Of a stretch of DNA of 64,000 nucleotides, positions 1-64,000 are shown one piece after another. The position numbers were made by a program, and so were the translations under genes. The notes under the pieces are model-generated. The model saw only the letters and a list, made by a program, of their open reading frames with translations. It ran no database searches and was not told the DNA's origin. Source of the stretch: an uncultured Prevotellaceae bacterium (GTDB lineage Bacteria; Bacteroidota; Bacteroidia; Bacteroidales; Muribaculaceae); NCBI GenBank assembly GCA_900318065.1, contig ONIY01000001.1, forward strand, positions 37,777 through 101,776, given 5' to 3'. The stretch's first letter is position 1. Each line of letters starts with the position of its first letter.

Positions 1-1593
<1,593 letters not shown>

Positions 1594-1626
1594 CCACCCA
1601 CAAAAAAAGACATCAAGAAAACACAA

Positions 1627-1664
1627 AACTCCCTCACCCTTTTGGGCGAGGGAGTTGTTTTTTT
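1627..1664 (+). terminator. Rho-independent terminator after ftsH
   Basis: AACTCCCTCACCC pairs with GGGCGAGGGAGTT across a TTTT loop with one mismatch, followed by a run of seven T. Confidence 0.9.
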
Positions 1665-1696
1665 CAAATGACGAGAGAACAACCAGCCGCAACAGT

Positions 1697-1840
1697 CTTC
1701 CCTCTCCCCTCTCCCTTCTCCCCTCTCCCCTCTTTCCTCTCCCCTCTCCCCTCTACACTCTGTACCCTATACTCTATACTCTGTACTCTATACTCTGTAC
1801 TCTATACTCTATACTCTGTACTCTATACTCTCCACTCTGT
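1697..1840. repeat. Polypyrimidine 7-bp tandem repeat (CCCCTCT / TACTCTA families)
   Basis: The first half is a run of CCCCTCT-like heptamers and the second half of TACTCTA/TACTCTG heptamers. The phase of 7 bp is kept through nearly the whole tract, and one strand is almost purely C/T apart from regularly placed A and G. It is non-coding and lies between a terminator and a promoter. Confidence 0.9.
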
Positions 1841-1883
1841 AATCGTTTGCAACAAGTTGATTAGCACTTCGTTAGTGTGTCGA

Positions 1884-1916
1884 TTTTGTATATTGAAAAA
1901 TTATGCGTAACTTTGC
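1884..1916 (+). promoter_or_regulatory. Bacteroidetes-type promoter for the 3D-domain gene
   Basis: -33 box TTTTG (1884-1888) and -7 box TAACTTTGC (1908-1916) with a 19-bp spacer, 80 bp before the start codon. Confidence 0.75.
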
Positions 1917-1995
1917 AGCGCTTTTTGGGCGTTATAACGTTTCCTAAATTTAGGCAACCAGTCCTGAAGCATATCTATTAACCAAAACAATTTAT

Positions 1996-2376
1996 ATGCG
2001 TAAAGCTTTATTTTTATTGCTTTTGTTAATCAGTTCAATCGGTGCAAGTGGTCAAGTAACTGTGACAGCTACCAAGTATCACCCCGGCATGGGAGGCGCA
2101 GGTTGGGTAACCGCCAGCGGTTCGCGAATTGACAACAACAAGCTTAAGAACTATGAGATTAAATGGATTGCCCTGTCGCACGACATGTTCCAGAAACTGG
2201 GCGTGAAAATGGGCGACGAAGTTATCATTGAATGTGCCAACTCACTCATCAGTGGAGTGTGGAAAGTAATGGACAAGATGGGTCCCAGATTGCGCAACCG
2301 CATCGACATCCTTCTTCCCCGTGGCGACAAGATGAACTTCCATGCACCAATGAAAGTGCAAATCCGGAAGAGGTGA
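1996..2376 (+). CDS. Small secreted 3D / RlpA-like double-psi beta-barrel protein
   Basis: 126 aa with a Sec signal peptide (residues 1-20, ending SGQ). The mature part resembles the 3D/double-psi beta-barrel fold of RlpA and MltA-type wall-active proteins: a TATKYHPG...TASGSRID start, then three aspartates in MGDEV (D74), KVMDKM (D93) and NRIDIL (D104) in the spacing of a 3D domain. It is likely periplasmic or exported. Such domains usually sit in peptidoglycan-acting proteins, but here the domain is alone, so any enzyme activity is inference. Monocistronic, with its own promoter and a shared terminator. Confidence 0.7.
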   Translation: MRKALFLLLLLISSIGASGQVTVTATKYHPGMGGAGWVTASGSRIDNNKLKNYEIKWIALSHDMFQKLGVKMGDEVIIECANSLISGVWKVMDKMGPRLRNRIDILLPRGDKMNFHAPMKVQIRKR

Positions 2377-2400
2377 TAATAACTCTCTCACACACAATTA

Positions 2401-2437
2401 AAGAAGCTGCATTCCCATGAGGGATGCAGCTTCTTTT
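2401..2437. terminator. Bidirectional terminator between convergent genes
   Basis: The stem AAGAAGCTGCATTCCC / GGGATGCAGCTTCTT has one bulged base and a T run on the plus side. The A-rich left arm makes it usable from the minus strand as well. It lies between the convergent 3D-domain gene and pepD. Confidence 0.85.
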
Positions 2438-2461
2438 TTGTCGCTTAGCCAAAATGGTTGA

Positions 2462-3940
2462 TTACTTGCTCTCCTCGGCAAGGGCCTTGATGATGGCCTG
2501 CACTTGCTTCCATGCCTTGTCTACTGCTGGGATGTGGCAGCGCTCGGCTGGTGAGTGCACATCGCGCAGAGTGGGACCAAAGGAGATCATCTCCATGTCG
2601 GGACGTGCCTTGAGGAACAGACCACACTCGAGACCTGCGTGAATGGCTCTAACCTCGGGCTTAACGCCAAAGAGTTTCTCCCATTGCTCTTGAGCAACGG
2701 TGAGGAGGTGGCTGTCGGCGATGGGCTCCCATCCCTGGTATCCACCCTCGCTGATGATCTCGTTGGCTCCAGCAAGGCGGAAGATAGTCTCGCACTTGTG
2801 GGTGAGGTCATACTTGCCACTCTCGATAGAAGAGCGGTGGAACATCTCAACAACAATCTGGTTGCCCTCGCGCATCTTCACGCTGGCAAGGTTGGTCGAA
2901 GTCTCAACGAGTCCAGGAATCTCCATGCTCATGGCAGCGATGCCGTGAGGTGCAGCATAAACGGCATCAACAACGCGGCGTGCGGTGTCGGTGTCGATAA
3001 TGGTCTCGGGCACATCAACGCTGTTGCAAGTGATTTCCATCTTGGGCTCGGTGCGCTTGTACTCATTCTTAACATCGGCAATGAAGGTGTTGAGAACCAC
3101 GCTCAACTTCTCCTTATCCTCGGGCTTGATACCCACAACAACGGTAGCGGCATGCGCGATAGCGTTGTGCAGGTTACCAGCGTCGATGCATGCGAGCACA
3201 TAGTCCATCTGGTCGCCAATGTTCCAGAGCAGGCGGCTGCTGAGCTTGGTAGCGGTGGCATAGCCCAGGTGGATGTCGGCACCACTGTGACCGCCATGGA
3301 GGTGCTCAAACTTGATCTCGAAGTAAACGCGATCCTTGGGGGCAGCCTCAGGCTTGTAGTTGAACTTGAAGATGCTCACCAGACCACCGGCGCAGCCCAT
3401 AGTGATGACGCCATCTTCCTCCTCGTCGAGGTTGAGCAGATAGTCGCCCACGAGCATGTCGGCCTCAATATTGCTGGCACCAGTGAGTCCTGTCTCCTCG
3501 TCAACGGTAGCAAGCGCCTCGAGAGGTCCACACTGCAGCGAAGGCTCGATTACTGCTGCCAGTGCTATTGCCAGACCCATGCCATCGTCGGCACCAAGGG
3601 TGGTGTTGTTGGCGCGCACCCACTCGCCGTCGATAATGGTCTCGATGGGGTCGGTGTCGAAGTTATGGGTAGAACCGGGTCCTTTCTCGGCTACCATGTC
3701 CATGTGGCCTTGCAGCACAATGCCCTTGCAATTCTCATAGCCAGGAGCTGCTGGCCTGAAGATTGCCACGTTGCCAGTTTTGTCAACCTTGTATTCAAGA
3801 TTGTGCTTCTTGGCAAAATCAACGAGCCATGCGCGGATTTTGTCTAACTTGCCTTCATCATTGCCCGATGGACGGGGAACCTTGGTGATCTCTTCAAAGA
3901 TGGACCACACTGCCTGTGGATTCAAATCTTTAATTGTCAT
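2462..3940 (-). CDS. pepD: Aminoacyl-histidine dipeptidase (M20C, Xaa-His dipeptidase)
   Basis: Cytosolic zinc dipeptidase of 492 aa that cleaves Xaa-His and other dipeptides in peptide catabolism. M20 metal and catalytic residues are visible: GHMDMV (H79, D81), GADDGMG (D118/D119), the DEETG general base pair (E148/E149) and LNLDEEEDG (D172), followed by the lid domain with HLHGGHSGADI. Full length for M20C. It is monocistronic on the minus strand, and its end faces the bidirectional terminator. No clear -7 box was found upstream in the A/T-rich gap. Confidence 0.95.
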   Translation of the reverse strand: MTIKDLNPQAVWSIFEEITKVPRPSGNDEGKLDKIRAWLVDFAKKHNLEYKVDKTGNVAIFRPAAPGYENCKGIVLQGHMDMVAEKGPGSTHNFDTDPIETIIDGEWVRANNTTLGADDGMGLAIALAAVIEPSLQCGPLEALATVDEETGLTGASNIEADMLVGDYLLNLDEEEDGVITMGCAGGLVSIFKFNYKPEAAPKDRVYFEIKFEHLHGGHSGADIHLGYATATKLSSRLLWNIGDQMDYVLACIDAGNLHNAIAHAATVVVGIKPEDKEKLSVVLNTFIADVKNEYKRTEPKMEITCNSVDVPETIIDTDTARRVVDAVYAAPHGIAAMSMEIPGLVETSTNLASVKMREGNQIVVEMFHRSSIESGKYDLTHKCETIFRLAGANEIISEGGYQGWEPIADSHLLTVAQEQWEKLFGVKPEVRAIHAGLECGLFLKARPDMEMISFGPTLRDVHSPAERCHIPAVDKAWKQVQAIIKALAEESK

Positions 3941-4071
3941 AGTAAATTAATTTTTTAATAAAAATTATTAGTTAAAATAGATGTTCCAAAATAATTGTTA
4001 AATCAGGCTTTTTGCCACCGCTAAATTACAATTTTTTTTTAAATAATCGGCAATTTATCAGAAACGTTTTT

Positions 4072-4080
4072 TAAATTTGC
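4072..4080 (+). promoter_or_regulatory. -7 box upstream of the 56-aa membrane protein
   Basis: TAAATTTGC matches the Bacteroidetes -7 consensus and lies 22 bp before the GTG start; no clear -33 box. Confidence 0.55.
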
Positions 4081-4102
4081 ATGCTTTTTTAAGAATAACG
4101 TC

Positions 4103-4273
4103 GTGAAGATACTACTTTTGACACTGATTTTGGTGGGAATAGCCATCCTGCTGCTTGGAGTTAAAGTTTTCTTTGTCAAGGGCGGGCGGTTTCCTAACAC
4201 CCACATAGGCAGCAACCCCGAGATGAAGAAACGTGGCATCAAGTGTGTGCAGCACGATGAGTATTACAAATGA
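4103..4273 (+). CDS. Small single-pass membrane protein (56 aa)
   Basis: GTG start, 56 codons, TGA stop. Residues 1-21 are hydrophobic (VKILLLTLILVGIAILLLGV), followed by KVFFVKGGRFPNTHIGSN and a short polar tail with one Cys (IKCVQHDEYYK). From memory, similar short proteins with an FVKGG.FP.TH core occur in other Bacteroidales, so I regard this as a real conserved gene of unknown function. A -7 box sits just upstream, and the Skp-like lipoprotein starts 28 bp downstream, suggesting co-transcription. The start codon is a judgement: no ATG is available in frame at a sensible position. Confidence 0.7.
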   Translation: MKILLLTLILVGIAILLLGVKVFFVKGGRFPNTHIGSNPEMKKRGIKCVQHDEYYK

Positions 4274-4301
4274 CATAAAAACAAAAAACTATATAAACGA
4301 A

Positions 4302-4901
4302 ATGAACAATCTAAAGAACTTAATGAAACTGGCGATGGTGGCACTGGCCCTGACAATCACTATGGGCGCATGCAACCAGCAACAAGAGAGCAACAAGAAA
4401 GAGACAAAGGTAGAACCCGCCAAGGCAGGCAAGCACCTTGAAATCAGATATATCGACGAGGACTCGGTGCTCAAGAACTATAACCTTGCAAAGGACTTTG
4501 AGGAAATGACCACCCGCCTCCAGAACGAGTATGACCAGGCTCAGAAGAAATATGCCGACCAGCTGGGCAATTTCCAGAACACTGTGAACCAGAAGATGCA
4601 GAACAACCAGTATGCCAACGAGAACGCCTACAAGTCGGATGTTCAAAAGTATCAGCAGATGGAGCAGAACGCTCAAAACGAGATGGCAAAGTTGCAGCAG
4701 AACACTACCAACCAGTTGCAGCAGAGCCAAAAGCAGCTCAACGACTCGGTTCACAACTTCCTCGAGGATTACGCCAAGAAGAACAACTACGACATGATCC
4801 TCTTCAAGTCGGCTACTGGCTACATCAACCCCAGCCTCGAGGTTACCGACGAGGTGATCGAAGGCCTGAACAAGCGCTACACCAAAGTGGCAAAGAAATA
4901 A
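4302..4901 (+). CDS. OmpH/Skp-like periplasmic chaperone lipoprotein
   Basis: 199 aa. The lipoprotein signal has its lipobox at TMGAC (Cys24). The body is a long Gln/Asn/Lys-rich coiled coil (about residues 60-150) between two short conserved ends, IRYIDEDSVLKNYN and YDMILFKSATGYINPSLEVTDEVIEGLNKRY, which match the Skp/OmpH fold. Skp-family proteins hold unfolded outer-membrane proteins in the periplasm; the lipid anchor is a variation on soluble Skp. I chose the ATG at 4302 because it begins the signal peptide; an in-frame upstream start would only add residues from the previous gene's end. Confidence 0.85.
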   Translation: MNNLKNLMKLAMVALALTITMGACNQQQESNKKETKVEPAKAGKHLEIRYIDEDSVLKNYNLAKDFEEMTTRLQNEYDQAQKKYADQLGNFQNTVNQKMQNNQYANENAYKSDVQKYQQMEQNAQNEMAKLQQNTTNQLQQSQKQLNDSVHNFLEDYAKKNNYDMILFKSATGYINPSLEVTDEVIEGLNKRYTKVAKK

Positions 4902-4911
4902 TTCATGTTTC

Positions 4912-4947
4912 GTTGACGGTTGATGGTTGATAGTTTATGGTTTATGG
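4912..4947. repeat. 7-bp tandem repeat (TGATGGT / TTATGGT)
   Basis: About five heptamers, TGATGGT TGATAGT TTATGGT TTATGGA, directly after the Skp-like gene's stop and before its terminator. Confidence 0.75.
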
Positions 4948-5011
4948 AAGTCATGCGTTAAGCACCCATCTACATTAACCAGCAAACCACAAAGAAATAA
5001 TCATTTAGAGC

Positions 5012-5052
5012 AAAAATCACCATGGCTGCTTGCGGTCGTGGTGATTTTTTTC
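5012..5052 (+). terminator. Rho-independent terminator
   Basis: Perfect 11-bp stem AAAAATCACCA / TGGTGATTTTT followed by T residues; it closes the Skp-like transcription unit. Confidence 0.85.
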
Positions 5053-5084
5053 TTGGCAACACTGCATTTTTTCACTACCTTTGC
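5053..5084 (+). promoter_or_regulatory. Promoter of hflX
   Basis: -33 TTG (5053-5055) and -7 TACCTTTGC (5076-5084) with a 20-bp spacer; the start codon is 29 bp downstream. Confidence 0.7.
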
Positions 5085-5112
5085 ACTTTGAACGTTACAC
5101 ACATTAATATCT

Positions 5113-6357
5113 ATGGGATTACTTGACGACCAGAAACGACACAGCGTGAGCACCGTTGAAGAAGAACGTGCTGTGCTCGTGGGACTTATCACGCCACAGC
5201 AAAATGAATCGAAAGCCAAAGAATACCTCGACGAGCTCGACTTCCTCGCCGAGACCGCCGGCGCTGTGACCGTGAAGAAGTTCACGCAGAAGTGCGACGC
5301 TCCTAACCGCACCACCTTTGTGGGCAAAGGCAAGCTCGACGAGATAGCGCAATATATCGATGGCAACGACATCAATCTCGCCATCTTTGACGACGACCTG
5401 AGCCCCAAGCAGGTGTCAAACATCGAGAAAGTGCTGCGGGTGAAGGTGCTCGACCGCACGAGCCTCATCCTCGACATCTTTGCCAAGCGCGCCCAGACTG
5501 CCAATGCCAAGATGCAGGTTGAACTGGCACAGTATCAATACTTGCTGCCACGCCTCACTGGCATGTGGACCCACCTGGAGCGCCAGCGAGGCGGTATAGG
5601 AATGCGTGGCCCTGGTGAGGAGCAGATTGAGACCGACCGCCGCATCGTCAAGCAGAAAATCTCGCTCTTGAAGCAGAAACTTGCCAACTGGGACAAGCAG
5701 AAGACCATCCAGCGCAAGAACCGCGGCAAGCTCACTCGCGTGGCGCTGGTGGGTTATACCAACGTGGGCAAGTCTACCATCATGAACATGCTGAGCAAGA
5801 GCGACGTCTTTGCCGAGAACAAGCTCTTTGCCACCCTCGACACCACCGTGCGCAAGGTGGTGATCGACAACCTGCCCTTCCTCTTGACCGACACTGTGGG
5901 GTTCATCCGCAAGCTTCCCCACCACCTGGTGGAGTCGTTCAAGACCACGCTTGACGAGGTGCGCGACAGCGACCTGCTCATTCATGTGGTGGACATCTCG
6001 CACCCGCAGTTTGAGGAGCAAATCGAGGTGGTGAACCGCACGCTTCACGACGTGTGCGACGCCAGCAACAAGGAGATGATAATGGTGTTCAACAAGATAG
6101 ACCAGTTCAGCTACGTTGAGAAGGATGAAGACGACCTCACTCCTCGCCAGCGCGAGAACATCCCACTCGAGGAGCTGCAGGAGACCTGGATGTCGCGCAT
6201 GGTGGGTAACTGCGTGTTTATCAGCGCAAAGAAGCGCATCAACATCGACGCGCTCAAGCAGCTGCTCTATGAGAAAGCCAAGCTCATTCACACCCAGCGC
6301 TTCCCCTACAACGACTTCCTGTTCCAGCGCTATGATGACCTGGAGGAGAATTCTTGA
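5113..6357 (+). CDS. hflX: Ribosome-associated GTPase HflX
   Basis: 414-aa GTPase of the HflX family, which binds the 50S subunit and rescues or splits stalled ribosomes. The N-terminal HflX domain ends in the Gly-rich linker GMRGPGEEQIETDRR (about 163-177). The G domain shows G1 GYTNVGKS (214-221), G3 DTVG (260-263) followed by FIRKLPHHLVESF, G4 NKID (327-330) and a SAKK-type G5. Length and all motifs are normal. It has its own promoter and ends before a 9-bp repeat and a strong terminator. Confidence 0.96.
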   Translation: MGLLDDQKRHSVSTVEEERAVLVGLITPQQNESKAKEYLDELDFLAETAGAVTVKKFTQKCDAPNRTTFVGKGKLDEIAQYIDGNDINLAIFDDDLSPKQVSNIEKVLRVKVLDRTSLILDIFAKRAQTANAKMQVELAQYQYLLPRLTGMWTHLERQRGGIGMRGPGEEQIETDRRIVKQKISLLKQKLANWDKQKTIQRKNRGKLTRVALVGYTNVGKSTIMNMLSKSDVFAENKLFATLDTTVRKVVIDNLPFLLTDTVGFIRKLPHHLVESFKTTLDEVRDSDLLIHVVDISHPQFEEQIEVVNRTLHDVCDASNKEMIMVFNKIDQFSYVEKDEDDLTPRQRENIPLEELQETWMSRMVGNCVFISAKKRINIDALKQLLYEKAKLIHTQRFPYNDFLFQRYDDLEENS

Positions 6358-6384
6358 ATTCACAAATAGGAAGTAGGAAGAAAG

Positions 6385-6420
6385 CATTCTAGTTATTCTA
6401 GATATTCTAGATATTCTAGA
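6385..6420. repeat. 9-bp tandem repeat (ATATTCTAG)
   Basis: Four copies of (T/A)TATTCTAG-like nonamers (ATTCTAGTT, ATTCTAGAT, ATTCTAGAT, ATTCTAGAT) between the hflX stop and its terminator. Non-coding. Confidence 0.8.
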
Positions 6421-6444
6421 TTTCCACCATAGGACTAAAAAACA

Positions 6445-6481
6445 GGAGCCTTGCACCAGCTGGTGCAAGGCTCCGTTTTTT
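6445..6481. terminator. Terminator with perfect 30-bp palindrome
   Basis: Bases 6445-6474 form a perfect inverted repeat centred on CAGCTG, followed by T6. It lies between convergent hflX and the OmpA gene and could serve both. Confidence 0.88.
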
Positions 6482-6506
6482 CATCGATTAAGGAGTAAAA
6501 CGCGCC

Positions 6507-7742
6507 TTATTTAATCTTGTTCTGGATAGTGCAGATAGAAACGCGGTTCCACTCGGGCTCGCTAAACATCTCGCTGATGCCGTTGCCCTCGGCCTTGATG
6601 CGGCTTGACTTAATCTTGTACTTGCCGGTGAGCAGGTCATAAACGGCCTTAGCGCGGTTGTTGGCAAGACGGATGTTGAGATCCTCAGGACCGTCCTTCG
6701 AAGCATAACCCTTGATGATGCAAGTAGCCTCGGGATGGTTCTTCAGGAAGATAGCCACGCGCTCTACGTTAGGCATTTGAGCCTGGCTAACGACGCTCTT
6801 ACCAATCTCGAAGTAAACGTTGGTCTCGAGGTTCTCGATGCTGTTGTCAACAACATTAGTCTCGGTGATATACTCCACTTTGTTCTTGCGCTTGTTGCAC
6901 TCCTCAAGCTCTTGCTGGAGACGACGTGCGCGAGCATTGGCAGCGTCAACGTCGGCCTTAGCGTTGCTCAACTGGTTGCGCAGGTCATTAACCTGGGCGT
7001 TGATGGCGTCGAGGTCGCTCTGAGTGTAACGCATGGGGCACAGAGTCATGTAGTGCTCACCATTGTGGTTCTTGAAGTGATAGGTGAGACCAGCCTCAAT
7101 CTCAACTGTGGCGCAGTTGGCGTTGAACACTGTTGTGTGCTGAGTAGCGCCACGACCCATGTACCACACTACAGCAGGCTTGAGCGAAACGGTGAGAGCC
7201 TTAGACTCGCCCACGTTCCAGTTAAGGTTAAGACCAGCCTTGGTGTACCATGAGTTCTTGTCGGCAACCTCTACAGCAGTCTCGGCGGGAGCAATCACCT
7301 CGCCAGTCTTGTAGGCGTGCCACCATCCAGCGCCAGCCACAGCCTCGATGTCGAGAGTGCGAGGAGTGCCGGGATAACCGAGCAGCCAGTTAGTAAGGTT
7401 GATAGTACCAAAAGCACCCACGAGCTGATGGTCAACGATAGTCTTGCTGTGAGGTCCCCACACCGATGTGTGCTCGCCATAAGGCTTCTGCCACGACGAT
7501 GTGTTGAACGACCACTCACCTTCTACTCCCAGTCCCAGGACCGAAGTCACTTGCTTGCGGAGTTCGATACCAGCCACTGGACGTGCGCTCTTCCAGAAAG
7601 CGTAGTGCTGGAAAGGCGAAACGATACCGCCCTTGAGGGTCACTGAAAGATTGTCGGTAAACTTGCTACCTTGAACGGTAACCTGTGCCGATGCTGCGCT
7701 CAAAGTCATTGCAGCAACAGCAAGCAATAAAATCTTTTTCAT
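6507..7742 (-). CDS. OmpA-family outer-membrane protein with coiled-coil linker
   Basis: 411 aa. The signal peptide is MKKILLLAVAAMTLSAASAQ; the start was set there rather than at an upstream in-frame codon because it gives a perfect signal. An N-terminal beta-barrel of about 230 residues is followed by a heptad-rich coiled coil (YTQSDLDAINAQVNDLRNQL...) and a C-terminal OmpA/MotB domain that should bind peptidoglycan (FEIGKSVVS, KGYASKDGPEDLNIRLANNRA, NRVSI). It has the same architecture as the protein at 28135-29409, so the two are paralogues. It has its own promoter and a terminator at the end. Likely an abundant envelope-tethering protein. Confidence 0.9.
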   Translation of the reverse strand: MKKILLLAVAAMTLSAASAQVTVQGSKFTDNLSVTLKGGIVSPFQHYAFWKSARPVAGIELRKQVTSVLGLGVEGEWSFNTSSWQKPYGEHTSVWGPHSKTIVDHQLVGAFGTINLTNWLLGYPGTPRTLDIEAVAGAGWWHAYKTGEVIAPAETAVEVADKNSWYTKAGLNLNWNVGESKALTVSLKPAVVWYMGRGATQHTTVFNANCATVEIEAGLTYHFKNHNGEHYMTLCPMRYTQSDLDAINAQVNDLRNQLSNAKADVDAANARARRLQQELEECNKRKNKVEYITETNVVDNSIENLETNVYFEIGKSVVSQAQMPNVERVAIFLKNHPEATCIIKGYASKDGPEDLNIRLANNRAKAVYDLLTGKYKIKSSRIKAEGNGISEMFSEPEWNRVSICTIQNKIK

Positions 7743-7796
7743 ACTAAACAATTTTTTAAAACATATACTCTGAAAAAAAATTTTCAAAACGAAAGT

Positions 7797-7805
7797 GCAA
7801 AAATA
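7797..7805 (-). promoter_or_regulatory. -7 box of the OmpA gene
   Basis: The minus strand reads TATTTTTGC, 55 bp before the start; the surrounding gap (7743-7940) is otherwise A/T-rich without a gene. Confidence 0.55.
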
Positions 7806-7940
7806 ATGATTAAATGCCACATTTTAAAAAAATTACGACATTTTTATATTAAATAGCACACTAAAACGCCCATTTTCACCAGTTTTGAGACCTAATATCT
7901 CATGTAACCAGCATTACAAGCAGCTTTTACACGCCGCGGG

Positions 7941-9167
7941 TTAGTCCACATTGTGGAGGTTGTGCCCCATGCGGGTCTTCTTGGTGTGCATATAGAAGCG
8001 GTTGTACTTGTTGGGCATGACCTCGATGGGAACATTCTCCACCACCTCAAGACCATAACTCTCAAGACCCACGCGCTTGACGGGGTTGTTGGTCATCAAT
8101 CGCATCTTCTTCACACCCAGAATGCGCAGTATGTTGGCGCCCACACCATAGTCGCGCTCGTCGGGCTTGAAGCCCAGGTGGGTGTTGGCGTCGACGGTGT
8201 CGAGGCCTTCTTCCTGCTGCAGCTTGTAGGCCTTGATTTTGTTCATGAGCCCAATGCCACGTCCTTCCTGGTTCATGTAGACGATAAGTCCCTTGCCCTC
8301 GGCCTCAATCATCTGCATGGCCTTGTGCAGCTGCTCACCGCACTCACATCGCATCGACCCGAAGATGTCGCCAGTGGCACATGAGGAGTGCACCCGCACA
8401 AGCAATGGCTCGTCCTCGGTCCACTCGCCCTTGATGAGAGCGATGTGCTCCAAGCCGTTGTTGAGCTGCTTGAAAGGAATGAGCTTGAAGTGCCCGTAAT
8501 GAGTGGGCATGTCTACAGTCTCTCCCACCTCGACAATCTTCTCGGTGCGCAGGCGATAGGCGATAAGGTCCTTGATGGAGATGATGGGCATGTTGTATTT
8601 TTTAGCCACTTTCACCAGCTGTGGCAGTCGCGCCATGGTGCCATCGGGGTTGATAATCTCTATGAGCGCTGCTGCAGGCTGCATTCCTGCCAAGCGGGTG
8701 AGGTCGATAGCCGCCTCGGTGTGTCCAGCACGCTTGAGCACGCCCTTGTCCTGAGCACGCAGTGGATTGACGTGTCCTGGTCGGCCAAAGTCGGTAGCCT
8801 TAGCGTTGGGGTTGGCAAGATGCCTGATTGTCTCGGCGCGGTCGTGCATCGACACGCCGGTGGTGCATCCCTCAAGCTTGTCGATGGTCACGGTGAACGG
8901 TGTTCCCAGCATCGAGGTGTTGTCGTCGACCTGCATTGTGAGTCCCAGCTGCTTGCACCGCTCGGTGGTGACAGGTGTGCACAGCACTCCCCTGCCCTCG
9001 CTCATCATGAAGTTGACCTTCTCCTCGGTAATGCACTCGGCGGCGATGATGAAATCGCCCTCGTTCTCACGGTCCTCATCGTCGACAACAATCACAAACT
9101 CTCCCTTGCGGAACTGCTCAATTGCCTCGTCGATAGTATTCAGTTTAAATTCATTGTTATCAGTCAT
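7941..9167 (-). CDS. ribBA: Bifunctional DHBP synthase / GTP cyclohydrolase II
   Basis: 408-aa fused enzyme that starts both branches of riboflavin synthesis: ribulose 5-phosphate to 3,4-dihydroxy-2-butanone 4-phosphate, and GTP to the pyrimidinone precursor. The N-terminal RibB half (about 1-205) has the acidic loop [13 protein letters not shown] (28-40) and RPGHVNPL. The RibA half (about 206-408) has zinc cysteines C262, C273 and C275 in [17 protein letters not shown] and the [10 protein letters not shown] loop. It is last in a minus-strand operon with an lptG-like gene 27 bp upstream. I saw no FMN riboswitch, which fits its internal operon position. Confidence 0.96.
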
Positions 9168-9194
9168 GTCTAATTTTATTGTGTATTTTGTTGT

Positions 9195-11129
9195 TTAATT
9201 GTTTTCGTTCATATCGCTGGTGATAATCTGCGTGATCTCATCGCACACCCGTTGTGCCACCTTAATCTCCCGCTTGAGGTTAGCCTGATGGCGTGTGCCC
9301 ACCAGGTACAGCGGCAGACCCACGGGGAACACTACAGCCAGGGCAGTGCCCACGTGCTTGTAGTTAGTGATGTGATAGGTGAGCAACCCACGCATGATGG
9401 GGAAGTCCATAGCCTTGTTGAGCAGCAGCTGGTTGCGAGAGTTGGACAAGTAGTCGACCACGTCGTCTATCTCGGCAGCCAGCGCGTTGAGCATAGTCTT
9501 GTCGTAGCCCTGCTGCAAGTAGGTGAGATAGTCTTGCCGCGCCTTGTATTTCTCCAGGAAATCCTGGCAGTGCGTCTTGAGCGCTGCCACCTTGCCAAGG
9601 GCAACCTGGCTGTCGACCTCCTCGATGATAACCTCCTTGAGGGTGAGGTGACGGCTCTGATGCAATCCCAGCAGCCGACGGAAGAAGTTGCGGTAGGCAT
9701 CGGGGTTGAACACAGCCGAGTCGTCGACGGCTTTCTTGGTCAGGAAAATTCCCAACGGCAGCAGCACCGCCGAGCTTAGCCACACTCCCTGCCACACTGG
9801 CCAGTGTCCATCGCGTGCGAGCTTGTAGCCCGTGTTGTCGATAATATAATAGACCACAAAGAGCAGCACCGAGATCACGATGGGCGTTCCCAGTCCACCC
9901 TTGCGGATGATGGCACCCAGCGGAGCTCCAATGAAGAAGAAAATCAGGCACGCCAGCGAGAGGGTGAACTTCTTTTGCAGCTCAATCTCATGGCGGCGCA
10001 TGATAAAGCTGTCCTCGTCGAGAGAATAGGTGCGGAACTCATAGTCCTGCTTCTTCATCTTCAGGTTGGAGATAGAGCTATACAGTATAGAGCGCAGGGC
10101 AGACCCTGGAATGCTCGCCTTCAGGGAATCAAAGTCGAGCGCCTTGGGCATTACCACCGGTTTCACCGGAATGGCTATTGTGGTGTCCTGCTTCACATCG
10201 AGCCGCACCGTGGGGACTCCCACGCTGGGGACAGAGCGAATTTGGTTGCCAATCATGTTGCCTGCCGAGTCGATTTTTTGTTTCACCGAGTCGATGGTGT
10301 GCCTGAGCTCCTCAATGTTCTTTCCCACATATTGCTGCCGCATGGTCTCGTCGTCCATGCGGGTGAAATTGTCGTTGTAAGGGATTATAATCTCCTTGCT
10401 CTTGAATGCCTCACGGCGGTACATCTCGTCGCTTCCCAGCTCGTTGGTCATAGTGGTTCCTGTGGCAAGGTCTTCATACCAGTTGCCATGCTCAAGATTG
10501 AGAATGAGGTGAGTCTTCTCGCTGTTCATGGTGAGGCTGCCCGAGTCGGCCACGACAATGCGCGGGAACATTGATGACGACGACACGTCGTAGATGAGGA
10601 TGCCGTAGAGTTTATCGCTTTTAGGGTCTTTCTGCTTCACATAGAGGTTGTAGCCTGGAATCTGATTGTAGATAGCACCCTCGGGGATGTCGAGAGTGGG
10701 CGACTTCTGCCTCATGGAGAAGAGCAAGGTCCACATCTTCACCTGTGATGGCGGCAGCACATTGTTCTGGAAGAAGAAGGCTCCCACACTCACGAGCATG
10801 ATAAATAGCGTGAGCGGCTTCATCACCTTGAGCAGCGAGATGCCACTCGACTTCATCGCGGTGAGTTCAAAATGCTCGCCCAGGTTGCCAAATGTCATGA
10901 GCGAAGCCAGCAATATCGACAAAGGCAGCGCCAGCGGCACCATCGACAGTGCGGCATAGAAGAAGAGCTCGGCAATCAAGTCAACGCTCAGTCCCTTGCC
11001 CACCAGCTCGTCGATGTATTTCCACAGGAACTGCATCATCACGATAAACAGACATATACAGAACGTCATCATGAATAAAGGCAAGAATGTCTTTAGCATG
11101 AACCAGTATAGTCGCTTTATCTTTAGCAT
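9195..11129 (-). CDS. LptF/LptG-family permease (YjgP/YjgQ)
   Basis: 644-aa inner-membrane protein of the LptF/LptG family, the membrane part of the ABC machine that extracts lipopolysaccharide and passes it to the Lpt bridge. Three N-terminal helices (about 10-120), a periplasmic beta-jellyroll region, a second helix group (from ACLIFFFIGAPLGAIIRKGGLG onward) and a C-terminal extension of about 150 residues with one more helix (TALAVVFPVGLPLYLVG). The extension makes it much longer than the enterobacterial proteins. Start at the ATG at 11129; a TTG two codons earlier is less likely. Whether it acts as LptF or LptG cannot be told here. Confidence 0.9.
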   Translation of the reverse strand: MLKIKRLYWFMLKTFLPLFMMTFCICLFIVMMQFLWKYIDELVGKGLSVDLIAELFFYAALSMVPLALPLSILLASLMTFGNLGEHFELTAMKSSGISLLKVMKPLTLFIMLVSVGAFFFQNNVLPPSQVKMWTLLFSMRQKSPTLDIPEGAIYNQIPGYNLYVKQKDPKSDKLYGILIYDVSSSSMFPRIVVADSGSLTMNSEKTHLILNLEHGNWYEDLATGTTMTNELGSDEMYRREAFKSKEIIIPYNDNFTRMDDETMRQQYVGKNIEELRHTIDSVKQKIDSAGNMIGNQIRSVPSVGVPTVRLDVKQDTTIAIPVKPVVMPKALDFDSLKASIPGSALRSILYSSISNLKMKKQDYEFRTYSLDEDSFIMRRHEIELQKKFTLSLACLIFFFIGAPLGAIIRKGGLGTPIVISVLLFVVYYIIDNTGYKLARDGHWPVWQGVWLSSAVLLPLGIFLTKKAVDDSAVFNPDAYRNFFRRLLGLHQSRHLTLKEVIIEEVDSQVALGKVAALKTHCQDFLEKYKARQDYLTYLQQGYDKTMLNALAAEIDDVVDYLSNSRNQLLLNKAMDFPIMRGLLTYHITNYKHVGTALAVVFPVGLPLYLVGTRHQANLKREIKVAQRVCDEITQIITSDMNENN

Positions 11130-11174
11130 TGCCAAGTGGAAATTGAATAAAGTGAAGACTCCCGGGAGAGTGTG

Positions 11175-11930
11175 TTATCTCTGGACAAACTCGCGGTCGT
11201 TGATGATGCGCTTGGGCAGGTCATACTTCTCGCACAACTTGCGCCACTCGCGACTGGCGATGTAGTCTTGAATAATGTGCGCATGGTCCATGCTGTGCAT
11301 GTCGCTGCCCAGCATGTCGCACAAGTTGTTGTCGATGAGCCAGAGAGCCGTCTCGCGAGCACCGCGGCCAAAGTAGCCCTCGAGCGAGAGGATGTTGACC
11401 TGGAACTTGACGCTGGCACTGTGCAACGACTTGTAGCGGTCCTTGCGGTCGTAGTAGTAACGGTAGCGCTCGGGGTGAGCAAGGATGGGACGATAGCCCT
11501 TGACCTGAAGGTCAAACATCATTTTGTCGATGCCAATGAGCTCCTGAACAAAGGAGTTCTCGAGCAGGATGCGGTTGCCTGGCATGGGCAGCAGGTGCCC
11601 TGCCTCATACTCGCGGTTCCAGTACTCGTCGATGCGGTACTCGGCCGAGACATCAAGGTCGACAGGAAGTCCCTCTTCCTCAACAGCTTTCTTAAGTGTC
11701 TCGAAGGCAGCGGTGAGCGTCTCGGGAGTGTTCTCAAAGGTCTCGGCAGTGACGTGCGAGGTTAAGATCACGTGCGAAATGCCCATGTCAATCTCGGCAC
11801 GCAGCATCTCCAGCGACTGGTCAATATTTTGTGAGCCATGATCCACACCGGGCAGGATGTGGCAGTGCATATCGGTGTGATAGAACAACTTAGGGCTCTC
11901 TTTAGATTTCTTCTTGAATAAGTTGAACAT
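11175..11930 (-). CDS. CpsB/YwqE-type PHP-domain tyrosine-protein phosphatase
   Basis: 251 aa. The PHP metal motif HTDMHCHILPGVDHGS (H22, H24), further ligands in LTSHVT, and LAHPERY and GSDMHS near the end are those of the Mn-dependent CpsB/YwqE phosphatases that dephosphorylate bacterial tyrosine kinases controlling capsule or exopolysaccharide synthesis. Cytosolic, with no signal. First gene of a minus-strand operon with the lptG-like gene (45-bp gap) and ribBA; no capsule genes are adjacent, so its partner kinase must lie elsewhere. Confidence 0.88.
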   Translation of the reverse strand: MFNLFKKKSKESPKLFYHTDMHCHILPGVDHGSQNIDQSLEMLRAEIDMGISHVILTSHVTAETFENTPETLTAAFETLKKAVEEEGLPVDLDVSAEYRIDEYWNREYEAGHLLPMPGNRILLENSFVQELIGIDKMMFDLQVKGYRPILAHPERYRYYYDRKDRYKSLHSASVKFQVNILSLEGYFGRGARETALWLIDNNLCDMLGSDMHSMDHAHIIQDYIASREWRKLCEKYDLPKRIINDREFVQR

Positions 11931-11975
11931 AGTGCTATTTAAGATTTTATCATGTTCTTACTAAAAAAACGACCA

Positions 11976-11983
11976 CAAAGGTA
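11976..11983 (-). promoter_or_regulatory. -7 box of the cpsB-like/lptG/ribBA operon
   Basis: The minus strand reads TACCTTTG, 46 bp before the first start codon. Confidence 0.55.
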
Positions 11984-12076
11984 GCACTTTTTCTTTACAC
12001 CTTGATTATAATAATTATTTTATTTATAAAAATAACTATAATTAAGACTCAACATTTTACCATTGCGGCTTGAACA

Positions 12077-12113
12077 CAATCAGCTGGACCTCGTGAACGA
12101 AATCCAGCTGATT
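12077..12113. other. Hairpin after the DcuB-type gene
   Basis: AATCAGCTGGA pairs perfectly with TCCAGCTGATT across a 14-base loop, about 25 bp past the stop of the transporter gene. There is no T run on the minus strand, so it may be a 3' stabilising hairpin or a weak terminator. Confidence 0.6.
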
Positions 12114-12137
12114 GCTCTGGGTGACACCCATCAGGAA

Positions 12138-13601
12138 TCAAATGAGCCCCATCGAGTGGAAAAGATAGGCAAAGAGATATCCCGACACGCTCGCCACAAC
12201 AGTGTGAACCATGCCTGGCATCATAAATGAGTGGTTGAGCAGATACTTGCCAATGACTGTGGTTCCGGTGCGGTCGAAGTTCACAGTAGCAATATCTGAT
12301 GGATAGTTGGGAATGAAGAAATAGCCATAGACCGAGGGGAACACTCCCAGCAATATCCATCCGTCAATGCCCAGTTTGTAGGCCAGCGGGAGCATGGCAA
12401 CAACCACTGCTCCCTGCGAGTTGACGAGCACCGAAACGAGGAAGAACGCAAAGGCTATCGACCATGGATACTGCTCTACCATGCCCGAGAGTATGGACTG
12501 GATATCGTCGAGATAGTTGGCAAAATAAGTGTCGGCAAGCCAGGCGATGCCATAGATTGCCACAACAGCTACCATACCGCTTTGCCACACGGGACCCGAC
12601 ACGGCTTTCTTGGGCGACGCCTTGCAGAAGATTATCATCAGCGCCGCTGCGGTAATCATCACAATCTGAATCACGAGGTTCATCTTCAATGGACTTTCAA
12701 CTTTCTCGGTGACGCCTGCCACATGTTGCCCAATCTTTGCCAGCTGGTCGGCGGTAACTGTCACACGAGAGCCAATGAGCTCGACAGAGGGAGCATCTTT
12801 AAGCGCCTTGACAGTGTCGTAGGCAGGAAGCAAGTCTTGGAAAATAGCAAAGAACACAATCACAAGCAGTGCTCCAAAGAAAATGAACACAGCACGCTTG
12901 CTCTCGGGAGCGATTTTCTTGTCAAGAGTGGTGGCAGTGCCGCCATAGATGTACTCGCGTTGAGCGGGATCGGCAAGTTTCTTCTGGAACTCGGGATCCT
13001 TGTCAAGGTCCTTGCCACGACGATAGGACGCTACCGATGCCAGGATGATGCCCAGCAAGCAAGCAGGGAAGGTGACCATGAGCACCTGAGGAATGCTGAT
13101 GGAGTAGCCATTGGCTCCCGAGATGGTGATGAATGCTACCACTGCTGCCGCGATGGGCGAGCAAGTGATACCAATCTGCGAGGCAATGCTGGCGATTCCA
13201 CAAGGACGCTCGGGACGGATGCCCTTCTTGATTGCGATGTCGCAAATGATGGGCATCAGTGTGTAGACCACATGTCCAGTGCCCACTAGCACAGTAAGGA
13301 AGAATGTGCACAATGGAGCGAGAAAGGTGATGCGGGCTGGATGCTTGCGCAAGAGCCTCTCAGCCAGCTGAATGAGCCAGTCCATGCCTCCCGAGGCCTG
13401 CATGATGCCGGCACAAGTGACAGCTGCAATGATGATGTAGATGACATCGGTGGGCGGTGTGCCCGGTTTCATACCAAAGCCAAACACGAGAATGGCTAAT
13501 CCAATTCCCGAAATGGCTCCCAATGCTAGGCTTCCGTATCTTGAGCCCAGCCACAACGCTGCAAGAACAATGCAGAGTTGCAAAATCATTAGTAGTGACA
13601 T
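12138..13601 (-). CDS. dcuB: Anaerobic C4-dicarboxylate transporter, DcuA/DcuB family
   Basis: 487-aa inner-membrane antiporter exchanging fumarate, aspartate or malate for succinate, consistent with fumarate respiration in an anaerobe. Many hydrophobic helices, with Dcu motifs such as PPTDVIYIIIAAVTCAGIMQASGG, GTGHVVYT, IKKGIRPERP, RGKDLDKDPEF and FDRTGTTVIGKYLLNHSFMMPG. It carries an insert of about 45 residues (AYDTVKALKDAPSVEL...) relative to the E. coli proteins, probably periplasmic. It lies downstream of a porin gene on the same strand, with the gap filled by 7-bp repeats that reach to within a few bases of the start codon. DcuA versus DcuB cannot be separated reliably. Confidence 0.92.
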   Translation of the reverse strand: MSLLMILQLCIVLAALWLGSRYGSLALGAISGIGLAILVFGFGMKPGTPPTDVIYIIIAAVTCAGIMQASGGMDWLIQLAERLLRKHPARITFLAPLCTFFLTVLVGTGHVVYTLMPIICDIAIKKGIRPERPCGIASIASQIGITCSPIAAAVVAFITISGANGYSISIPQVLMVTFPACLLGIILASVASYRRGKDLDKDPEFQKKLADPAQREYIYGGTATTLDKKIAPESKRAVFIFFGALLVIVFFAIFQDLLPAYDTVKALKDAPSVELIGSRVTVTADQLAKIGQHVAGVTEKVESPLKMNLVIQIVMITAAALMIIFCKASPKKAVSGPVWQSGMVAVVAIYGIAWLADTYFANYLDDIQSILSGMVEQYPWSIAFAFFLVSVLVNSQGAVVVAMLPLAYKLGIDGWILLGVFPSVYGYFFIPNYPSDIATVNFDRTGTTVIGKYLLNHSFMMPGMVHTVVASVSGYLFAYLFHSMGLI

Positions 13602-13603
13602 GT

Positions 13604-13707
13604 ATTTTAAGTTTTAAGTGTGAAGTTTTAAGTGTTAAGTGGCGCCTGCGGCGCTTGAAATGTGGAACGTGGAACGCGGAATGTAGAACGTGGAAAGTCT
13701 TGAGTGT
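13604..13707. repeat. Composite 7-bp repeat element, copy 1
   Basis: In plus-strand order: TTTTAAG/TGTTAAG heptamers (13604-13640), a hairpin GCGCC TGC GGCGC (13642-13654), then GTGGAAC-type heptamers (about 13660-13697). The 7-bp register runs through the hairpin. It fills the porin-dcuB gap. Two other copies with the same order lie at 48979-49103 and 53524-53634 in the opposite orientation. Confidence 0.88.
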
Positions 13708-13710
13708 GAA

Positions 13711-14925
13711 CTAATAGCGTATGCTCACTTGCACATAGACTGTGCTGTAGTTGTGGTTGGCGAGCGAGCGGTCGTTGGTGAACATATACTCGCCCTGTAT
13801 CTCAAAGTACTTGCAGAACCTGAAGTTGAGACCAACCTCATAGTTGGTCTTGGCATGAAGCCACGATGCGCTGGGACGATACAAGTCATAGCGGCATTTG
13901 GCAAGCAGCTTGTTACCCACCACTGGCACAATTGCAAGGGCATAGAAACCGTCGGCCTTATTGGAAGCCATCTCGTTGCCCTCACGGTCGTAGTATCTCT
14001 TGATGGTAAGGTCGGTGGCATCGCCAGGCTTTTGATAGGTTGTGGCAAACCCCAGCCCTGTTGAGTGAATGTACTCGCCACGCAGTTGCAAGTCGCCTTT
14101 CTTGTACTCGGCACTCAAGGCATAACGATGCTTGTTCAACCTGAGCAGCTCGCCACCGCTCTTGCGGGAATAGGATCCTTCCCAGCCAAAGGCGCCAATG
14201 CGCAGCCCTGCAACGGGCATCACCCACACTCCACCAATGATGTCTTTCTTGTTATCGACATCGCCGGTGTTGATGCCCTGCCCGTTAAACACACCCACCT
14301 GATAGTGCAACAGGTTGCGGCCGCTACTATTCTTGAGAAAGTCGCCCTGAAACTGCAGACCAATGTCGCGGCCATTGCTGGCATGCTCGCCCGTACGGTC
14401 GCTGAAGCCCGACAGCTTCGACACTGGCTGTGAGTAGGCCATGAAGCCCTGGTCGATGGGATTCATGGGATTCTCGAAGGTGAACGGTCTCTTGAACTGC
14501 CCCAGCTTCACCTTGAAGAAACTGAACCGCTGCCATTCCATGAAGTAGTCAACCAGTCGTGGACTGCTGCCCAGATTGGTAGTGTTGCCATTGATTTGGC
14601 CTTGAATCTTGTAGTACAACTCACCCAGGATATTGCCTTCAATCGATGCCCTCACTATCCTCACGTTGAAAGAGTTGCTGTTGCCACTCTCCTGGAAAGT
14701 TGCTTGATAGGATGCAATAGCAAAGCCACTGAATTTGGGTTTAGTGAAAATTGGTGTTTTCTTGTTTTCCTGATCAACACCTGTGCCCTTGTCGTCCTTA
14801 TCGGAGGGAGCAAGTTCTGTTGCATTCTCGCTCTCATTGGCCAGCAAGGTTGATGCCTCGTCGTGTGCTGCGACAACTTGCATAAACAGCAATGTGAACA
14901 AGAGTGTAAATGAGATTCGCTTCAT
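13711..14925 (-). CDS. Porin O/P family outer-membrane protein
   Basis: 404 aa with a signal peptide (about 1-20) and a low-complexity acidic linker (to about residue 60), then a 16-18-strand porin of the OprO/OprP type: VRIVRASIEGNILGELYYKIQGQIN, DYFMEWQRF..KLGQFKRPFTFENPMNP, ending YSTVYVQVSIRY with the aromatic C-terminus needed for outer-membrane insertion. Family members pass phosphate or other anions. Placement just upstream of a dicarboxylate carrier suggests uptake or release of dicarboxylates, which is inference. The TAG stop abuts the repeat tract. Confidence 0.88.
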   Translation of the reverse strand: MKRISFTLLFTLLFMQVVAAHDEASTLLANESENATELAPSDKDDKGTGVDQENKKTPIFTKPKFSGFAIASYQATFQESGNSNSFNVRIVRASIEGNILGELYYKIQGQINGNTTNLGSSPRLVDYFMEWQRFSFFKVKLGQFKRPFTFENPMNPIDQGFMAYSQPVSKLSGFSDRTGEHASNGRDIGLQFQGDFLKNSSGRNLLHYQVGVFNGQGINTGDVDNKKDIIGGVWVMPVAGLRIGAFGWEGSYSRKSGGELLRLNKHRYALSAEYKKGDLQLRGEYIHSTGLGFATTYQKPGDATDLTIKRYYDREGNEMASNKADGFYALAIVPVVGNKLLAKCRYDLYRPSASWLHAKTNYEVGLNFRFCKYFEIQGEYMFTNDRSLANHNYSTVYVQVSIRY

Positions 14926-14955
14926 GTGTCAAACTTATAATTTTTAATTACTTCA

Positions 14956-14988
14956 CAAATTTAGTAATTTCAATTCATTTGAGCACAA
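14956..14988 (-). promoter_or_regulatory. Promoter of the porin-dcuB unit
   Basis: Minus-strand -7 TAAATTTG (14956-14963) and -33 TTG (14986-14988) with a 22-bp spacer, 31 bp before the porin start. Confidence 0.5.
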
Positions 14989-15061
14989 TGTTTTTCAATA
15001 TTTTATCGAAATAAATGATTTTGTATTGCGCATTTTGGGTGTTTTATTGAGTTTAAGTATT

Positions 15062-15070
15062 TAAATTTGC
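15062..15070 (+). promoter_or_regulatory. -7 box of the secreted cysteine-hydrolase-like gene
   Basis: TAAATTTGC, 57 bp before the chosen start codon. Confidence 0.55.
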
Positions 15071-15126
15071 CACATTCTATTTTTTTCAGTACTTTTGAGG
15101 CGATTTTAAATAAACACTTTATCTAT

Positions 15127-16107
15127 ATGAGAATTACAGGAAGCATTATAGCATTAGCAATAATTGCCAGCGCAATTTCAAGCGCAATGGCTGCCACAAC
15201 CGATAAAGTGAACCTGGAGTGGCAGCAATGCGTGCTGGCGGCAGTTGACTCATTCCCACACAACGGCGGCTACTACACCGGTGCCAAGCCTAACGACACA
15301 TTCAAGAAAACAGCATGGAAGGGACTGCACCAGGCCTACAAGATGACGCTTGCCGACTCTCGCCCAGTGCTCGACCTGCAACTGGCACAACCCTCGTTTT
15401 GCTCCAGCGCAACCTATTGCGCTCTCATCAAGGCGCTCCTGATGTGGGACAAAGACCACAAAATCTCTCGCGAGGCTTGGCTGGCGATGAAACCCTTTGT
15501 GGGAATCGTCGACAACATGAACCCTCAAGGATACTACCAGAGCGACGGAGAGGGATTCTGGGGACGCATGAACGGCAACGGCCCTGCCATCGCAGTGCTC
15601 ATTCACGAGCTCAAAGCTGGCTACAGCTTCACTGCCTATCGTGGCGCCAAGACAGCGGCGTGCAAGGAGAGTGCCGATGAGCGTTACCTCACCGACGACG
15701 AGTGGCGCAACCTCCCCATCTGGCAACAGGCCAAACCTGGCGACTTCATGAAGATATTCTGGAACCGCGACGACGATAGCGGTGCCATCATTGGCGACAA
15801 CGGTGTGAAAGGCGACCTGCAGGAACACGGCCACAGCGTCATCTTCATGGGTATTGACAGTGAGGGATTTGTCACCTACTGGAGCAGTAACGGCCCTGGA
15901 GAGAAGCCTGCCGAGATGGGCTACAGCATGGGGCGCTGCGACAAGACCCGCATCCAGCGAGTGGTGTTCACCCGCATCACCAATCCCGAGCGCTTCGACA
16001 ACGTAAAGAAAATGCCTCCCAAGCACACCAACCAATACATCTACGACCTTAACGGTAAGAAACACAGCTCCACCCGCGAACTCATGAAGCACACAGGGAT
16101 TAAGTAG
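15127..16107 (+). CDS. Secreted protein with papain-like (NlpC/P60 or CHAP-like) Cys-His-Asn triad
   Basis: 326 aa from the ATG at 15127, which opens a clear signal peptide cleaved near AMAATT (residue 22-24). No family name comes to mind with certainty. The visible pattern is QPSFCSSATY (Cys92), a PGDFMKIFWN stretch, EHGHSVIFMG (His236) and YWSSNG (Asn255). This is the order and spacing of NlpC/P60 and CHAP amidases: Cys at a helix start, His in a strand, then a polar residue. A cell-wall or bacteriocin-like amidase in the periplasm or outside the cell is therefore plausible. Monocistronic, with its own -7 box. Confidence 0.62.
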   Translation: MRITGSIIALAIIASAISSAMAATTDKVNLEWQQCVLAAVDSFPHNGGYYTGAKPNDTFKKTAWKGLHQAYKMTLADSRPVLDLQLAQPSFCSSATYCALIKALLMWDKDHKISREAWLAMKPFVGIVDNMNPQGYYQSDGEGFWGRMNGNGPAIAVLIHELKAGYSFTAYRGAKTAACKESADERYLTDDEWRNLPIWQQAKPGDFMKIFWNRDDDSGAIIGDNGVKGDLQEHGHSVIFMGIDSEGFVTYWSSNGPGEKPAEMGYSMGRCDKTRIQRVVFTRITNPERFDNVKKMPPKHTNQYIYDLNGKKHSSTRELMKHTGIK

Positions 16108-16170
16108 GTGAGAGGGAAGAGGTGAGAGGGAAGAGGAAAGAGGTGAGAGAAGAAAATGAAGAGGTGAGAA
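16106..16170. repeat. Purine 7-bp tandem repeat (AGGTGAG / AGGGAAG)
   Basis: Heptamers AGGTGAG AGGGAAG AGGTGAG AGGGAAG AGGAAAG AGGTGAG and decayed copies, starting at the stop codon of the previous gene. The strand composition is opposite to the tract at 1697-1840. Confidence 0.85.
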
Positions 16171-16208
16171 TTTATTTATCTACTTGTTAGTAAGAAAATT
16201 ATATCATT

Positions 16209-16955
16209 ATGGGACTATCGCAAGACAGGAAAGAATATAGCCAGCAGTTTTATCTCTCGGCAGGAGAGTGTAATCCACAGGCCGAGATGCCTGTCACACT
16301 GCTGATGAACCGAATAATTGAAGTGGCTACCAACCATGCCAACGCATGGGGCGTGGGATATGCACGGCTCATCAAGGACGACCAGGGATGGGTGCTCTCG
16401 AGGGTGACCATCGAGATGAAGCGCTATCCGCGGGTAGACGAGAACTACTCGCTCACCACTTGGATTGAAGATTACAACCGCCACTTCTCGCAGCGTAACA
16501 TGGAAGTGCGCGACTGCAATGATGAAATAATTGGCTACGTGCGCACCATCTGGGTAGTGATCAACCTGAGCACTCGTGAGAGTGTCGACATCTCCAAGCT
16601 GAGCTACATTAGCGAGAACGTCTCGGGACGCCCCTGCCCCATCGAGCCACAAAGCCGGCTGCGACCCTTTGAGCCCACCAGGACCGAGAGCTACCAGTTC
16701 CAGTACACCGACATCGATTTCAACGGCCATGTGAACACAGTGCGCTACATTGAGCACATCTTGAACCAGTTCCCCATGCAGCAGTACAAGGAAAACATCA
16801 TCCAGCGCCTGGAACTGGCTTTTGTCAAGGAATCCTACTACGACAACCAGGCAATGATAGCAATCGACGAGAGCGACCCCGCCAATGTGCGCCTCGACAT
16901 TAATGTCGACGACATCACTCGAGTTCGCTCCCGCCTGATTTTCCAGAAAAGATGA
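16209..16955 (+). CDS. Acyl-[acyl-carrier-protein] thioesterase
   Basis: 248 aa of the FatA/acyl-ACP thioesterase family, which releases free fatty acids from ACP in the cytosol. It has two hot-dog domains: the first (about 5-135) contains the long helix VTLLMNRIIEVATNHANAWGVG, and the second carries the catalytic run DIDFNGHVNTVRYIE, with D170, N172, H174 and N176 as the usual Asp-Asn-His set. Length matches bacterial members. Preceded by a purine heptamer repeat; no promoter box is obvious. Confidence 0.9.
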   Translation: MGLSQDRKEYSQQFYLSAGECNPQAEMPVTLLMNRIIEVATNHANAWGVGYARLIKDDQGWVLSRVTIEMKRYPRVDENYSLTTWIEDYNRHFSQRNMEVRDCNDEIIGYVRTIWVVINLSTRESVDISKLSYISENVSGRPCPIEPQSRLRPFEPTRTESYQFQYTDIDFNGHVNTVRYIEHILNQFPMQQYKENIIQRLELAFVKESYYDNQAMIAIDESDPANVRLDINVDDITRVRSRLIFQKR

Positions 16956-17015
16956 TTGAACTGGTAAAGAAATATTAGGCTTAAATCATCTGAAAATCTC
17001 AACCTCGTTCTGCCC

Positions 17016-17249
17016 TCAAAGACCTTCCCTTTGAGGACAATCTTGGTGTTCAAGCCATACTTCTTCGGCAAGATATTTTTCACTGCGGCAATGAAGGTCG
17101 GCAACTCCCTCATCAATGAGATTGGCAGTTTCTGAATTGTAGTAGATGTCGGTGGCTTCTTGTAAAGACACATTGAACATCTCACTTATATTCTCAATAA
17201 TCCTTGCAATCTTTGCACTACGCAATGCCAACTTGCTTTCGTCACTCAT
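17016..17249 (-). CDS. DUF3791-like small protein (distal gene of a DUF3990 operon)
   Basis: 77 aa, mostly helical (SAKIARIIENISEMFNVSLQEATDIYYNSETANLIDEGVADLHCRSEKYLAEEVW). It resembles the DUF3791 family of short proteins found next to DUF3990. Its ATG overlaps the TGA of the DUF3990 gene by four bases (ATGA), so it is translationally coupled. Function unknown; an antitoxin or partner role is inferred from size, overlap and neighbour. Confidence 0.7.
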   Translation of the reverse strand: MSDESKLALRSAKIARIIENISEMFNVSLQEATDIYYNSETANLIDEGVADLHCRSEKYLAEEVWLEHQDCPQREGL

Positions 17250-17716
17250 AATTGCTCACTTTTAATGTAAGTCAAACATTCATTCAACATCTTCTCAGAA
17301 CGTATACAGTATTGAATATTGGGCTTTTCAAACTTCAACAAGCCTAATGCCTGATCTTGTGTTAGTTCTCCAGCAAAATACCTATCTAAAGTCAAAATAA
17401 CACGGTCATTAGCTATTCCACCAATTATCATATCATAATCGGTGGAATCATTGCCCGAACGACACTTTGACACAAAATCAAGCCACTCGGAATCATAGCT
17501 ATGGAAACTCTTTATTTTCCAATCCTCAAAACTAAAGGATAACGAATAGTAATTCACCCAAGCAGTCCTACCCCTACGCAAAAAACGCTCGGCATAGCGT
17601 ACCGCTTGCTCATAAATGGTAGTGAGATAAAAGCCCTTTCCGAAATCCAGATAACGCCTTGAATGAAATATATCAGGGGCATCCACTACTACTGCCGAAG
17701 AATGATAAACAATCAT
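17246..17716 (-). CDS. DUF3990 protein, ADP-ribosyltransferase-like fold
   Basis: 156 aa without a signal peptide. Visible motifs are VYHSS at the N-terminus (His5), DFGKGFYLTT (24-33) followed by a Gln and YA, DYDMIIGGIANDRV (93-106) and IQYCIRSEKML (134-144). These match my memory of DUF3990, which is placed in the ADP-ribosyl superfamily, with the YH, FGxGFYLT and Q..xxE positions corresponding to the NAD-binding H-Y-E/Q scheme. It overlaps a DUF3791-like gene by four bases at each end. A toxin that modifies a cellular target with ADP-ribose is a reasonable inference, not shown. Confidence 0.75.
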   Translation of the reverse strand: MIVYHSSAVVVDAPDIFHSRRYLDFGKGFYLTTIYEQAVRYAERFLRRGRTAWVNYYSLSFSFEDWKIKSFHSYDSEWLDFVSKCRSGNDSTDYDMIIGGIANDRVILTLDRYFAGELTQDQALGLLKFEKPNIQYCIRSEKMLNECLTYIKSEQL

Positions 17717-17937
17717 TTTGATAACACTCCTTTCTCTCTCATAAAGTCGGTGAGGTCATCAATAAGATATCGTGACCCAAAAGTATGGAGGACATCATAA
17801 GAAGGAACTATATAGTCATATAAAATGCCCGAGTCTTTTAGCCTCCTGTAAATCTCTTGTTGTGACAAGTGCAGTCGATGAGCCAACTGAGCAATGCAGT
17901 AGGTGACAAAGTTCAATATTTCGGTGTTAGTAATCAT
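17713..17937 (-). CDS. DUF3791-like small protein (first gene of the DUF3990 operon)
   Basis: 74 aa. The N-terminal half NTEILNFVTYCIAQLAHRLHLSQQEIYRRLKDSGIL is helical and reads like a small helix-turn-helix or DUF3791 domain; the second half is IVPSYDVLHTFGSRYLIDDLTDFMREKGVL. It precedes the DUF3990 gene with a four-base ATGA overlap and has a good promoter. A first-encoded small partner is the usual order for antitoxins. It is more like DUF3791 than the third gene is. Confidence 0.72.
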   Translation of the reverse strand: MITNTEILNFVTYCIAQLAHRLHLSQQEIYRRLKDSGILYDYIVPSYDVLHTFGSRYLIDDLTDFMREKGVLSK

Positions 17938-17962
17938 TTATTTATCGTTTATCTATCACAAT

Positions 17963-17994
17963 GCAAAGATAATGATTATTTTGCTTCATTGCAA
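17963..17994 (-). promoter_or_regulatory. Promoter of the DUF3791-DUF3990-DUF3791 operon
   Basis: Minus-strand -33 TTG (17992-17994) and -7 TATCTTTGC (17963-17971) with a 20-bp spacer, 26 bp before the first ATG. Confidence 0.72.
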
Positions 17995-18062
17995 TAATTG
18001 TACCATAATTTGACAAACTTTGTTCTTACATAATCCCCAATGACCAATTTGGGCTTATAACA

Positions 18063-18096
18063 ATATGGCTGGCTTCAATTAATGAGCCAGCCATAT
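18063..18096. other. Perfect 12-bp-stem hairpin
   Basis: ATATGGCTGGCT / AGCCAGCCATAT with a 10-base loop, about 45 bp past the end of the AraC gene. No T run follows on the minus strand. Probably the 3' end of the long minus-strand operon. Confidence 0.6.
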
Positions 18097-18139
18097 ATCT
18101 TGAGGTAGAATCGAGTTTCATTTTCCTAACGCAGGGGCA

Positions 18140-19054
18140 TCAAGCCGACTGGCGGCTGTGCTTGCGGTACTGGGTGGGAGTCATGCCGGTGCAGCGCTTG
18201 AAGTAGCGGTTGAAGTGCTGGCTGCTCTGGAAACCAAGGCGATAGGCCACCTCGCTTATGAGCACATCAGTTGACTGCAACTCGTCCTTAGCGATGTCGA
18301 TAACCTTTTGCTGGATGAACTCCAGCGGCGTTTTGCCTGTCTCCTTCTTCACCAGGTCGCCAAAGTAGTTAGGCGACAAGCAGCACTTGTCGGCAAACGT
18401 TTTCACCGATGGCAGTCCACTCATGAAAATCGAGTCCCTGTCGTGGAAGTAGTCGTTAAGTGCCTGTTCAAATGTCGCTATCACGCTGCTGTTCTCCAGT
18501 TCGCGTGTGATGAACTGCCTGTCATAGAAACGCAGGCAGTAGTCGAGCAAGAGCTCGATGTTGCGGCAGATGAGTTTGCGGCTGAACTTGTCGATAGGTC
18601 TGCTTATCTCCTCCTTAATCTTGTCGATGCAGTCGAGGTAGATGCCACGCTCTCGCTCCGACATGTGCAGCGCCTCACTTGACGAATACTGGAAAAAACG
18701 ATAGTCGGCCATCCCCTTGGCAAGCGAGGTGCCGCGAATCAGGTCGGGGTGGAACAACAGCGCCACCACATCGTGATCCATTCCAGGAATGGGCGTAGAG
18801 GTCACCGTCTGCATTGGAGCAAAGCTCGTGACCGTGCCGTCGCTGTAGTCATAGCTCTTGTGACCATAGCTCAGCAGGCAGCTGCGAGTGTTCTTCAAGA
18901 ACAAAGCATATACCCCATAATGCCACGTCACCTCATTGTCGATGAGTTCACGGTTAGTCACGTCCTTGAGATTGCACACGGTAACGAGCGGATGCAATGT
19001 CTCTATCCCCAATGCCTTGTTGTACTGGTCAATATTGTCGAGATGGATAATCAT
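18140..19054 (-). CDS. AraC-family transcriptional regulator
   Basis: 304 aa. The N-terminal sensing domain (about 1-190) has no recognised ligand. The C-terminal double helix-turn-helix (about 205-300) shows the AraC signature: SVKTFADKCCLSPNYFGDLVKKETGKTPLEFI, then ISEVAYRLGFQSSQHFNRYFKRCTGMTPTQYRKH. It is the last gene of a minus-strand run (acetyltransferase, flavin reductase, hydrolase, flavodoxin lipoprotein) and begins 50 bp after the acetyltransferase gene. It is likely a regulator of that operon or of an unlinked redox response; the target is inferred. Confidence 0.92.
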   Translation of the reverse strand: MIIHLDNIDQYNKALGIETLHPLVTVCNLKDVTNRELIDNEVTWHYGVYALFLKNTRSCLLSYGHKSYDYSDGTVTSFAPMQTVTSTPIPGMDHDVVALLFHPDLIRGTSLAKGMADYRFFQYSSSEALHMSERERGIYLDCIDKIKEEISRPIDKFSRKLICRNIELLLDYCLRFYDRQFITRELENSSVIATFEQALNDYFHDRDSIFMSGLPSVKTFADKCCLSPNYFGDLVKKETGKTPLEFIQQKVIDIAKDELQSTDVLISEVAYRLGFQSSQHFNRYFKRCTGMTPTQYRKHSRQSA

Positions 19055-19104
19055 TGTAATGAATAAACGAGAAAAATAGTTTTTATTTGGGAAATAGCTG
19101 CAAA

Positions 19105-19647
19105 TTACTGCTTATTGATGGGCCTGATAACCTTAGCCGGGCTTCCTGCCACTATCATGCCCGGTGGCACATCCTTAGTGACCACACTGCCAGCGGCAAC
19201 AATGGCATTCTCGCCTATTGTAACACCTGCCAGCACTTTCACATCGGCACCGAGCCAGGCATTGCGACCAATGACGATGGGCTTGGTGAGCAACGAGTGA
19301 CGAGTGGCAGGGTCTTCGGGGTGAAACTCGGTAGCCAGCACACAGTGCGGCCCAATGAAAGCACCCTCCTCAATGGTGATGCCTCCTATCGCCAAGAATG
19401 TGCACCCAAAGTTCACGAAACTGTCGCGCCCAAAGCGCGTCTTTGGTCCGTAGTTGATGTTGAATGGCGGGAACACACGCACCGAGTCATCGACCTCACT
19501 TTCGGTGATTTGCCGCAAGTATTCACGCACCTCTTCCTCGGTGTGGTAGCCTGTGTTGAGTTCGGCGCATAGCCGCATTGTCTTGTGCACGCCGGTATAG
19601 AGCTCGTCGCTGCCCACGTAGTCTTTTCCAGTTGGTTTTGTGCCCAT
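19105..19647 (-). CDS. Maltose/galactoside O-acetyltransferase family (hexapeptide repeat)
   Basis: 180 aa. The N-terminal Mac domain (DELYTGVHKTMRLCAELNTGYHTE) is followed by left-handed beta-helix hexapeptide repeats (ITIEEGAFIGPHCVLATEFHP..., IVIGRNAWLGADVKVLAGVTIGENAIVAAGSVV), as in LacA/Maa acetyl-CoA-dependent sugar acetyltransferases. Cytosolic. Start at the ATG at 19647, two bases past the upstream TGA; a TTG slightly earlier would overlap it. Tight spacing puts it in an operon with the flavin reductase. The natural acceptor is unknown. Confidence 0.9.
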   Translation of the reverse strand: MGTKPTGKDYVGSDELYTGVHKTMRLCAELNTGYHTEEEVREYLRQITESEVDDSVRVFPPFNINYGPKTRFGRDSFVNFGCTFLAIGGITIEEGAFIGPHCVLATEFHPEDPATRHSLLTKPIVIGRNAWLGADVKVLAGVTIGENAIVAAGSVVTKDVPPGMIVAGSPAKVIRPINKQ

Positions 19648-19649
19648 TG

Positions 19650-20186
19650 TCAAATGCTTTTACCCATTTCGTAAGCCTCCTGCAACTTGTCGTTGCCGTT
19701 GATCTCGCGTGGAGCACCCACTCCGCCACAGAACAGATGAGCCTTGAGCGAACACTTCCCGTAGCAGTCAATCCATCCCTGCAAACCACATTCGGCACGT
19801 TCAGGAACGTGGGCCTCGTCCTCGGCAGCAGTGGTGAGCAGATATATGTCGCGGAAACGGTAATCCTTGGGATACATGGCGTTCATGCGGTCGATGAGAG
19901 TTTTCATCTGTCCGCTCATCTCGTAGTAGTAGATGGGGGTAGCCCAGCACACCACATCGGCATTGAGCACACTGTCCATAATAGCGGGAACATCGTCCTT
20001 GAAAACACAGGCTCCAGTGCTCTGGCACGACAGGCAGCCAATGCAAAACTTAATTTCCTTGCCACGCAGCGAGATCAATTCCACCTCATGACCAGCATCT
20101 TGGGCACCCTGTGCAAATCGCTCGGCCATCGAGTGGCTGTTAGAGCCAGGGCGCAGGCTGGTAGATATAACAACAACTTTTCTCAT
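19650..20186 (-). CDS. NAD(P)H-dependent FMN reductase / iron-sulfur flavoprotein-like
   Basis: 178-aa flavodoxin-fold protein. The phosphate-binding start TSLRPGSNSHSMAE, the cysteine group CIGCLSCQSTGAC (about 48-60) and ATPIYYYEMSGQMKTLIDRM are typical of the NADPH-dependent FMN reductase / iron-sulfur flavoprotein group. The compact cysteine spacing suggests a bound cluster or redox disulfide. Operon partner of an acetyltransferase (2-bp gap) and an alpha/beta hydrolase (1-bp gap). A role in reducing quinones or oxidised thiols is inferred. Confidence 0.88.
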   Translation of the reverse strand: MRKVVVISTSLRPGSNSHSMAERFAQGAQDAGHEVELISLRGKEIKFCIGCLSCQSTGACVFKDDVPAIMDSVLNADVVCWATPIYYYEMSGQMKTLIDRMNAMYPKDYRFRDIYLLTTAAEDEAHVPERAECGLQGWIDCYGKCSLKAHLFCGGVGAPREINGNDKLQEAYEMGKSI

Positions 20187-20187
20187 T

Positions 20188-21276
20188 TTATTTCAAGTTC
20201 TCTTTAAAGAATTTCTCCATTTTGTCGTAAGGAATCTTGCCGTTAAGGTCGTCGTAGAGGTCGGTGTGCACGGCACCAGGGATAATCATAATCTCCTTGT
20301 TGCCAACTGTTTTACTCTCACCATCAACGTGAACACCAGTCATCTTCTCAAAGGCATACTCCGAGAAGTAGCGGCTGTGGGCCTTCTCGCCGTGGATGAG
20401 CAACACGGGATTCTCAATCTCGTGGGCCCAGGCAAGCAATGGCTGGTTGAGGAACGACTGGCAGCCAGTCACATTCCAACCGTCGGTGCTGTTGCCGCTG
20501 CGCTCGTGGTAACCGCGCTTGGTCTTGTAGTAGTCATAATAGTCTTTCACGAAGAATGGCGCATCGGCTGGCAATGGGTCAACAACACCGCCGGCGCGCT
20601 TGTAGGTGCCGCTCTTGAAGTCCTGGGTGCGCTGGGCAGCCATTGCCTTGCGCATCTCCATGCGTTGCTCCTTAGAGTTGGCGCTACCAAAGTATCCCTC
20701 GGCGTTGATTTTGCTCATGTCATACATCGTGGATGCCACAGTAGCCTTGATGCGTGGGTCGATGGCGGCAGCATTGACAGCCATGCCACCAAAACCACAG
20801 ATGCCGATGATGCCAATGCGCTCTGGGTCAACATTGTCCTGAACACTCAGGAAGTCGACTGCAGCGAGGAAGTCCTCGGTGTTGATGTCGGGCGACGCCA
20901 TGCGACGTGGTTCTCCCCCACTCTCGCCAGTGAACGATGGGTCGAAGGCTATTGCCAGGAATCCGCGCTCTGCCATGTGCTGAGCATAGAGACCGCTTGA
21001 CTGCTCTTTCACCGCTCCAAAAGGTCCACTCACGGCTATTGCCGGGAGTTTGCCCTTGGCATCCCTGGGCGTGTACATGTCGGCTGCCAGTTCAATGCCA
21101 TAACGGTTCTTAAACGTGACCTTCTTGTGGTCTACCTTGTCGCTCTTGGGGAACGTCTTGTCCCACTGTTGTGTGAGTTGCAATGTTGTATTCATTTTTA
21201 CTATGTTTTGGTTATTCTGACTATAGGCCGTGAGTGCTAAACCCATGAAGGCCAATGATAAAAAAAGGTGTTTCAT
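20188..21276 (-). CDS. Secreted alpha/beta hydrolase (dienelactone-hydrolase/YcjY-like)
   Basis: 362 aa with an N-terminal signal peptide (MKHLFLSLAFMGLALTAYS). The alpha/beta-hydrolase core contains the nucleophile elbow GICGFGG, with Cys instead of Ser, as in dienelactone hydrolases and YcjY relatives; acid and base fall near the C-terminus (HGEKAHSRYF, PGAVHTDLYDD). The substrate is unknown, probably an ester or lactone. It is the second gene of a minus-strand operon, 8 bp after the flavodoxin lipoprotein. Periplasmic location follows from the signal peptide. Confidence 0.85.
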   Translation of the reverse strand: MKHLFLSLAFMGLALTAYSQNNQNIVKMNTTLQLTQQWDKTFPKSDKVDHKKVTFKNRYGIELAADMYTPRDAKGKLPAIAVSGPFGAVKEQSSGLYAQHMAERGFLAIAFDPSFTGESGGEPRRMASPDINTEDFLAAVDFLSVQDNVDPERIGIIGICGFGGMAVNAAAIDPRIKATVASTMYDMSKINAEGYFGSANSKEQRMEMRKAMAAQRTQDFKSGTYKRAGGVVDPLPADAPFFVKDYYDYYKTKRGYHERSGNSTDGWNVTGCQSFLNQPLLAWAHEIENPVLLIHGEKAHSRYFSEYAFEKMTGVHVDGESKTVGNKEIMIIPGAVHTDLYDDLNGKIPYDKMEKFFKENLK

Positions 21277-21284
21277 TGTAATAT

Positions 21285-22415
21285 TTATTTTGTGACTATT
21301 TTCTTGACTCCGTTCTCAATGTATATACCGCTCTCAGGCGCCTTCGTCAACCGCTGCCCGTTAAGGTTATAGATGCCTTGTGGAGCAGAATGCCTATCAA
21401 TGTTGATATCGTCGATGATGGTCGATATAGCCGAGTAGTCGATGTCAGCAAGCCACTCTTCAATCATTGCGGCACGGTTGCTGTGGTTGGCACTGTTAAT
21501 CCACAAAGCGTCGCCCATCCATTCGGCATCGGGGATGAGGCGTTTGGCGTCGGCTACCACCCCACTAATTCCGCTGCTGTGGCTCGAGACAATGAGTGCC
21601 ACATTCTTTCCTGCCATCTCTGGTCCATGATTGAAAAGATAGGTCTGCATGATGGCAGCCATCTGGCTCCACCACAGTGGCACAACAATTATAAAGTTGT
21701 CGTAGCCAGCAAGATCCACATCCACTGGGTCGATAGCGGGATAGCTGTCGGGAGAGTTGGGGTTGGCGTTGATGGCCTCCAGCAGTTGCATGCCTATGGC
21801 GTAGCCGTTAGCCTCATACTGCTGTGTCTTGTCGTAGGGCTGGATGCGCACCACATCGGCATCAATCTGTGATGTCAATGTCTGCACTATCTCATTGCAG
21901 TTGCCTGTGTAGCTGTAATAAATCACCAGCGTGTTGCCATCGGGACCAGTGCTGGCAGGTTGTAGCGACAAAGTGACGCTGATGTTGCTCTCTCCAGCTT
22001 TCAAGAACGTGCGCAGCTCATTCTCGCTGAGATTGTCGATGTGTCCCAATCGGGTGTAGCTCCAAGAGTTGGAACCGTACATCAGGCAAATGTTGCTGCC
22101 GTTATAAAGAATCACGTCGCCAGGCTGAGCAGTAATCTGCTCATTGCTGGTGGGCAAGGAGAACCCCAGCGCTCCCCAAATCTCAAAACCACCGCTGGAG
22201 TTGAGGGTCACGGTGATATTGCCATTTTCCAGCCTGCTCACCAGTTCTCTGGTGGCAGCGTTGTCATAGAGTGTCGCTGTGTGTGACACGCCATCGATAG
22301 TGATATACAATTTTTGCGACATAGTTGCCTGAGCCATAGCATCGTTGCCCTCGTCGGCACAGCTGCACAAAAACATTGCTAGCATGATCATCAAAGTTTT
22401 GGTAAGAGTTTTCAT
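21285..22415 (-). CDS. Lipoprotein with cyclophilin-like and flavodoxin domains
   Basis: 376 aa. The lipobox FLCSC places the lipidated Cys at 19. Residues about 30-155 read as a cyclophilin-like barrel (YITIDGVSHTATLYDN, WGALGFSLP, PGDVILYNGSNICLMYG). Residues about 165-335 form a flavodoxin domain (LVIYYSYTGNCNEIVQTL, NFIIVVPLWWSQMAAIMQTYL, ALIVSSHSSGISG). The tail GIYNLNGQRL...GIYIENGVKKIVTK is the beta-rich ending common on Bacteroidales surface proteins. An FMN-binding domain outside the cytoplasm is unusual. First gene of the operon, with its own -7 box. Confidence 0.82.
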   Translation of the reverse strand: MKTLTKTLMIMLAMFLCSCADEGNDAMAQATMSQKLYITIDGVSHTATLYDNAATRELVSRLENGNITVTLNSSGGFEIWGALGFSLPTSNEQITAQPGDVILYNGSNICLMYGSNSWSYTRLGHIDNLSENELRTFLKAGESNISVTLSLQPASTGPDGNTLVIYYSYTGNCNEIVQTLTSQIDADVVRIQPYDKTQQYEANGYAIGMQLLEAINANPNSPDSYPAIDPVDVDLAGYDNFIIVVPLWWSQMAAIMQTYLFNHGPEMAGKNVALIVSSHSSGISGVVADAKRLIPDAEWMGDALWINSANHSNRAAMIEEWLADIDYSAISTIIDDINIDRHSAPQGIYNLNGQRLTKAPESGIYIENGVKKIVTK

Positions 22416-22446
22416 TTTTCTTGAGTTTTGGATGATTTTATCGACT

Positions 22447-22455
22447 GCAAAATTA
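22447..22455 (-). promoter_or_regulatory. -7 box of the flavodoxin-lipoprotein operon
   Basis: The minus strand reads TAATTTTGC, 31 bp before the start. Confidence 0.55.
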
Positions 22456-22529
22456 CTAGCAATCTACCATTGCTCATGTAACCATTTTACCGAAAAATGT
22501 GCATCAATTACCGAAACTTGACAAACTTA

Positions 22530-23126
22530 CTACTCATTTACCGTTACTCCATCGATTGCCTCGATGCGGTCACGCAAGGGGGGCAACTTGTCGGCATCGG
22601 TCTCGATGGTCATCGAGCACACGTTGTCAAACTGCTGACTCAGCACCTTCAGTTCGCCAGCCTTCACCAGTTTCATCACGTCGTTCATTGCAAGATAAGG
22701 AAAAGTGAACGAGAGAGTTGCCTGCTCGTGGCACTCAAGAATCTCGCCAGCCTCGATGGCAGCGCGTGCCGCCTCACGGTAGGCGACGATGAGCCCCGAC
22801 GTGCCCAGCTTGATGCCACCAAAGTATCGCACCACAGCAATCACCACGTTGGTGAGCCCAAAGGAATTGATTTGCCCAAGGATGGGTTTTCCCGCAGTGC
22901 CACTGGGCTCGCCATTGTCGCTCGACAAGTACTCATTGCGCTGGGTACCAATCATGTAGGCCCAGCAGCAATGTCGCGCATCGTGATATTTGTTGGCAAT
23001 CTGCTTGATGAGCGCCTTGGCCTCGTCGGCACTCTGCGCCGGCTGAGCGATGGCAATGAACTTGCTCATCTTCTCCTTGTAGATGCCCTGCGAGACTCCC
23101 TTCAGTGTCTTGTAAAAATCACTCAT
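22530..23126 (-). CDS. YigZ/IMPACT-family protein
   Basis: 198 aa. The N-terminal UPF0029/IMPACT domain shows KFIAIAQPAQSADEAK, CCWAYMIG, SSDNGEPSGTAGKPIL and VVIAVVRYFGGIKLGTSGLIVAYREAA. It is followed by a ferredoxin-fold C-terminal domain of about 60 residues. Family members are implicated in translation control, and the biochemical role is unsettled. Start at MSDFYK; an upstream in-frame codon would only add promoter-region residues. Monocistronic. Confidence 0.92.
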   Translation of the reverse strand: MSDFYKTLKGVSQGIYKEKMSKFIAIAQPAQSADEAKALIKQIANKYHDARHCCWAYMIGTQRNEYLSSDNGEPSGTAGKPILGQINSFGLTNVVIAVVRYFGGIKLGTSGLIVAYREAARAAIEAGEILECHEQATLSFTFPYLAMNDVMKLVKAGELKVLSQQFDNVCSMTIETDADKLPPLRDRIEAIDGVTVNE

Positions 23127-23185
23127 ATTATTCAGTGTCGATGAAACTTTTGTTTGGCTTTTCTCTCGGCTTGAACTAATTTTGT

Positions 23186-23194
23186 GCAAAAATA
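23186..23194 (-). promoter_or_regulatory. -7 box of the YigZ-family gene
   Basis: The minus strand reads TATTTTTGC, 60 bp upstream of the start. Confidence 0.5.
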
Positions 23195-23236
23195 ACAATT
23201 ATTTCCCACTTTAACCATTTTCTCGACTGAATTTTG

Positions 23237-23244
23237 TATCTTTG
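23237..23244 (+). promoter_or_regulatory. -7 box of the DUF4494-yggS unit
   Basis: TATCTTTG, 65 bp before the DUF4494 start; divergent from the YigZ promoter. Confidence 0.55.
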
Positions 23245-23308
23245 TAGCCGTTTTAATGTAGACCATTGCACAAAACGATAATAATCAACAAACTAACAAT
23301 ATCACACA

Positions 23309-23770
23309 ATGTCAACCTATTTTGAATGTAAAGTAAAATATGACCGCACCCTTGAGACTGGTGCGCAGAAAACCGTAACTGAACCCTATCTTGTCGACGC
23401 CCTGTCGTTTACCGAGGCCGAGGCCCGCATCACCGAGGAGGTACAGCCATTCACCACTGGTGAGTTTGCTGTCACTGCCGTGAAGAAGGTGAAATTTGAC
23501 GACATCTTCTTCCACGAGGGCGGCGACCGCTGGTACAAGGTGAAAATCAACATGATAACTATCGACGAGAAGACTGCTGCCGAGAAGCGCACCGCCAGCA
23601 ATTCGCTGGTCCAAGCCACCGAGTTTAAAGAGGCGCTCGACATCTTCCTGGAGAACATGCGCGGCACAGCCTTCGACTATGAGATTGCCGCTATCGACGA
23701 GACTCCATTGATGGACGTCTTTGCCGCCAACCTTAGCCAAACCCTCGCCGACAAAGAACAAAAAGAATAA
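23309..23770 (+). CDS. DUF4494 family protein
   Basis: 153 aa, cytosolic, acidic. Recognised as DUF4494, a Bacteroidota-specific family, from YFECKVKYDRT, EPYLVDALSFTEAEARI and IFFHEGGDRWYKVKI...DEKTAAEKRT. Function unknown. The next gene (yggS) begins 13 bp after the stop, so the two are probably co-transcribed. Confidence 0.88.
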   Translation: MSTYFECKVKYDRTLETGAQKTVTEPYLVDALSFTEAEARITEEVQPFTTGEFAVTAVKKVKFDDIFFHEGGDRWYKVKINMITIDEKTAAEKRTASNSLVQATEFKEALDIFLENMRGTAFDYEIAAIDETPLMDVFAANLSQTLADKEQKE

Positions 23771-23783
23771 TAGCCACCACAGT

Positions 23784-24452
23784 ATGTCAATCGCTCAAAA
23801 CATAGAACGCATCACCGCACAGTTGCCACAAGGCGTAAAGCTGGTGGCGGTGTCAAAATTCCACCCCATCGAGAGACTCCAAGAGGCTTACGCGGCCGGC
23901 CAGCGCATCTTTGGCGAGAACCGCGCCCAGGAGCTCGCTGCCAAGGCGCCGCAAATGCCCAGCGACGTAGAGTGGCACTTCATTGGCCACTTGCAGAAGA
24001 ACAAGGCGCGCATGATAATGCCTTGGGCATCAACTATTCAGAGCATCGACTCTACAGAATTACTTCAACTGGTTAACAAGGAGGCAGCAAGGATTGATCG
24101 CCATGTTAATGTTTTACTTCAACTTCATGTAGCTAAAGAACAGACTAAGAGTGGTTTTACCGTTGAGGAAGTCCTCAAGGCAGCCAGCGAAGGCGCATTC
24201 AGCAACCTGAGCAACGTTACCATCACCGGCATGATGGCGATGGCGACTTTCACCAGCGACATGGAGCAAGTGGCAAGCGAGTTTGAGCAGGTGCACGACA
24301 CCTTCGTGAAGTTGCGCGACAACTACTTCGCTGGCGACGAGCGCTTCAAGGAAATAAGCATGGGCATGAGCAACGACTGGCCCATCGCTGTGCAGCACGG
24401 AGCAACACTGGTGCGCATTGGCACCGACATCTTTGGACAACGAGAATACTAA
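23784..24452 (+). CDS. yggS: YggS-family pyridoxal 5'-phosphate homeostasis protein
   Basis: 222-aa single-domain PLP-binding TIM-barrel protein that buffers free PLP in the cytosol. The PLP lysine is in VAVSKFHP (about residue 25), with FGENRAQEL, WHFIGHLQKNK, ISMGMSNDWPIAV and GTDIFGQR following the family pattern. Start at MSIAQN; the longer frame extends into the upstream gene. Operon with DUF4494 and possibly the MFS gene 30 bp later. Confidence 0.93.
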   Translation: MSIAQNIERITAQLPQGVKLVAVSKFHPIERLQEAYAAGQRIFGENRAQELAAKAPQMPSDVEWHFIGHLQKNKARMIMPWASTIQSIDSTELLQLVNKEAARIDRHVNVLLQLHVAKEQTKSGFTVEEVLKAASEGAFSNLSNVTITGMMAMATFTSDMEQVASEFEQVHDTFVKLRDNYFAGDERFKEISMGMSNDWPIAVQHGATLVRIGTDIFGQREY

Positions 24453-24482
24453 AACAAATACTAACTTTAAATAGAAAATACA

Positions 24483-25796
24483 ATGACACAACAAAAGAAA
24501 AATGGCTCGATCATCGCTATTGTGACAATGATGTTCCTCTATGCGATGATTGCATTTGTGACCAACCTTGCCGCACCTATTGGTGTTGTAATGAAGAATG
24601 ACCCCGAGGTGGGAGGCTCCAACTTCCTTGCCATGATGGGCAATTTCATGAACTTCCTAGCCTACTTCTTCATGGGAATACCAGCCGGAAAGATGCTCAC
24701 CCGCATTGGCTACAAGAAGACTGCCCTGTTTGGCATCCTGTGTGGATTCATTGGCGTGCTGGTTCAGTTCCTCTCGGGCTTTGAGGCTCTTCAGGGATAT
24801 TCCGACAACGTGATCTACCTCGTGGGAGCGTTCATCTCAGGTATGTCGGTGTGCATGCTCAACACCGTAGTAAACCCCATGCTCAACCTGATAGGTGGCG
24901 GTGGCAAGCGCGGTAACCAGCTCAACATGATAGGTGGCACCTTCAACTCTCTGGCAGCCACATTCACCCCAATGCTCGTGGGCGCACTCATTGGCGAGCT
25001 CACCAAGGAGAGCGACTTTGCCGACGTGAACCTCGTGCTCTACATTGCCATGGCAGTCTTTGCCGCAGCATTCCTAGTGCTCTCTTTCGTTCCCATCAAA
25101 GACCCAGAGATTGGCAAAGTAACATCTTCCACCAAGTTTGAGCACTCACCCTGGAAGTTCCGTCATTTCGTGCTCGGTGCCATTGGCATCTTCATCTATG
25201 TGGGCATCGAGGTGGGCATTCCAGGAACCCTCAACTTCTACCTCAGCGACACCTCGGCCAAGGGTGCCGGCCTGCTTGCCAACGCCGCCGCTATTGGTGG
25301 CATGGTAGCCGGAACCTACTGGCTGCTGATGCTCGTGGGCCGTATCGTGGGTGGCGCCATTGCCAGCAAAGTGTCGAGCAAAGCCATGATGGTTGTTGTA
25401 ACCATCGTGGGCATGGCATTGATACTGTGCGCAATGTTTGTCAGCAAAGAAACCCAAACCTCCATGCCAGTGTTCAACGGCAGCGGATTTGAGATGGAGA
25501 CAGTGCCCCTGAGTGCCTTGCTGCTCGTGCTGTGCGGTCTTTGCACCTCGGTAATGTGGTCGTGTGTGTTCAACCTCGCCACCGAGGGTCTGGGCAAATA
25601 CACCGCAGCCGCCAGTGGCATCTTCATGATGATGGTAGTGGGCGGCGGCGTGCTGCCACTCATCCAGAACGCTATTGCCGACAGCAGCCTTGGCTATATG
25701 ATTTCTTATGTTGTGCCCCTCGCAGGCCTTGCCTATCTGTGCTACTACGCACTGTTTGGCTGCAAAAATGTCAACACCGACATTCCTGTGGAATAA
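24483..25796 (+). CDS. MFS sugar permease (FucP/glucose-galactose type)
   Basis: 437-aa inner-membrane transporter with about 12 helices. The N-terminal half has AMMGNFMNFLAYFFMGIPAGKMLTRIGYKKTAL, the MFS loop 2-3 motif. LNTVVNPMLNLIGGGGKRGNQLNMIGGTFNSLAATFTPML is the FucP-branch signature, and SVMWSCVFNLATEGLGKYTAAASGIFMMMVVGGGVLP is also typical. It should import a hexose by proton symport; the exact sugar is not readable. Terminator 20 bp after the stop. Confidence 0.88.
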   Translation: MTQQKKNGSIIAIVTMMFLYAMIAFVTNLAAPIGVVMKNDPEVGGSNFLAMMGNFMNFLAYFFMGIPAGKMLTRIGYKKTALFGILCGFIGVLVQFLSGFEALQGYSDNVIYLVGAFISGMSVCMLNTVVNPMLNLIGGGGKRGNQLNMIGGTFNSLAATFTPMLVGALIGELTKESDFADVNLVLYIAMAVFAAAFLVLSFVPIKDPEIGKVTSSTKFEHSPWKFRHFVLGAIGIFIYVGIEVGIPGTLNFYLSDTSAKGAGLLANAAAIGGMVAGTYWLLMLVGRIVGGAIASKVSSKAMMVVVTIVGMALILCAMFVSKETQTSMPVFNGSGFEMETVPLSALLLVLCGLCTSVMWSCVFNLATEGLGKYTAAASGIFMMMVVGGGVLPLIQNAIADSSLGYMISYVVPLAGLAYLCYYALFGCKNVNTDIPVE

Positions 25797-25815
25797 TCAT
25801 TGAAAGTTCACCATT

Positions 25816-25855
25816 AAAAGGTCCTGAGAGCACATTTCTTGGGGCCTTTTTCCTT
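25816..25855 (+). terminator. Terminator after the MFS gene
   Basis: Stem AAAAGGTCC / GGGCCTTTT (one G-T pair) with T-rich sequence following. Confidence 0.78.
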
Positions 25856-25940
25856 TTTTGGGCACAAAAAACGCCAAATCACTTGCACATTAATATAATA
25901 ATTACTAACTTCGTAACCTAAACTAATAATTCTATACTCT

Positions 25941-27995
25941 ATGATAAATGATAAACTGATGACTCGTGCGGCCAACAACATTCGCATCCTGGCCGCTGCA
26001 ATGGTTGAAAACGCCAAGTCGGGACACCCGGGCGGAGCAATGGGTGGCGCCGACTTTGCCAACGTGCTCTACAGCTCCTTCCTTGTTCATGACCCCGACG
26101 ACCCACGCTGGTTCTCGCGCGACCGCTTCTTCCTCGACCCGGGCCACATGTCGCCCATGCTCTATGCCACCCTGTTCATGACCGGCAAGTACAGCATCGA
26201 CGACCTCAAGGCCTTCCGCTCGTGGGGCAGCATCACGCCTGGCCATCCCGAGCTCGACGTGGAGCATGGTGTGGAGAACACCAGTGGTCCACTTGGTCAG
26301 GGACACGTGATGGCTGTGGGCTGTGCCATTGCCGAGAGGTTTGTCGCGACCCACTTCAGCGAGGTGTTTGCCCACAAGACCTATGCCTTCATTAGCGACG
26401 GTGGCGTCCAGGAAGGCATCTCACAAGAAGCCGGACGCCTGGCTGGACTGTTGGGATTGAGCAACCTCATCATGTTCTACGACAGCAACTCGGTGCAGCT
26501 CTCCACCATGTGCGACGCCGTGAGCTGCGAGGACACCGCGATGAAATACCGCGCCTGGAACTGGAACGTCATAGAGATTGACGGCACCGACCCCATTGCC
26601 ATTGCCGAGGCCATCGACATGGCACAACGCGAGACCGAGCGCCCCACCATCATCATTGGCAAGACCATCATGGGACGCGGCTGCGTGACCGAGGACGGCA
26701 AGAACTTCGAGGGCCAATGCAGCACCCACGGCAACCCATTGAGCAAGTCGGGCGCCAGCTTCGAGAAAACCATCGAGAACCTGGGTGGCGATGCTGCCAA
26801 TCCCTGGCAGGTGTTCCCCGAGGCTGCCCAGCTTTACCGCCAGCGTGGCGAGCAACTGCGCGAGATTGTCGCCAAGCGCAAAGCCAAGGAGCAAGCATGG
26901 CGCGAAGCCAATCCCGAGAAAGCCGCACAGCTTGAGCGATATATAAAAGGAGATGTCGACGCCATCGACTATGCAGCAATAGAGCATAAGCCCAATCTTG
27001 CCACACGCGCTTCGAGCGCCAATGTGCTGGGCGCACTGGCACAGGGCGTGGGCAACATGATAGTGTCGAGTGCCGACCTTGCCAACAGCGACAAGACCGA
27101 CGGATTCCTCAAGAAGACCAAGGCATTCGCCCGCGGCGACTTCGAGGGAGCCTTCCTGCAGGCAGGAGTGAGCGAGCTCGCCATGACCGCCCTCATCAAC
27201 GGCATCGCCCTGCATGGAGGACTGATTGCTGCCTGTGGCACGTTCTTCGTCTTCAGCGACTACATGAAACCCGCCGTGCGTCTCTCGGCACTCATGGAAC
27301 TGCCGGTGAAGTTCATCTGGACCCACGATGCCTTCCGTGTGGGCGAAGACGGTCCTACCCACGAACCCGTGGAGCAGGAAGCCCAAATCCGCCTCATGGA
27401 AGAGCTCAAGAACCACAGTGGCCGCAACAGTCTGCTCGTGCTGCGACCTGCCGACAGCGCCGAGTGCACTGTGGCATGGAAGATGGCTATGGAGAACACC
27501 CTCACCCCCACTGCCCTCATCCTCTCAAGGCAGAACATCAACGACCTGCCGTCGCAGCATGGCACCGACTACGCCTCGCGCTACAACGATGCCCTGCAGG
27601 CCACCCGTGGCGGATACATTCTATATAAAGACGAGAACCCAGAGATAGTGCTCGTGGGCAACGGCTCAGAGGTGTCGACCCTCGTCGAGGCGGCTCAACT
27701 CCTGAAAGCCGAGCGAGACCTACGGGTGCAAATCGTATCAATCCCATCCATAGGCCTTTTCAAGAATCAGCCCGTAGAATACCAAAACGAGACTATTCCA
27801 CCCCAACTGCCAGCCTTTGGCCTCACCTCAGGACTGCCCTCAACGCTGCGCAGCGTGGTAAACGGCGGCGATGTTTTCGGACTTGACCACTTTGGCGCCT
27901 CGGCACCCTATAAGGTTTTAGACGAAAAATTTGGCTTTTCTCCCCAAAATATTGCCATTGAAATCGAAAAAACCCTCAAAAAAAGCAAAAAATGA
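25941..27995 (+). CDS. tkt: Transketolase
   Basis: 684-aa thiamine-diphosphate enzyme moving two-carbon units in the non-oxidative pentose phosphate pathway. N-terminal TPP domain with SGHPGGAMGGADF, DPGHMSPMLYA, NTSGPLGQGHVMAVG and FISDGGVQEGISQEAGRLAGLLGLSNLIMFYDSN. Pyrimidine domain with GVSELAMTALINGIALHGGL and WTHDAFRVGEDGPTHEPVEQ. C-terminal domain with LVGNGSEVSTLVEAA. Full length. The codon after GDG (GVQEG) is a little atypical but common in this phylum. It follows the MFS terminator, so it has its own start region, though no clean -7 box was found (TAACTTCG at about 25905 is closest). Confidence 0.96.
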   Translation: MINDKLMTRAANNIRILAAAMVENAKSGHPGGAMGGADFANVLYSSFLVHDPDDPRWFSRDRFFLDPGHMSPMLYATLFMTGKYSIDDLKAFRSWGSITPGHPELDVEHGVENTSGPLGQGHVMAVGCAIAERFVATHFSEVFAHKTYAFISDGGVQEGISQEAGRLAGLLGLSNLIMFYDSNSVQLSTMCDAVSCEDTAMKYRAWNWNVIEIDGTDPIAIAEAIDMAQRETERPTIIIGKTIMGRGCVTEDGKNFEGQCSTHGNPLSKSGASFEKTIENLGGDAANPWQVFPEAAQLYRQRGEQLREIVAKRKAKEQAWREANPEKAAQLERYIKGDVDAIDYAAIEHKPNLATRASSANVLGALAQGVGNMIVSSADLANSDKTDGFLKKTKAFARGDFEGAFLQAGVSELAMTALINGIALHGGLIAACGTFFVFSDYMKPAVRLSALMELPVKFIWTHDAFRVGEDGPTHEPVEQEAQIRLMEELKNHSGRNSLLVLRPADSAECTVAWKMAMENTLTPTALILSRQNINDLPSQHGTDYASRYNDALQATRGGYILYKDENPEIVLVGNGSEVSTLVEAAQLLKAERDLRVQIVSIPSIGLFKNQPVEYQNETIPPQLPAFGLTSGLPSTLRSVVNGGDVFGLDHFGASAPYKVLDEKFGFSPQNIAIEIEKTLKKSKK

Positions 27996-28048
27996 CCTTT
28001 TTTTGAAGATTTTTCTCGTAAAATGCTTAGCAATCAAAAAAAAAGTTA

Positions 28049-28057
28049 TATATTTGC
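28049..28057 (+). promoter_or_regulatory. -7 box of the second OmpA gene
   Basis: TATATTTGC, 78 bp before the start, after an A/T-rich run; the 5' untranslated region is long and very A-rich. Confidence 0.65.
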
Positions 28058-28134
28058 ACAATGTTTTGATAAGGTATATAATTCATTTTAGTGTTTAACA
28101 AATAAAAATTTTTATTTAACAAAAACGTAAGTCT

Positions 28135-29409
28135 ATGAAAAAGATTACATTACTAGCATGTGCATGTGCTCTTTTCTTGGCTCCTGCAGTTAACGCTCAG
28201 GAGGTTCAGTACGTTGAGGATCCTTCTCAGGGTTACATCTTCAACCGTATGCAAGACAACTGGTTCATCCACGTTGAAGGCGGTGTAGGCGTTCTGATGT
28301 CTCACAAAGACGCTAGCATGAAGCTCGGTAAGCGCTTCATGGCTCCTAAGGCCAACCTGTTCATTGGTAAGTGGTTCTCTCCACTGCTGGGTGTTCGCAT
28401 TGGCGGTCACTTTGAGCAGATGAAGGGTGCTGTTGCTAACGATGGTTACAAGGCAGCTATCGGCGTTCGCACCGATATGGGTGATCAGATGAAGGATGAC
28501 GCTCGCCAGGTATTAGGACAGAAATTCAACCGCATCGGTGTTACCGGTGATGTTCTGTTCAACGTTACTAACTGGCTGTGTGGCTACAAGCCCGGTCGTT
28601 TCTACAACGCTGTAGTTTACGCTGGTGCTTCTACTAGCTGGAACTTCTACAATGACAAGGCCGACGGCAGTGGCAGCTGGAAGTACAAAGGCGAGATGAA
28701 CGGTAAGGAAGGTACCCATAGCCGTAACTTCGCTCTCCAGGCTGGTTTGCTCAACACCTTCGCTCTTGGCAAGCACGTTGACCTCCTCCTTGACCTCCGT
28801 TTCGACATGATTCAGGAGCACATTGACGGTTGGGGCCACAAGACTTGGAACGAGTATCCTAGCGCAATGCTTGGTTTCGCTTACAAGTTTGGCAAGACCG
28901 AGTGGAATGCACCCGTTGTTCCCGTATGCCCAGAGTTCACCGACCAAACTCCAACTATCGAGGCTCTGAAGAGAAAACTTGCTGATGCAAACGCAAGAAT
29001 CAAGCAACTCGAGATGGATCTTGACAAGTGCCGCAAGCAGAAGATTGACACCGACACTACTATTGTTAAGGTTTATGAGGAAGGTCCTTTGGCAACTATC
29101 TACTATCCAAGAGGTAAGTCTTACATCACTCCAGTTCAAATGGAAGTTGTTAACGCCGTTTCTGAGGTTATGAAGAACGAGAACGACAACTACCTGCTCA
29201 CTGGTTGGGCCGACAACTGGACTGGTAACGATGCCATCAACATCAAGCTCCGTCACGACCGTGTAAACGGCGTTGTTAAGGCTCTTGAGGACAAGGGTAT
29301 CGATGGCGACCGTCTTGAGGCAGAGACCAACAACGAGAACCACATCAACGCTAAGAACCTTGAGTGTGCACCTCTCGGCCGTTGCGTAACTATCCAACGT
29401 AAGAAATAA
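28135..29409 (+). CDS. OmpA-family outer-membrane protein, probably highly expressed
   Basis: 424 aa with signal peptide MKKITLLACACALFLAPAVNAQ. Beta-barrel (about 23-255), coiled-coil linker ALKRKLADANARIKQLEMDLDKCRKQK and a C-terminal OmpA domain (YYPRGKSYITPVQ, GWADNWTGNDAINIKLRHDRVNGV). Same plan as the minus-strand protein at 6507-7742. Codon use is strongly biased to T-ending Gly, Val, Arg and Ala codons (GGT, GTT, CGT, GCT), whereas neighbours prefer GGC, GTG, CGC and GCC. This suggests translational selection for an abundant porin-like protein. Own promoter and strong terminator. Confidence 0.92.
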   Translation: MKKITLLACACALFLAPAVNAQEVQYVEDPSQGYIFNRMQDNWFIHVEGGVGVLMSHKDASMKLGKRFMAPKANLFIGKWFSPLLGVRIGGHFEQMKGAVANDGYKAAIGVRTDMGDQMKDDARQVLGQKFNRIGVTGDVLFNVTNWLCGYKPGRFYNAVVYAGASTSWNFYNDKADGSGSWKYKGEMNGKEGTHSRNFALQAGLLNTFALGKHVDLLLDLRFDMIQEHIDGWGHKTWNEYPSAMLGFAYKFGKTEWNAPVVPVCPEFTDQTPTIEALKRKLADANARIKQLEMDLDKCRKQKIDTDTTIVKVYEEGPLATIYYPRGKSYITPVQMEVVNAVSEVMKNENDNYLLTGWADNWTGNDAINIKLRHDRVNGVVKALEDKGIDGDRLEAETNNENHINAKNLECAPLGRCVTIQRKK

Positions 29410-29444
29410 TTCTGATTTATCAGAGTTACGTTGAATGAAACACT

Positions 29445-29478
29445 AAAAGTCCCGCACAATCGTGTGGGACTTTTTTTT
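29445..29478 (+). terminator. Terminator after the second OmpA gene
   Basis: Stem AAAAGTCCCGCACA / TGTGGGACTTTT (one G-T pair, ATCG loop) with T8. Confidence 0.9.
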
Positions 29479-29555
29479 ATCACATTGTTTTATTACTCAA
29501 GTAACAGGTAAATAATTTTCCTCGCTTAGCAACCACAATTCTCGCTTATTTTCAC

Positions 29556-29563
29556 TACTTTTG
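29556..29563 (+). promoter_or_regulatory. -7 box of the MATE gene
   Basis: TACTTTTG, 42 bp before the start codon. Confidence 0.5.
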
Positions 29564-29604
29564 TAGTCCTATTTCATACACATTATTATATATATACAAC
29601 TCTA

Positions 29605-31035
29605 ATGGCAGTTACCCCAAAGACCCAGCTCATCGACCTCATCAAGATGGGAAAGCGCATGACGCTAAAGCAGCAGCTGCGGCTCACCATCTCGCTTAGC
29701 ACTCCTGCGATACTGGCGCAACTGTCATCAATCATAATGCAGTATATCGACGCTTCGATGGTGGGAAGCCTGGGAGCCCACGACAGTGCGTCGATAGGCC
29801 TGGTGTCCACCACGATGTGGCTCTTTGGCGGCCTGCTTGGTGCAGCAGCGATGGGGTTCACCGTGCAGGTGGCGCACCACCTAGGCGCCAACCGCAGCGA
29901 CCTGGCACGAAAAGTGCTGCGCCAGTCGCTCGTGGTGTGCATGCTCTTTTGCCTCACCCTCACAGCAATAGGCGTGGCAATTAGTGGACCACTGCCCCAC
30001 TGGCTTGGTGGCGAGGAGGCGATATGCCACAACGCATCGGTCTACTTCTTGATACTGTCGCTGTTCCTGCCGTTTCTCATGATCGACATCCTGGCGGGAG
30101 GAATGTTGCGCAGCAGCGGCAACATGAAAGTGCCTGGCATGCTCAACGTGCTGATGTGTGTGCTCGACGTCGCCTTCAACTTCTTCTTCATCTTCCCGTC
30201 GCGCGAGGTGATTGTCCTTGGACACCCTGTCAACATGCCTGGACTTGGGCTTGGAGTGACAGGAGCGGCACTTGGTACTGTTCTTGCCGAGGTGGTAGTG
30301 TGCCTGCCCATGATGTATTTCTTGCTCGTTCGCTCACGAGACCTAAAACTCCTGGGCACAAGAGGAAGCTTCAAGCCCACAAGCGACTGCCTAAAAAAAG
30401 CGTTCAAGATAGGAACTCCCATAGGTCTGCAACAAGTGATGATGTGTGGTGCCTACATCGCCACTACCGCCATTGTGGCTCCACTGGGCAGTGTTGCGCT
30501 CGCCGCCAACATATTTGCCATCACCGCCGAGAGCCTGTGCTACATGCCTGGCTATGGCATTAGCGAGGCTGCCACCACCCTTGTGGGGCAAAGTGCCGGT
30601 GCTCGCCGCAAAGACCTGATGAAACGCTTTGCCACCATCACCGTGGTCTCGGGCATGGTGATAATGACCGTGATGGGAGCCTTGATGTACGTTGGCGCCC
30701 CATTGATGATGGGATTCATGTCGCCCGTTCAGGAGATTGTAGACCTGGGCGCGCAGTGCTTGCGCATCGAGGCGTGGGCCGAGCCACTCTATGCCGTCGC
30801 AATCGTGAGTTATGGCGTGATGGTGGGTGCTGGCGACACTGTAGCGCCAAGCCTGATGAACCTGTGCAGCATGTGGATAGTGAGAATCACCCTTGCAATG
30901 CTTCTTGCCTCATCGATGGGGCTGACCGGAGTGTGGATTGCCATGTGCATAGAATTGTGCGTGAGAGGCAGTATCTTCCTGATTAGGCTCGCTTCGGGAC
31001 GATGGATAAAGATAAATAGCATCAGCAACAGTTAA
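29605..31035 (+). CDS. MATE-family multidrug/Na+ efflux transporter
   Basis: 476-aa inner-membrane protein with about 12 helices in two repeats. The first repeat begins LRLTISLSTPAILAQLSSIIMQYIDASMVGSLGAHDSASIGL, the MATE entry signature; the second has GTPIGLQQVMMCGAYIATTAIVAPLGSVALAANIFAITAESLCYMPGYGISEAATTLVGQSAGA. It exports cationic drugs or metabolites using a Na+ or H+ gradient. The substrate is unknown. Monocistronic. Confidence 0.93.
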   Translation: MAVTPKTQLIDLIKMGKRMTLKQQLRLTISLSTPAILAQLSSIIMQYIDASMVGSLGAHDSASIGLVSTTMWLFGGLLGAAAMGFTVQVAHHLGANRSDLARKVLRQSLVVCMLFCLTLTAIGVAISGPLPHWLGGEEAICHNASVYFLILSLFLPFLMIDILAGGMLRSSGNMKVPGMLNVLMCVLDVAFNFFFIFPSREVIVLGHPVNMPGLGLGVTGAALGTVLAEVVVCLPMMYFLLVRSRDLKLLGTRGSFKPTSDCLKKAFKIGTPIGLQQVMMCGAYIATTAIVAPLGSVALAANIFAITAESLCYMPGYGISEAATTLVGQSAGARRKDLMKRFATITVVSGMVIMTVMGALMYVGAPLMMGFMSPVQEIVDLGAQCLRIEAWAEPLYAVAIVSYGVMVGAGDTVAPSLMNLCSMWIVRITLAMLLASSMGLTGVWIAMCIELCVRGSIFLIRLASGRWIKINSISNS

Positions 31036-31072
31036 AAACCACAAAAAAATTAATAATAAAACATAATTGTAT

Positions 31073-31081
31073 TATCTTTGC
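31073..31081 (+). promoter_or_regulatory. -7 box of the MalY/PatB gene
   Basis: TATCTTTGC, 56 bp before the start codon. Confidence 0.65.
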
Positions 31082-31136
31082 ACCATAATTCAACTTTGTC
31101 AATACTTACTATCATTATATAAACCCAACTATATCT

Positions 31137-32309
31137 ATGAACAACGAGAAATTCAATTTCGACGAGATGATAAATCGTCGAGACACACACTCGGTAAAAT
31201 GGGACCAATGCCCAAGCGACGAAGTGATTCCCATGTGGATTGCCGACATGGACTTCAAGGCTGCTCCATGCATCATGGACGCATTGAAAAAGAGACTCGA
31301 GCATGGCGTGTTTGGATATGCCAATGTTCCCAACGAATTCTATCTCTCTATCATCAACTGGTTTAAGCGACGCCACAACTGGACAATCAAGCAAGACTGG
31401 ATTGAGTACACCACTGGCGTGGTTCCAGCAATCTCGGCGGTGATAAAAGCCGTTGCCAAAGCGGGCGACAACGTGGCAGTTCTCACTCCTGTGTACAACT
31501 GCTTCTTCACCTGCATCGAGAGCAACGGATGCAACGCTCTGGAAGTGCCTCTCACCTACGACAAGAGTACCTACAGCTACTCAATCGACTATGAGGCCCT
31601 CGACCAGGCCCTCGCTCTTGACAAGACCCGCACCCTCCTCTTTTGCAACCCTCACAACCCAGCAGGACGCGTGTGGACCAAGGATGAGCTGGTAAAAGTC
31701 AACGACCTGTGCCTCAAGCACAATGTCACCATTATCAGCGATGAGATACACTGCGAGATGATGATGCCTGGCGTGCATTACACTCCATTTGCCTCAATCT
31801 CACAAGAGGCTCAGGACAACTGCATCACTTGCGGCTCGCCAAGCAAGTCGTTCAACATAGCAGGCCTTCAGGCGGCATTCATCGTGAGCAACAACACCGA
31901 TGTCAAAGCACGCATCAACAAAGCTCTCATCGAGCATCAGGTGTGCGCCATCAACCCCTTTGGCCTCGAAGCGTTCATGGCGGCCTATAACCACGGCGAG
32001 AGCTGGATTGAGCAGTTCAACGAGTACATTGCCGGTAACTTCAGTCTCATGAAAGAGATGATGGAGAAAGAGATTCCCAACTTCCACATCACTCCCATCG
32101 AGGGTTCCTATCTGGCATGGATCGACGTCACACCCACCGGCATGACAAGTGCCCAGGTAACAAAGAAACTGCTTGACGACGCCAAGGTTCTCGTCAACGA
32201 CGGCGCCATGTATGGCAAAGCCGGCGACGGCTTCATCCGCATCAACCTAGCCACCCAGCGCTCGGTTGTAAAAGAAGCCACCCAGCGCATCATCAATGCA
32301 ATGAAATAG
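31137..32309 (+). CDS. MalY/PatB-family cystathionine beta-lyase-like aminotransferase
   Basis: 390-aa fold-type I PLP enzyme. FDEMINRRDTHSVKWD and PMWIADMDFKAAPCIMDAL are the MalY/PatB start, VVPAISAVIKAV and NPHNPAGRVWT are core motifs, and SPSKSFNIAGLQAAF holds the PLP lysine. Members cleave cystathionine or cysteine S-conjugates to pyruvate, ammonia and a thiol; E. coli MalY also acts as a regulator. Cytosolic, monocistronic, own promoter and terminator. Confidence 0.92.
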   Translation: MNNEKFNFDEMINRRDTHSVKWDQCPSDEVIPMWIADMDFKAAPCIMDALKKRLEHGVFGYANVPNEFYLSIINWFKRRHNWTIKQDWIEYTTGVVPAISAVIKAVAKAGDNVAVLTPVYNCFFTCIESNGCNALEVPLTYDKSTYSYSIDYEALDQALALDKTRTLLFCNPHNPAGRVWTKDELVKVNDLCLKHNVTIISDEIHCEMMMPGVHYTPFASISQEAQDNCITCGSPSKSFNIAGLQAAFIVSNNTDVKARINKALIEHQVCAINPFGLEAFMAAYNHGESWIEQFNEYIAGNFSLMKEMMEKEIPNFHITPIEGSYLAWIDVTPTGMTSAQVTKKLLDDAKVLVNDGAMYGKAGDGFIRINLATQRSVVKEATQRIINAMK

Positions 32310-32332
32310 AGATAATAGTCTCAGAAATAGAT

Positions 32333-32370
32333 AACTCCCCCGGTCGAAATGACCAGGGGAGTTGATTTTA
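32333..32370. terminator. Terminator between convergent genes
   Basis: AACTCCCC..GGTC / GACC..GGGGAGTT hairpin with a GAAAT loop and a following T-rich stretch, between the MalY-like gene and the convergent MBOAT gene. Confidence 0.75.
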
Positions 32371-32408
32371 TCTTCTACAACAGGTTGTTGTCGAAACTTC
32401 CTGAGCAA

Positions 32409-34262
32409 TTAGAACTGGAAATAGATGAACGGCTGCATCTCGGCTGTCACAAACTGATAGATAACGACCACAGCCACAACCACTATCAAGCCCATCGCTG
32501 GCAAGGGCAAGCTGGCAAAGGTGTAGCGATAGCGACGCTTAGTCTTCTCAGGAATCCAGTGGATAATCATTCCAAGCACAAAGAGCAGGAACACATTGTG
32601 ATATCCCCAAATCACGTCAAAGACGTTGACGTTCCATGATGTGCCCATCTGCTGAACCATCGACTTGGCTGTCTTCCAAGCCACTTCATTGGCAGTTGCA
32701 GGATCAAGGTTAGAACCCGACCTAAAGAACAAGCGGGTGAAGGAGATGAAAGTGAAAGTCACAAGAATTGCCCAAGAGTTGGCAAGCCACTTGAGGTTGC
32801 GCTCTCGCGTGTTGTACTTCTCGTAAAGCCATCTAACGATAGCGCTAATAGCGATGAATCCAGCGCACACAATCAGCACATTCCACAGTGCCATGGGGGC
32901 AATCCACATGAGGATAGCAAGAATCGCCGTGACGATGAGCGACATGCCAACCCTCCACCTTGCCGAGTTGTCGCGCCAGAACTTGTAGACCACCATGCCA
33001 ACGCCATTCAGTCCACCCCAAATCACGAAGTTCATGCTCGCTCCGTGCCACAAACCACCAAGCAACATGGTGATCATAGCATTTAGGTTGGCATAGATTT
33101 TCTTGCGTCGCTCGGGATGACGGTAGGCCGTGTAGAGCACCATCGCCGAGACCACCAGCACTCCCAGCGCTACCCACCAGCTGCCACTGAGCACCAGTGC
33201 CGCCAGTGTGATGGTCGAGATCCAGAAGTAGGTGCCAAAGGTGATATTACGGTTTCCTCCCAATGGGATGTAGAGATAGGTTTGGAGCCACCTGGACAGT
33301 GATATGTGCCACCGTTTCCAGAAGTTGCTGCAGTTGAGTGCCTTGTAAGGCGAATTAAAGTTCTTGGGCAGATGGAATCCCATCATGAGCGAGAGGCCTA
33401 TCGCGATGTCGGTATATCCCGAGAAGTCGGCATAGACCTGCAACGAATAAACAAAGAGCGACATCAGGTTCTCAAATCCTGAGAAGAGATGCGGATTCTC
33501 AAACACACGGTCAATGAAGTTCAATGCCAAGTAGTCACTAAGAATAATCTTCTTAGCCAGACCATTGAGAATCCAGAACACCGCAAGTCCAAACATGCGA
33601 TGGCTGATGTTGTACTTCTTGTAAAGCTGTGGGATGAAGTCGCTGGCCTTGACGATAGGTCCGGCAACTAGTTGAGGGAAGAAGGTAACATAGAAGCCAA
33701 AGTCCAGGATGTTTCTCACCGGTTTTACCAGTCCCTTGTAGACGTCGGCTGTGTAGCTTATTACCTGGAATGTGTAGAACGAGATTCCCACAGGAAGAAT
33801 TATGCGGTCGGCATCAAAGAAGTCGGTGCCCAAGATGCTGTTTCCCATGCTTGCAGCAACGTTGCTCACTGTCATTTGGAAACCAAAGATTGAGTGAACC
33901 ATGTCGGCAAAGAAATAGGCATACTTAAAGTAGCACAAGATGCCCAAGTCGATGGCCACACTAAGAGTGAGCAATGCCCGGCGTTTCCATTGAACCTTGT
34001 TCTTGTAGATGGCCTGCGCTATAAAAAAGTCGGTGCAAGTGACCAGCATGAGCAAGCCCACAAACAATCCACTTGTCTTATAGTAGAAGAGCAAACTGAC
34101 GAAGAACAGATAGGAATTGCGCAATAGTCGGCGGTTCTTGGTAAGAGCAAAACCAGCAAACACCAAAGCGAAGAACGCCCAGAACTGGAATTGCGTGAAC
34201 AGCAATGGACTGTTGGGGTTAAATGAAAAAACCGATAATATGTAGTTGAAAAATTCTTGCAT
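32409..34262 (-). CDS. MBOAT-family membrane O-acyltransferase (AlgI/DltB-like)
   Basis: 617-aa polytopic membrane protein. FNSPYKALNCSNFWKRWHISLSRWLQTYLYIPLGGNR is the AlgI-type core, and MLLGGLWHGASMNFVIWG contains the catalytic His of the MBOAT fold. The family passes acetyl or acyl groups across the inner membrane to exported polysaccharides. It is the last gene of a three-gene minus-strand operon after two SGNH-fold proteins, the usual partners that finish acyl transfer outside. The acceptor polymer is unknown. Confidence 0.92.
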   Translation of the reverse strand: MQEFFNYILSVFSFNPNSPLLFTQFQFWAFFALVFAGFALTKNRRLLRNSYLFFVSLLFYYKTSGLFVGLLMLVTCTDFFIAQAIYKNKVQWKRRALLTLSVAIDLGILCYFKYAYFFADMVHSIFGFQMTVSNVAASMGNSILGTDFFDADRIILPVGISFYTFQVISYTADVYKGLVKPVRNILDFGFYVTFFPQLVAGPIVKASDFIPQLYKKYNISHRMFGLAVFWILNGLAKKIILSDYLALNFIDRVFENPHLFSGFENLMSLFVYSLQVYADFSGYTDIAIGLSLMMGFHLPKNFNSPYKALNCSNFWKRWHISLSRWLQTYLYIPLGGNRNITFGTYFWISTITLAALVLSGSWWVALGVLVVSAMVLYTAYRHPERRKKIYANLNAMITMLLGGLWHGASMNFVIWGGLNGVGMVVYKFWRDNSARWRVGMSLIVTAILAILMWIAPMALWNVLIVCAGFIAISAIVRWLYEKYNTRERNLKWLANSWAILVTFTFISFTRLFFRSGSNLDPATANEVAWKTAKSMVQQMGTSWNVNVFDVIWGYHNVFLLFVLGMIIHWIPEKTKRRYRYTFASLPLPAMGLIVVVAVVVIYQFVTAEMQPFIYFQF

Positions 34263-34294
34263 ACTGTTTTAATGCGTTTTCTAACCTGTTCTTG

Positions 34295-35545
34295 TTAATG
34301 AGTCAGTTTCCTCCATTTCAAGTATTCACTCATGATAGAATTGTAGAGCAAGTCGCCTATGAGTTTATATCCATCTCTGGTGAAATGAATGTGGTCCTTC
34401 TGCATCAGTCCATTCCTTACCCAAGTGCGAGAGCTGCCACTGCCGCCCATCACCCTGAAGAGGTTCCACACGGCGCCGTTGTTCTCTCGTGCAAGCTCAA
34501 TAAAGGCATCCTCCACAGCAGGAGTGTTGTAGTTGATAGAACCCTTGAGTTTGTTGTCGTTGTTGGTAACAAAGATGAACATGCAATGAGGGTTTACTCG
34601 CTTGATCATGTTGATGAGCTGCTGGTAATTGTTTTTGAACTTGTCGCGCTTGAAATTGGTGGTGTGGGCATCGTTGATGCCAATGCCAAAGATCACCATG
34701 TCGGGGGCAACAATGTCCAGATCCTTCTCCAGCAGCGAGCACCTGAGCCACGACGAGGTGGACGCTCCATTCACGCCCGATGCCCAGTAGCTAACCCCAG
34801 GCTCATCGTTAAGAGCCACGACTCCACGCAGTTCAAAGGAGTTGCCGCCACCCAGTCCCTCAAACTTCACTGTAAAAGAACGACTCCGTCGCGGTAGTTT
34901 AAAAAGGTATCCGTTGTTGCTATCACCCTCATAGTCACGAATGGTGGTTCCATCCACCTCGATATAGGGTTCCACCTCGCTCGACGAGGCTGTTCCCAGC
35001 ACCTTGAGTTGTCGCACCCTCCAGTCGATACTGTCGCTAGTAGAGAGCGAGAACGTCACGCTTGCACTTGGCGATGACGTGGCAACGGTGATACCACTCA
35101 ATCCCATCTCATATTTAGGATCACTTTCAAGGCAACGCGATTTACTCCAACTGCCGGAATAGCTCACCGAGTAGTCCAGAGGGCCATTGGTGCTTGCTAT
35201 CTTGTAAGGGAAGAGGATTGTTCGGCTGGCTTTCTCCTTATTCACTTTTAGTGCAAAGTCGCGCCTTACCCTGTGGCTGAAAGTCCCTGCTTGCACATGA
35301 CTTCCTCCCACGTGCCAGATGTTTATTTTTTCGTTCTTGCCATTAATAATCCTCTCAAGCCGCCTGAAAAACGGAATGATATTTCTTCTCCCACCCTTAT
35401 ATATTTTCAATTTGTTCTTGTCATAATTGACGCACGAATAGGTGGTGTCATACTCTACAAGCAAGTCTTTGCTCTGTGCATTAGAGAAGTTGAAACCTAA
35501 TAATATGATTAATAAGAATAATATCTTGCGCATGATTGCTATCAT
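34295..35545 (-). CDS. Secreted SGNH-fold protein with altered block I
   Basis: 416 aa with a signal peptide (MRKILFLLIILLGFNFSNAQ). SGNH features: block I region IWHVGGSHVQAG, where the usual GDS reads GGS(H); block III IFGIGINDAH; and block V DHIHFTRDGYKLIGDLL with Asp and His. A beta-sandwich insert (about 130-250) lies between blocks I and III, as in some AlgX/AlgJ-type acetyltransferases. The start at 35545 overlaps the upstream TGA (ATGA), which favours it over the Met four codons later. Probably the periplasmic acyl-transfer partner of the MBOAT protein. Confidence 0.82.
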   Translation of the reverse strand: MIAIMRKILFLLIILLGFNFSNAQSKDLLVEYDTTYSCVNYDKNKLKIYKGGRRNIIPFFRRLERIINGKNEKINIWHVGGSHVQAGTFSHRVRRDFALKVNKEKASRTILFPYKIASTNGPLDYSVSYSGSWSKSRCLESDPKYEMGLSGITVATSSPSASVTFSLSTSDSIDWRVRQLKVLGTASSSEVEPYIEVDGTTIRDYEGDSNNGYLFKLPRRSRSFTVKFEGLGGGNSFELRGVVALNDEPGVSYWASGVNGASTSSWLRCSLLEKDLDIVAPDMVIFGIGINDAHTTNFKRDKFKNNYQQLINMIKRVNPHCMFIFVTNNDNKLKGSINYNTPAVEDAFIELARENNGAVWNLFRVMGGSGSSRTWVRNGLMQKDHIHFTRDGYKLIGDLLYNSIMSEYLKWRKLTH

Positions 35546-36963
35546 TTCTTTTTATTTCTTGCCTCGGCGGGGTCACCACCAAAATTCTTGGGAGTCTTGC
35601 CCGTTCGCTTGCAATAGAACTTATAATACATTAAGAAGGTGTCGAAAAGCATGTCGGCAACCTTGCTGGCACCCTCGCGAGTGAAGTGCAGGTAGTCCTT
35701 GCCGGCAAGGTTGGCATCTACCCATTGCAACATCGAGTTGCGGCCACCCATTGAGTCATAAAGGCTCCAATAGGCGATTCCGGTCTCGGCACACACCTCT
35801 TTGAGAATCTTGATTGTTGGCTCAAGTTGAGGATAGGTTTGCTTCTCGCCCTTGACATTGGTAGCCATGTCGGCAGGACCAATGAACAATATCTTGGCAT
35901 TAGGAGCAATTTCCTTGAACAGTTTAACTTGAGCAATCAAACTCGACTTATAACCTTGAATCGACTTCTCTCTGTTCATGTAGGGAACAGTGTTTCCGCC
36001 ATATTGCAAGATGATGAGTTTCACATTGCTATGCTTGAAGAACGGTTCAATGGTTTTGCGTGCAGTAATGGTGAACACCGTGCCCGAGCATCCTCTCATG
36101 GGCACATTGTCGACCGAGATGCCACTCTTGCCATCGAGCATCACGGCAAAGAGTTCCATGCTGCCACTGGCACTCAATGAAACCCTCTCCACAGGCTGTG
36201 CTGTGGTAGCTGTGAGGAATTTCAATCCTTCTACCGATGGTTGTTCCTCGGTCATCTTGATAGTTTGTCCACCAGCATTAATCGATGCCGAGCCGTTGCC
36301 ACTGCACACCAGTGTCACCTTAGAGAACTTCTTGGAGTGCGGAACGCCCTCGAGCGAAGATGCTCTGAATGAAAGCGTTACCGAGCCATCTAGCTTCGCC
36401 ACCTGCGACATCACACCATAGCGACCATTGCTCAGGTGCTCGCCCATGTTGTAAGAGAAATACTGAGGCAGCTTCTTGCTGGAGGTTTGCACAACAGTCA
36501 TAGCCCCCACCGGCTGAATGGCAGGCACCATGCCCACTCCGTTGCCGCCAAAGGCGTGCTGCAGTCGCTCACGGAAGTCGGCAGTGATGCGGTCGCCCTC
36601 GAGCTGCGAGTCACCGTAGTGCAAAATTCTCATGGGCACATTTTGCGAGTTCTCCATAGCGTCGAAGAGCTCGTCAAAATAGCTGATGTCGTTACCGGGC
36701 ATGTGGAATCGTGAGGGGTCGGTCTCAGTAAACTTCTTAAACTCCTTGTCGTCGTTAATCGACACGGCTTTAGCCCTTTCTTCAAGAATCTCCTCGGTGG
36801 TCTTAGCCTTAGTGTTGTCCTTCACGGTGAACACCTCGTGCAGAGTGGGAAGCTCAAAGCGTATATTTCCAATCGCAATTCCATCTTCGGGGAAAACGGC
36901 GCAAACTGCCGCCAGCGCAGCAAGCACACTAAAGATGAAAATTACAATTTTTCTTGCCTTCAT
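35542..36963 (-). CDS. SGNH/GDSL hydrolase-like protein, membrane-anchored
   Basis: 473 aa from MKARK, which starts an uncleaved-looking signal anchor (IVIFIFSVLAALAAVCAVF). Canonical block I HYGDSQLEGDR (Ser119), block III LQYGGN and block V DYLHFTREGASKVADML. A jellyroll-like insert separates blocks I and III. It opens the three-gene operon and is translationally coupled to the next SGNH gene by a four-base overlap. Likely O-acetyltransferase or esterase acting on an exported glycan. An in-frame start upstream would extend it through the promoter and is rejected. Confidence 0.85.
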   Translation of the reverse strand: MKARKIVIFIFSVLAALAAVCAVFPEDGIAIGNIRFELPTLHEVFTVKDNTKAKTTEEILEERAKAVSINDDKEFKKFTETDPSRFHMPGNDISYFDELFDAMENSQNVPMRILHYGDSQLEGDRITADFRERLQHAFGGNGVGMVPAIQPVGAMTVVQTSSKKLPQYFSYNMGEHLSNGRYGVMSQVAKLDGSVTLSFRASSLEGVPHSKKFSKVTLVCSGNGSASINAGGQTIKMTEEQPSVEGLKFLTATTAQPVERVSLSASGSMELFAVMLDGKSGISVDNVPMRGCSGTVFTITARKTIEPFFKHSNVKLIILQYGGNTVPYMNREKSIQGYKSSLIAQVKLFKEIAPNAKILFIGPADMATNVKGEKQTYPQLEPTIKILKEVCAETGIAYWSLYDSMGGRNSMLQWVDANLAGKDYLHFTREGASKVADMLFDTFLMYYKFYCKRTGKTPKNFGGDPAEARNKKK

Positions 36964-36979
36964 TTTTCTAGTTTGGTTT

Positions 36980-36988
36980 GCAAAAGTA
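36980..36988 (-). promoter_or_regulatory. -7 box of the SGNH-SGNH-MBOAT operon
   Basis: The minus strand reads TACTTTTGC, 16 bp before the start at 36963; it lies inside the longer reading frame, supporting the shorter start. Confidence 0.6.
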
Positions 36989-37123
36989 GTTGTAAATAAC
37001 GCAGTTATGGATGCTTTCATAATGCATCATAACCAAACCCAAATAACACATTTGGGCTAAAAACTTGCAAATTTAAGAGTTTTATGCCACTCACGTAAAA
37101 CAACCCGTGTTAATAAACGTGAA

Positions 37124-37144
37124 ACTCCCTCAAAATGAGGGAGT
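37124..37144. other. Short hairpin downstream of the PIN toxin gene
   Basis: ACTCCCTC / GAGGGAGT with an AAAAT loop and only a short T stretch on the minus strand; possibly the terminator of the PIN toxin/antitoxin pair. The rest of 37021-37264 holds nothing I can name. Confidence 0.5.
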
Positions 37145-37264
37145 ATAACAGGATAACAGCTGAGAGCACGTAAGAACTCCGCGCTAACAATGAACTGCGC
37201 AGGTAGATAATGGATATATATCAAAAAGATGAATACAGTAGAAACTGTAACCAATAGTGTGGTA

Positions 37265-37675
37265 CTATTGTAATGTCGCAAGATATTCCGTGGCAGTCAT
37301 TACTGGAAGTTTAGAGGCTGAGAAGTCCTTTCCATTACGGGTGATGATGGCATCAGCTTTGGCCTTGAGAGCAGTGTAATATTGTAGGGCATCCTCAAAG
37401 TCATTAAACTGCGACGCCAATGAGTCATCAACTGTCCGTTCGTTTGTTGTTGCCACACGTGAAAGCTGCCTGAAGTTTGACAACAATTTACGCACTCCCT
37501 CCGGTCCATGCTTGCGAAGGAGAAAGGAGGCAGTAGAATAAGTCATCGGCGACACTATTAGTTGCACCTTCTTGTTATAAGCCAAAGTGAAAAGGCGCAC
37601 AGCATCCTGACAAAACGGCTCGCGGCGCTCCAACAAGTCAACAACGATGTTTGTATCAAGAAACAGACGTGTCAT
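37265..37675 (-). CDS. PIN-domain toxin (VapC-like)
   Basis: 136-aa PIN-fold ribonuclease. Metal-binding acidic residues fall at LFLDTNIV (Asp7), FEDALQY (Glu94/Asp95) and TRNGKDF (Asp117). Of the two toxin genes suspected in this window, this is the better-understood type: VapC-like toxins cut tRNA or rRNA. Its ATG overlaps the antitoxin TGA by four bases. Confidence 0.9.
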   Translation of the reverse strand: MTRLFLDTNIVVDLLERREPFCQDAVRLFTLAYNKKVQLIVSPMTYSTASFLLRKHGPEGVRKLLSNFRQLSRVATTNERTVDDSLASQFNDFEDALQYYTALKAKADAIITRNGKDFSASKLPVMTATEYLATLQ

Positions 37676-37914
37676 TTGTATTTCTCGTCTAAGTATTCGT
37701 TATATGCCTCGCGGGCGTTCAAATCGTCGTTAGCAACAGGCTCACCAGCCCCAAGCAGACTAAGCACCACGTCTGGCACAGGCTGCTCGTCGGTCTTGCT
37801 GTTATCGATGAACCGCAAGAGAAAACTTTCTATAACAGCTGTCAAGTTCAACCCTTTTTTCTGGGCATAAACAGATGCCTGTTGATAGAGTTTACTATTA
37901 ATGGCCACTTTCAT
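37672..37914 (-). CDS. Antitoxin of the PIN pair (DUF6364-like)
   Basis: 80 aa. N-terminal ribbon-helix-helix-like segment (MKVAINSKLYQQASVYAQKKGLNLTAVIESFLLRFI) and an acidic, probably disordered tail that would wrap the toxin (DEQPVPDVV...AREAYNEYLDEKYK). It precedes and overlaps the toxin gene. Such antitoxins usually repress their own promoter. Confidence 0.85.
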   Translation of the reverse strand: MKVAINSKLYQQASVYAQKKGLNLTAVIESFLLRFIDNSKTDEQPVPDVVLSLLGAGEPVANDDLNAREAYNEYLDEKYK

Positions 37915-37942
37915 AATACGAGTTGTTTTATTGTTACGGCTA

Positions 37943-37950
37943 CAAATATA
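37943..37950 (-). promoter_or_regulatory. -7 box of the PIN toxin/antitoxin operon
   Basis: The minus strand reads TATATTTG, 28 bp before the antitoxin start; a likely site of autoregulation. Confidence 0.5.
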
Positions 37951-38100
37951 CTAAATTATTATGAAACTACCCACATCACTCCTTACCTTTTATATGATAA
38001 GGCAAAAACTTCATGGTTATTATGCTGCATCTCATAAATATTGGTCATAATTGCAACACAAATCATAAAGTGCGGGCTATCAGTTCTATATGGTTATTTC

Positions 38101-38676
38101 TTATAGAAACAACTTGAGCACTTTGTAGAAATCGCCTGTGGGAATTACCAGGAAGTCGGGGGTGATGCGGTGCCCCAGCTGTGACGACTCGTGAAAGCGG
38201 TCGCCCACCAGTTCACGATACTGGTCCCGCAAGTCGCCTAGCAACTCGTCCTTGTCGCTGCCAATGATGTGTGTCACTGGCGTGATGTGCTTCTCTATTC
38301 CCACAAACTCGTTCAAATCATCGAGAGTGCACCTGAAAGTTTGCACCCCATCGGCCCTCTCGTTGTAATACTCCACCTCGGTCCCTATCTCGGGCAAGAA
38401 GCTCAAGCTGTTCTCGGGACTGATAGCCGGGTTGACGGCAATCTTGGGAATGTCAACCCGTGCACACAGGGTGTAGTAACCACCCAGCGACGACCCGGCA
38501 AGGATTTCAATGTCATGCTCACGCACATAGTCCTCAATCTTCTTGATCGACTCGGCAGGATGATGCGTCACATCAAAGGCATGCACCTCCACCTCATGAT
38601 AATTGGCCTTGAGATTGAGAATTGTGCTACTCTTAGCCGAACTCCTAAAGCCGTGAATATAAAGTAATTTCTTCAT
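38101..38676 (-). CDS. YqiA/YcfP-type small alpha/beta hydrolase
   Basis: 191 aa. LLYIHGFRSSAKSST is the oxyanion start, GSSLGGYYT the nucleophile elbow (Ser), followed by late Asp (GSDKDELL) and His (SSQLGHRIT). The family comprises small esterases of unsettled role. Its ATG overlaps the stop of the GH57 gene by one base, so it belongs to the glycogen operon. Whether it removes an acyl group from a glycan or is only co-regulated is open. Confidence 0.85.
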   Translation of the reverse strand: MKKLLYIHGFRSSAKSSTILNLKANYHEVEVHAFDVTHHPAESIKKIEDYVREHDIEILAGSSLGGYYTLCARVDIPKIAVNPAISPENSLSFLPEIGTEVEYYNERADGVQTFRCTLDDLNEFVGIEKHITPVTHIIGSDKDELLGDLRDQYRELVGDRFHESSQLGHRITPDFLVIPTGDFYKVLKLFL

Positions 38677-40154
38677 TATTTCTTTGTCACTGACTTCTTG
38701 GTCGTTGTTTTCTTAGCGGTTTTCTTCTTGGCAGTAGCCTTCTTAGCCGCCGTCTTCTTGGCAGGAGCTTTCTCGGGCTTGGGCTCGGGTTGTGGCTCTG
38801 GCTCCTCCTCCACTGCTGGGACCTCTACCCTGGGCACGAAGTCGCCAGTGGTGTCCTTGACAATATTGTTGCGCAACATCTCCACCTCACGGTTGAGCTC
38901 CTCAATCTCCTTCTCCTGGTTGCGGATGGTGAGCAAGAGGGCATTAAGTTCCTCATTCTCAATCTCCTCGGGGAACTGCTCGCGCACCCTGATAAGGAAG
39001 TCGCTAAGCACGTTCATATAATTGGTAAACGCCGAGTAGGGCGAGTCGTAGGGACTGTAGTGCGAGTGTACTGAACCATCGCTACTGTGCTTGGTGCTCA
39101 TGTAGTAGAAATGGTCGCTGGCCTGGAGGTAGTTCCAGTCCTGACGGATGCGCTTGTCTTCAATCAGACGAATGCGCTCGCTCAGGCAGTAGAGTTTGTT
39201 GACAGCCTCCTCCTGAAGGATATTACCCATCCACGCGCTGGTGTCGCGTGCTTCATCGGCCCACGAAATGGGGTGCATTACCGACAGCTCGCCCACTGGC
39301 TTGAGTTTCGAAACCACCTCACTTGGGGTCATAAACTCGATGCCCTGTTGAGCCGCAAATCGTGGCAGAGCCTTCATGAACTCAAAGATACCGCTCTCGC
39401 GAGGCTGCAGCTCGCCAAAGGTCTCATAGTTCATAAACAGGTTGATGAGCATCTCCTCCTCGGGCAGAGCAGCAATCCAGCTGATGTACTTGTCGGCAGT
39501 GAGAGGATAGGCAGCCCACTCAGGATTGCTGAAGCGGAAGGCGATATCGTCGCTAAGCTTAGAGTTCTTGAGCAGGAGTTTGAGTTTTGGCGCCGATGCT
39601 GCCTTGTAGAGGTAGTTAGGCGACTTCCATCCCAGGATGTGCTTAGCACCCTCGGTTATGGCTCCCTTGAATCCCATCGAAGCCACAATGGCAGCGATGT
39701 CGTCGTCATAGATAAGCTCGGTGTTGCGGAACACCTTGGGGCGCTTGCCAAAGAGCTGGTAAATCTTCTCGTCGTGCGACTTCACCTGAGCGATGAACTC
39801 TTCAGTGTCGACAAGCGACGAGAGAGAGTGAGCATAGGTCTCGCTGAGGAACTCCACGCAACCAGTGTCGGCGAGATCTTTCATCGAGTCGATAAACTCA
39901 GGCACATATTGCTCGAGTTGCTCCAGCGCAGTGCCACTAATTGAGAATGCCACCTTGAATTTCTTGCCATTCTCCTTGATCATGTCGAGGAGCATTTGAT
40001 TGGCTGGCAGGTAAGAACGCTGAGCGATGCGTGTGATGATGTCGTCGTTGGCGAAGTCATCATAGTAGTAATGGTCGTTACCAATGTCGAAGAACCTGTA
40101 GGTCTTCAGGCGGAACGGTTGATGTATCTGGAAGTAGAAACAGATTGATTTCAT
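38676..40154 (-). CDS. Glycoside hydrolase family 57 (alpha-amylase-like) with Lys/Ala-rich tail
   Basis: 492 aa. GH57 motifs: FYFQIHQPFR at the N-terminus, SGTALEQLEQY, VEFLSETYAHSLSSL, KVFRNTELIYDDDIAAIVASMGFKGAITEG, and the MNYETFGE block with an acidic residue. GH57 enzymes hydrolyse or transfer alpha-1,4/1,6 glucans. Past about residue 455 the protein changes to a proline/glutamate linker and then a histone-H1-like lysine/alanine/threonine tail (PAKKTAAKKATAKKKTAKK...), rare on a glycosidase. It sits between the GT4 and hydrolase genes of the glycogen operon; a 7-bp repeat tract precedes its start. Confidence 0.92.
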   Translation of the reverse strand: MKSICFYFQIHQPFRLKTYRFFDIGNDHYYYDDFANDDIITRIAQRSYLPANQMLLDMIKENGKKFKVAFSISGTALEQLEQYVPEFIDSMKDLADTGCVEFLSETYAHSLSSLVDTEEFIAQVKSHDEKIYQLFGKRPKVFRNTELIYDDDIAAIVASMGFKGAITEGAKHILGWKSPNYLYKAASAPKLKLLLKNSKLSDDIAFRFSNPEWAAYPLTADKYISWIAALPEEEMLINLFMNYETFGELQPRESGIFEFMKALPRFAAQQGIEFMTPSEVVSKLKPVGELSVMHPISWADEARDTSAWMGNILQEEAVNKLYCLSERIRLIEDKRIRQDWNYLQASDHFYYMSTKHSSDGSVHSHYSPYDSPYSAFTNYMNVLSDFLIRVREQFPEEIENEELNALLLTIRNQEKEIEELNREVEMLRNNIVKDTTGDFVPRVEVPAVEEEPEPQPEPKPEKAPAKKTAAKKATAKKKTAKKTTTKKSVTKK

Positions 40155-40163
40155 GACGATATG

Positions 40164-40231
40164 GTTGTTAAGTGTTAAGTTTTAAGTGTTAAGTTTTAAG
40201 TGCTGATTTCCAAGTTTTGAGTGATGAGTTT
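40164..40231. repeat. 7-bp tandem repeat (TTAAGTG / TTTAAGT) between GT4 and GH57 genes
   Basis: Heptamers GTTGTTA AGTGTTA AGTTTTA AGTGTTA AGTTTTA AGTGCTG and decayed copies. The repeat begins 9 bp before the GH57 start codon inside the operon. Same TTAAGTG family as the composite at 13604. Confidence 0.87.
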
Positions 40232-40261
40232 TCTCTTGCTTTCATTTAATCCCACTTCGAC

Positions 40262-41521
40262 TCATCTATTGATTAGTCGCTTGTAGATGTCGATTACCTT
40301 GGCACCGGCGCGGTCCCAGGTGATTTGGTTCACCTCCTCAAGACCCTGCTCACGCAACTGCTTGTACATGCCAGGATACTTGATGATGGAGTAGATGGCA
40401 TCGGCAATGGCGTTGGTGTCCCAGTAGTCGACCTTAATGACGTTGTTGAGAATCTCGGCGCAACCACTCTGCTTGGAGATGATAGAGGGAACACCCATCT
40501 GCATCGCCTCGAGCGGTGAGATGCCGAAAGGTTCGCTCACCGAGGGCATGATGTAGACATCGCTCGCCTTGAGCATCTCATACACCTGCTTGCCCTTCAA
40601 GAATCCTGTGAAGTGGAAGCGTCCGGCAATGTGGCGGCGTGCCGCCAGGCGAATCATCTTCTCCATCATGTCGCCACTGCCAGCCATTACAAACTGCACG
40701 TTGTGCACCTTTTGCAGCACCTGCCATGCGGCGTCGACGAAGTACTCAGGTCCCTTCTGCATAGTGATTCTACCCAGGAAAGTGACCACCTTGTCGTGCT
40801 TGGGAGGCACCTCGAGGTTAAGGAGCTCGTCGCTGAGTGGCTCCACTGCGTTGTGCACGGTAGTGACCTTGTCGGGGCTGATGCCATACTTCTCGATTAC
40901 CGTCTTGCGAGTGAGGTTGCTCACGGTGATGATGTGATCGGCATTGTTCATGCCATCCTTCTCAATGCCAAACACGGTGGGATTCACCTTGCCACGACTG
41001 CGGTCGAAGTCGGTAGCGTGCACATGTATCACCAGTGGCTTGCCCGTGACCTGCTTGGCGTGAATGCCGGCAGGATAGGTGAGCCAGTCGTGAGAGTGAA
41101 TCACATCGCAGTCGATGGTGCGTGCTATCACTCCGGCAACAATCGAGTAGTTGTTAATCTCCTCGAGCAGGTTGTCGGGGTAACGCCCCGAGAACTCGAT
41201 GCACCCCAGGTCGTTGGTGTTCATGTAGTTGAAGTCGCTGTAGATGTGATCGCGCAGGTCGTAGTAGGTTTGTGGGTCAAGCACCTTGCCAATGCGTCCT
41301 TGCACATAGTCCCAGTTCACGTCGCGCCACGCCACCGGAGTGGTGTTGGCGCCTATGATGCGGGCAAACTCCTTGGGCTCATCGCCCCAGGGCTTGGGAA
41401 TGACAAAAGTGATGTCCATGTCGCCACACTGCGCCATTCCCTTAGTAAGACCAAAACTTGCTGTTCCCAATCCTCCCAGGATGTGAGGAGGAAATTCCCA
41501 GCCAAACATTAAAGCCTTCAT
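40262..41521 (-). CDS. GT4 glycosyltransferase (glycogen synthase-like)
   Basis: 419 aa. MFGWEFPPHILGGLGTASFGLTKGMA is the N-terminal GT-B nucleotide-sugar fold; IHSHDWLTYPAG, VHNAVEP, TFLGRITMQKGPEYFVDA and PSVSEPFGISPLEAMQMGVP carry the usual donor-site and E-x7-E residues. It probably extends alpha-1,4-glucan from UDP- or ADP-glucose. Middle gene of the debranching enzyme/GT4/GH57 operon common in Bacteroidales. Confidence 0.92.
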   Translation of the reverse strand: MKALMFGWEFPPHILGGLGTASFGLTKGMAQCGDMDITFVIPKPWGDEPKEFARIIGANTTPVAWRDVNWDYVQGRIGKVLDPQTYYDLRDHIYSDFNYMNTNDLGCIEFSGRYPDNLLEEINNYSIVAGVIARTIDCDVIHSHDWLTYPAGIHAKQVTGKPLVIHVHATDFDRSRGKVNPTVFGIEKDGMNNADHIITVSNLTRKTVIEKYGISPDKVTTVHNAVEPLSDELLNLEVPPKHDKVVTFLGRITMQKGPEYFVDAAWQVLQKVHNVQFVMAGSGDMMEKMIRLAARRHIAGRFHFTGFLKGKQVYEMLKASDVYIMPSVSEPFGISPLEAMQMGVPSIISKQSGCAEILNNVIKVDYWDTNAIADAIYSIIKYPGMYKQLREQGLEEVNQITWDRAGAKVIDIYKRLINR

Positions 41522-41617
41522 ATGATAGTTTTAGTTTTTAATTATTAGTTTCTTAGTTCAGAGTTATTAGTGAGGACAAGGAGGAAAATCCTTGCTTGTT
41601 TCTCGCCAGGGGGCAGG

Positions 41618-43573
41618 CTAATTATTTATAAACCCAATGTTCTTGAACAATCGCAGCACCCTGAGCACACCGCCCACATTGGGCGCATAGCTCACTGCTC
41701 CACGACCTATGAATGGTGGATTTCCATCATAGAGCTCCGACAGGGTGCCTATACCTCCTTGCGACATCTCATCTTCAAACCCAATCATCATGCGCTCGAT
41801 GAATGAGGCACCATTGAGTCCAAACACCTTGATGTAGGCATCGGTGTAGAATCCCATGAGCCAGGGGCGCGCCGAGCCGGCATAATAGGCCACCTCACGC
41901 TCCTCGGGATTGCCCAGATACCAGGGCTTGTATCCCCAACTCTTGGGGCTGAGGGTGCGCAATCCCTTAGGAGTGAGCAACTCTCGCGTCACGACATCGA
42001 GCAGGCGCTTGCGCTGGCGACGGTCGAGTGGCGAATAGTCGAGCCCGGCGGCGATTATCATGTTGGGGCGCACGCTTGGGTCGGCATAGGAACCGTCCAC
42101 ATAGTCATAGAGATAGCCGTAGTCGTTGAGGAACATCTCGACAAAGGCGGGCTTGGCTTTATTGCTGATGCCCTTGAGATTGGTGATGAAGAGTTTTTCT
42201 TCCTCTACTTCCTCAAACAAGTCTTGGGCAAACATGAGCGCGTTGTACCACAAGGCGTTAAACTCAACCAGATAGCCCGTGCGTGGCACCATGGGCGAGC
42301 CATCGGGGTGGGTGGAATTCATCCACGACATGGGTTTCTTGGTGCCGTCGGTGCTCACCAGGCCGTTGGGCTGGAGGTGCAGGTTGGGGTGCTTGCCGTC
42401 GATGATGTGGGCAAGTATCGCCTTCACCAGGTCGCCATAGCGCTCTCGCGCCACATCGAAGCCGGCATCCTTGGCATACTCTTGCAAAGCCCACATTGCC
42501 CACAATGGTACGTCGGGCAGGTCAATGCCCTTGAGATGCTTGTCGAGGGTGCCATCGTTTATAAACCTGAGCAATGCCTCTTTGGCAGTATCCATAATCT
42601 TCTCGAAGTCGGGACGATGGTGATTAGAGATGGTGCAACCTGGCAAGGCTATGAACTCATCGCGGGCGCGAATCTTGAACCAGGGGTATCCTGCGAGTAT
42701 GTAGTTGCCATCCTCGTTGGTGAGATAGAATTGCTTAGCACTGTTCTTCAGGCAGTTATAGAAGCTGGTGCGTGGCGTGCGCGATTTCACCTCATCATCA
42801 TGCATGCGGCTTAGGTTGCGGGTGTTCACCTCGTCGATGCCAGCCGAGAAAATGAGCGGCTCGCCCTTCTTGATCTCAATCTCAAAGTAGCCAGGCACAT
42901 AGAGGTCCTCGGTGTAAGGAATGCCTCGCTCCATGTCCTTGATATACTCAATGCCCTTGTACCAGTGAGGGTCGAAGACAAAGGTTGGCTTGTGGTTAAA
43001 CTGCATGTAGAGAGTGGGATATCCGTCATACATGCACGTGGCAATGCCATTGTGCACCTCACGATATTCCTGGCTGGCAACCGAGTTCTCGACACACAGG
43101 TCGTTGGCATTGCGAAATGCCAGGAAGGGCCGGAACTGCAAGGTGGTCTTGGAATGTGCTTCAACGAGCGTGTAGCGAATGAGGATGCGATTCTCGTTGG
43201 TGATGAAAATCTTCTCTCGCTTCATTATTACACCGCCCACGCGGAAGGTGTGGGTGGGCACTCGCTCGCAGTCATACTCGCGAATGTATTTGTGACCATT
43301 GGGACTAAAGACATTGCCCTTGTACTTGTGGAGGCCCAGGTTGAAAGGCGCCCCATGCTGTATCACTGTCTCATCGAGCGACGACAGCATCACATGACTG
43401 TTATCGTCAATCTCGGGGATGGGAATCACCAGCAGGCCATGCTGCTTGCGGGTGTTGCATCCCACAAGTGTTGTGCAATGATAAGCCCCTGATTGATTGG
43501 TCCTGAGAATCTCTTTGGTCAAGGATTGCTCAAGATTTATAATCAAGTTTTTATCAAATTTTAAATAGCTCAT
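41618..43573 (-). CDS. Amylo-alpha-1,6-glucosidase / glycogen debranching enzyme
   Basis: 651 aa. The N-terminal domain (NQSGAYHCTTLVGCNTRKQHGLLVIP) resembles the debranching-enzyme N domain, and the C-terminal (alpha/alpha)6 barrel holds GYPWFKIRARDEFIALPG, TWMNSTHPDG-like and PRTGYLVEFNALWYNALMFA. It removes alpha-1,6 branches from glycogen. First gene of the operon, with a good promoter upstream. Cytosolic, full length for the family. Confidence 0.93.
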   Translation of the reverse strand: MSYLKFDKNLIINLEQSLTKEILRTNQSGAYHCTTLVGCNTRKQHGLLVIPIPEIDDNSHVMLSSLDETVIQHGAPFNLGLHKYKGNVFSPNGHKYIREYDCERVPTHTFRVGGVIMKREKIFITNENRILIRYTLVEAHSKTTLQFRPFLAFRNANDLCVENSVASQEYREVHNGIATCMYDGYPTLYMQFNHKPTFVFDPHWYKGIEYIKDMERGIPYTEDLYVPGYFEIEIKKGEPLIFSAGIDEVNTRNLSRMHDDEVKSRTPRTSFYNCLKNSAKQFYLTNEDGNYILAGYPWFKIRARDEFIALPGCTISNHHRPDFEKIMDTAKEALLRFINDGTLDKHLKGIDLPDVPLWAMWALQEYAKDAGFDVARERYGDLVKAILAHIIDGKHPNLHLQPNGLVSTDGTKKPMSWMNSTHPDGSPMVPRTGYLVEFNALWYNALMFAQDLFEEVEEEKLFITNLKGISNKAKPAFVEMFLNDYGYLYDYVDGSYADPSVRPNMIIAAGLDYSPLDRRQRKRLLDVVTRELLTPKGLRTLSPKSWGYKPWYLGNPEEREVAYYAGSARPWLMGFYTDAYIKVFGLNGASFIERMMIGFEDEMSQGGIGTLSELYDGNPPFIGRGAVSYAPNVGGVLRVLRLFKNIGFINN

Positions 43574-43642
43574 TAATTAAGTATATTGTAATGGTTAATA
43601 GTTTTCTAATTGTCCTTTCATAGCAAATTCTTGTAATCGTAA

Positions 43643-43674
43643 CAAATTTACTGCTTTTTAATTTAATGGGCAAA
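43643..43674 (-). promoter_or_regulatory. Promoter of the glycogen operon
   Basis: Minus-strand -33 TTTG (43671-43674) and -7 TAAATTTG (43643-43650) with a 20-bp spacer, 70 bp before the debranching-enzyme start. Confidence 0.72.
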
Positions 43675-43749
43675 CTATTTTCAATCTTTTTTTCAACAGA
43701 AGTGTTTTTGAAGGTTACAAATCGATAAATATATAATGAGTGCGATTTT

Positions 43750-43784
43750 TTTGTCCTGAAAAACGAAAAAATGATTATCTTTGC
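43750..43784 (+). promoter_or_regulatory. Promoter of the GH31 gene
   Basis: -33 TTTG (43750-43753) and -7 TATCTTTGC (43776-43784); the spacer is 22 bp, 55 bp before the start. Divergent from the glycogen operon promoter. Confidence 0.6.
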
Positions 43785-43838
43785 ATTTCCAAGAGAAAAG
43801 AAACTCACCTAAAATAAATCTAAAGCACAATAATAACT

Positions 43839-46220
43839 ATGAGACTCCACTCAATCTTTACCCTAATCGCTGTTGCCATTGTGGCCATTACCTCTATGGC
43901 ACAGCAACCAGCGCTCACGCTCACCAGCAACGAGCGCCAGCACACTATCACAATCTCTGTTATCACCGACGATATTGTCAAGGTGGAAGTAGCACCCACA
44001 GGATGGCGCGGCAATGCGCTGCCTTCGCTCCTGAGCGAGGAGGCGCTCAAGGGCGCTCCCAGCGCCGAGCCCCTTGTGAGCAAGCTGGGCGACGACATGG
44101 CACAAGTGGTTACTGCCACTGGCTTGCGGGTGCTGTGCGATAAGCAGCTGGGCAGCATCCAGGTGAGCTCCCGTGGCACCTATTTCATCACCGACCTGTG
44201 CGAGCGCGACAATTCCACGCTTCGCCTGCTGCACACCGGCAAAGAGTCGTTCTACGGCGCCGGTGAGCGTGGCTACTCGCTCAACCTCGCTGGCGACACG
44301 CTCATCAACTACAACAAGCAGAACTATGGCTACGTCTCGGGCGAGAAGCGCATCAAGCAGATGGGCATCACCATGCCATTCATCATCTCATCTAAGGGCT
44401 ATGGCATCTTTTTCGATGACTTCTGCAAGTCGTCGCTCTACCTGGGCGAGAACGGCATTGAGTATAAATCCACGTCACCACAACCCATCTCCTACTATGT
44501 CATCGACGGTCACGGCAGGGTGGAGAACGTGGTCAAGAACTTCACTTGGCTGGTGGGCCGTCAGGACTTGCCACCGTTGTGGACCTTGGGATACATCACC
44601 TCAAAATATGGCTACCACAACCAGCAGGAGAGCGAGGGCGTGGTCGACACGCTCAAGTACGAGGGCTACCCTCTCGACGGCATGGTGTTTGACCTGTACT
44701 GGTATGGCAAGGAGCAGGACATGGGACGCCTGGAGTGGGACAAGCAGCAGTGGCCCGACCATCGCGCCATGCTTCAGAATTTCAAGAAGAAGGGAGTGAA
44801 CGTAGTGACCATCTCGCAACCCTATGTACTCACCAACGGCCGCGCCATCGACAACTACCGCGAGCTCGACCCCAAGGGAATGTTCTGCAAGACCGATGGC
44901 ACCGACACTACGCAGCGAGTAACCATCTGGGTTGGGCAAGGCGGAATGTTTGACGTGTCTAATCCCGCTACCCGCCAGTGGCTAAGCAACCGCTACCACT
45001 CGCTCACCGAGGAAGGCGTGACAGGCTGGTGGGGCGACCTGGGAGAGCCCGAGGTGCACCCCGAGGCTATACGCCATTACAATGGCTTGACCGCCGAGCA
45101 ATATCACAACTACTACGGCAACGAGTGGAGCAAGCTCATCTATGATATGTTTAAGGCGAACTATCCAGACCGCCGACCCATGATCATGATGCGCGCCGGC
45201 ACGGCAGGACTGCAACGCTACTCGGTGTTCCCCTGGTCGACCGACGTGTCGCGCTCGTGGGGAGGCCTGGAGCCGCAAGTGACCATCATGCTCAACGCCG
45301 GAATGAGCGGTCTGGGATACATGTCGCACGACGTGGGAGGCTTTGCCCTTGACCCTGAGAAGAAACGCGATGGCGAGCTCTACATCCGCTGGCTCGAGCT
45401 GGGACTGTTCTCGCCAGTGCTGCGCACACACTCGCAAGACATTGCCGAGCCCTATCACTACACCGAGTATGGCGACCTGCCACGGTACATCATCAAGGAG
45501 CGCTACCGCTGGTTGCCCTACAACTACACCCTCGCTTGGGAGAACGCAAGCATGGGACTTCCCATGGTGCGACCACTGGGATTCTACGAGAGCGACAACT
45601 GCATGAGCCGTTACGACAACATCAACGACCAGTATCTGTGGGGCCACGACGTGATGGTGGCACCAGTAATCAAGCAAGGCGCCACAAGCCGCGACATCAC
45701 CTTCCCCGAGGGCACTTGGGTTGACATCAACAATCCCGAGAAGCGCTACAATGGCCACACAACAATAACCTATGACGCTCCCATCGAGATGCTGCCGCTC
45801 TTTGCCCGCGCAGGTGCTTTTATTCCGCAGGCATGCTACACGATGGACAACGTGGGCGACTACAACCCCAACGAACTTGACATACTCTACTACAAGAGCG
45901 ACAAGGCTTCGAGCTATACGCTTTTCGACGACGACATGCACTCGTCTGGCACACTCGCCCAGGGCAAGCATCGCCTAATCAATTTCAACGCCATGCCCGA
46001 GGCGGGCAAACTCACCATCACCATTAGAGGCGAAGGAATGGGCAGCGCTAAGAAAGACTACCGAATCATCATTCCTGCTTGCGACAAAAAACCAGCCCAA
46101 GTGAAAATCAACGGCAAGAAATTAAAGAAGGTGAGCTACGATAACACCTCTCTGGTCCTTGCAATACCCATTTCAATCAACGACATCAACACCACAACAA
46201 CTGTGGAGATAGTGAAGTAA
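43839..46220 (+). CDS. Secreted GH31 alpha-glucosidase-like enzyme
   Basis: 793 aa with a signal peptide (ends SMAQQ). GH31 barrel: LPPLWTLGYITSKYGYHNQQE, LDGMVFDLYWYG, the nucleophile region WWGDLGEPE (Asp400), RPMIMMRAGTAGLQRYSVFPWSTDVSRSWGGL (acid/base region) and MSGLGYMSHDVGGF. It should release terminal alpha-linked sugars, perhaps from maltodextrin or a host glycan; the exact linkage is not readable. Divergent from the glycogen operon, possibly supplying it with glucose. Confidence 0.92.
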   Translation: MRLHSIFTLIAVAIVAITSMAQQPALTLTSNERQHTITISVITDDIVKVEVAPTGWRGNALPSLLSEEALKGAPSAEPLVSKLGDDMAQVVTATGLRVLCDKQLGSIQVSSRGTYFITDLCERDNSTLRLLHTGKESFYGAGERGYSLNLAGDTLINYNKQNYGYVSGEKRIKQMGITMPFIISSKGYGIFFDDFCKSSLYLGENGIEYKSTSPQPISYYVIDGHGRVENVVKNFTWLVGRQDLPPLWTLGYITSKYGYHNQQESEGVVDTLKYEGYPLDGMVFDLYWYGKEQDMGRLEWDKQQWPDHRAMLQNFKKKGVNVVTISQPYVLTNGRAIDNYRELDPKGMFCKTDGTDTTQRVTIWVGQGGMFDVSNPATRQWLSNRYHSLTEEGVTGWWGDLGEPEVHPEAIRHYNGLTAEQYHNYYGNEWSKLIYDMFKANYPDRRPMIMMRAGTAGLQRYSVFPWSTDVSRSWGGLEPQVTIMLNAGMSGLGYMSHDVGGFALDPEKKRDGELYIRWLELGLFSPVLRTHSQDIAEPYHYTEYGDLPRYIIKERYRWLPYNYTLAWENASMGLPMVRPLGFYESDNCMSRYDNINDQYLWGHDVMVAPVIKQGATSRDITFPEGTWVDINNPEKRYNGHTTITYDAPIEMLPLFARAGAFIPQACYTMDNVGDYNPNELDILYYKSDKASSYTLFDDDMHSSGTLAQGKHRLINFNAMPEAGKLTITIRGEGMGSAKKDYRIIIPACDKKPAQVKINGKKLKKVSYDNTSLVLAIPISINDINTTTTVEIVK

Positions 46221-46241
46221 GGAAACACACAAAACAATACA

Positions 46242-46282
46242 CAATAAACGCATCTCAATGTTGAGGTGCGTTATTGTTTTTC
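46242..46282 (+). terminator. Terminator after GH31
   Basis: CAATAAACGCATCTCAA pairs with TTGAGGTGCGTTATTG (one bulge, one G-T) with T5 after it. Confidence 0.8.
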
Positions 46283-46339
46283 TCCTATTGCACTGGAGTT
46301 CTGTATAGCGAGTTGTTAACTCGCTCAAGACAATTGTTT

Positions 46340-48895
46340 TCAGAACGTGAAGTGTAGCTGGATGCGCACGCCGCTGCGGTTGATGCCTGGGTTGTGGCGG
46401 TAGTTGATGCGCCACACGTAGTCTACTCGCAAGAAGGTGAGGATGTTGTCGAGTCCCACGCCCACTTCCATGTAAGGCCGCTTGCCCATCTTCAAGCAGT
46501 CGGCATTGGTGGGGAACTGGTAGAGCTCGGGGTGCTGGGCTGGGTCGTTTTTGTCGGTGAGCTTGCCCCACAGTCCGCGGAAGGAGACCACTTCTCGCAT
46601 CTTCAGCTTCTTAAGCAGCGGAATGCGGTTGAGGATGGCACCGTTTATCCAGTAGGTCACATCCCACGAGAGGTACTGGTCGTTGACAAACTCCATAGCG
46701 TTCATCAGCGCAAACGACTCGGGCTGGATGGTATAAGACAGGTTGGCATTAGGCAGCATCAGTTCGGGATAAGGCACTGTACTCCAGATTTTTCCTGCGC
46801 GCACTATAATGTCGGTATATCCAAACGCCGAGAACCAGAATCGCTTCTGGATGCCTGCTTCGGTCTTGTTGATGGTGTAGTCACCACCCAGGAAGCCACG
46901 CGGCATGAAGGTGTGAGATAGCGTGAACACTGGGGCATCCTGGTTGATGGGGATGCGGAACGAGCGCGTCTGGTAGAACTTCTCGCCTGGAGCATATCGC
47001 AAAGTGACGTTGAAGCCTGCCGTGTTGTAGTGCCCAAAGGCAGTGCCGTTGCCGTCGACGAACGGCAGGAAACGCGATGCCTCATGCCGCAGGTGCTGAA
47101 TGCTGGCAGTGACCGATAGTCCCATCTGAGTCTCGAGTTTATACTCCAGCGTGGTCTCTCGCAGGTAGATCATCTTGTCGTCCTTCTGTCGCTTGAGCGC
47201 GAGAAACATGTTGTCGGGGTTGGTGTACAAGTAGTGCTGCCCCAGCTTGTCGACATCATAGCGGTGCATCAGCCTCAACGAGTTGACAGGAAACTCATTA
47301 GAGTGACGCTTCTTGTCGACAAACGAATACTCAAGCTGCCCCATGTACTTGAAGCGCTCGTCGCGAGTGCCGTAGGCGACATAGAACTTGCCAAACCATC
47401 GCTTGCTTAGCCGTGCCGTGGTCATGCCACCCAAGCGCAGTCGCACTCCCTCCAGGGAGTTGCCGCTGATGAGGGTGTTCATGGGACCAATGTCAAAACG
47501 GCTCCCACTGGGCAGGCGGCTGGTGTTGATGTAGCCGTTGACCAGCGTCACCACCACTTTCTCGCACCAGTAAAACAGTTTCGACTTCCTGAGGCGTTCC
47601 AGCATGTCTTTCACCGTGTGCTCATCTTTCACCGTCACCACAGGCCTGTGAGCCACCCAGTAGTTCTCGTCTTGCTCCTTGACCTGCCTGTTGATCACCT
47701 CGCCGTCGCTGTCAAAGATGGTCATGTCCTTAGGCTGCTTGAAGTTGTGCCCGTCGTAGAACGTCTGCCTGCGGCCATAGAACTCGGGGGTCTTAGGGGC
47801 AATCTGGAACTCGGCCATCACGTCGTCGCGCACCTTCAGCCTCGAGCCATCGGGCGCCTTGATATAGTCCTGCTCAAGGTAGATGTTCTTCACATAGTTG
47901 AGGTTGATCTTGTGCGGCACGTTCATCTTGATGCTTGAGATGAACATAGTGCTGTCGTTGGCAGGCACATATAGGCGGCCAGTGAAGCCAAAAGTCTCGT
48001 TGGTAAATGGCGTGAACGAGAGTTCATAGTTGGGCACGCCATTGACAACCACCGTGTCGAGGAAGAACTTGTAGAAGTCGGTGCCAATGCTTGAGAGCGG
48101 ACTCACGAAACGGTTCTGCATGAAGGTGATATCGTTGCTGAAGATGTCTATCTCGCGGAAGATGTCGTCGAGAAACCTCTTGATACTCTCGGTGTCGAGC
48201 TGGTCGTCGATGCCGGCATGATTGGTTGCCATCACCTCCTCGCGGTGGGTAGAGGGCGACTTGCGGAAATGCTCCTGCGACACCTTCTCCTGCATCGACA
48301 GCGGCAGTATCATCTTGCCTGTGATGTCGCAGGTGTCGATATAGTCCTTCAGGAACTTGAAGTTCTGGGCAATGAGGTTCTTAGTACTCGAGGAGTTGAA
48401 ATTGTTCAAGCCAAACGTCACCTTCTCATACTTGCTATAGTTGTAAAAGTCATGACTGTGAGGGTTGTACATGTTGCGGCGCGCTCGCAGCTTCTCAACA
48501 AACGCCACCGCCGGGTTGCCTTTCTTGACATATTTAGCCGTCTTGCGCACTATCACCTCGTTGAGCATCACCGTGGTGGGCACGAGCTTGATGTCGAGCT
48601 CAGTATATTCGCCAAGTGGCACATCTATCTCTTGTGGCTGATAGCCAACAACATAGACGCGCAGCTTATTGAACTTCACACCAGTGACAATGGTAAAAGC
48701 GCCCTGCTCGTTGGTGAGAGCGCCAGTTTGTGAGCCCAGCAGGAAGATCTGGGCAAAGGGCATACCCTCGCCCGTCACCGAGTCGGTGACCACACCCTTG
48801 ATGCGAGTGTAGCCATCACCAGGCTGCTGTCCAAATGCCGCAACGGCAATGAACAGCATCAGCAACGACAAGATATATCCTTTAATCCCTCTCAC
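46340..48895 (-). CDS. DUF5686 outer-membrane protein with carboxypeptidase-like N-terminal domain
   Basis: 851 aa. Signal peptide to about residue 23, then a carboxypeptidase-regulatory-like (CarboxypepD_reg-like) beta-sandwich (IKGVVTDSVTGEGMPFAQIFLLGSQTGALTNEQGAFTI), followed by a long DUF5686 region ending in outer-membrane beta-strands (YVWRINYRHNPGINRSGVRIQLHFTF). The C-terminal Phe and aromatic alternation suit a large barrel. Start is GTG at 48895; no suitable ATG is nearby, and the signal peptide begins there. Function unknown; surface location is inferred. Confidence 0.85.
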   Translation of the reverse strand: MRGIKGYILSLLMLFIAVAAFGQQPGDGYTRIKGVVTDSVTGEGMPFAQIFLLGSQTGALTNEQGAFTIVTGVKFNKLRVYVVGYQPQEIDVPLGEYTELDIKLVPTTVMLNEVIVRKTAKYVKKGNPAVAFVEKLRARRNMYNPHSHDFYNYSKYEKVTFGLNNFNSSSTKNLIAQNFKFLKDYIDTCDITGKMILPLSMQEKVSQEHFRKSPSTHREEVMATNHAGIDDQLDTESIKRFLDDIFREIDIFSNDITFMQNRFVSPLSSIGTDFYKFFLDTVVVNGVPNYELSFTPFTNETFGFTGRLYVPANDSTMFISSIKMNVPHKINLNYVKNIYLEQDYIKAPDGSRLKVRDDVMAEFQIAPKTPEFYGRRQTFYDGHNFKQPKDMTIFDSDGEVINRQVKEQDENYWVAHRPVVTVKDEHTVKDMLERLRKSKLFYWCEKVVVTLVNGYINTSRLPSGSRFDIGPMNTLISGNSLEGVRLRLGGMTTARLSKRWFGKFYVAYGTRDERFKYMGQLEYSFVDKKRHSNEFPVNSLRLMHRYDVDKLGQHYLYTNPDNMFLALKRQKDDKMIYLRETTLEYKLETQMGLSVTASIQHLRHEASRFLPFVDGNGTAFGHYNTAGFNVTLRYAPGEKFYQTRSFRIPINQDAPVFTLSHTFMPRGFLGGDYTINKTEAGIQKRFWFSAFGYTDIIVRAGKIWSTVPYPELMLPNANLSYTIQPESFALMNAMEFVNDQYLSWDVTYWINGAILNRIPLLKKLKMREVVSFRGLWGKLTDKNDPAQHPELYQFPTNADCLKMGKRPYMEVGVGLDNILTFLRVDYVWRINYRHNPGINRSGVRIQLHFTF

Positions 48896-48897
48896 GA

Positions 48898-49103
48898 TGT
48901 CACAGTTGTCAGTTGTCAGTTCTCAGTTATCCGGGGCTTCCGGGGCTTCCAGGTTCTCCGGGTTTTCCGGGCCGTGTTCCCTTAAATGCCACGTTCCACC
49001 TTCCACGTTCCTCGTTCCACCTTCCAAGTTTCACCTTCCACCTTCCACGTTCCTCGTTCCACCTTCCACGTTCCACGCGCCGCAGGCGCAACTTAACACT
49101 TCT
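48898..49103. repeat. Composite 7/9-bp repeat element, copy 2 (minus orientation), with GTTGTCA and nonamer tracts
   Basis: From left: GTTGTCA heptamers (48904-48928); a 9-bp tract GGGGCTTCC x2 then AGGTTCTCC, GGGTTTTCC (48933-48969); a long run of TTCCACC/TTCCACG/TTCCTCG heptamers (about 48989-49076); the hairpin GCGCC GCA GGCGC (49077-49089); then ACTTAACACTT (49091-49101). On the minus strand the order is TTAAGTG, hairpin, GTGGAAC, as in copy 1. The last bases contain the stop codon of rlmD. Confidence 0.88.
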
Positions 49104-50502
49104 TTTGCAGCAGTGCCACATTTTCCACATGGTGGGTGTGTGGGAACATGTCCACTGGCTGGACTGCCTCGACGCGGTATTTCTTGTCGAGCAAAGCTAT
49201 GTCGCGTGCCTGAGTGGCGGGGTTGCAGCTCACGTAGACAATGCGCTCGGGCTCGGCGTTAAGGATAACCTTCACCACGTCCTCATGCATGCCAGCGCGA
49301 GGCGGGTCAACGATCATCACATCGGGGATGCCGTGCTGAGCCACAAACTCTCCCGTGAGCACATCTTTCATGTCGCCGGCAAAGAACTTGGTGTTGTCGA
49401 TGCCGTTGACGCGGGAGTTGAGCTTGGCGTCCTCAATAGCCTCGGGGACATACTCAATGCCTATCACCTCACGCGCCTGCCGCGACACGAAATTGGCTAT
49501 CGTGCCAGTGCCGGTGTAGAGGTCATAGACGAGCTCGTTGCCAGTGAGCCCGGCGAAGTTGCGGGCAACTTTGTAGAGTTCGTAGGCCTGCTCGCTGTTG
49601 GTTTGGTAGAACGACTTGGGTCCCACGCGGAACCTCAGTCCTTCCATCTCCTCCTCGATGTAGTCGCGACCGCTATAGAGCACAAACTCCTGGTCACCAA
49701 GCGAATCGTTGACCTTGAGGTTGACCACATACATGAGCGAGGTAATCTGCGGGAATTGCTCACGCAGAGCACCCATCACGTCGTCGATGGCCTCGCGGTT
49801 GTCCTCGCCAAAGACCACCACGAGCATCAGTTCGCCAGTGCTGGCGGTGCGCACCATTATCATGCGCATAAAGCCCACGTTGTTGCGTATGTCGTAGAAG
49901 GTGTAGCCACGCTGCTGGGTGTAGTCGCGCAAGAAGAGGCGGATGCGGTTGCTGATGTCGTCCTGAAGCCAGCATTTCTCAATGTTGAGCACCTTGTCAA
50001 AGCCACCAGGGATGTGGAACCCCACGGCGTTGCGGTTGGGGAACTCTACCCCACTCTGCATCTGCTCGGTGGTGAGCCAGCACTTGTTGGAGAAGGTGAA
50101 CTCGAGCTTGTTGCGGTAGAAGGTGGTTTTCTTCGACCCCAGGATGGGAGAAATCTCGGGCAGAGGCACCTTAGCGATGCGCTCCAGGGCGTCGACCACT
50201 TGCTGCTGCTTGCAGCGAAGCTGGTAGTCATAGGGCAGATGCTGCCACTTGCAGCCGCCACACACGCCAAAGTGCTCGCACTTGGGCTCCACACGCAGCG
50301 GACTGGGCTTGGTGAGCTCGTCAATCACCCCCTCGCAATAGCTGTGCTTCTTGCGCGTGATCTTCACCCGAGCAATATCGCCTGGCGCTCCATAGGGGAT
50401 GAACACCACCAGGTCGTTCCAGCGACCCAGGCTCTTGCCCTCGGCTGCCACTCCTGTTATCTCAAAGTCCTCAAGCAGAGGCAAATTTTTCTTCTTTCCC
50501 AC
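49093..50502 (-). CDS. rlmD: 23S rRNA (uracil-C5)-methyltransferase RlmD-type
   Basis: 469 aa of the TrmA/RlmC/RlmD class, methylating uracil C5 in 23S rRNA with S-adenosylmethionine. N-terminal TRAM domain (about 10-75); [4Fe-4S] cysteines in CEHFGVCGGCKWQHLPYDYQ; SAM fold with VYDLYTGTGTIANFVS; catalytic Cys in VYVSCNPATQARD and the base residue following. RlmD, rather than the tRNA enzyme, is suggested by the iron-sulfur cysteines. Its stop codon (49093-49095) lies inside an AAGTGTTAAGT repeat unit. Confidence 0.93.
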   Translation of the reverse strand: MGKKKNLPLLEDFEITGVAAEGKSLGRWNDLVVFIPYGAPGDIARVKITRKKHSYCEGVIDELTKPSPLRVEPKCEHFGVCGGCKWQHLPYDYQLRCKQQQVVDALERIAKVPLPEISPILGSKKTTFYRNKLEFTFSNKCWLTTEQMQSGVEFPNRNAVGFHIPGGFDKVLNIEKCWLQDDISNRIRLFLRDYTQQRGYTFYDIRNNVGFMRMIMVRTASTGELMLVVVFGEDNREAIDDVMGALREQFPQITSLMYVVNLKVNDSLGDQEFVLYSGRDYIEEEMEGLRFRVGPKSFYQTNSEQAYELYKVARNFAGLTGNELVYDLYTGTGTIANFVSRQAREVIGIEYVPEAIEDAKLNSRVNGIDNTKFFAGDMKDVLTGEFVAQHGIPDVMIVDPPRAGMHEDVVKVILNAEPERIVYVSCNPATQARDIALLDKKYRVEAVQPVDMFPHTHHVENVALLQKKC

Positions 50503-50840
50503 AGGTCAATAAAATAGATTGTATTAATATTCGGTGCAAATTTACGAGTTTTTTTCCAAGTAGAAGGGCTATTCAGGGATTATTTATCGAGGTAAGTGGC
50601 TTGACACGCAAGCCAAATGCCCCCAAATGGACCAAAACGGATTTTTTGAACAAAACCCAGGCAAAACCACAATCTTAACACATCTTAACAAATGGGGGGG
50701 GTAAATTGAAAAAATGTTTATAAATTTGCAACCGCGACACAAAATGAATATAAATCATTAACTTTGTGACATTCTTATAACCCAATCCATTCATTAGGAT
50801 TTAGGTCAAACGAAGTGCCACTGCTTAAAACAATATTATT
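50503..50840. other. Divergent intergenic stretch rlmD / lipoprotein
   Basis: About 340 bp without a gene. It contains a minus-strand -7 box TAAATTTGC (50536-50544) for rlmD, a run of eight G near 50694, a plus-strand -7 box (50721-50729) and a 29-nt leader shared with another gene (50817-50845). Confidence 0.75.
50721..50729 (+). promoter_or_regulatory. -7 box of the 50841 lipoprotein gene
   Basis: TAAATTTGC preceded by TA, 112 bp before the start codon; no clear -33 box. Confidence 0.55.
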
Positions 50841-50845
50841 ATGAA
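50817..50845 (+). repeat. Shared leader A, copy 1
   Basis: 29 nt ending in ATGAA, beginning GCCACTGCTTAAAAC, identical to 52324-52352. It contains the start codon of the lipoprotein gene at 50841. Confidence 0.9.
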
Positions 50846-51938
50846 GACAAGACTTTTTCTACTATTAGCGTTATCGCTGGTTCTTTTCTCCTGCGAAGAC
50901 AAAAACGACGAACCGTGGAGTCCCCAGACCCAAGACGTGAAAATTGTGGCTCTCTCGGGCAGCACAATCTACTCAATGAACACTGCCGATGGTCAGCTCA
51001 AGACCACCTCAATAGGCGACAGCTATGGCACATTGAAGCATCTGTTCCTGCACAATGGCGAGATGATGCTTTTCAGCAAGGCGAGCGACGGCTACAGGAT
51101 GATGAAATTTGACGGAGACAATATCACCAGCAACAATATTGTCACTCTATTGAATGATTACCTTGGAGACTCCTGGTGGGTAAATGTTACCAGCTCAGGC
51201 AACAACTACTTCTATGCCTGCAGCAACAGAGAGAAGTATGTCATCCTTGACGAGAATGGCAACTCAAGGGAATATAACTATGCGCTTGACAACAGTCACC
51301 CTTATTATAGCTTGGCTACAGTTAACGGCAATGGTAATTTTTACCAGGCCTATATATATTTTCAATCATCAACCCCCGAGGACGACTACTGGGTTGTTAA
51401 GAAAAATGGCCAAGAGATTTATCAGGTGAGTGGTATAAAAGTGGAACCTATTCACACTAACATTAACGCAATTGGCGACAATGTGTATCTTCTTGGCTCA
51501 AACTACGATGACAAAGGGGTATATGCCATGAACTCCAATGCCGTTGTCGATGATCATTTCACCGTCATTTCTTGTGCATGCGTCATTAATGGACAGTTGT
51601 GCCTGGGTGGTTACAAAACCGACGAGCACAAGGTAAATAGGGCAACCATGAAGGTGGGCGACAAATATTACGACCTTACCGATGAGCTTGGCTGGTATGA
51701 ATACAAAGATGCCGAGACAGGTGCTGGCAACAACCATTCATCCTGTGTCGAAAGCTTCATGGTGGAGAACAATGAAATATATGCTCGGGTGAGGAAATAC
51801 TCTCAAGTCAATCCATATAATTCTGGAGGATATGACTATTTTAATGCCTCGGGCGACGCCATTTTCCGTAACACACACAAGGTCATGGACCTGGGCGATA
51901 AGCTGATTCGCTCTTGCGTTATAATCCCACAGAAATAG
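50841..51938 (+). CDS. Lipoprotein of unknown function, probable beta-propeller
   Basis: 365 aa. The lipobox LVLFSC puts the lipidated Cys at 18. The rest is rich in short strands and repeated turns (YSMNTADGQLKTT, GEMMLFSKASDGYRMMKFDGD, NVYLLGSNYDDKGVYAMNSN, GQLCLGGYKTDEHKVN), suggesting a six- or seven-bladed beta-propeller on the outer membrane surface or its inner face. I do not recognise a family. The leader before the start is shared with the beta-barrel gene at 52348. Confidence 0.75.
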   Translation: MKTRLFLLLALSLVLFSCEDKNDEPWSPQTQDVKIVALSGSTIYSMNTADGQLKTTSIGDSYGTLKHLFLHNGEMMLFSKASDGYRMMKFDGDNITSNNIVTLLNDYLGDSWWVNVTSSGNNYFYACSNREKYVILDENGNSREYNYALDNSHPYYSLATVNGNGNFYQAYIYFQSSTPEDDYWVVKKNGQEIYQVSGIKVEPIHTNINAIGDNVYLLGSNYDDKGVYAMNSNAVVDDHFTVISCACVINGQLCLGGYKTDEHKVNRATMKVGDKYYDLTDELGWYEYKDAETGAGNNHSSCVESFMVENNEIYARVRKYSQVNPYNSGGYDYFNASGDAIFRNTHKVMDLGDKLIRSCVIIPQK

Positions 51939-52347
51939 CAAACTAATAAGTGAGAGTTCGCAAAAGTCAAGGGTACCGCAACTGCAGCTGATACACAGCA
52001 ACTTATTTTCGTCGAACTCACGTTATTTTAGCGCTTTAGCGCCCAGATTTTAAAACAAACAATTTTAGAGCCAAAGGCTCCCTAATTTTCATGTGCGCCA
52101 GCACATGGCAAAAGAGTATTTAACGCAAACGCTGTGCCCCCAACAATTGCCTCACCGATCCTCCATCACCGATTCCCTATCCCTACGCCGCAGGCGGTGT
52201 CCCTACACCCACGCTGGGATAATCTCGCAAAGTTGCCACTCCGTGGTCGCAAAGCCTCGCAAGTTCGGCAAGTTTTCTTTTATAAAAAGGTAAATTTTTA
52301 AATTAGTGGCGTTGATGTTGGTCGCCACTGCTTAAAACAATATTATT
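51939..52347. other. Intergenic mosaic, part 1: hairpins and 7-bp repeats
   Basis: Non-coding. Contains a chain of small inverted repeats, GCGC TTTA GCGC (52031-52042), GAGCC AAA GGCTC (52068-52080), CATGTGC GCCA GCACATG (52090-52107); a heptad run of TCACCGA/TCCCTAC type (about 52150-52215) around the hairpin CGCC GCA GGCG (52186-52196); the module CGCAAAG-CCAC-GTGG-CGCAAAG (52224-52258); and a hairpin AGTGGCG / CGCCACT (52305-52329) next to leader A. Confidence 0.8.
52224..52258. repeat. CGCAAAG / CCAC-GTGG module, copy 1
   Basis: 35 bp in which CGCAAAG direct repeats flank a CCAC-TCC-GTGG inverted repeat; near-identical to 53328-53362 (only a TCC versus TTC loop difference). Confidence 0.85.
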
Positions 52348-52352
52348 ATGAA
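52324..52352 (+). repeat. Shared leader A, copy 2
   Basis: Identical 29 nt to 50817-50845, containing the start of the beta-barrel gene at 52348. The first bases pair with AGTGGCG at 52305 to form a hairpin. Confidence 0.9.
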
Positions 52353-52965
52353 AAAAATAACTATCACACTAATGTGCTTGCTGTTGACTGCTGGTGCTGC
52401 GATGGCGCAGAAGAAATTCACTTATGGCCCAAAAGTGGGCGTGGACTTGACTAATTTCTGGGGGAAAGACCTACCACATGGTATGCAGTTTAATTATCAA
52501 GTAGGTGCATTTTTGGAGTATTATTTCACCAATAAGTTTTCTATTGCTCCTGAAATAGTATTTGCTGCTCAGGGTGGAAAAATAGATATGACTGATTATC
52601 TTGACACACCAGTTTATATTAACAGTTCAGCCGACATGAGTTTTCATTTCAACTATATCAATTTGCCTATAATGCTGAGGTTTTATGCTATTCCTAAATT
52701 GAGCATCGACTTTGGTCCACAAATTGGATTTAATGTTTACAGCAAAGCAACAGCTAAAGCAAAAGTCAATGGCAGAACTGAGTCTTATACTGATGATTTT
52801 GATGGAGTGCGAAGTGTAGATGTAGGACTTGGGTTAGGTGCTACTTACAACATCACCAATAACGTTTTTGTACAAGGTCGTTACACAATGGGCTTGACAA
52901 AAGTGTTTGAAGCTGGTGATGTTTATAATGGCAATATACAGCTTGCCATCGGATACCGTTTCTAA
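52348..52965 (+). CDS. PorT/OMP_b-brl_2-type outer-membrane beta-barrel
   Basis: 205 aa with signal peptide MKKITITLMCLLLTAGAAMAQ. About eight amphipathic strands (KFTYGPKVGVDLTNFWG, QVGAFLEYYFTNKFSIAPEIVF, FNYINLPIMLRFYA, SIDFGPQIGFNVY, ...VFVQGRYTMGLTKVF, NIQLAIGYRF) with a terminal aromatic residue, as in the small Bacteroidetes porin-like barrel family. No enzyme motif. Base composition is more A/T-rich than the first 50 kb. Confidence 0.87.
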   Translation: MKKITITLMCLLLTAGAAMAQKKFTYGPKVGVDLTNFWGKDLPHGMQFNYQVGAFLEYYFTNKFSIAPEIVFAAQGGKIDMTDYLDTPVYINSSADMSFHFNYINLPIMLRFYAIPKLSIDFGPQIGFNVYSKATAKAKVNGRTESYTDDFDGVRSVDVGLGLGATYNITNNVFVQGRYTMGLTKVFEAGDVYNGNIQLAIGYRF

Positions 52966-53190
52966 TATTCTGTTCAACTGGCGTAAGCCAGCTTTTCGAC
53001 ACCGATAGGTGCAGCTTTGTGAGAGAATTGTTCCCTCACCGCCGTTCCACCTTCCACGTTCCACGTGCCGAAGAATCTTTTCTTGTTTTTCTAATGTTGT
53101 TCAGGGCAAACCTTTCCTTTACCTTTGTGCACATGAGCGCGTACATCATAAAATACAAAGGACAAAGAGGGAACGAAGGACAAAGTACAT

Positions 53191-53305
53191 GTCAACTGAG
53201 TCAACTGAGTCAGGCGAATTCTTCTCTCACCGCCGTTCCACGTTCCACGTTTCACCTTCCACCTGTTGTGAGTCAGGTGAGTCAAGTGAGTCAGGCGAGT
53301 CAAGA
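53191..53305. repeat. 9-bp tandem repeats GTCAACTGA / GTCAGGTGA family
   Basis: Two short arrays of nonamers (53191-53217 and 53270-53305) separated by a GTTCCAC heptamer run. Both read (A/G)GTCA(A/G)(C/G)(T/C)GAG-like units. Confidence 0.8.
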
Positions 53306-53327
53306 GGAAGCACCTACGCAACGATAC

Positions 53328-53362
53328 TCTCGCAAAGTTGCCACTTCGTGGTCGCAAAGCCT
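53328..53362. repeat. CGCAAAG / CCAC-GTGG module, copy 2
   Basis: Second copy of the module at 52224-52258; a further hairpin CCTGC TGTC GCAGG (53360-53373) follows at once. Confidence 0.85.
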
Positions 53363-53523
53363 GCTGTCGCAGGATAGTTTAAAATATTCCGAGCTTGCGA
53401 GGCTTTGTGACATCGATAGATGCAACTTTGTGAGAGGATTATTTTCCTCACTAGCTGAATTGTGCATTATGAATTGTGCATTGATTAAGGGTGCAGCTTT
53501 GTGAGATTAATGTTTCCTCACCG

Positions 53524-53634
53524 CCGTTCCACGTTTCACGTGCCACGTGCCCCGCGCCGAAGGCGCTACTTAACACTTAACATTTCACACTTTACACTTA
53601 AAATCGTTCCACCTTTCACCTTCCACCTGTTGCT
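53524..53634. repeat. Composite 7-bp repeat element, copy 3 (minus orientation)
   Basis: GTTCCAC/GTTTCAC/GTGCCAC heptamers, the hairpin GCGCC GAA GGCGC (53554-53566), then ACTTAAC/ATTTCAC/ACTTTAC heptamers and a second GTTCCAC run. The register stays near 7 bp throughout. Confidence 0.87.
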
Positions 53635-53701
53635 AAATTTGGAATATAAAGAACCCAATCAGATAATAATCATAAAGTTATTAGCGTTGATAATAATAGC
53701 A

Positions 53702-53723
53702 AAAAACAAAAATGATATGAAAA
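53702..53723 (+). repeat. Shared leader B, copy 1, with ATG-ATA-TGA minicistron
   Basis: 22 nt identical to 57610-57631. It contains ATGATATGA: a two-codon reading frame whose TGA overlaps the real ATG at 53717. Confidence 0.85.
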
Positions 53724-55705
53724 AGATTCTTTTAATATTTGCTTTACTGTCGCTTGCGTTTAGTTTTACTGCCAATGCTCAATCACTTGATAAGCCTAAT
53801 CTCAAGTGGGGCAATCCCACCCAGGAAGAGATGAGCATGACAAACTACTCGCCCGACCCTGAAGCCGAGGCGGTGGTGTTGTGCAAAACCACTTCACAAC
53901 GCTATGATATTGTGGCGGGAGAGTTCAAACTCTATTGCCAAGTGAAATGTCGCATCAAGATTTTGAAGAACGAGGGCAAAGAATATGCCAATATTTATAT
54001 TCCTTACTATTCCAACGGCAACAGAGTTGGCGAACGTGAGGTGGTAGAGAACTTCAAAGGCACGTCGTTCAATCTTGTGAACGGCAAGGTTGTAAAAGAT
54101 AAGGTGTCGAAAGACATGATTACCCATGAAGACATCAGCAAGAAGCGGAGTGTCATGAAAGTGACATTCCCAAAGGTAGAGGTGGGCACAGTGATAGAAT
54201 ATGAATATACCATCAACAGCGACTTATTTGTCAATGTGCGTGACTGGGATGTGCAGACCTCCATTCCCGTAGCATATACCACTTATGAGATTGCGTTTCC
54301 TGAGTGGTTCCGTCAAAGTGTGAACATGACAGGACGTTATCATCTCGACGTGGAACAAAAAACTGTGAATATGAGTTTCTATCTGGGGAATCAGGCAATA
54401 AAATGCTATGGCACGCGATATGAGTTCACTGGCAAGAACCTACCTGCATTGAGAAAGGAGCCGTTTGTCTTCGACCCCAAAGTGTATGGTCAAAAAGTGG
54501 CTTTTGAGATTGTGGGTATTAATTTCCCTGGTGTCGCCTATAAGAGTTTTGCCGTCAAATGGGATGATATAGACAAGCAACTGCTCAATGACGATGACTT
54601 CGGTGATGTGATGAAGAAAAATCCTCTCAAGAAAGAGATGCAGGAGGCGGGAATATATGACATAACCGACCGTACTAAGAAAATAAACGCCATCATCCAG
54701 CTGTTGAGGTCACGCGTGAAATGGAATGAGAAAATCTCTCTTACAGGCTCATCGGCCTCTAAAGCCTTGAAAGACGGCTCTGCCAGCAATACCACTCTCA
54801 ACCTGATGCTTATTGCCATGCTTAACGATGCCAGCATCGAGGCCCACCCAGCAGTGCTTTGCACTCGTGACGAAGGTCCATTCATGGCCAGTCGTCCAAG
54901 TATGGAGACCTTGACGACCACGGTGGTTGTGATTCCCAATGGCACTGACTTTGACTGTGTTGACTGCTCTTCGGAGCATAGCGGCATTAATGTGCTCAAT
55001 CCTCTCATGGTAGTAAACAATGCCCGTATTGTCGATTCCAAGAACCATGACCTGTGGGTTGACCTTACCAGCAAAAACATTGCCACTTCACGTTGCATTA
55101 TCAATGCCAGCATTGAGGAGAATGGCCTGCTTACCGCGACTCGCCAAAGCGTTTACCAAGATGCTGAGGCCGAAGACATCCGTGATAAATACCGCGACGC
55201 AAAAGATCAGGACGAGTTCTTGCAGAAACGATTCGGTGATGACAATATAGAAATCCTTGAGTATTCCATCCAGGATATTGACGACTTTACCAAGCCTGTA
55301 AAGGAGACAATAAAGTTCACTCAGCAGCTAACCGCCACTGGCGACCAAATTTATGTCAACCAGCTCATTTTCCCGCTTGTGAGCGAATCGCCCTTCAAGA
55401 GTGAGACTCGCATCCTCCCTATCGATATCCCATACAAGGAGAACCACAGCATCAGCATCATATTTACAATCCCTGAAGGTTGGGAAGTGGAGGAAACTCC
55501 TCAGCCCATAGCTGAAGTTACCGAAAGCGAAGGATTTGCGTTGAAGATCATATCGCAGGTCACAAATAATACAATCTCAGTGATGTGCCGTCTTTCCAAC
55601 AACCGCTTGCTGTTCCCTGCCGAGGAATATACTGGCTTAAAGATGTTCTTTGACGATATGGCAAAACACAGCAAGGACATGATTGTTCTCAAGAGGAAAC
55701 AGTAA
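53717..55705 (+). CDS. Secreted DUF3857/transglutaminase-like protein, probably non-catalytic
   Basis: 662 aa with signal peptide MKKILLIFALLSLAFSFTANAQ. DUF3857 beta-sandwich (about 40-280) followed by a transglutaminase-core-like segment. Where active members have Cys, it reads KDGSASNTTLNLMLIAMLNDASI, so the catalytic Cys is missing, although the downstream TRDEGPF and DCVDCSSEHSGINVL pattern is kept. Probably a periplasmic or surface binding protein. Paired with the next gene, 5 bp away, which does keep a triad. Start was moved from an upstream in-frame codon in the repeat to the signal peptide. Confidence 0.82.
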   Translation: MKKILLIFALLSLAFSFTANAQSLDKPNLKWGNPTQEEMSMTNYSPDPEAEAVVLCKTTSQRYDIVAGEFKLYCQVKCRIKILKNEGKEYANIYIPYYSNGNRVGEREVVENFKGTSFNLVNGKVVKDKVSKDMITHEDISKKRSVMKVTFPKVEVGTVIEYEYTINSDLFVNVRDWDVQTSIPVAYTTYEIAFPEWFRQSVNMTGRYHLDVEQKTVNMSFYLGNQAIKCYGTRYEFTGKNLPALRKEPFVFDPKVYGQKVAFEIVGINFPGVAYKSFAVKWDDIDKQLLNDDDFGDVMKKNPLKKEMQEAGIYDITDRTKKINAIIQLLRSRVKWNEKISLTGSSASKALKDGSASNTTLNLMLIAMLNDASIEAHPAVLCTRDEGPFMASRPSMETLTTTVVVIPNGTDFDCVDCSSEHSGINVLNPLMVVNNARIVDSKNHDLWVDLTSKNIATSRCIINASIEENGLLTATRQSVYQDAEAEDIRDKYRDAKDQDEFLQKRFGDDNIEILEYSIQDIDDFTKPVKETIKFTQQLTATGDQIYVNQLIFPLVSESPFKSETRILPIDIPYKENHSISIIFTIPEGWEVEETPQPIAEVTESEGFALKIISQVTNNTISVMCRLSNNRLLFPAEEYTGLKMFFDDMAKHSKDMIVLKRKQ

Positions 55706-55710
55706 AAATC

Positions 55711-57576
55711 ATGCGAAACAAAAGAATCATTATCATATTGTCACTGCTGGTTGCTGTGGCCGCCAGAGCGCAGGTGATTGTTGTGAACGAGGCTTCTACT
55801 GTTGTGACTGTCAAGGACAGGACAAACGCAACAGTAAACGAGAAACTGAGTTTCACTATCAACAATGAGCGTGGCAAGGACATGGCCAACACAGCGCTCG
55901 TGTGCAGTCCTTACGAGAAACTAGCGAAGTTTGAGGGCACGGCTGTTAATGCGCAAGGCAAAGTGCTGCACAAGTTCAAAAAGAGCGAGTTGACCAAGAC
56001 CGAGCTTACCGAGAACTTCACTACCGATGTTTACAGAATGCTTCTTGACTACACACCACCATGCTATCCCATCACCATCACTTGGGAATGGCAACTTGAC
56101 ATGAGCGGTGGATGGGTAACCTACCCCTCGTTTTTGCCTTATCCTTACCACAGCCGTGATGTGAAAGTGGAGCATGCGTATTATAAATTGTCACTGCCCA
56201 AAAACACCGACTGCTTTTATAAAAAAGTGAACTTCGAAGGAGAAATCCAAGAGTCAACTGCCGAGAACGGTGGTAAGATATACACTGTTGAGGCGAGCAA
56301 TCTGGAGTTTCCCGATGCAGGATCTTATTCTGCCTCCTTGAGTGAACTGATGCCGCGAGTGTTTTTTGCCTCATCAGCCTTTGAATATCGTGGAGTGGCA
56401 GGAAAGCGTACTAACTGGAAGGAGTTTGGCGCTTGGATTTACAACCTGGCGTCAAAAGATTTTAAGTTCTCTCCCGATTTTGAGAGGCAAATCCGTGCGA
56501 TGACCGACACCTGCTCCAGCAACCTCTCTAAAATAGATGTGCTTTATCGTTTTCTTGAGAAGACCACACGCTATGTGAGCATTCAGCTGGGGATTGGAGG
56601 GCTGAAGCCTCTGCCTGTGGAATACACTCAAAAGACTGGTTTTGGCGATTGCAAGGGCTTGTCAAACTACATGCGCGCCATGCTGGACGTGGTGGGCATA
56701 CCGTCTTATTTCACGATTATCAGCACCGAAAACAGAAGGTTGACTCCCGACTTCGCCATCGCCAACCAGTGCAATCACGCAATTTTGTGCGTGCCGCAAG
56801 GCAACGACACAATTTGGGTGGAATGCACCAACCCGTCGCTGCCTCTTGGGTATGTGCACGATGACATTGCCGGCCATGATGCTTTATTGGCCACTCCCGG
56901 AGGTGGGAAGTTTGTCACTCTGCCACAATATGCCGATAGCCTGAACCTTCAGCGAAGCCAAGTCTCCGTCAACCTTGCTGCCGATGGCACCGCATCGATG
57001 AGCCTTGTGCAGAAGTCGTTCTACAGACAATATGAAGACAAGATTCCCCTCCGCTATTTTGAGGAGAAGAAATTCAGGGAGAAGCTTCTAAGCATGATTT
57101 ATGCTCCTAGTGGCGCATTCAAGAGTTCGTCGATTGTGGAGGAAAAGAACCCATTGAGCGCTCCATGCATGACCATTAATGCTGAGGTGGATAACATACA
57201 TTATGGCACCGTCACTGGAAACAGGATTTTCCTCCCCGCCAACCCTATGCACAAGAATTACCATGCCGTGAAGAAAGACGAGAAACGTGAGCAGGATGTC
57301 ATTATCCGTTATGGCTATGTTGATGAAGAGGAGATAGAATTCATCATCCCAGATGGCTACGTGTTGGAGAACAAGCCCGAGGCAATGGTCGTTAAGGAGC
57401 CTTTTGGCACTTTCACTTGGACTGTTGTGCCCCATGGCAAGACCGTTAAGGTCATTTCTCGCCTCGAGAAGCACTCTGGCCAATGGCCCGCCAGCATTTA
57501 CCAAAAGATTCAAGAGTTTGAAAAAAATGTAGAAAAACACTATAATCAACGCATAGTTCTAAAGAAAAATGATTAA
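55711..57576 (+). CDS. Secreted DUF3857 + transglutaminase-core protein with intact triad
   Basis: 621 aa with a signal peptide (MRNKRIIIILSLLVAVAARAQ). DUF3857 domain (about 25-260), then a transglutaminase core with Cys in GDCKGLSNYM, His in NQCNHAILCV and Asp/Glu in WVECTNPSLPLG, in the order of papain-like transglutaminases. A C-terminal beta domain follows. Such proteins may cross-link or cleave peptides, but no substrate is known. Five bases after the previous gene, so an operon. Confidence 0.85.
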   Translation: MRNKRIIIILSLLVAVAARAQVIVVNEASTVVTVKDRTNATVNEKLSFTINNERGKDMANTALVCSPYEKLAKFEGTAVNAQGKVLHKFKKSELTKTELTENFTTDVYRMLLDYTPPCYPITITWEWQLDMSGGWVTYPSFLPYPYHSRDVKVEHAYYKLSLPKNTDCFYKKVNFEGEIQESTAENGGKIYTVEASNLEFPDAGSYSASLSELMPRVFFASSAFEYRGVAGKRTNWKEFGAWIYNLASKDFKFSPDFERQIRAMTDTCSSNLSKIDVLYRFLEKTTRYVSIQLGIGGLKPLPVEYTQKTGFGDCKGLSNYMRAMLDVVGIPSYFTIISTENRRLTPDFAIANQCNHAILCVPQGNDTIWVECTNPSLPLGYVHDDIAGHDALLATPGGGKFVTLPQYADSLNLQRSQVSVNLAADGTASMSLVQKSFYRQYEDKIPLRYFEEKKFREKLLSMIYAPSGAFKSSSIVEEKNPLSAPCMTINAEVDNIHYGTVTGNRIFLPANPMHKNYHAVKKDEKREQDVIIRYGYVDEEEIEFIIPDGYVLENKPEAMVVKEPFGTFTWTVVPHGKTVKVISRLEKHSGQWPASIYQKIQEFEKNVEKHYNQRIVLKKND

Positions 57577-57609
57577 CTTAGTGGCGTTGAAAATATATAG
57601 TAACAACCT

Positions 57610-57631
57610 AAAAACAAAAATGATATGAAAA
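57610..57631 (+). repeat. Shared leader B, copy 2, with ATG-ATA-TGA minicistron
   Basis: 22 nt identical to 53702-53723. The bases just before (TTAGTGGCGTTGA at about 57578) also match the region before leader A at 52303. Confidence 0.85.
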
Positions 57632-59196
57632 CATCCTTTCTCCAAACACTGATTTTACTGTGCGCCGTGGCGTGGTCGCTTGGAGCGCAGGCGCAGAAGT
57701 CTATCGACTTGATCAACAATGCCGACCGTGAGCAGCTTGAAGAGGCTATCCACCTCATGGACAACGGCAAAGCCAAAGATGCTATCAAAATCTTTGAAAA
57801 ACTTGAGAAGAAATATGAGAACAATTACATTGTTCAATATGAGAAACTCTTTGCCTATTATAAGGCTGGCGAATTCAAGCGCATTGTCAAGGATGGTCCC
57901 AAGCTGTATCAGCATCCCGAGTGCGAGCCGCAGCTCTATCAGCTGGTGGGCAACGCACAGGATGTGCTGGGCGATCCCGAAGCGGCAGTCAAGACCTATG
58001 ACGAAGGTCTCAAGCGCTTCCCCAGTTCGGGTCACCTCTATCTCGAGAAAGGCAACATCCACCTGCTTCACAAGCGCTACAACGAGGCTGTTGAGTGCTA
58101 CACACGTGGCGTGGAGGTGCAGCCCGACTTTGCCAGCAATTACTACCGTCTGGCACTGCTCTATGCCCAATCTACCGAGCCACTGTGGGGCATCGTCTAT
58201 GCCGAGGTGGTGTGCAACCTGCAGCCTGGCACTCAGCGTGCCGAGGAGATGGGAAAGCTAATCTACAACCTCTTCCAGGAAAACATAAAGATTGAGGACG
58301 GGAACAAGGCGCATGTCACTTTGACAAATAATAATACCATCAACATTAACAGCGACACTACCGACGTTCAGGTGCCTTTCCCCTTGATGTATGAGATGGG
58401 AACCATGGCGTCGCCAGCGCTTGCCGAGTTCTTGAAGACCAAGAAGCTCACCGTGGCGATGATTGCCCACCTGCGCAAAGATGCGCTCGCTCACATCGAC
58501 TCGGTGGCTCCAGGCTATTACAACCTGTCGCTGCTCGACTACCATCGCAAGCTCATCAAGGACGGCCACTGGACTGCCTATAACATGTGGCTCATGTCGC
58601 CAGGAGCCGAGGACGAGACAAAGCAATGGATCGACACCAAAGAAGGCGAGGACCAACTCAATAAGTTTGCGGCTTGGTTTCCACATAACCGTCTCGTTCC
58701 CTCCGAGGAAGAACCCACGGTGATAACAAAACTGTTCAAAACCCATGAAATGAATATCCCGAGCGTCAAAGAGATTGGGACCGCCGAGGGATGCCGCCAG
58801 CACCGCGGCGATGCCCTGCGACTGGCGAAGTGGTACCTCGAGCAGCCTGCAAATCTCAATGATGTGACGCAAAAGCAAGTGATGCAGTTCTTGGTGGTTT
58901 GGATGACTAACACCGACGAGTTTTCATTTGTGGTAAGTTCTAATGCTGTGTCGGGACATGTTGAGCTGTTTGCGGCCCACATGGCGGCAATGACCGAGCA
59001 CGCCATCGAGTTCAACGTGAAAAAGACCGACGAAGCGATGTATTGCGAGGTGATGCTGCAAGTCATCGACTACTACAAGCGCAACAAAGACGTGCTCGGC
59101 ACCATCGAGTCGATGGAGAAATACCTCAAAATGGACGGTCCCACCCTGCGCAACACCCTTGCCCAGGAGTATCAAAAAGCCCAAAACCAGCAGTAA
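57625..59196 (+). CDS. Secreted tetratricopeptide-repeat protein
   Basis: 523 aa with a signal peptide (ends AQAQ). TPR helices run from about residue 30 to 210 (EAIHLMDNGKAKDAIKIFEKLEKKY, AQDVLGDPEAAVKTYDEGLKRFPSSGHLYLEKGNI, YNEAVECYTRGVEVQPDFASNYYRLALLYA). The second half is a mainly helical region of unknown family. It presumably binds partner proteins in the periplasm. Follows the transglutaminase gene by 48 bp and may share its transcript. Confidence 0.85.
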   Translation: MKTSFLQTLILLCAVAWSLGAQAQKSIDLINNADREQLEEAIHLMDNGKAKDAIKIFEKLEKKYENNYIVQYEKLFAYYKAGEFKRIVKDGPKLYQHPECEPQLYQLVGNAQDVLGDPEAAVKTYDEGLKRFPSSGHLYLEKGNIHLLHKRYNEAVECYTRGVEVQPDFASNYYRLALLYAQSTEPLWGIVYAEVVCNLQPGTQRAEEMGKLIYNLFQENIKIEDGNKAHVTLTNNNTININSDTTDVQVPFPLMYEMGTMASPALAEFLKTKKLTVAMIAHLRKDALAHIDSVAPGYYNLSLLDYHRKLIKDGHWTAYNMWLMSPGAEDETKQWIDTKEGEDQLNKFAAWFPHNRLVPSEEEPTVITKLFKTHEMNIPSVKEIGTAEGCRQHRGDALRLAKWYLEQPANLNDVTQKQVMQFLVVWMTNTDEFSFVVSSNAVSGHVELFAAHMAAMTEHAIEFNVKKTDEAMYCEVMLQVIDYYKRNKDVLGTIESMEKYLKMDGPTLRNTLAQEYQKAQNQQ

Positions 59197-59245
59197 CTGC
59201 TGCTGTAATCAAATGAACTTTCATTTTAAATCAATGCAAAAACTT

Positions 59246-59274
59246 CGTTCCACAACTTAAAAGAAGAAAAAATG
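59246..59274 (+). repeat. Shared leader C, copy 1
   Basis: CGTTCCACAACTTAAAAG followed by AAGAAAAAATG at the start of the TonB-like gene. Similar leaders at 60727, 62477 and 63343. Confidence 0.88.
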
Positions 59275-59649
59275 AAAAAGATATTCACACTACTGCTCGT
59301 TATGTTTTCTTGTCTCTCAATGAGTTCACAAGAAGTGACAGACTCCCTTCATTCGTATTATATAGAAAATGAACACAATAAAGACAAAGATGATGAAGTT
59401 TTTCATTCAAGTGGTCACATGCCTTCTTTCCCTGGTGGTGACGTGGCTTTAATGAAATTTATTAAAGATAACATGATATATCCTCCTGAAGCATTGAAAA
59501 ACAGAATAGAAGGAAAAGTGATCATTCTATTTGTGGTTACTAAGACGGGTAAGGTTGGAAAAGTCAAGGTGGTACGTTCGGTTAATAAAGAACTTGACCA
59601 AGAGGCTGTTCGACTAATTAAAATGCTGCCCGATTTTTCGCCAGGTTAA
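59272..59649 (+). CDS. Truncated TonB C-terminal-domain protein
   Basis: 125 aa with signal peptide MKKIFTLLLVMFSCLSMSSQ. The body matches a TonB C-terminal domain (FPGGDVALMKFIKDNMIYPPEALKNRIEGKVIILFVVTKTGKVGKVKVVRSVNKELDQEAVRLIKMLPDFSPG) but the stop comes at ...FSPG, before the last two strands normally present. In the same frame 66 bases further on is a segment that reads like that missing end, so the gene seems interrupted. Lacks any N-terminal transmembrane helix of a true TonB; perhaps a periplasmic TonB-domain protein, now broken. Confidence 0.75.
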   Translation: MKKIFTLLLVMFSCLSMSSQEVTDSLHSYYIENEHNKDKDDEVFHSSGHMPSFPGGDVALMKFIKDNMIYPPEALKNRIEGKVIILFVVTKTGKVGKVKVVRSVNKELDQEAVRLIKMLPDFSPG

Positions 59650-59778
59650 CGTCTGCCATGTTGCGATTTGCTCACAAAGCTGCTCACAAAGCTCACTCTA
59701 ATGATAGCCTAAAGCCGCACCAACGAGAAAGACGTGATGGTGAAAGTCGTTGTAAACCTCATCAATCAAAATAATTAA
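59647..59778 (+). pseudogene. Stop-containing insert and probable lost TonB-domain end
   Basis: In frame with the TonB-like gene: stop TAA (59647), 20 codons containing a direct repeat (GCTCACAAAGCTGCTCACAAAGC), a second TAA (59710), then SRTNEKDVMVKVVVNLINQNN and a final TAA (59776). The last part matches the expected end of the domain (NGK-V-V-V-L pattern). The insert's CTCACAAAGCTGC is the reverse complement of GCAGCTTTGTGAG in the mosaic at 53 kb. Confidence 0.5.
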
Positions 59779-59827
59779 ATCAGTCTCCTTTTAAAAATAA
59801 AATCTTTCACTTCACCAAAATAAACCA

Positions 59828-59836
59828 TATCTTTGC
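59828..59836 (+). promoter_or_regulatory. -7 box of the 59869 membrane-protein gene
   Basis: TATCTTTGC, 33 bp before the start codon. Confidence 0.6.
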
Positions 59837-59868
59837 ATTGCTGGATTTTTATTTAAAAAGTTTGTGAA

Positions 59869-60708
59869 ATGGAGAAAACACAGGTTAAGAAAATATTAGG
59901 CATCTCATATCGAATATTTGAGCTGATAGTTGTGCTGCTAGTAACAGTCTTAGTAGTAACAATTGGTCTAGAAAAATATTACGACAGAGTCGATTATACC
60001 GATGCTTGGGAGATGTATTTGATTGCTTTGACATGGCTCTTTTTTGTGAGTTTGCCACTATTGATTGTCTACATTGTCTCGTTTTTCCGTTCCCTCACAT
60101 TTCGCACAATATTGCATAAAATTATATTTGGTGGACATATACTGAACATTGCATTGTGGTTCTTGTTCTACTTTATGCTGCCCAAGCCAGAGCCTATTAC
60201 AGCGGCGATGATGGAAAAGAATTACTTGAACCATGAGCCAGAAATGCGTGACTTGATTAATTATACACGCAGTTGCCTTGAGGACTCAACTGGTATCGAT
60301 TTCCAGATGCGAAATGGTGAGATTGTGGAATTAAACGTGAATAGACTCTGGGAAGCTGGCGCTTTTTGGGATAAGGAAAGTAAAAGTCAACTGGATTCAG
60401 TAATCATTTCGGTGGGTATCACTCCAGCAGAATTTGACACTATTCAAGCTAAGATGACTTCAGCGGGAGTTATTGGCATTAAAACTTTCAGGAAAGGATA
60501 TATGACTGAATCATGTCTGTCTTATGCATGGTATGGTAGTAGCAATTATGTCTATGAACTGCATGATTCAAAGGTAGAGAGTAAAGAATATCGAGGATAT
60601 GATGAGTTGTGGCTAAATGACTCGGTGTCATTTGTAAATATGGACAACCTCACTGGTCACACCTTCCCAGACCGCGACGAGTTCATCAAGAAGCACCCAC
60701 AAAAATAA
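59869..60708 (+). CDS. Membrane protein of unknown function with C-terminal soluble domain
   Basis: 279 aa. Three hydrophobic segments (about 14-36, 46-70, 82-102) precede a soluble region of about 170 residues (LEDSTGIDFQMRNGEIVELNVNRLWEAGAFWDKESKSQLDSVIISVGITPAEFDTI...). No family recognised. A/T-rich codon use compared with the first 50 kb, like its neighbours. It has its own -7 box and sits in the accessory region. Confidence 0.68.
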   Translation: MEKTQVKKILGISYRIFELIVVLLVTVLVVTIGLEKYYDRVDYTDAWEMYLIALTWLFFVSLPLLIVYIVSFFRSLTFRTILHKIIFGGHILNIALWFLFYFMLPKPEPITAAMMEKNYLNHEPEMRDLINYTRSCLEDSTGIDFQMRNGEIVELNVNRLWEAGAFWDKESKSQLDSVIISVGITPAEFDTIQAKMTSAGVIGIKTFRKGYMTESCLSYAWYGSSNYVYELHDSKVESKEYRGYDELWLNDSVSFVNMDNLTGHTFPDRDEFIKKHPQK

Positions 60709-60726
60709 TCATCAATCCAACCCCAT

Positions 60727-60754
60727 CGTTCCACAACTTAAACAAGAAAAAATG
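60727..60754 (+). repeat. Shared leader C, copy 2
   Basis: CGTTCCACAACTTAAACAAG then AAAAAATG, one base shorter than copy 1; overlaps the start codon at 60752. Confidence 0.88.
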
Positions 60755-62452
60755 AAAAAGAAAATCCCACTTTTTTTAGCGTCATTCCTGCTGCTGGTTT
60801 GCAGCAGTAGTATCACTATGGCTGCGCAATCAACAAGTCAGGGTGCAAAGTCGTATAAGAGAATTACTGGTTTGGTTGTTGATGCCTCTAATAAGGGAGA
60901 ACCAGCTGTTGGTGCTTCTGTTCGTCTTAAGGGCACCAACAAATGTGTGGCAACTGATTTAGAAGGTCATTTTAAGATAGATGCGCAACTGGGAGACACT
61001 CTATCTGTTAAATATAGTGGCTGTGAAGTAGAGGTAGCGATTGATGCTCAGCAGTTAAGAATATCTATATGCAACTTCATGTCTGGTTTGTGTTGTGGTG
61101 ATAATCTGCCCAAAGGAGTGTTTGGTACTGTTTATAGTGTCGAAGGCAAGCCTTTGGTTGGTGCCACTGTCACGGCACTGCCATCGGGCAAAAGCACTAT
61201 TACCGATTCCAAAGGTTATTTCAATATCACTCAGCTTGAAAAAAGTGATAAATCGCTTAGAGTCAAGCATCCAACCTATAAGACTCTTCGAGGTCGCATT
61301 GATGGCAACTGTTTTGAGATTTATCTTGAAAAAAATATTGTGACTGGAATAGTGTTGGATGAAGAAGGAGATCCAATTCAAAACGCTAAAGTTAAGGATG
61401 AAATAGGTAACGTTTCAGCACTAACCGATTTTGATGGACGTTTCAGCATCAACGTTAATGACGGAACGCGATTAACTGTATCATACCCAGCAGTAAGATC
61501 CCAAAAAGTCGTTGGCTACAGTTGCCTTCCATTGACAGTTATTCTTGATTTTAATGATACAGTTCGTGCTATTAATCTTGATTCATTGTCACGTTTAAAA
61601 CCAAAAGTCAAGACCTTGACTTCGAACAGTGAAATAGCACAAAACAGCATTCACTCATTTACAGTCAATGGAGTTAATTTCAATATGGTGGAAGTTGATG
61701 GTGGTACATTTTTGATGGGTGCCACGGCAGAGCAGGGCGAAGATGCTGTCGATAATGAATGGCCTGCCCATGAGGTTACAGTGCCATCGTTCTGCATCGG
61801 TCAGACCGAGGTAACACAAGAACTGTGGATGGCGGTAATGGGCGAGAACCCCAGCTGGTGCAATGGGGAAAGAGATTATTCTGTTTTTGGATTATTTTTT
61901 CGTGGTGTCATTGATTATGGCACCAACTTAATGAGGCCCGTTGAAAACGTGAGCTGGGACGATTGCCAAGAGTTTATAAGTAGGCTTAATAAGCTCACTG
62001 GTGAAAAATTCCGATTGCCCACCGAGGCCGAATGGGAGTTCGCTGCTTGTGGTGGCAATCATAGCAAAGGATACAAGTACTCTGGAAGCGACAACCTCAA
62101 CGACGTGGGGTGGTATTGGCAAAATAGCGGAGATTCTTTCTTGAATGGATATTTTAACTGGGACCATACGGACAGACAGTCTAATAAAATGGTAGACAAT
62201 AAATGCATGAGCCATTCGGTTGCCACCAAGTATCCCAACGAACTCGGCATATACGACATGAGTGGAAACATGTCGGAGTGGTGTCAAGATAATTGGCATA
62301 AATATGATGGAAGTAAAACTGATTTTAGCCACGAACGCGTGGTGCGGGACGGACATTGGGATTTTGAAGCCTTTGCATGCCGTGTTTCATATCGCATTTC
62401 AGTTAAACCAAACAGCCGTTCTCGACATATAGGTCTGCGGCTTGCCCTTTAG
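60752..62452 (+). CDS. Secreted fusion of three carboxypeptidase-like domains and a SUMF1-fold domain
   Basis: 566 aa. Signal peptide to about 24, then three regulatory-like beta-sandwich domains starting RITGLVVDASNKGEP, GVFGTVYSVEGKPLVGATVTALP and GIVLDEEGDPIQNAKVK. Residues about 310-566 are a SUMF1/formylglycine-generating-like domain (NMVEVDGGTFLMGATAEQGEDAVDNEWPAHEVTVPSF, RPVENVSWDDCQEFISRLNKLTGEKFRLPTEAEWEFAA, GLRLAL). The paired catalytic cysteines of active enzymes do not appear in the C-terminal segment, so the domain is probably a non-catalytic C-type-lectin-like fold. Surface function unknown. Confidence 0.82.
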   Translation: MKKKIPLFLASFLLLVCSSSITMAAQSTSQGAKSYKRITGLVVDASNKGEPAVGASVRLKGTNKCVATDLEGHFKIDAQLGDTLSVKYSGCEVEVAIDAQQLRISICNFMSGLCCGDNLPKGVFGTVYSVEGKPLVGATVTALPSGKSTITDSKGYFNITQLEKSDKSLRVKHPTYKTLRGRIDGNCFEIYLEKNIVTGIVLDEEGDPIQNAKVKDEIGNVSALTDFDGRFSINVNDGTRLTVSYPAVRSQKVVGYSCLPLTVILDFNDTVRAINLDSLSRLKPKVKTLTSNSEIAQNSIHSFTVNGVNFNMVEVDGGTFLMGATAEQGEDAVDNEWPAHEVTVPSFCIGQTEVTQELWMAVMGENPSWCNGERDYSVFGLFFRGVIDYGTNLMRPVENVSWDDCQEFISRLNKLTGEKFRLPTEAEWEFAACGGNHSKGYKYSGSDNLNDVGWYWQNSGDSFLNGYFNWDHTDRQSNKMVDNKCMSHSVATKYPNELGIYDMSGNMSEWCQDNWHKYDGSKTDFSHERVVRDGHWDFEAFACRVSYRISVKPNSRSRHIGLRLAL

Positions 62453-62476
62453 TTTTTCTGCCATAAAATCACCCAT

Positions 62477-62504
62477 CGTTCCACAATTTAAACAAGAAAA
62501 AATG
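62477..62504 (+). repeat. Shared leader C, copy 3
   Basis: CGTTCCACAATTTAAACAAG then AAAAAATG at the start of the 62502 lipoprotein gene. Confidence 0.87.
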
Positions 62505-63176
62505 AGAAAGAAGATACACTTAATAATATTCATTGCTGCATTAAGTCCATTTTTGCTATTGGCTTGCAGCAACAGCACGACCTCTTCACAAGATAAATCA
62601 AAAGAGATTCAAGATATTTATCATAGGATCAACAATGATATTGTTGCTTATTATCAGTCAAACAAAGATTCCACAATCTTAATTGCCGACCTAATGACAC
62701 TTGACAGTTTGGGAGAAAGTATTTACGAAAATCAATTGCTGGTTCAACTTAAAATGACTATCTATAGTGAATTAGGCAAGAAATCCGAAGCCTTGAATTT
62801 TCTTTCGACAGTCCCTGATTCTGTTTTGACAACAAGATCAACTATGAACGGCAAGACATACACTACCGATGGCAAAATAGTTAGAGCCATGAGTGAAGGA
62901 TTTTTTGCTAATAGTGAAACAGAAAGAATGAACAAGTATAACATAGCAGCAACAATGCTCGAGGATTATTTAAGCCACAACATTGATGAAAATGCTATAA
63001 TAAACTACATTGTGGTGAAATGCAACATTGATTCCACCTGTGATGTTGATAAATTGATAGATGATTTCAAGAAAGGCGGAAAATATGACAATCAGTTTCT
63101 TGACAATCTCAAATCAATAGATTGGGACAGTGAAATGGCAACAATATCTAAAGAACAAACAAATAAGGCAAAGTAA
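62502..63176 (+). CDS. Lipoprotein of unknown function
   Basis: 224 aa from the ATG at 62502, which begins the leader-C signal; an upstream in-frame Met would extend through the previous gene's end. Lipobox FLLLACS (Cys22). The mature part is helical with a repeated YQSNKDSTILIADLMTLDSL / LKMTIYSELGKKSEALNFLSTVPDSVL pattern that may be TPR-like. No family recognised. It resembles its neighbours in leader, lipidation and A/T-rich codons. Confidence 0.7.
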   Translation: MRKKIHLIIFIAALSPFLLLACSNSTTSSQDKSKEIQDIYHRINNDIVAYYQSNKDSTILIADLMTLDSLGESIYENQLLVQLKMTIYSELGKKSEALNFLSTVPDSVLTTRSTMNGKTYTTDGKIVRAMSEGFFANSETERMNKYNIAATMLEDYLSHNIDENAIINYIVVKCNIDSTCDVDKLIDDFKKGGKYDNQFLDNLKSIDWDSEMATISKEQTNKAK

Positions 63177-63312
63177 AAGCCCTGTCGATGATTTAATTGA
63201 TGAGCAAGAAGGGACTTTCGACCCTAGTGGTTGGCCCATAATGCTATACAAAAAACATGGAGTAAACAACCATTTTGCAATAACCACCATCATTGAAGTG
63301 ATAAATCCTTAA
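63177..63312 (+). pseudogene. Possible gene remnant downstream of the 62502 lipoprotein
   Basis: A frame reading SPVDDLIDEQEGTFDPSGWPIMLYKKHGVNNHFAITTIIEVINP to a TAA looks protein-like, with mixed polar and hydrophobic residues and no repeats, but has no start, leader or signal of its own. It may be the end of a lost protein or a chance frame. Confidence 0.35.
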
Positions 63313-63342
63313 CTTCTAGCGATACTGCAAAAACGATGCCAT

Positions 63343-63371
63343 TGTTCCATAACTTAAAAGAAGAGAAAATG
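63343..63371 (+). repeat. Shared leader C, copy 4, with duplicated signal-peptide region
   Basis: TGTTCCATAACTTAAAAGAA then GAGAAAATG. Similarity with copy 1 continues for about 60 bp into the coding region, covering the signal peptide, then stops. Confidence 0.85.
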
Positions 63372-63944
63372 AAAAATATTCTATCCTTATTGCTAATTGT
63401 ATTTTCTTGTGCATCAATGAGTTCACAGGAAATTGTTGACTATCTTAACGTAGGGAACACCATCGAGTTTAATGGGCAGAAAATGGTGCTAAGGTGGAGC
63501 ACTCATCCTATGGAGCTGTACTATCTCCAAGAATGGATTCCTGAGAATGAGACGTTCGACAACTATAGCCAAATGTTCACTGTAGCAGTTATCTTGGCCG
63601 AAGAAGTAACTCCAGAGCTGGCAGTGCAAATGAAGGTTGACGAACTCGAAGAAAGGGCAAAAACTGATGCCTGCTGCAATTACCAAGTGCTTGAAAACAA
63701 CGGAGAATATATCCTGGACTTTCTCGTGAGCGATGGCAACGGCAAGACTCTTAACTTACTGGAGTGGGACATTCACCACTACAAAACGGCTATAATCAAT
63801 GGCAAAAAGGCACAACAGCTCAATTTCATAAGCACCAGAGCCTATGGTGACGATATAATGCCATTTCTTGAGTCTATTAAATCCAAGCGTGCGGAGTGGA
63901 TAAATGCTCTGACGCAAATGGATGTCAAATGCGAGATAAAGTGA
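63369..63944 (+). CDS. Secreted protein of unknown function
   Basis: 191 aa from the ATG at 63369. Signal peptide MKNILSLLLIVFSCASMSSQE is nearly the same as that of the TonB-like protein at 59272. The mature part (YLNVGNTIEFNGQKMVLRWSTHPMELYYLQEWIP, DIHHYKTAIINGKKAQQLNFISTRAYGDD) is mixed alpha/beta with no family recognised. Complete in the window. Confidence 0.68.
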   Translation: MKNILSLLLIVFSCASMSSQEIVDYLNVGNTIEFNGQKMVLRWSTHPMELYYLQEWIPENETFDNYSQMFTVAVILAEEVTPELAVQMKVDELEERAKTDACCNYQVLENNGEYILDFLVSDGNGKTLNLLEWDIHHYKTAIINGKKAQQLNFISTRAYGDDIMPFLESIKSKRAEWINALTQMDVKCEIK

Positions 63945-63946
63945 AG

Positions 63947-64000
63947 ATGAAAGATACGAATATCGGTTTAACCCCCAACGTTGGATATGGCGATTTTGTT
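63947..64000 (+). CDS. Possible start of a further gene, cut by the window end
   Basis: An ATG 3 bases past the previous stop opens a frame (MKDTNIGLTPNVGYGDFV...) running off the window. Too short to judge. Confidence 0.25.
   Translation, partial: MKDTNIGLTPNVGYGDFV

Follow-up and report, generated by a model that had tools for sequence, protein, structure and literature searches.

That bacteria carry heptamer repeats has to our knowledge been established for decades and is still unexplained, and the heptanucleotide STRRs of filamentous cyanobacteria were reportedly described by Mazel in 1990. The genome studied here belongs to the Bacteroidales, the order of which Paludibacter is also a member. 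For one quadruplex-forming heptamer, the GGGNATC repeat of Xanthomonas and Nostoc, a polarity rule has already been published (Rehm et al., 2015, PMC4692102). In the excerpts of that paper used here, these repeats resemble ours in having 7-bp units with fixed and free positions, a mostly intergenic location, some overlaps with stop codons, facing array pairs and a preference for four units; their G-rich strand is sense within 50 bp of a stop and antisense upstream of an ORF, that is, outward as here. They form a single G-tract family, discussed in those excerpts for its quadruplex potential, whereas we find many families, many of them without G-tracts, with several families per gap and fast turnover between two more distant species. 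Only one of our roughly eight families (GGGGATC) fits the GGGNATC unit.

The TAACTGA repeats found, according to the excerpted text, in Beggiatoaceae, Cyanobacteria and five Bacteroidetes including Paludibacter (MacGregor, 2015, PMC4679880) are the same heptamer as one of ours (TCAGTTA on the other strand), lying forward and directly before starts, so a Bacteroidetes counterpart is on record, although the original prediction knew of none in the Bacteroidales. Unlike in those excerpts, other heptamer families and positions past stops obey the same rule here. Like STRRs and the long simple sequence repeats of Mrazek (2007, as cited in the excerpts of PMC4679880), our repeats are dispersed heptamer arrays with a sporadic distribution among phyla. 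In the source genome intergenic heptanucleotide repeats (LSSR/STRR) occur far above chance, at many loci and mostly in non-coding DNA, and the likeness to cyanobacterial STRRs drawn beforehand is apt. Here the polarity rule extends over at least six families in one genome; it was seen earlier in a single repeat type.

Seven-base arrays in gap DNA

The stretches examined add up to 1.10 Mb out of a 2.985-Mb genome and include 853 kb of genes and 217 kb of gaps. About 302 kb of this (20 contig starts) was chosen independently of repeats and is called the unselected part; the remainder was picked partly for TTCCAC matches, so that the sample is partly repeat-chosen. Our own array detector found 237 lag-7 arrays in the gap DNA (one is a run of N, leaving 236), compared with 3 after shuffling and 9 in the coding DNA, which in this partly repeat-chosen sample amounts to 1.09 per kb of gaps and 0.011 per kb of genes. 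Other lags gave 36 (lag 8), 21 (lag 9) and 11 (lag 10) gap arrays, and 2 to 9 each at lags 4–6 and 11–13, with 0 to 3 per lag in shuffled gap DNA. In the unselected part, 35 lag-7 arrays lie in 59.8 kb of gaps, as against 8 at lag 8 and 4 at lag 9; they occur in 22 of 179 gaps and make up 2.4% of gap bases. The commonest array has four units (79), followed by three (43) and five (37), counts that are affected by the detector missing short arrays.

In the first 420 kb read, which is repeat-chosen, gap DNA has a lag-7 autocorrelation of 0.312 as against 0.268 in dinucleotide shuffles (z 33), with z values of 27, 26 and 15 at lags 14, 21 and 28, and coding DNA shows no lag-7 peak (0.244). A 7-bp period almost confined to gaps, as originally predicted, is thus borne out by the array counts and by autocorrelation against shuffles and coding DNA. 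The 9-bp excess that was also predicted is present (z 14); it is weaker than that at 7 bp and is partly leftover coding signal, and the nine-bp arrays are a minor companion of the seven-bp arrays.

In the window, the whole 64-kb stretch that was analysed (Table 1), TRF places arrays at or beside nearly all of the 7-bp tracts that had been named, the exception being TCACCGA at 52150, where neither TRF nor our detector reports one; the 9-bp arrays at 6386, 48930, 53191 and 53268 were all found by TRF. Rfam at the gathering threshold gave no matches in the window.

Table 1. Repeat arrays and dyads of the 64-kb window.
Feature	Position	Strand	Context and support
CTCT+NNN array (CTCTCCC, CTCTATA, CTCTGTA), ~20 units	1696..1838	-	Between terminator-like hairpin and next gene; breaks polarity rule by nearest edge; orthologous RUG378 gap without array; TRF rows 1696-1754, 1751-1831
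GTTGATG/GTTTATG array	4912..4947	+	10 bp past stop, G-rich strand outward; TRF and detector
9-bp array, palindromic core TCTAGA, G = C	6386..6421	none	TRF and detector
TTAAGTG/TTAAGTT array	13605..13641	+	3 bp from ATG 13601 of minus-strand 487-aa ORF; G-rich strand outward; TRF (13605-13640) and detector
13-bp dyad GCGCCTGCGGCGC	13642..13654	+	Separates two heptamer arrays
GTGGAAC array	13656..13698	+	Polarity as TTAAGTG array 13605..13641; TRF (13662-13695) and detector
AGAGGTG/AGAGGGA array, 14- and 21-bp higher order	16106..16169	+	Starts beside upstream gene's stop; matching RUG378 gap has zero length by own gene calls; TRF (16101-16149, 14- and 21-bp rows to 16169) and detector
TTAAGTG/TTAAGTT array	40166..40201	+	11 bp from start, G-rich strand outward; RUG378 gap without array; TRF (40166-40202) and detector
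CAGTTGT (TCAGTNN) array, G = C	48903..48931	+	TCAGT read outward from start of left-hand minus-strand gene; TRF (48903-48928) and detector
9-bp TCCGGGNNN array	48930..48971	none	TRF and detector
TTCCACN array, 12.7 units, 21-bp higher order	48989..49077	-	G-rich strand outward from right-hand stop; TRF and detector
Dyad GCGCCGCAGGCGC	49077..49089	-	Adjoins TTCCACN array, then AACTTA
TTCCACN array	53045..53069	-	TRF (53043-53066) and detector
9-bp GTCAACTGA array	53191..53212	none	TRF and detector
TTCCACN array	53234..53264	-	TRF (53234-53262) and detector
9-bp GTGAGTCAG array	53268..53302	+	Contrary to polarity rule; TRF and detector
TTCCACN/GTGCCAC array	53525..53558	-	TRF (53525-53551) and detector
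Dyad GCGCCGAAGGCGC	53554..53566	-	
ACTTAAC array past dyad GCGCCGAAGGCGC	53568..53599	-	Reverse of TTAAGTG - dyad - GTGGAAC order; TRF (53568-53601) and detector
TTCCACC array	53607..53628	-	TRF

Strand polarity relative to gene edges

The main feature of the arrays, absent from the original prediction, is that their strand follows the nearest gene edge, start or stop: moving away from it, the G-rich strand is the one that reads 5′ to 3′. With arrays of |G−C|/(G+C) below 0.34 left out (269 of 379 kept in the source genome and RUG378 together), 169 arrays of the source genome point outward and 38 inward, those nearest a start 80:10 and those nearest a stop 89:28; the unselected part gives 28:2. 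RUG378, a rumen MAG (Prevotellaceae) of the same genus, gives 45:17 (24:14 nearest stops). Arrays stand on both sides of a gap with outward G-rich strands, so that a gap often reads '+ ... −': array pairs inside one gap are '+ then −' in 67 cases and '− then +' in 4 (11:0 in RUG378), and 50 of 53 gaps are monotone, where 2000 permutations gave 33 on average and never more than 42. Genes were called by a simple script of our own that misplaces some starts (13523 for 13601 in the window), and with longest-ATG starts at lag 7 only the rule is unchanged (157:23). The own gene calls label 16 arrays of the window, 10 as outward and 6 as inward; two of the six have G = C, two become outward once the start is set to 13601, and those at 1696 and 53268 remain contrary to the rule.

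In both genomes together the outward:inward ratio is 73:7 at 0–10 bp from the edge, 62:9 at 11–50 bp, 54:29 at 51–150 bp and 25:10 beyond 150 bp, and for 14.8% of the 379 arrays a gene edge is no more than 2 bp away, as against 4.2% under random placement. All eight combinations of gap type and side lean outward, six with p <0.05, and arrays beside starts share their polarity with arrays beside stops, whether the gap is convergent or divergent. Array-free gaps show no G/C skew by gene edge.

The rule covers at least six families in the source genome. Within 60 bp of a gene, TCAGTTA is 28:1 outward:inward, GGTTTAT 22:2, GTGGAAC 19:3, GGGATCG 13:2, AAAGGAC 9:1 and TTAAGTG 26:9, counts from which, as from the anchor and filler figures below, arrays with over two mismatches to all of the family references were dropped; GTGCATT arrays are off the rule (3:6) and GAGAGGT reaches only 7:3. 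That the arrays act as G-quadruplex elements, as proposed for GGGNATC heptamers, would agree with the preference for four units (in a count where short arrays are missed) and with the GGGGATC family, whose polarity is that of GGGNATC in Xanthomonas and Nostoc. Arrays that lack G-tracts, however, show a polarity (50:8) no weaker than that of arrays with GGG (19:4), which weakens this explanation, and we regard it as very improbable.

A possible explanation, which we hold with well under even confidence, is that slippage in steps of about seven is followed by purifying selection, which would remove arrays from genes and, because ATG, GTG and TTG all need a G, remove them near starts in G-rich orientation. 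Slippage favouring steps of about 7 bases is an idea of Mrazek (2007, as cited in the excerpts of PMC4679880) and appears in those of PMC4692102 without that name; in a 2007 survey, as cited in the same excerpts of PMC4679880, heptamers were for most genomes the commonest class of long simple repeat. The stricter bias at starts than at stops (Fisher p 0.019) agrees with such selection, yet start-codon avoidance leaves both the bias at stops, in either genome, and the 67:4 order within gaps unexplained.

Alternatively, the anchors of the arrays (described below) could be selected sites for an RNA- or DNA-binding protein at transcript ends or before starts, such as leader elements in translation. 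Up to 60 bp from a start codon, TAACTGA arrays are on the sense strand in 20 cases and never on the other, as in Beggiatoaceae, where a translational role is proposed in the excerpts of PMC4679880. It speaks against this reading, which we consider rather doubtful, that many different anchors obey one rule, with the same polarity at starts, at stops and in convergent and divergent gaps.

A transcription-strand bias pooled over codirectional gaps was rejected as a description of the arrays, since it is mostly about even except for TAACTGA (20:5 sense, p 0.0041; 22:3 by a cruder grouping); the polarity signal emerges when the nearest gene edge is used instead of the whole gap. Trimming of protein ends was likewise rejected: orthologues end alike with or without an array abutting the stop, with unaligned tails of at least 3 residues in 31% of 26 cases with an abutting array and 39% of 173 without.

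Units, anchors and dyads

In the clearest families (TTCCAC+N, TCAGT+NN, CTCT+NNN and ATAAAC+N) the unit is a fixed anchor of 4–6 bases plus 1–3 variable bases, seven in total. In 230 TCAGTNN units, from one of the main families of the genome (TAACTGA-type), the anchor is 96–99% conserved and the two filler positions 60% and 40% (chi2 499, 6 df), whereas in the BOGUAY genome one-base variants of TAACTGA are rarely or never repeated, as described in the excerpts of PMC4679880. CTCTNNN anchors are 90–97% conserved as against 52–59% for the filler; AAAGGAC and ATTGTGC units show little contrast (chi2 23 and 24). A few anchors dominate, and the same anchor families recur genome-wide and in RUG378, so the tract sequences, which had been described as different, are not unrelated. 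Conserved anchors with free fillers are what selected sites would give. Slippage should homogenise all seven positions, yet in most families the fillers vary and the anchors are constant, and it offers no account of why few anchors dominate; on the other hand, the 14- and 21-bp higher-order repeats inside arrays are among its usual products, and units alternating every 14 bp in three families point to ordinary tandem duplication.

The unit order common to different loci is about that of shuffles for most families, GGACAAA being an exception (60 shared three-unit strings as against a shuffled maximum of 52), and copying of whole arrays between loci was rejected on these grounds. Modules nevertheless tend to succeed one another in a fixed sequence going outward, in some cases about short palindromes, and this preference together with shared non-repeat leaders implies some copying between gaps. 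Of the process first envisaged, one that makes and spreads such repeats or selects them in gaps, the making or keeping is supported and the spreading is doubtful, the unit order being mostly as in shuffles.

REP palindromes tagged by GTAG or CGTC have been described (Di Nocera et al., 2013, PMC3733652), and like those in the excerpts of that paper, short intergenic palindromes occur here in many copies. We find 58 intergenic GCGCC..GGCGC dyads, many of them between a TTAAGTG and a GTGGAAC or GGGGATC array, the bases before GCGCCTGCGGCGC being mostly TTAAGT-type; TTAAGTNGCGCCTGCGGCGC has 39 copies in the source genome, 1 in RUG378 and none in the other 59 congeners searched, and GTAG-tagged GTAGGGACA..TGTCC palindromes occur in both genomes. 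With six Y1 transposase loci in the source genome, these could be read as REP/BIME-type composite mobile elements that include the arrays, moved by Y1 (RAYT-like) transposases in one insertion orientation. Against this, GCGCCTGCGGCGC is lacking in the stretches read beside three of the six Y1 genes (flanking one gene on both sides and two on a single side), which hold other palindromes or repeats, and no Y1 link was seen there; unlike the REPs of the excerpts, the dyad has no matching transposase gene in the read stretches and often sits at a heptamer-array joint. Many arrays, moreover, have no dyad, unit strings of most families are not shared between loci beyond shuffles, and of the 74 gaps whose outermost arrays face each other only 6 have one family at both ends (with families lacking a clear G excess given the strand of their reference word), from which we conclude that there are no terminal inverted repeats. 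Such elements thus seem quite unlikely as the source of the arrays.

Turnover, possible origin and meaning

Among 94 gaps orthologous between the source genome and RUG378, 8 hold arrays in both, 8 only in the former and 8 only in the latter. Arrays in both are commoner than chance (Fisher p 0.00073), as selected sites would have it; the frequent absence in one species and the mostly different families in the printed sequences of gaps with arrays in both do not fit that account. Own-only gaps have a median of 179 bp as against 75.5 bp in RUG378, and RUG378-only gaps 206.5 bp as against 63.5 bp: arrays add about 100 bp over empty orthologous gaps, and related species differ in array content but keep the anchors.

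Twelve Bacteroidales loci give 29:2 outward:inward; RGIG7584 and bin.71, with extra stretches, give 14:2 and 13:0 (eight loci shared with the twelve), and a further ten Bacteroidota from that class 8:2 (an array lying within an ORF was left out). Outside the Bacteroidales polarity is indistinct: one set of loci gives 29:17, and a second gives Flavobacteriales 6:2, Zipacnadum 4:4, Aminicenantes 3:3, Gemmatimonadaceae 0:2, Moranbacteria-type 1:2 and three viral stretches 2:3. Gene calling was crude for these loci and arrays were scarce. The G/C filter used for the source genome was applied to these two sets and to the twelve loci, RGIG7584 and bin.71, and also to the counts without G-tracts and with longest-ATG starts. 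Some foreign loci overlap or recur between these sets, and one (L035) belongs to RUG378. The 77 foreign loci hold 83 further lag-7 arrays as against 17 at lag 8 and 15 at lag 6, which is in line with slippage. Shared words across phyla were set aside as a sign of transfer, since a reversed control word forms arrays too (of 295 other genomes, 38 have TCAGTNN x4 and 21 have it in reverse); stretches with (GTTCCAC)3, 77 in number, were collected without a control word.

We tentatively suggest that the tracts form a single system of intergenic heptamer arrays rather than unconnected microsatellites, and that they arise by local 3′-end extension. In favour of this are the anchor and filler units, the outward polarity, the length that arrays add to gaps, their closeness to gene edges and a unit order that different loci mostly share no more than shuffles do. 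A putative enzyme would repeatedly extend 3′ DNA ends in gaps in steps of seven; the anchor would have to re-anneal every time, which would keep it from varying, and the filler would be copied or added loosely. If only ends whose growing strand is G-rich were extended, and mainly gap events survived selection, both sides of a gap would consequently grow inward as a pair of telomere-like blocks facing each other, to be joined afterwards. In sequence polarity there is a likeness to telomeres, the G-rich strand running 5′ to 3′ toward the gap interior on both sides; no break, DNA end or enzyme was seen.

Direct tests of one-directional end extension are neutral or negative. Within arrays, unit purity shows no trend between the end next to the gene and the opposite end (51 arrays, p 0.52). 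Ku gave no match in six genomes (the source genome, RUG378 and four others), because of which classical end joining looks absent and Ku-dependent joining of gap ends was set aside. Unlike in telomerase-type addition, reverse transcriptase genes (PF00078) do not track array richness in 11 genomes, and reverse transcriptase as the array writer was rejected. These results, together with the 14-bp alternation, count against end extension, as do the GTGCATT and GAGAGGT ratios, the slight contrast within AAAGGAC and ATTGTGC units, the indistinct polarity beyond the Bacteroidales and the signs of copying between gaps. For the RbpB binding motif, as given in the source excerpts, no link to the arrays was seen. 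It is less probable still, and on balance unlikely, that several phyla have an unrecognised activity that would add degenerate G-rich repeats in steps of seven to 3′ ends in gaps, facing gene edges with telomere-like blocks of opposite polarity.

In conclusion, the arrays and their polarity hint at an unexplained process writing DNA into gaps. Polarity and the anchor and filler structure across unrelated words, independent of G-tracts, argue against quadruplexes as the cause, and any mechanism must account jointly for the strand, the gene edge and the number seven, which makes for a countable test. If a dedicated DNA-writing process is at work, gap DNA would be reshaped by it in some Prevotellaceae and perhaps elsewhere; if it is selection instead, the arrays would mark gene ends in a way not yet understood.

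Heptamer arrays between genes

The 7-bp tracts originally noted in the intergenic gaps of the window, which covers 64 kb of contig C27 in a genome of 2.985 Mb and 97 contigs, were borne out by TRF. At genome scale, autocorrelation of gap DNA gave an excess at lag 7 and its harmonics (z 33, 27, 26 and 15 in the first 420 kb read), and 1.10 Mb contained 237 lag-7 arrays in gaps vs 3 in shuffled DNA. The 9-bp period noted alongside is present but less frequent (21 arrays in the gaps of this 1.10 Mb), as are periods of 8 bp (36) and 10 bp (11). In 302 kb picked independently of repeats, lag-7 arrays occupied 22 of 179 gaps.

A few families dominate, namely TTCCACN, TTAAGTG, GGTTTAT, TCAGTNN (to which TAACTGA belongs), GGGGATC, CTCTNNN, AAAGGAC and ATTGTGC. 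When each array of this genome was aligned by its own consensus, the seven bases of the unit divided, in several families, into an anchor that is conserved and a filler that is free to vary. The contrast is clearest in TCAGTNN (230 units, chi2 499), followed by CTCTNNN (255), ATAAACN (151) and TTCCACN (140); GGATCGG (93) and TTAAGTG (59) are intermediate, and AAAGGAC (23) and ATTGTGC (24) are flat across unit positions. Replication slippage combined with selection leaves this pattern unexplained, and plain slippage is not expected to yield strong anchor/filler families.

Strand polarity relative to gene edges

Each array was scored by the strand with more G relative to the nearest gene edge. 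In this genome the G-rich strand is directed outward from the gene in 169 arrays and inward in 38 (80:10 at starts, 89:28 at stops). The bias at starts could be explained by slippage and selection, but that at stops could not; for TAACTGA, which is 20:0 before starts, a selected leader element is plausible. In gaps with at least two polar arrays, paired arrays are G-rich on the forward and then the reverse strand 67 times vs 4 for the opposite order, within-gap permutation giving an expectation of 35.5 each.

With RUG378, a rumen MAG of the same genus ('uncultured Prevotellaceae bacterium'), included, polarity is strongest at the gene edge (73:7 at 0-10 bp, 62:9 at 11-50 bp, 54:29 at 51-150 bp, 25:10 beyond 150 bp), and outward arrays prevail on either side of every gap type (eight combinations, 6/8 at p <0.05). 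Another start-codon rule kept the polarity (157:23; 98:8 within 60 bp), and no GC skew was found along array-free gaps. G-tracts are not required (50:8 without them, 55:4 with GG, 19:4 with GGG). Within 60 bp of a gene outward arrays outnumber inward ones in TCAGTTA (28:1), GGTTTAT (22:2), GTGGAAC (19:3), GGGATCG (13:2), AAAGGAC (9:1), TTAAGTG (26:9) and GAGAGGT (7:3); GTGCATT departs from the rule (3:6).

Of 16 arrays in the window, 10 were labelled outward and 6 inward; two of the latter have G = C, and two become outward with a gene start at 13601, leaving two exceptions (see table). Position 13601, 3 bp from a TTAAGTG array, is probably the true start of the DcuA/DcuB-like gene; the Pfam match of the shorter gene call starts at profile position 20.

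RUG378 alone gave 45:17, with within-gap pairs at 11:0. Twelve Bacteroidales loci found by pattern scan (one from RUG378) gave 29:2, and RGIG7584 and bin.71 gave 14:2 and 13:0, eight loci being common to these and the set of twelve; TCAGT arrays outside ORFs in 10 same-class genomes gave 8:2. Outside Bacteroidales the polarity is unclear: one set of loci gave 29:17, and further loci, with crude gene calls, gave 6:2 in Flavobacteriales, 4:4 in Zipacnadum, 3:3 in Aminicenantes, 0:2 in Gemmatimonadaceae, 1:2 in Moranbacteria-type and 2:3 in viral contigs. Congeners are mostly array-poor, with 8 lag-7 arrays in 42.5 kb of gap DNA, from 5 of the 20 genus and family genomes sampled.

Module order, palindromes and turnover

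In this genome and RUG378 the outward order of modules is strongly uneven. TTAAGTG precedes a short palindrome, the dyad (GCGCCTGCGGCGC and variants), 16:2, and the dyad precedes GTGGAAC 21:8 and GGGATCG 9:1; TCAGTNN precedes AGTAGTTG 12:0, and GGTTTAT precedes GGAAGACAGTG 11:1. In TTAAGT context the dyad is nearly confined to this genome, with 39 copies against 1 in RUG378 and 0 in 59 other congeners searched. In RUG378 a different palindrome, GGACAAGGCGTGCCTTGTCC, often GTAG-tagged, comes after TTAAGTG arrays, and in one gap immediately precedes a GGGGATC array. The dyads may owe their positions to mobile palindromes, which do not, however, account for the arrays themselves.

Several other repeats were observed. 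Palindromes of the form GTAGGGACA..TGTCC (51 matches in this genome, 20 in RUG378, in the DNA read) resemble GTAG-tagged REPs, and some adjoin heptamer arrays. A BIME-like unit with no relation to the heptamers consists of a Y1-transposase (RAYT-like) gene between two copies of a long palindromic repeat of its own (type CCCCTTCGGGG). Upstream of another Y1-transposase gene a GGGGACGGTTCCTTTTTTC repeat occurs three times in almost identical form. A non-repeat leader, CACTGTCTTCC, is frequent on ATAAACN arrays in gaps of this genome, with variants in RUG378. In Acidobacteriota PW8 (stretches L039, L044 and L084) a dyad of the CCGCTGGTCTTCGACCAGCGG kind adjoins GTTCCAC arrays, so that another phylum shows something comparable to the joints between dyads and arrays described above.

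Coordinates of individual features
Feature	Location	Position	Strand
Array, exception to polarity	window	1696-1838	
DcuA/DcuB-like gene	window	12138-13601	minus
Array, exception to polarity	window	53268-53302	
ATAAACN array with leader	contig C46	6501-6764 (gap)	
ATAAACN array with leader	contig C15	11119-11351 (gap)	
ATAAACN array with leader	contig C43	13098-13702 (gap)	
Y1-transposase gene, CCCCTTCGGGG-type repeats	contig C15, stretch L168	870-2040	
GGGGACGGTTCCTTTTTTC repeat	contig C36, stretch L169	1284-1390	

Among 94 orthologous gaps between this genome and RUG378 (median protein identity 76%), 70 have no array in either species, and 8 each have arrays in this genome alone, in RUG378 alone and in both. 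Compared with the empty gap of the other species, a gap bearing arrays is ~100 bp longer, and in gaps with arrays in both species the families mostly differ; across loci, unit order is mostly not common beyond the shuffled level. Arrays can start right at a stop codon, and 16 cross a predicted stop and 2 a start in the two genomes; protein ends next to arrays are no more altered than elsewhere. TAG stops are in excess in this genome where an array starts ≤3 bp away (17/47 vs 112/748, p 0.00067).

Origin and known heptamer repeats

We propose that the arrays could be made by repeated extension of 3' ends located in gaps, in which the anchor would be the stretch re-annealing at each step and the growing strand would preferentially be G-rich. 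Such extension fits units built of anchor and filler, a step of constant length, the independence of loci from one another, the addition of arrays at gene edges and a polarity that reverses across a gap. The available direct tests came out neutral or negative: unit purity shows no gradient within arrays, Ku had no match in 6 genomes searched, and no reverse transcriptase genes tracked array richness. We consider slippage with selection about as likely as 3'-end extension.

One report (PMC4692102) describes the polarity rule for quadruplex-forming heptamers of type GGGNATC in two Xanthomonas genomes and one Nostoc genome; there, as in our arrays, some repeats overlap stop codons and facing pairs occur. 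TAACTGA repeats lie upstream of start codons in Beggiatoaceae, according to PMC4679880; rewritten by us as TCAGTTA outward, they have the orientation found here. In heptamer-repeat literature consisting mostly of non-subscription papers, Prevotella and Bacteroidetes included, we found no report of the rule for heptamers other than GGGNATC, nor of several families in one genome. Since the rule is published for GGGNATC and was not found reported for other heptamers, our results extend a known heptamer-repeat phenomenon: relative to the literature found, what is new is a polarity rule that reaches beyond GGGNATC, across several heptamer families of one genome.
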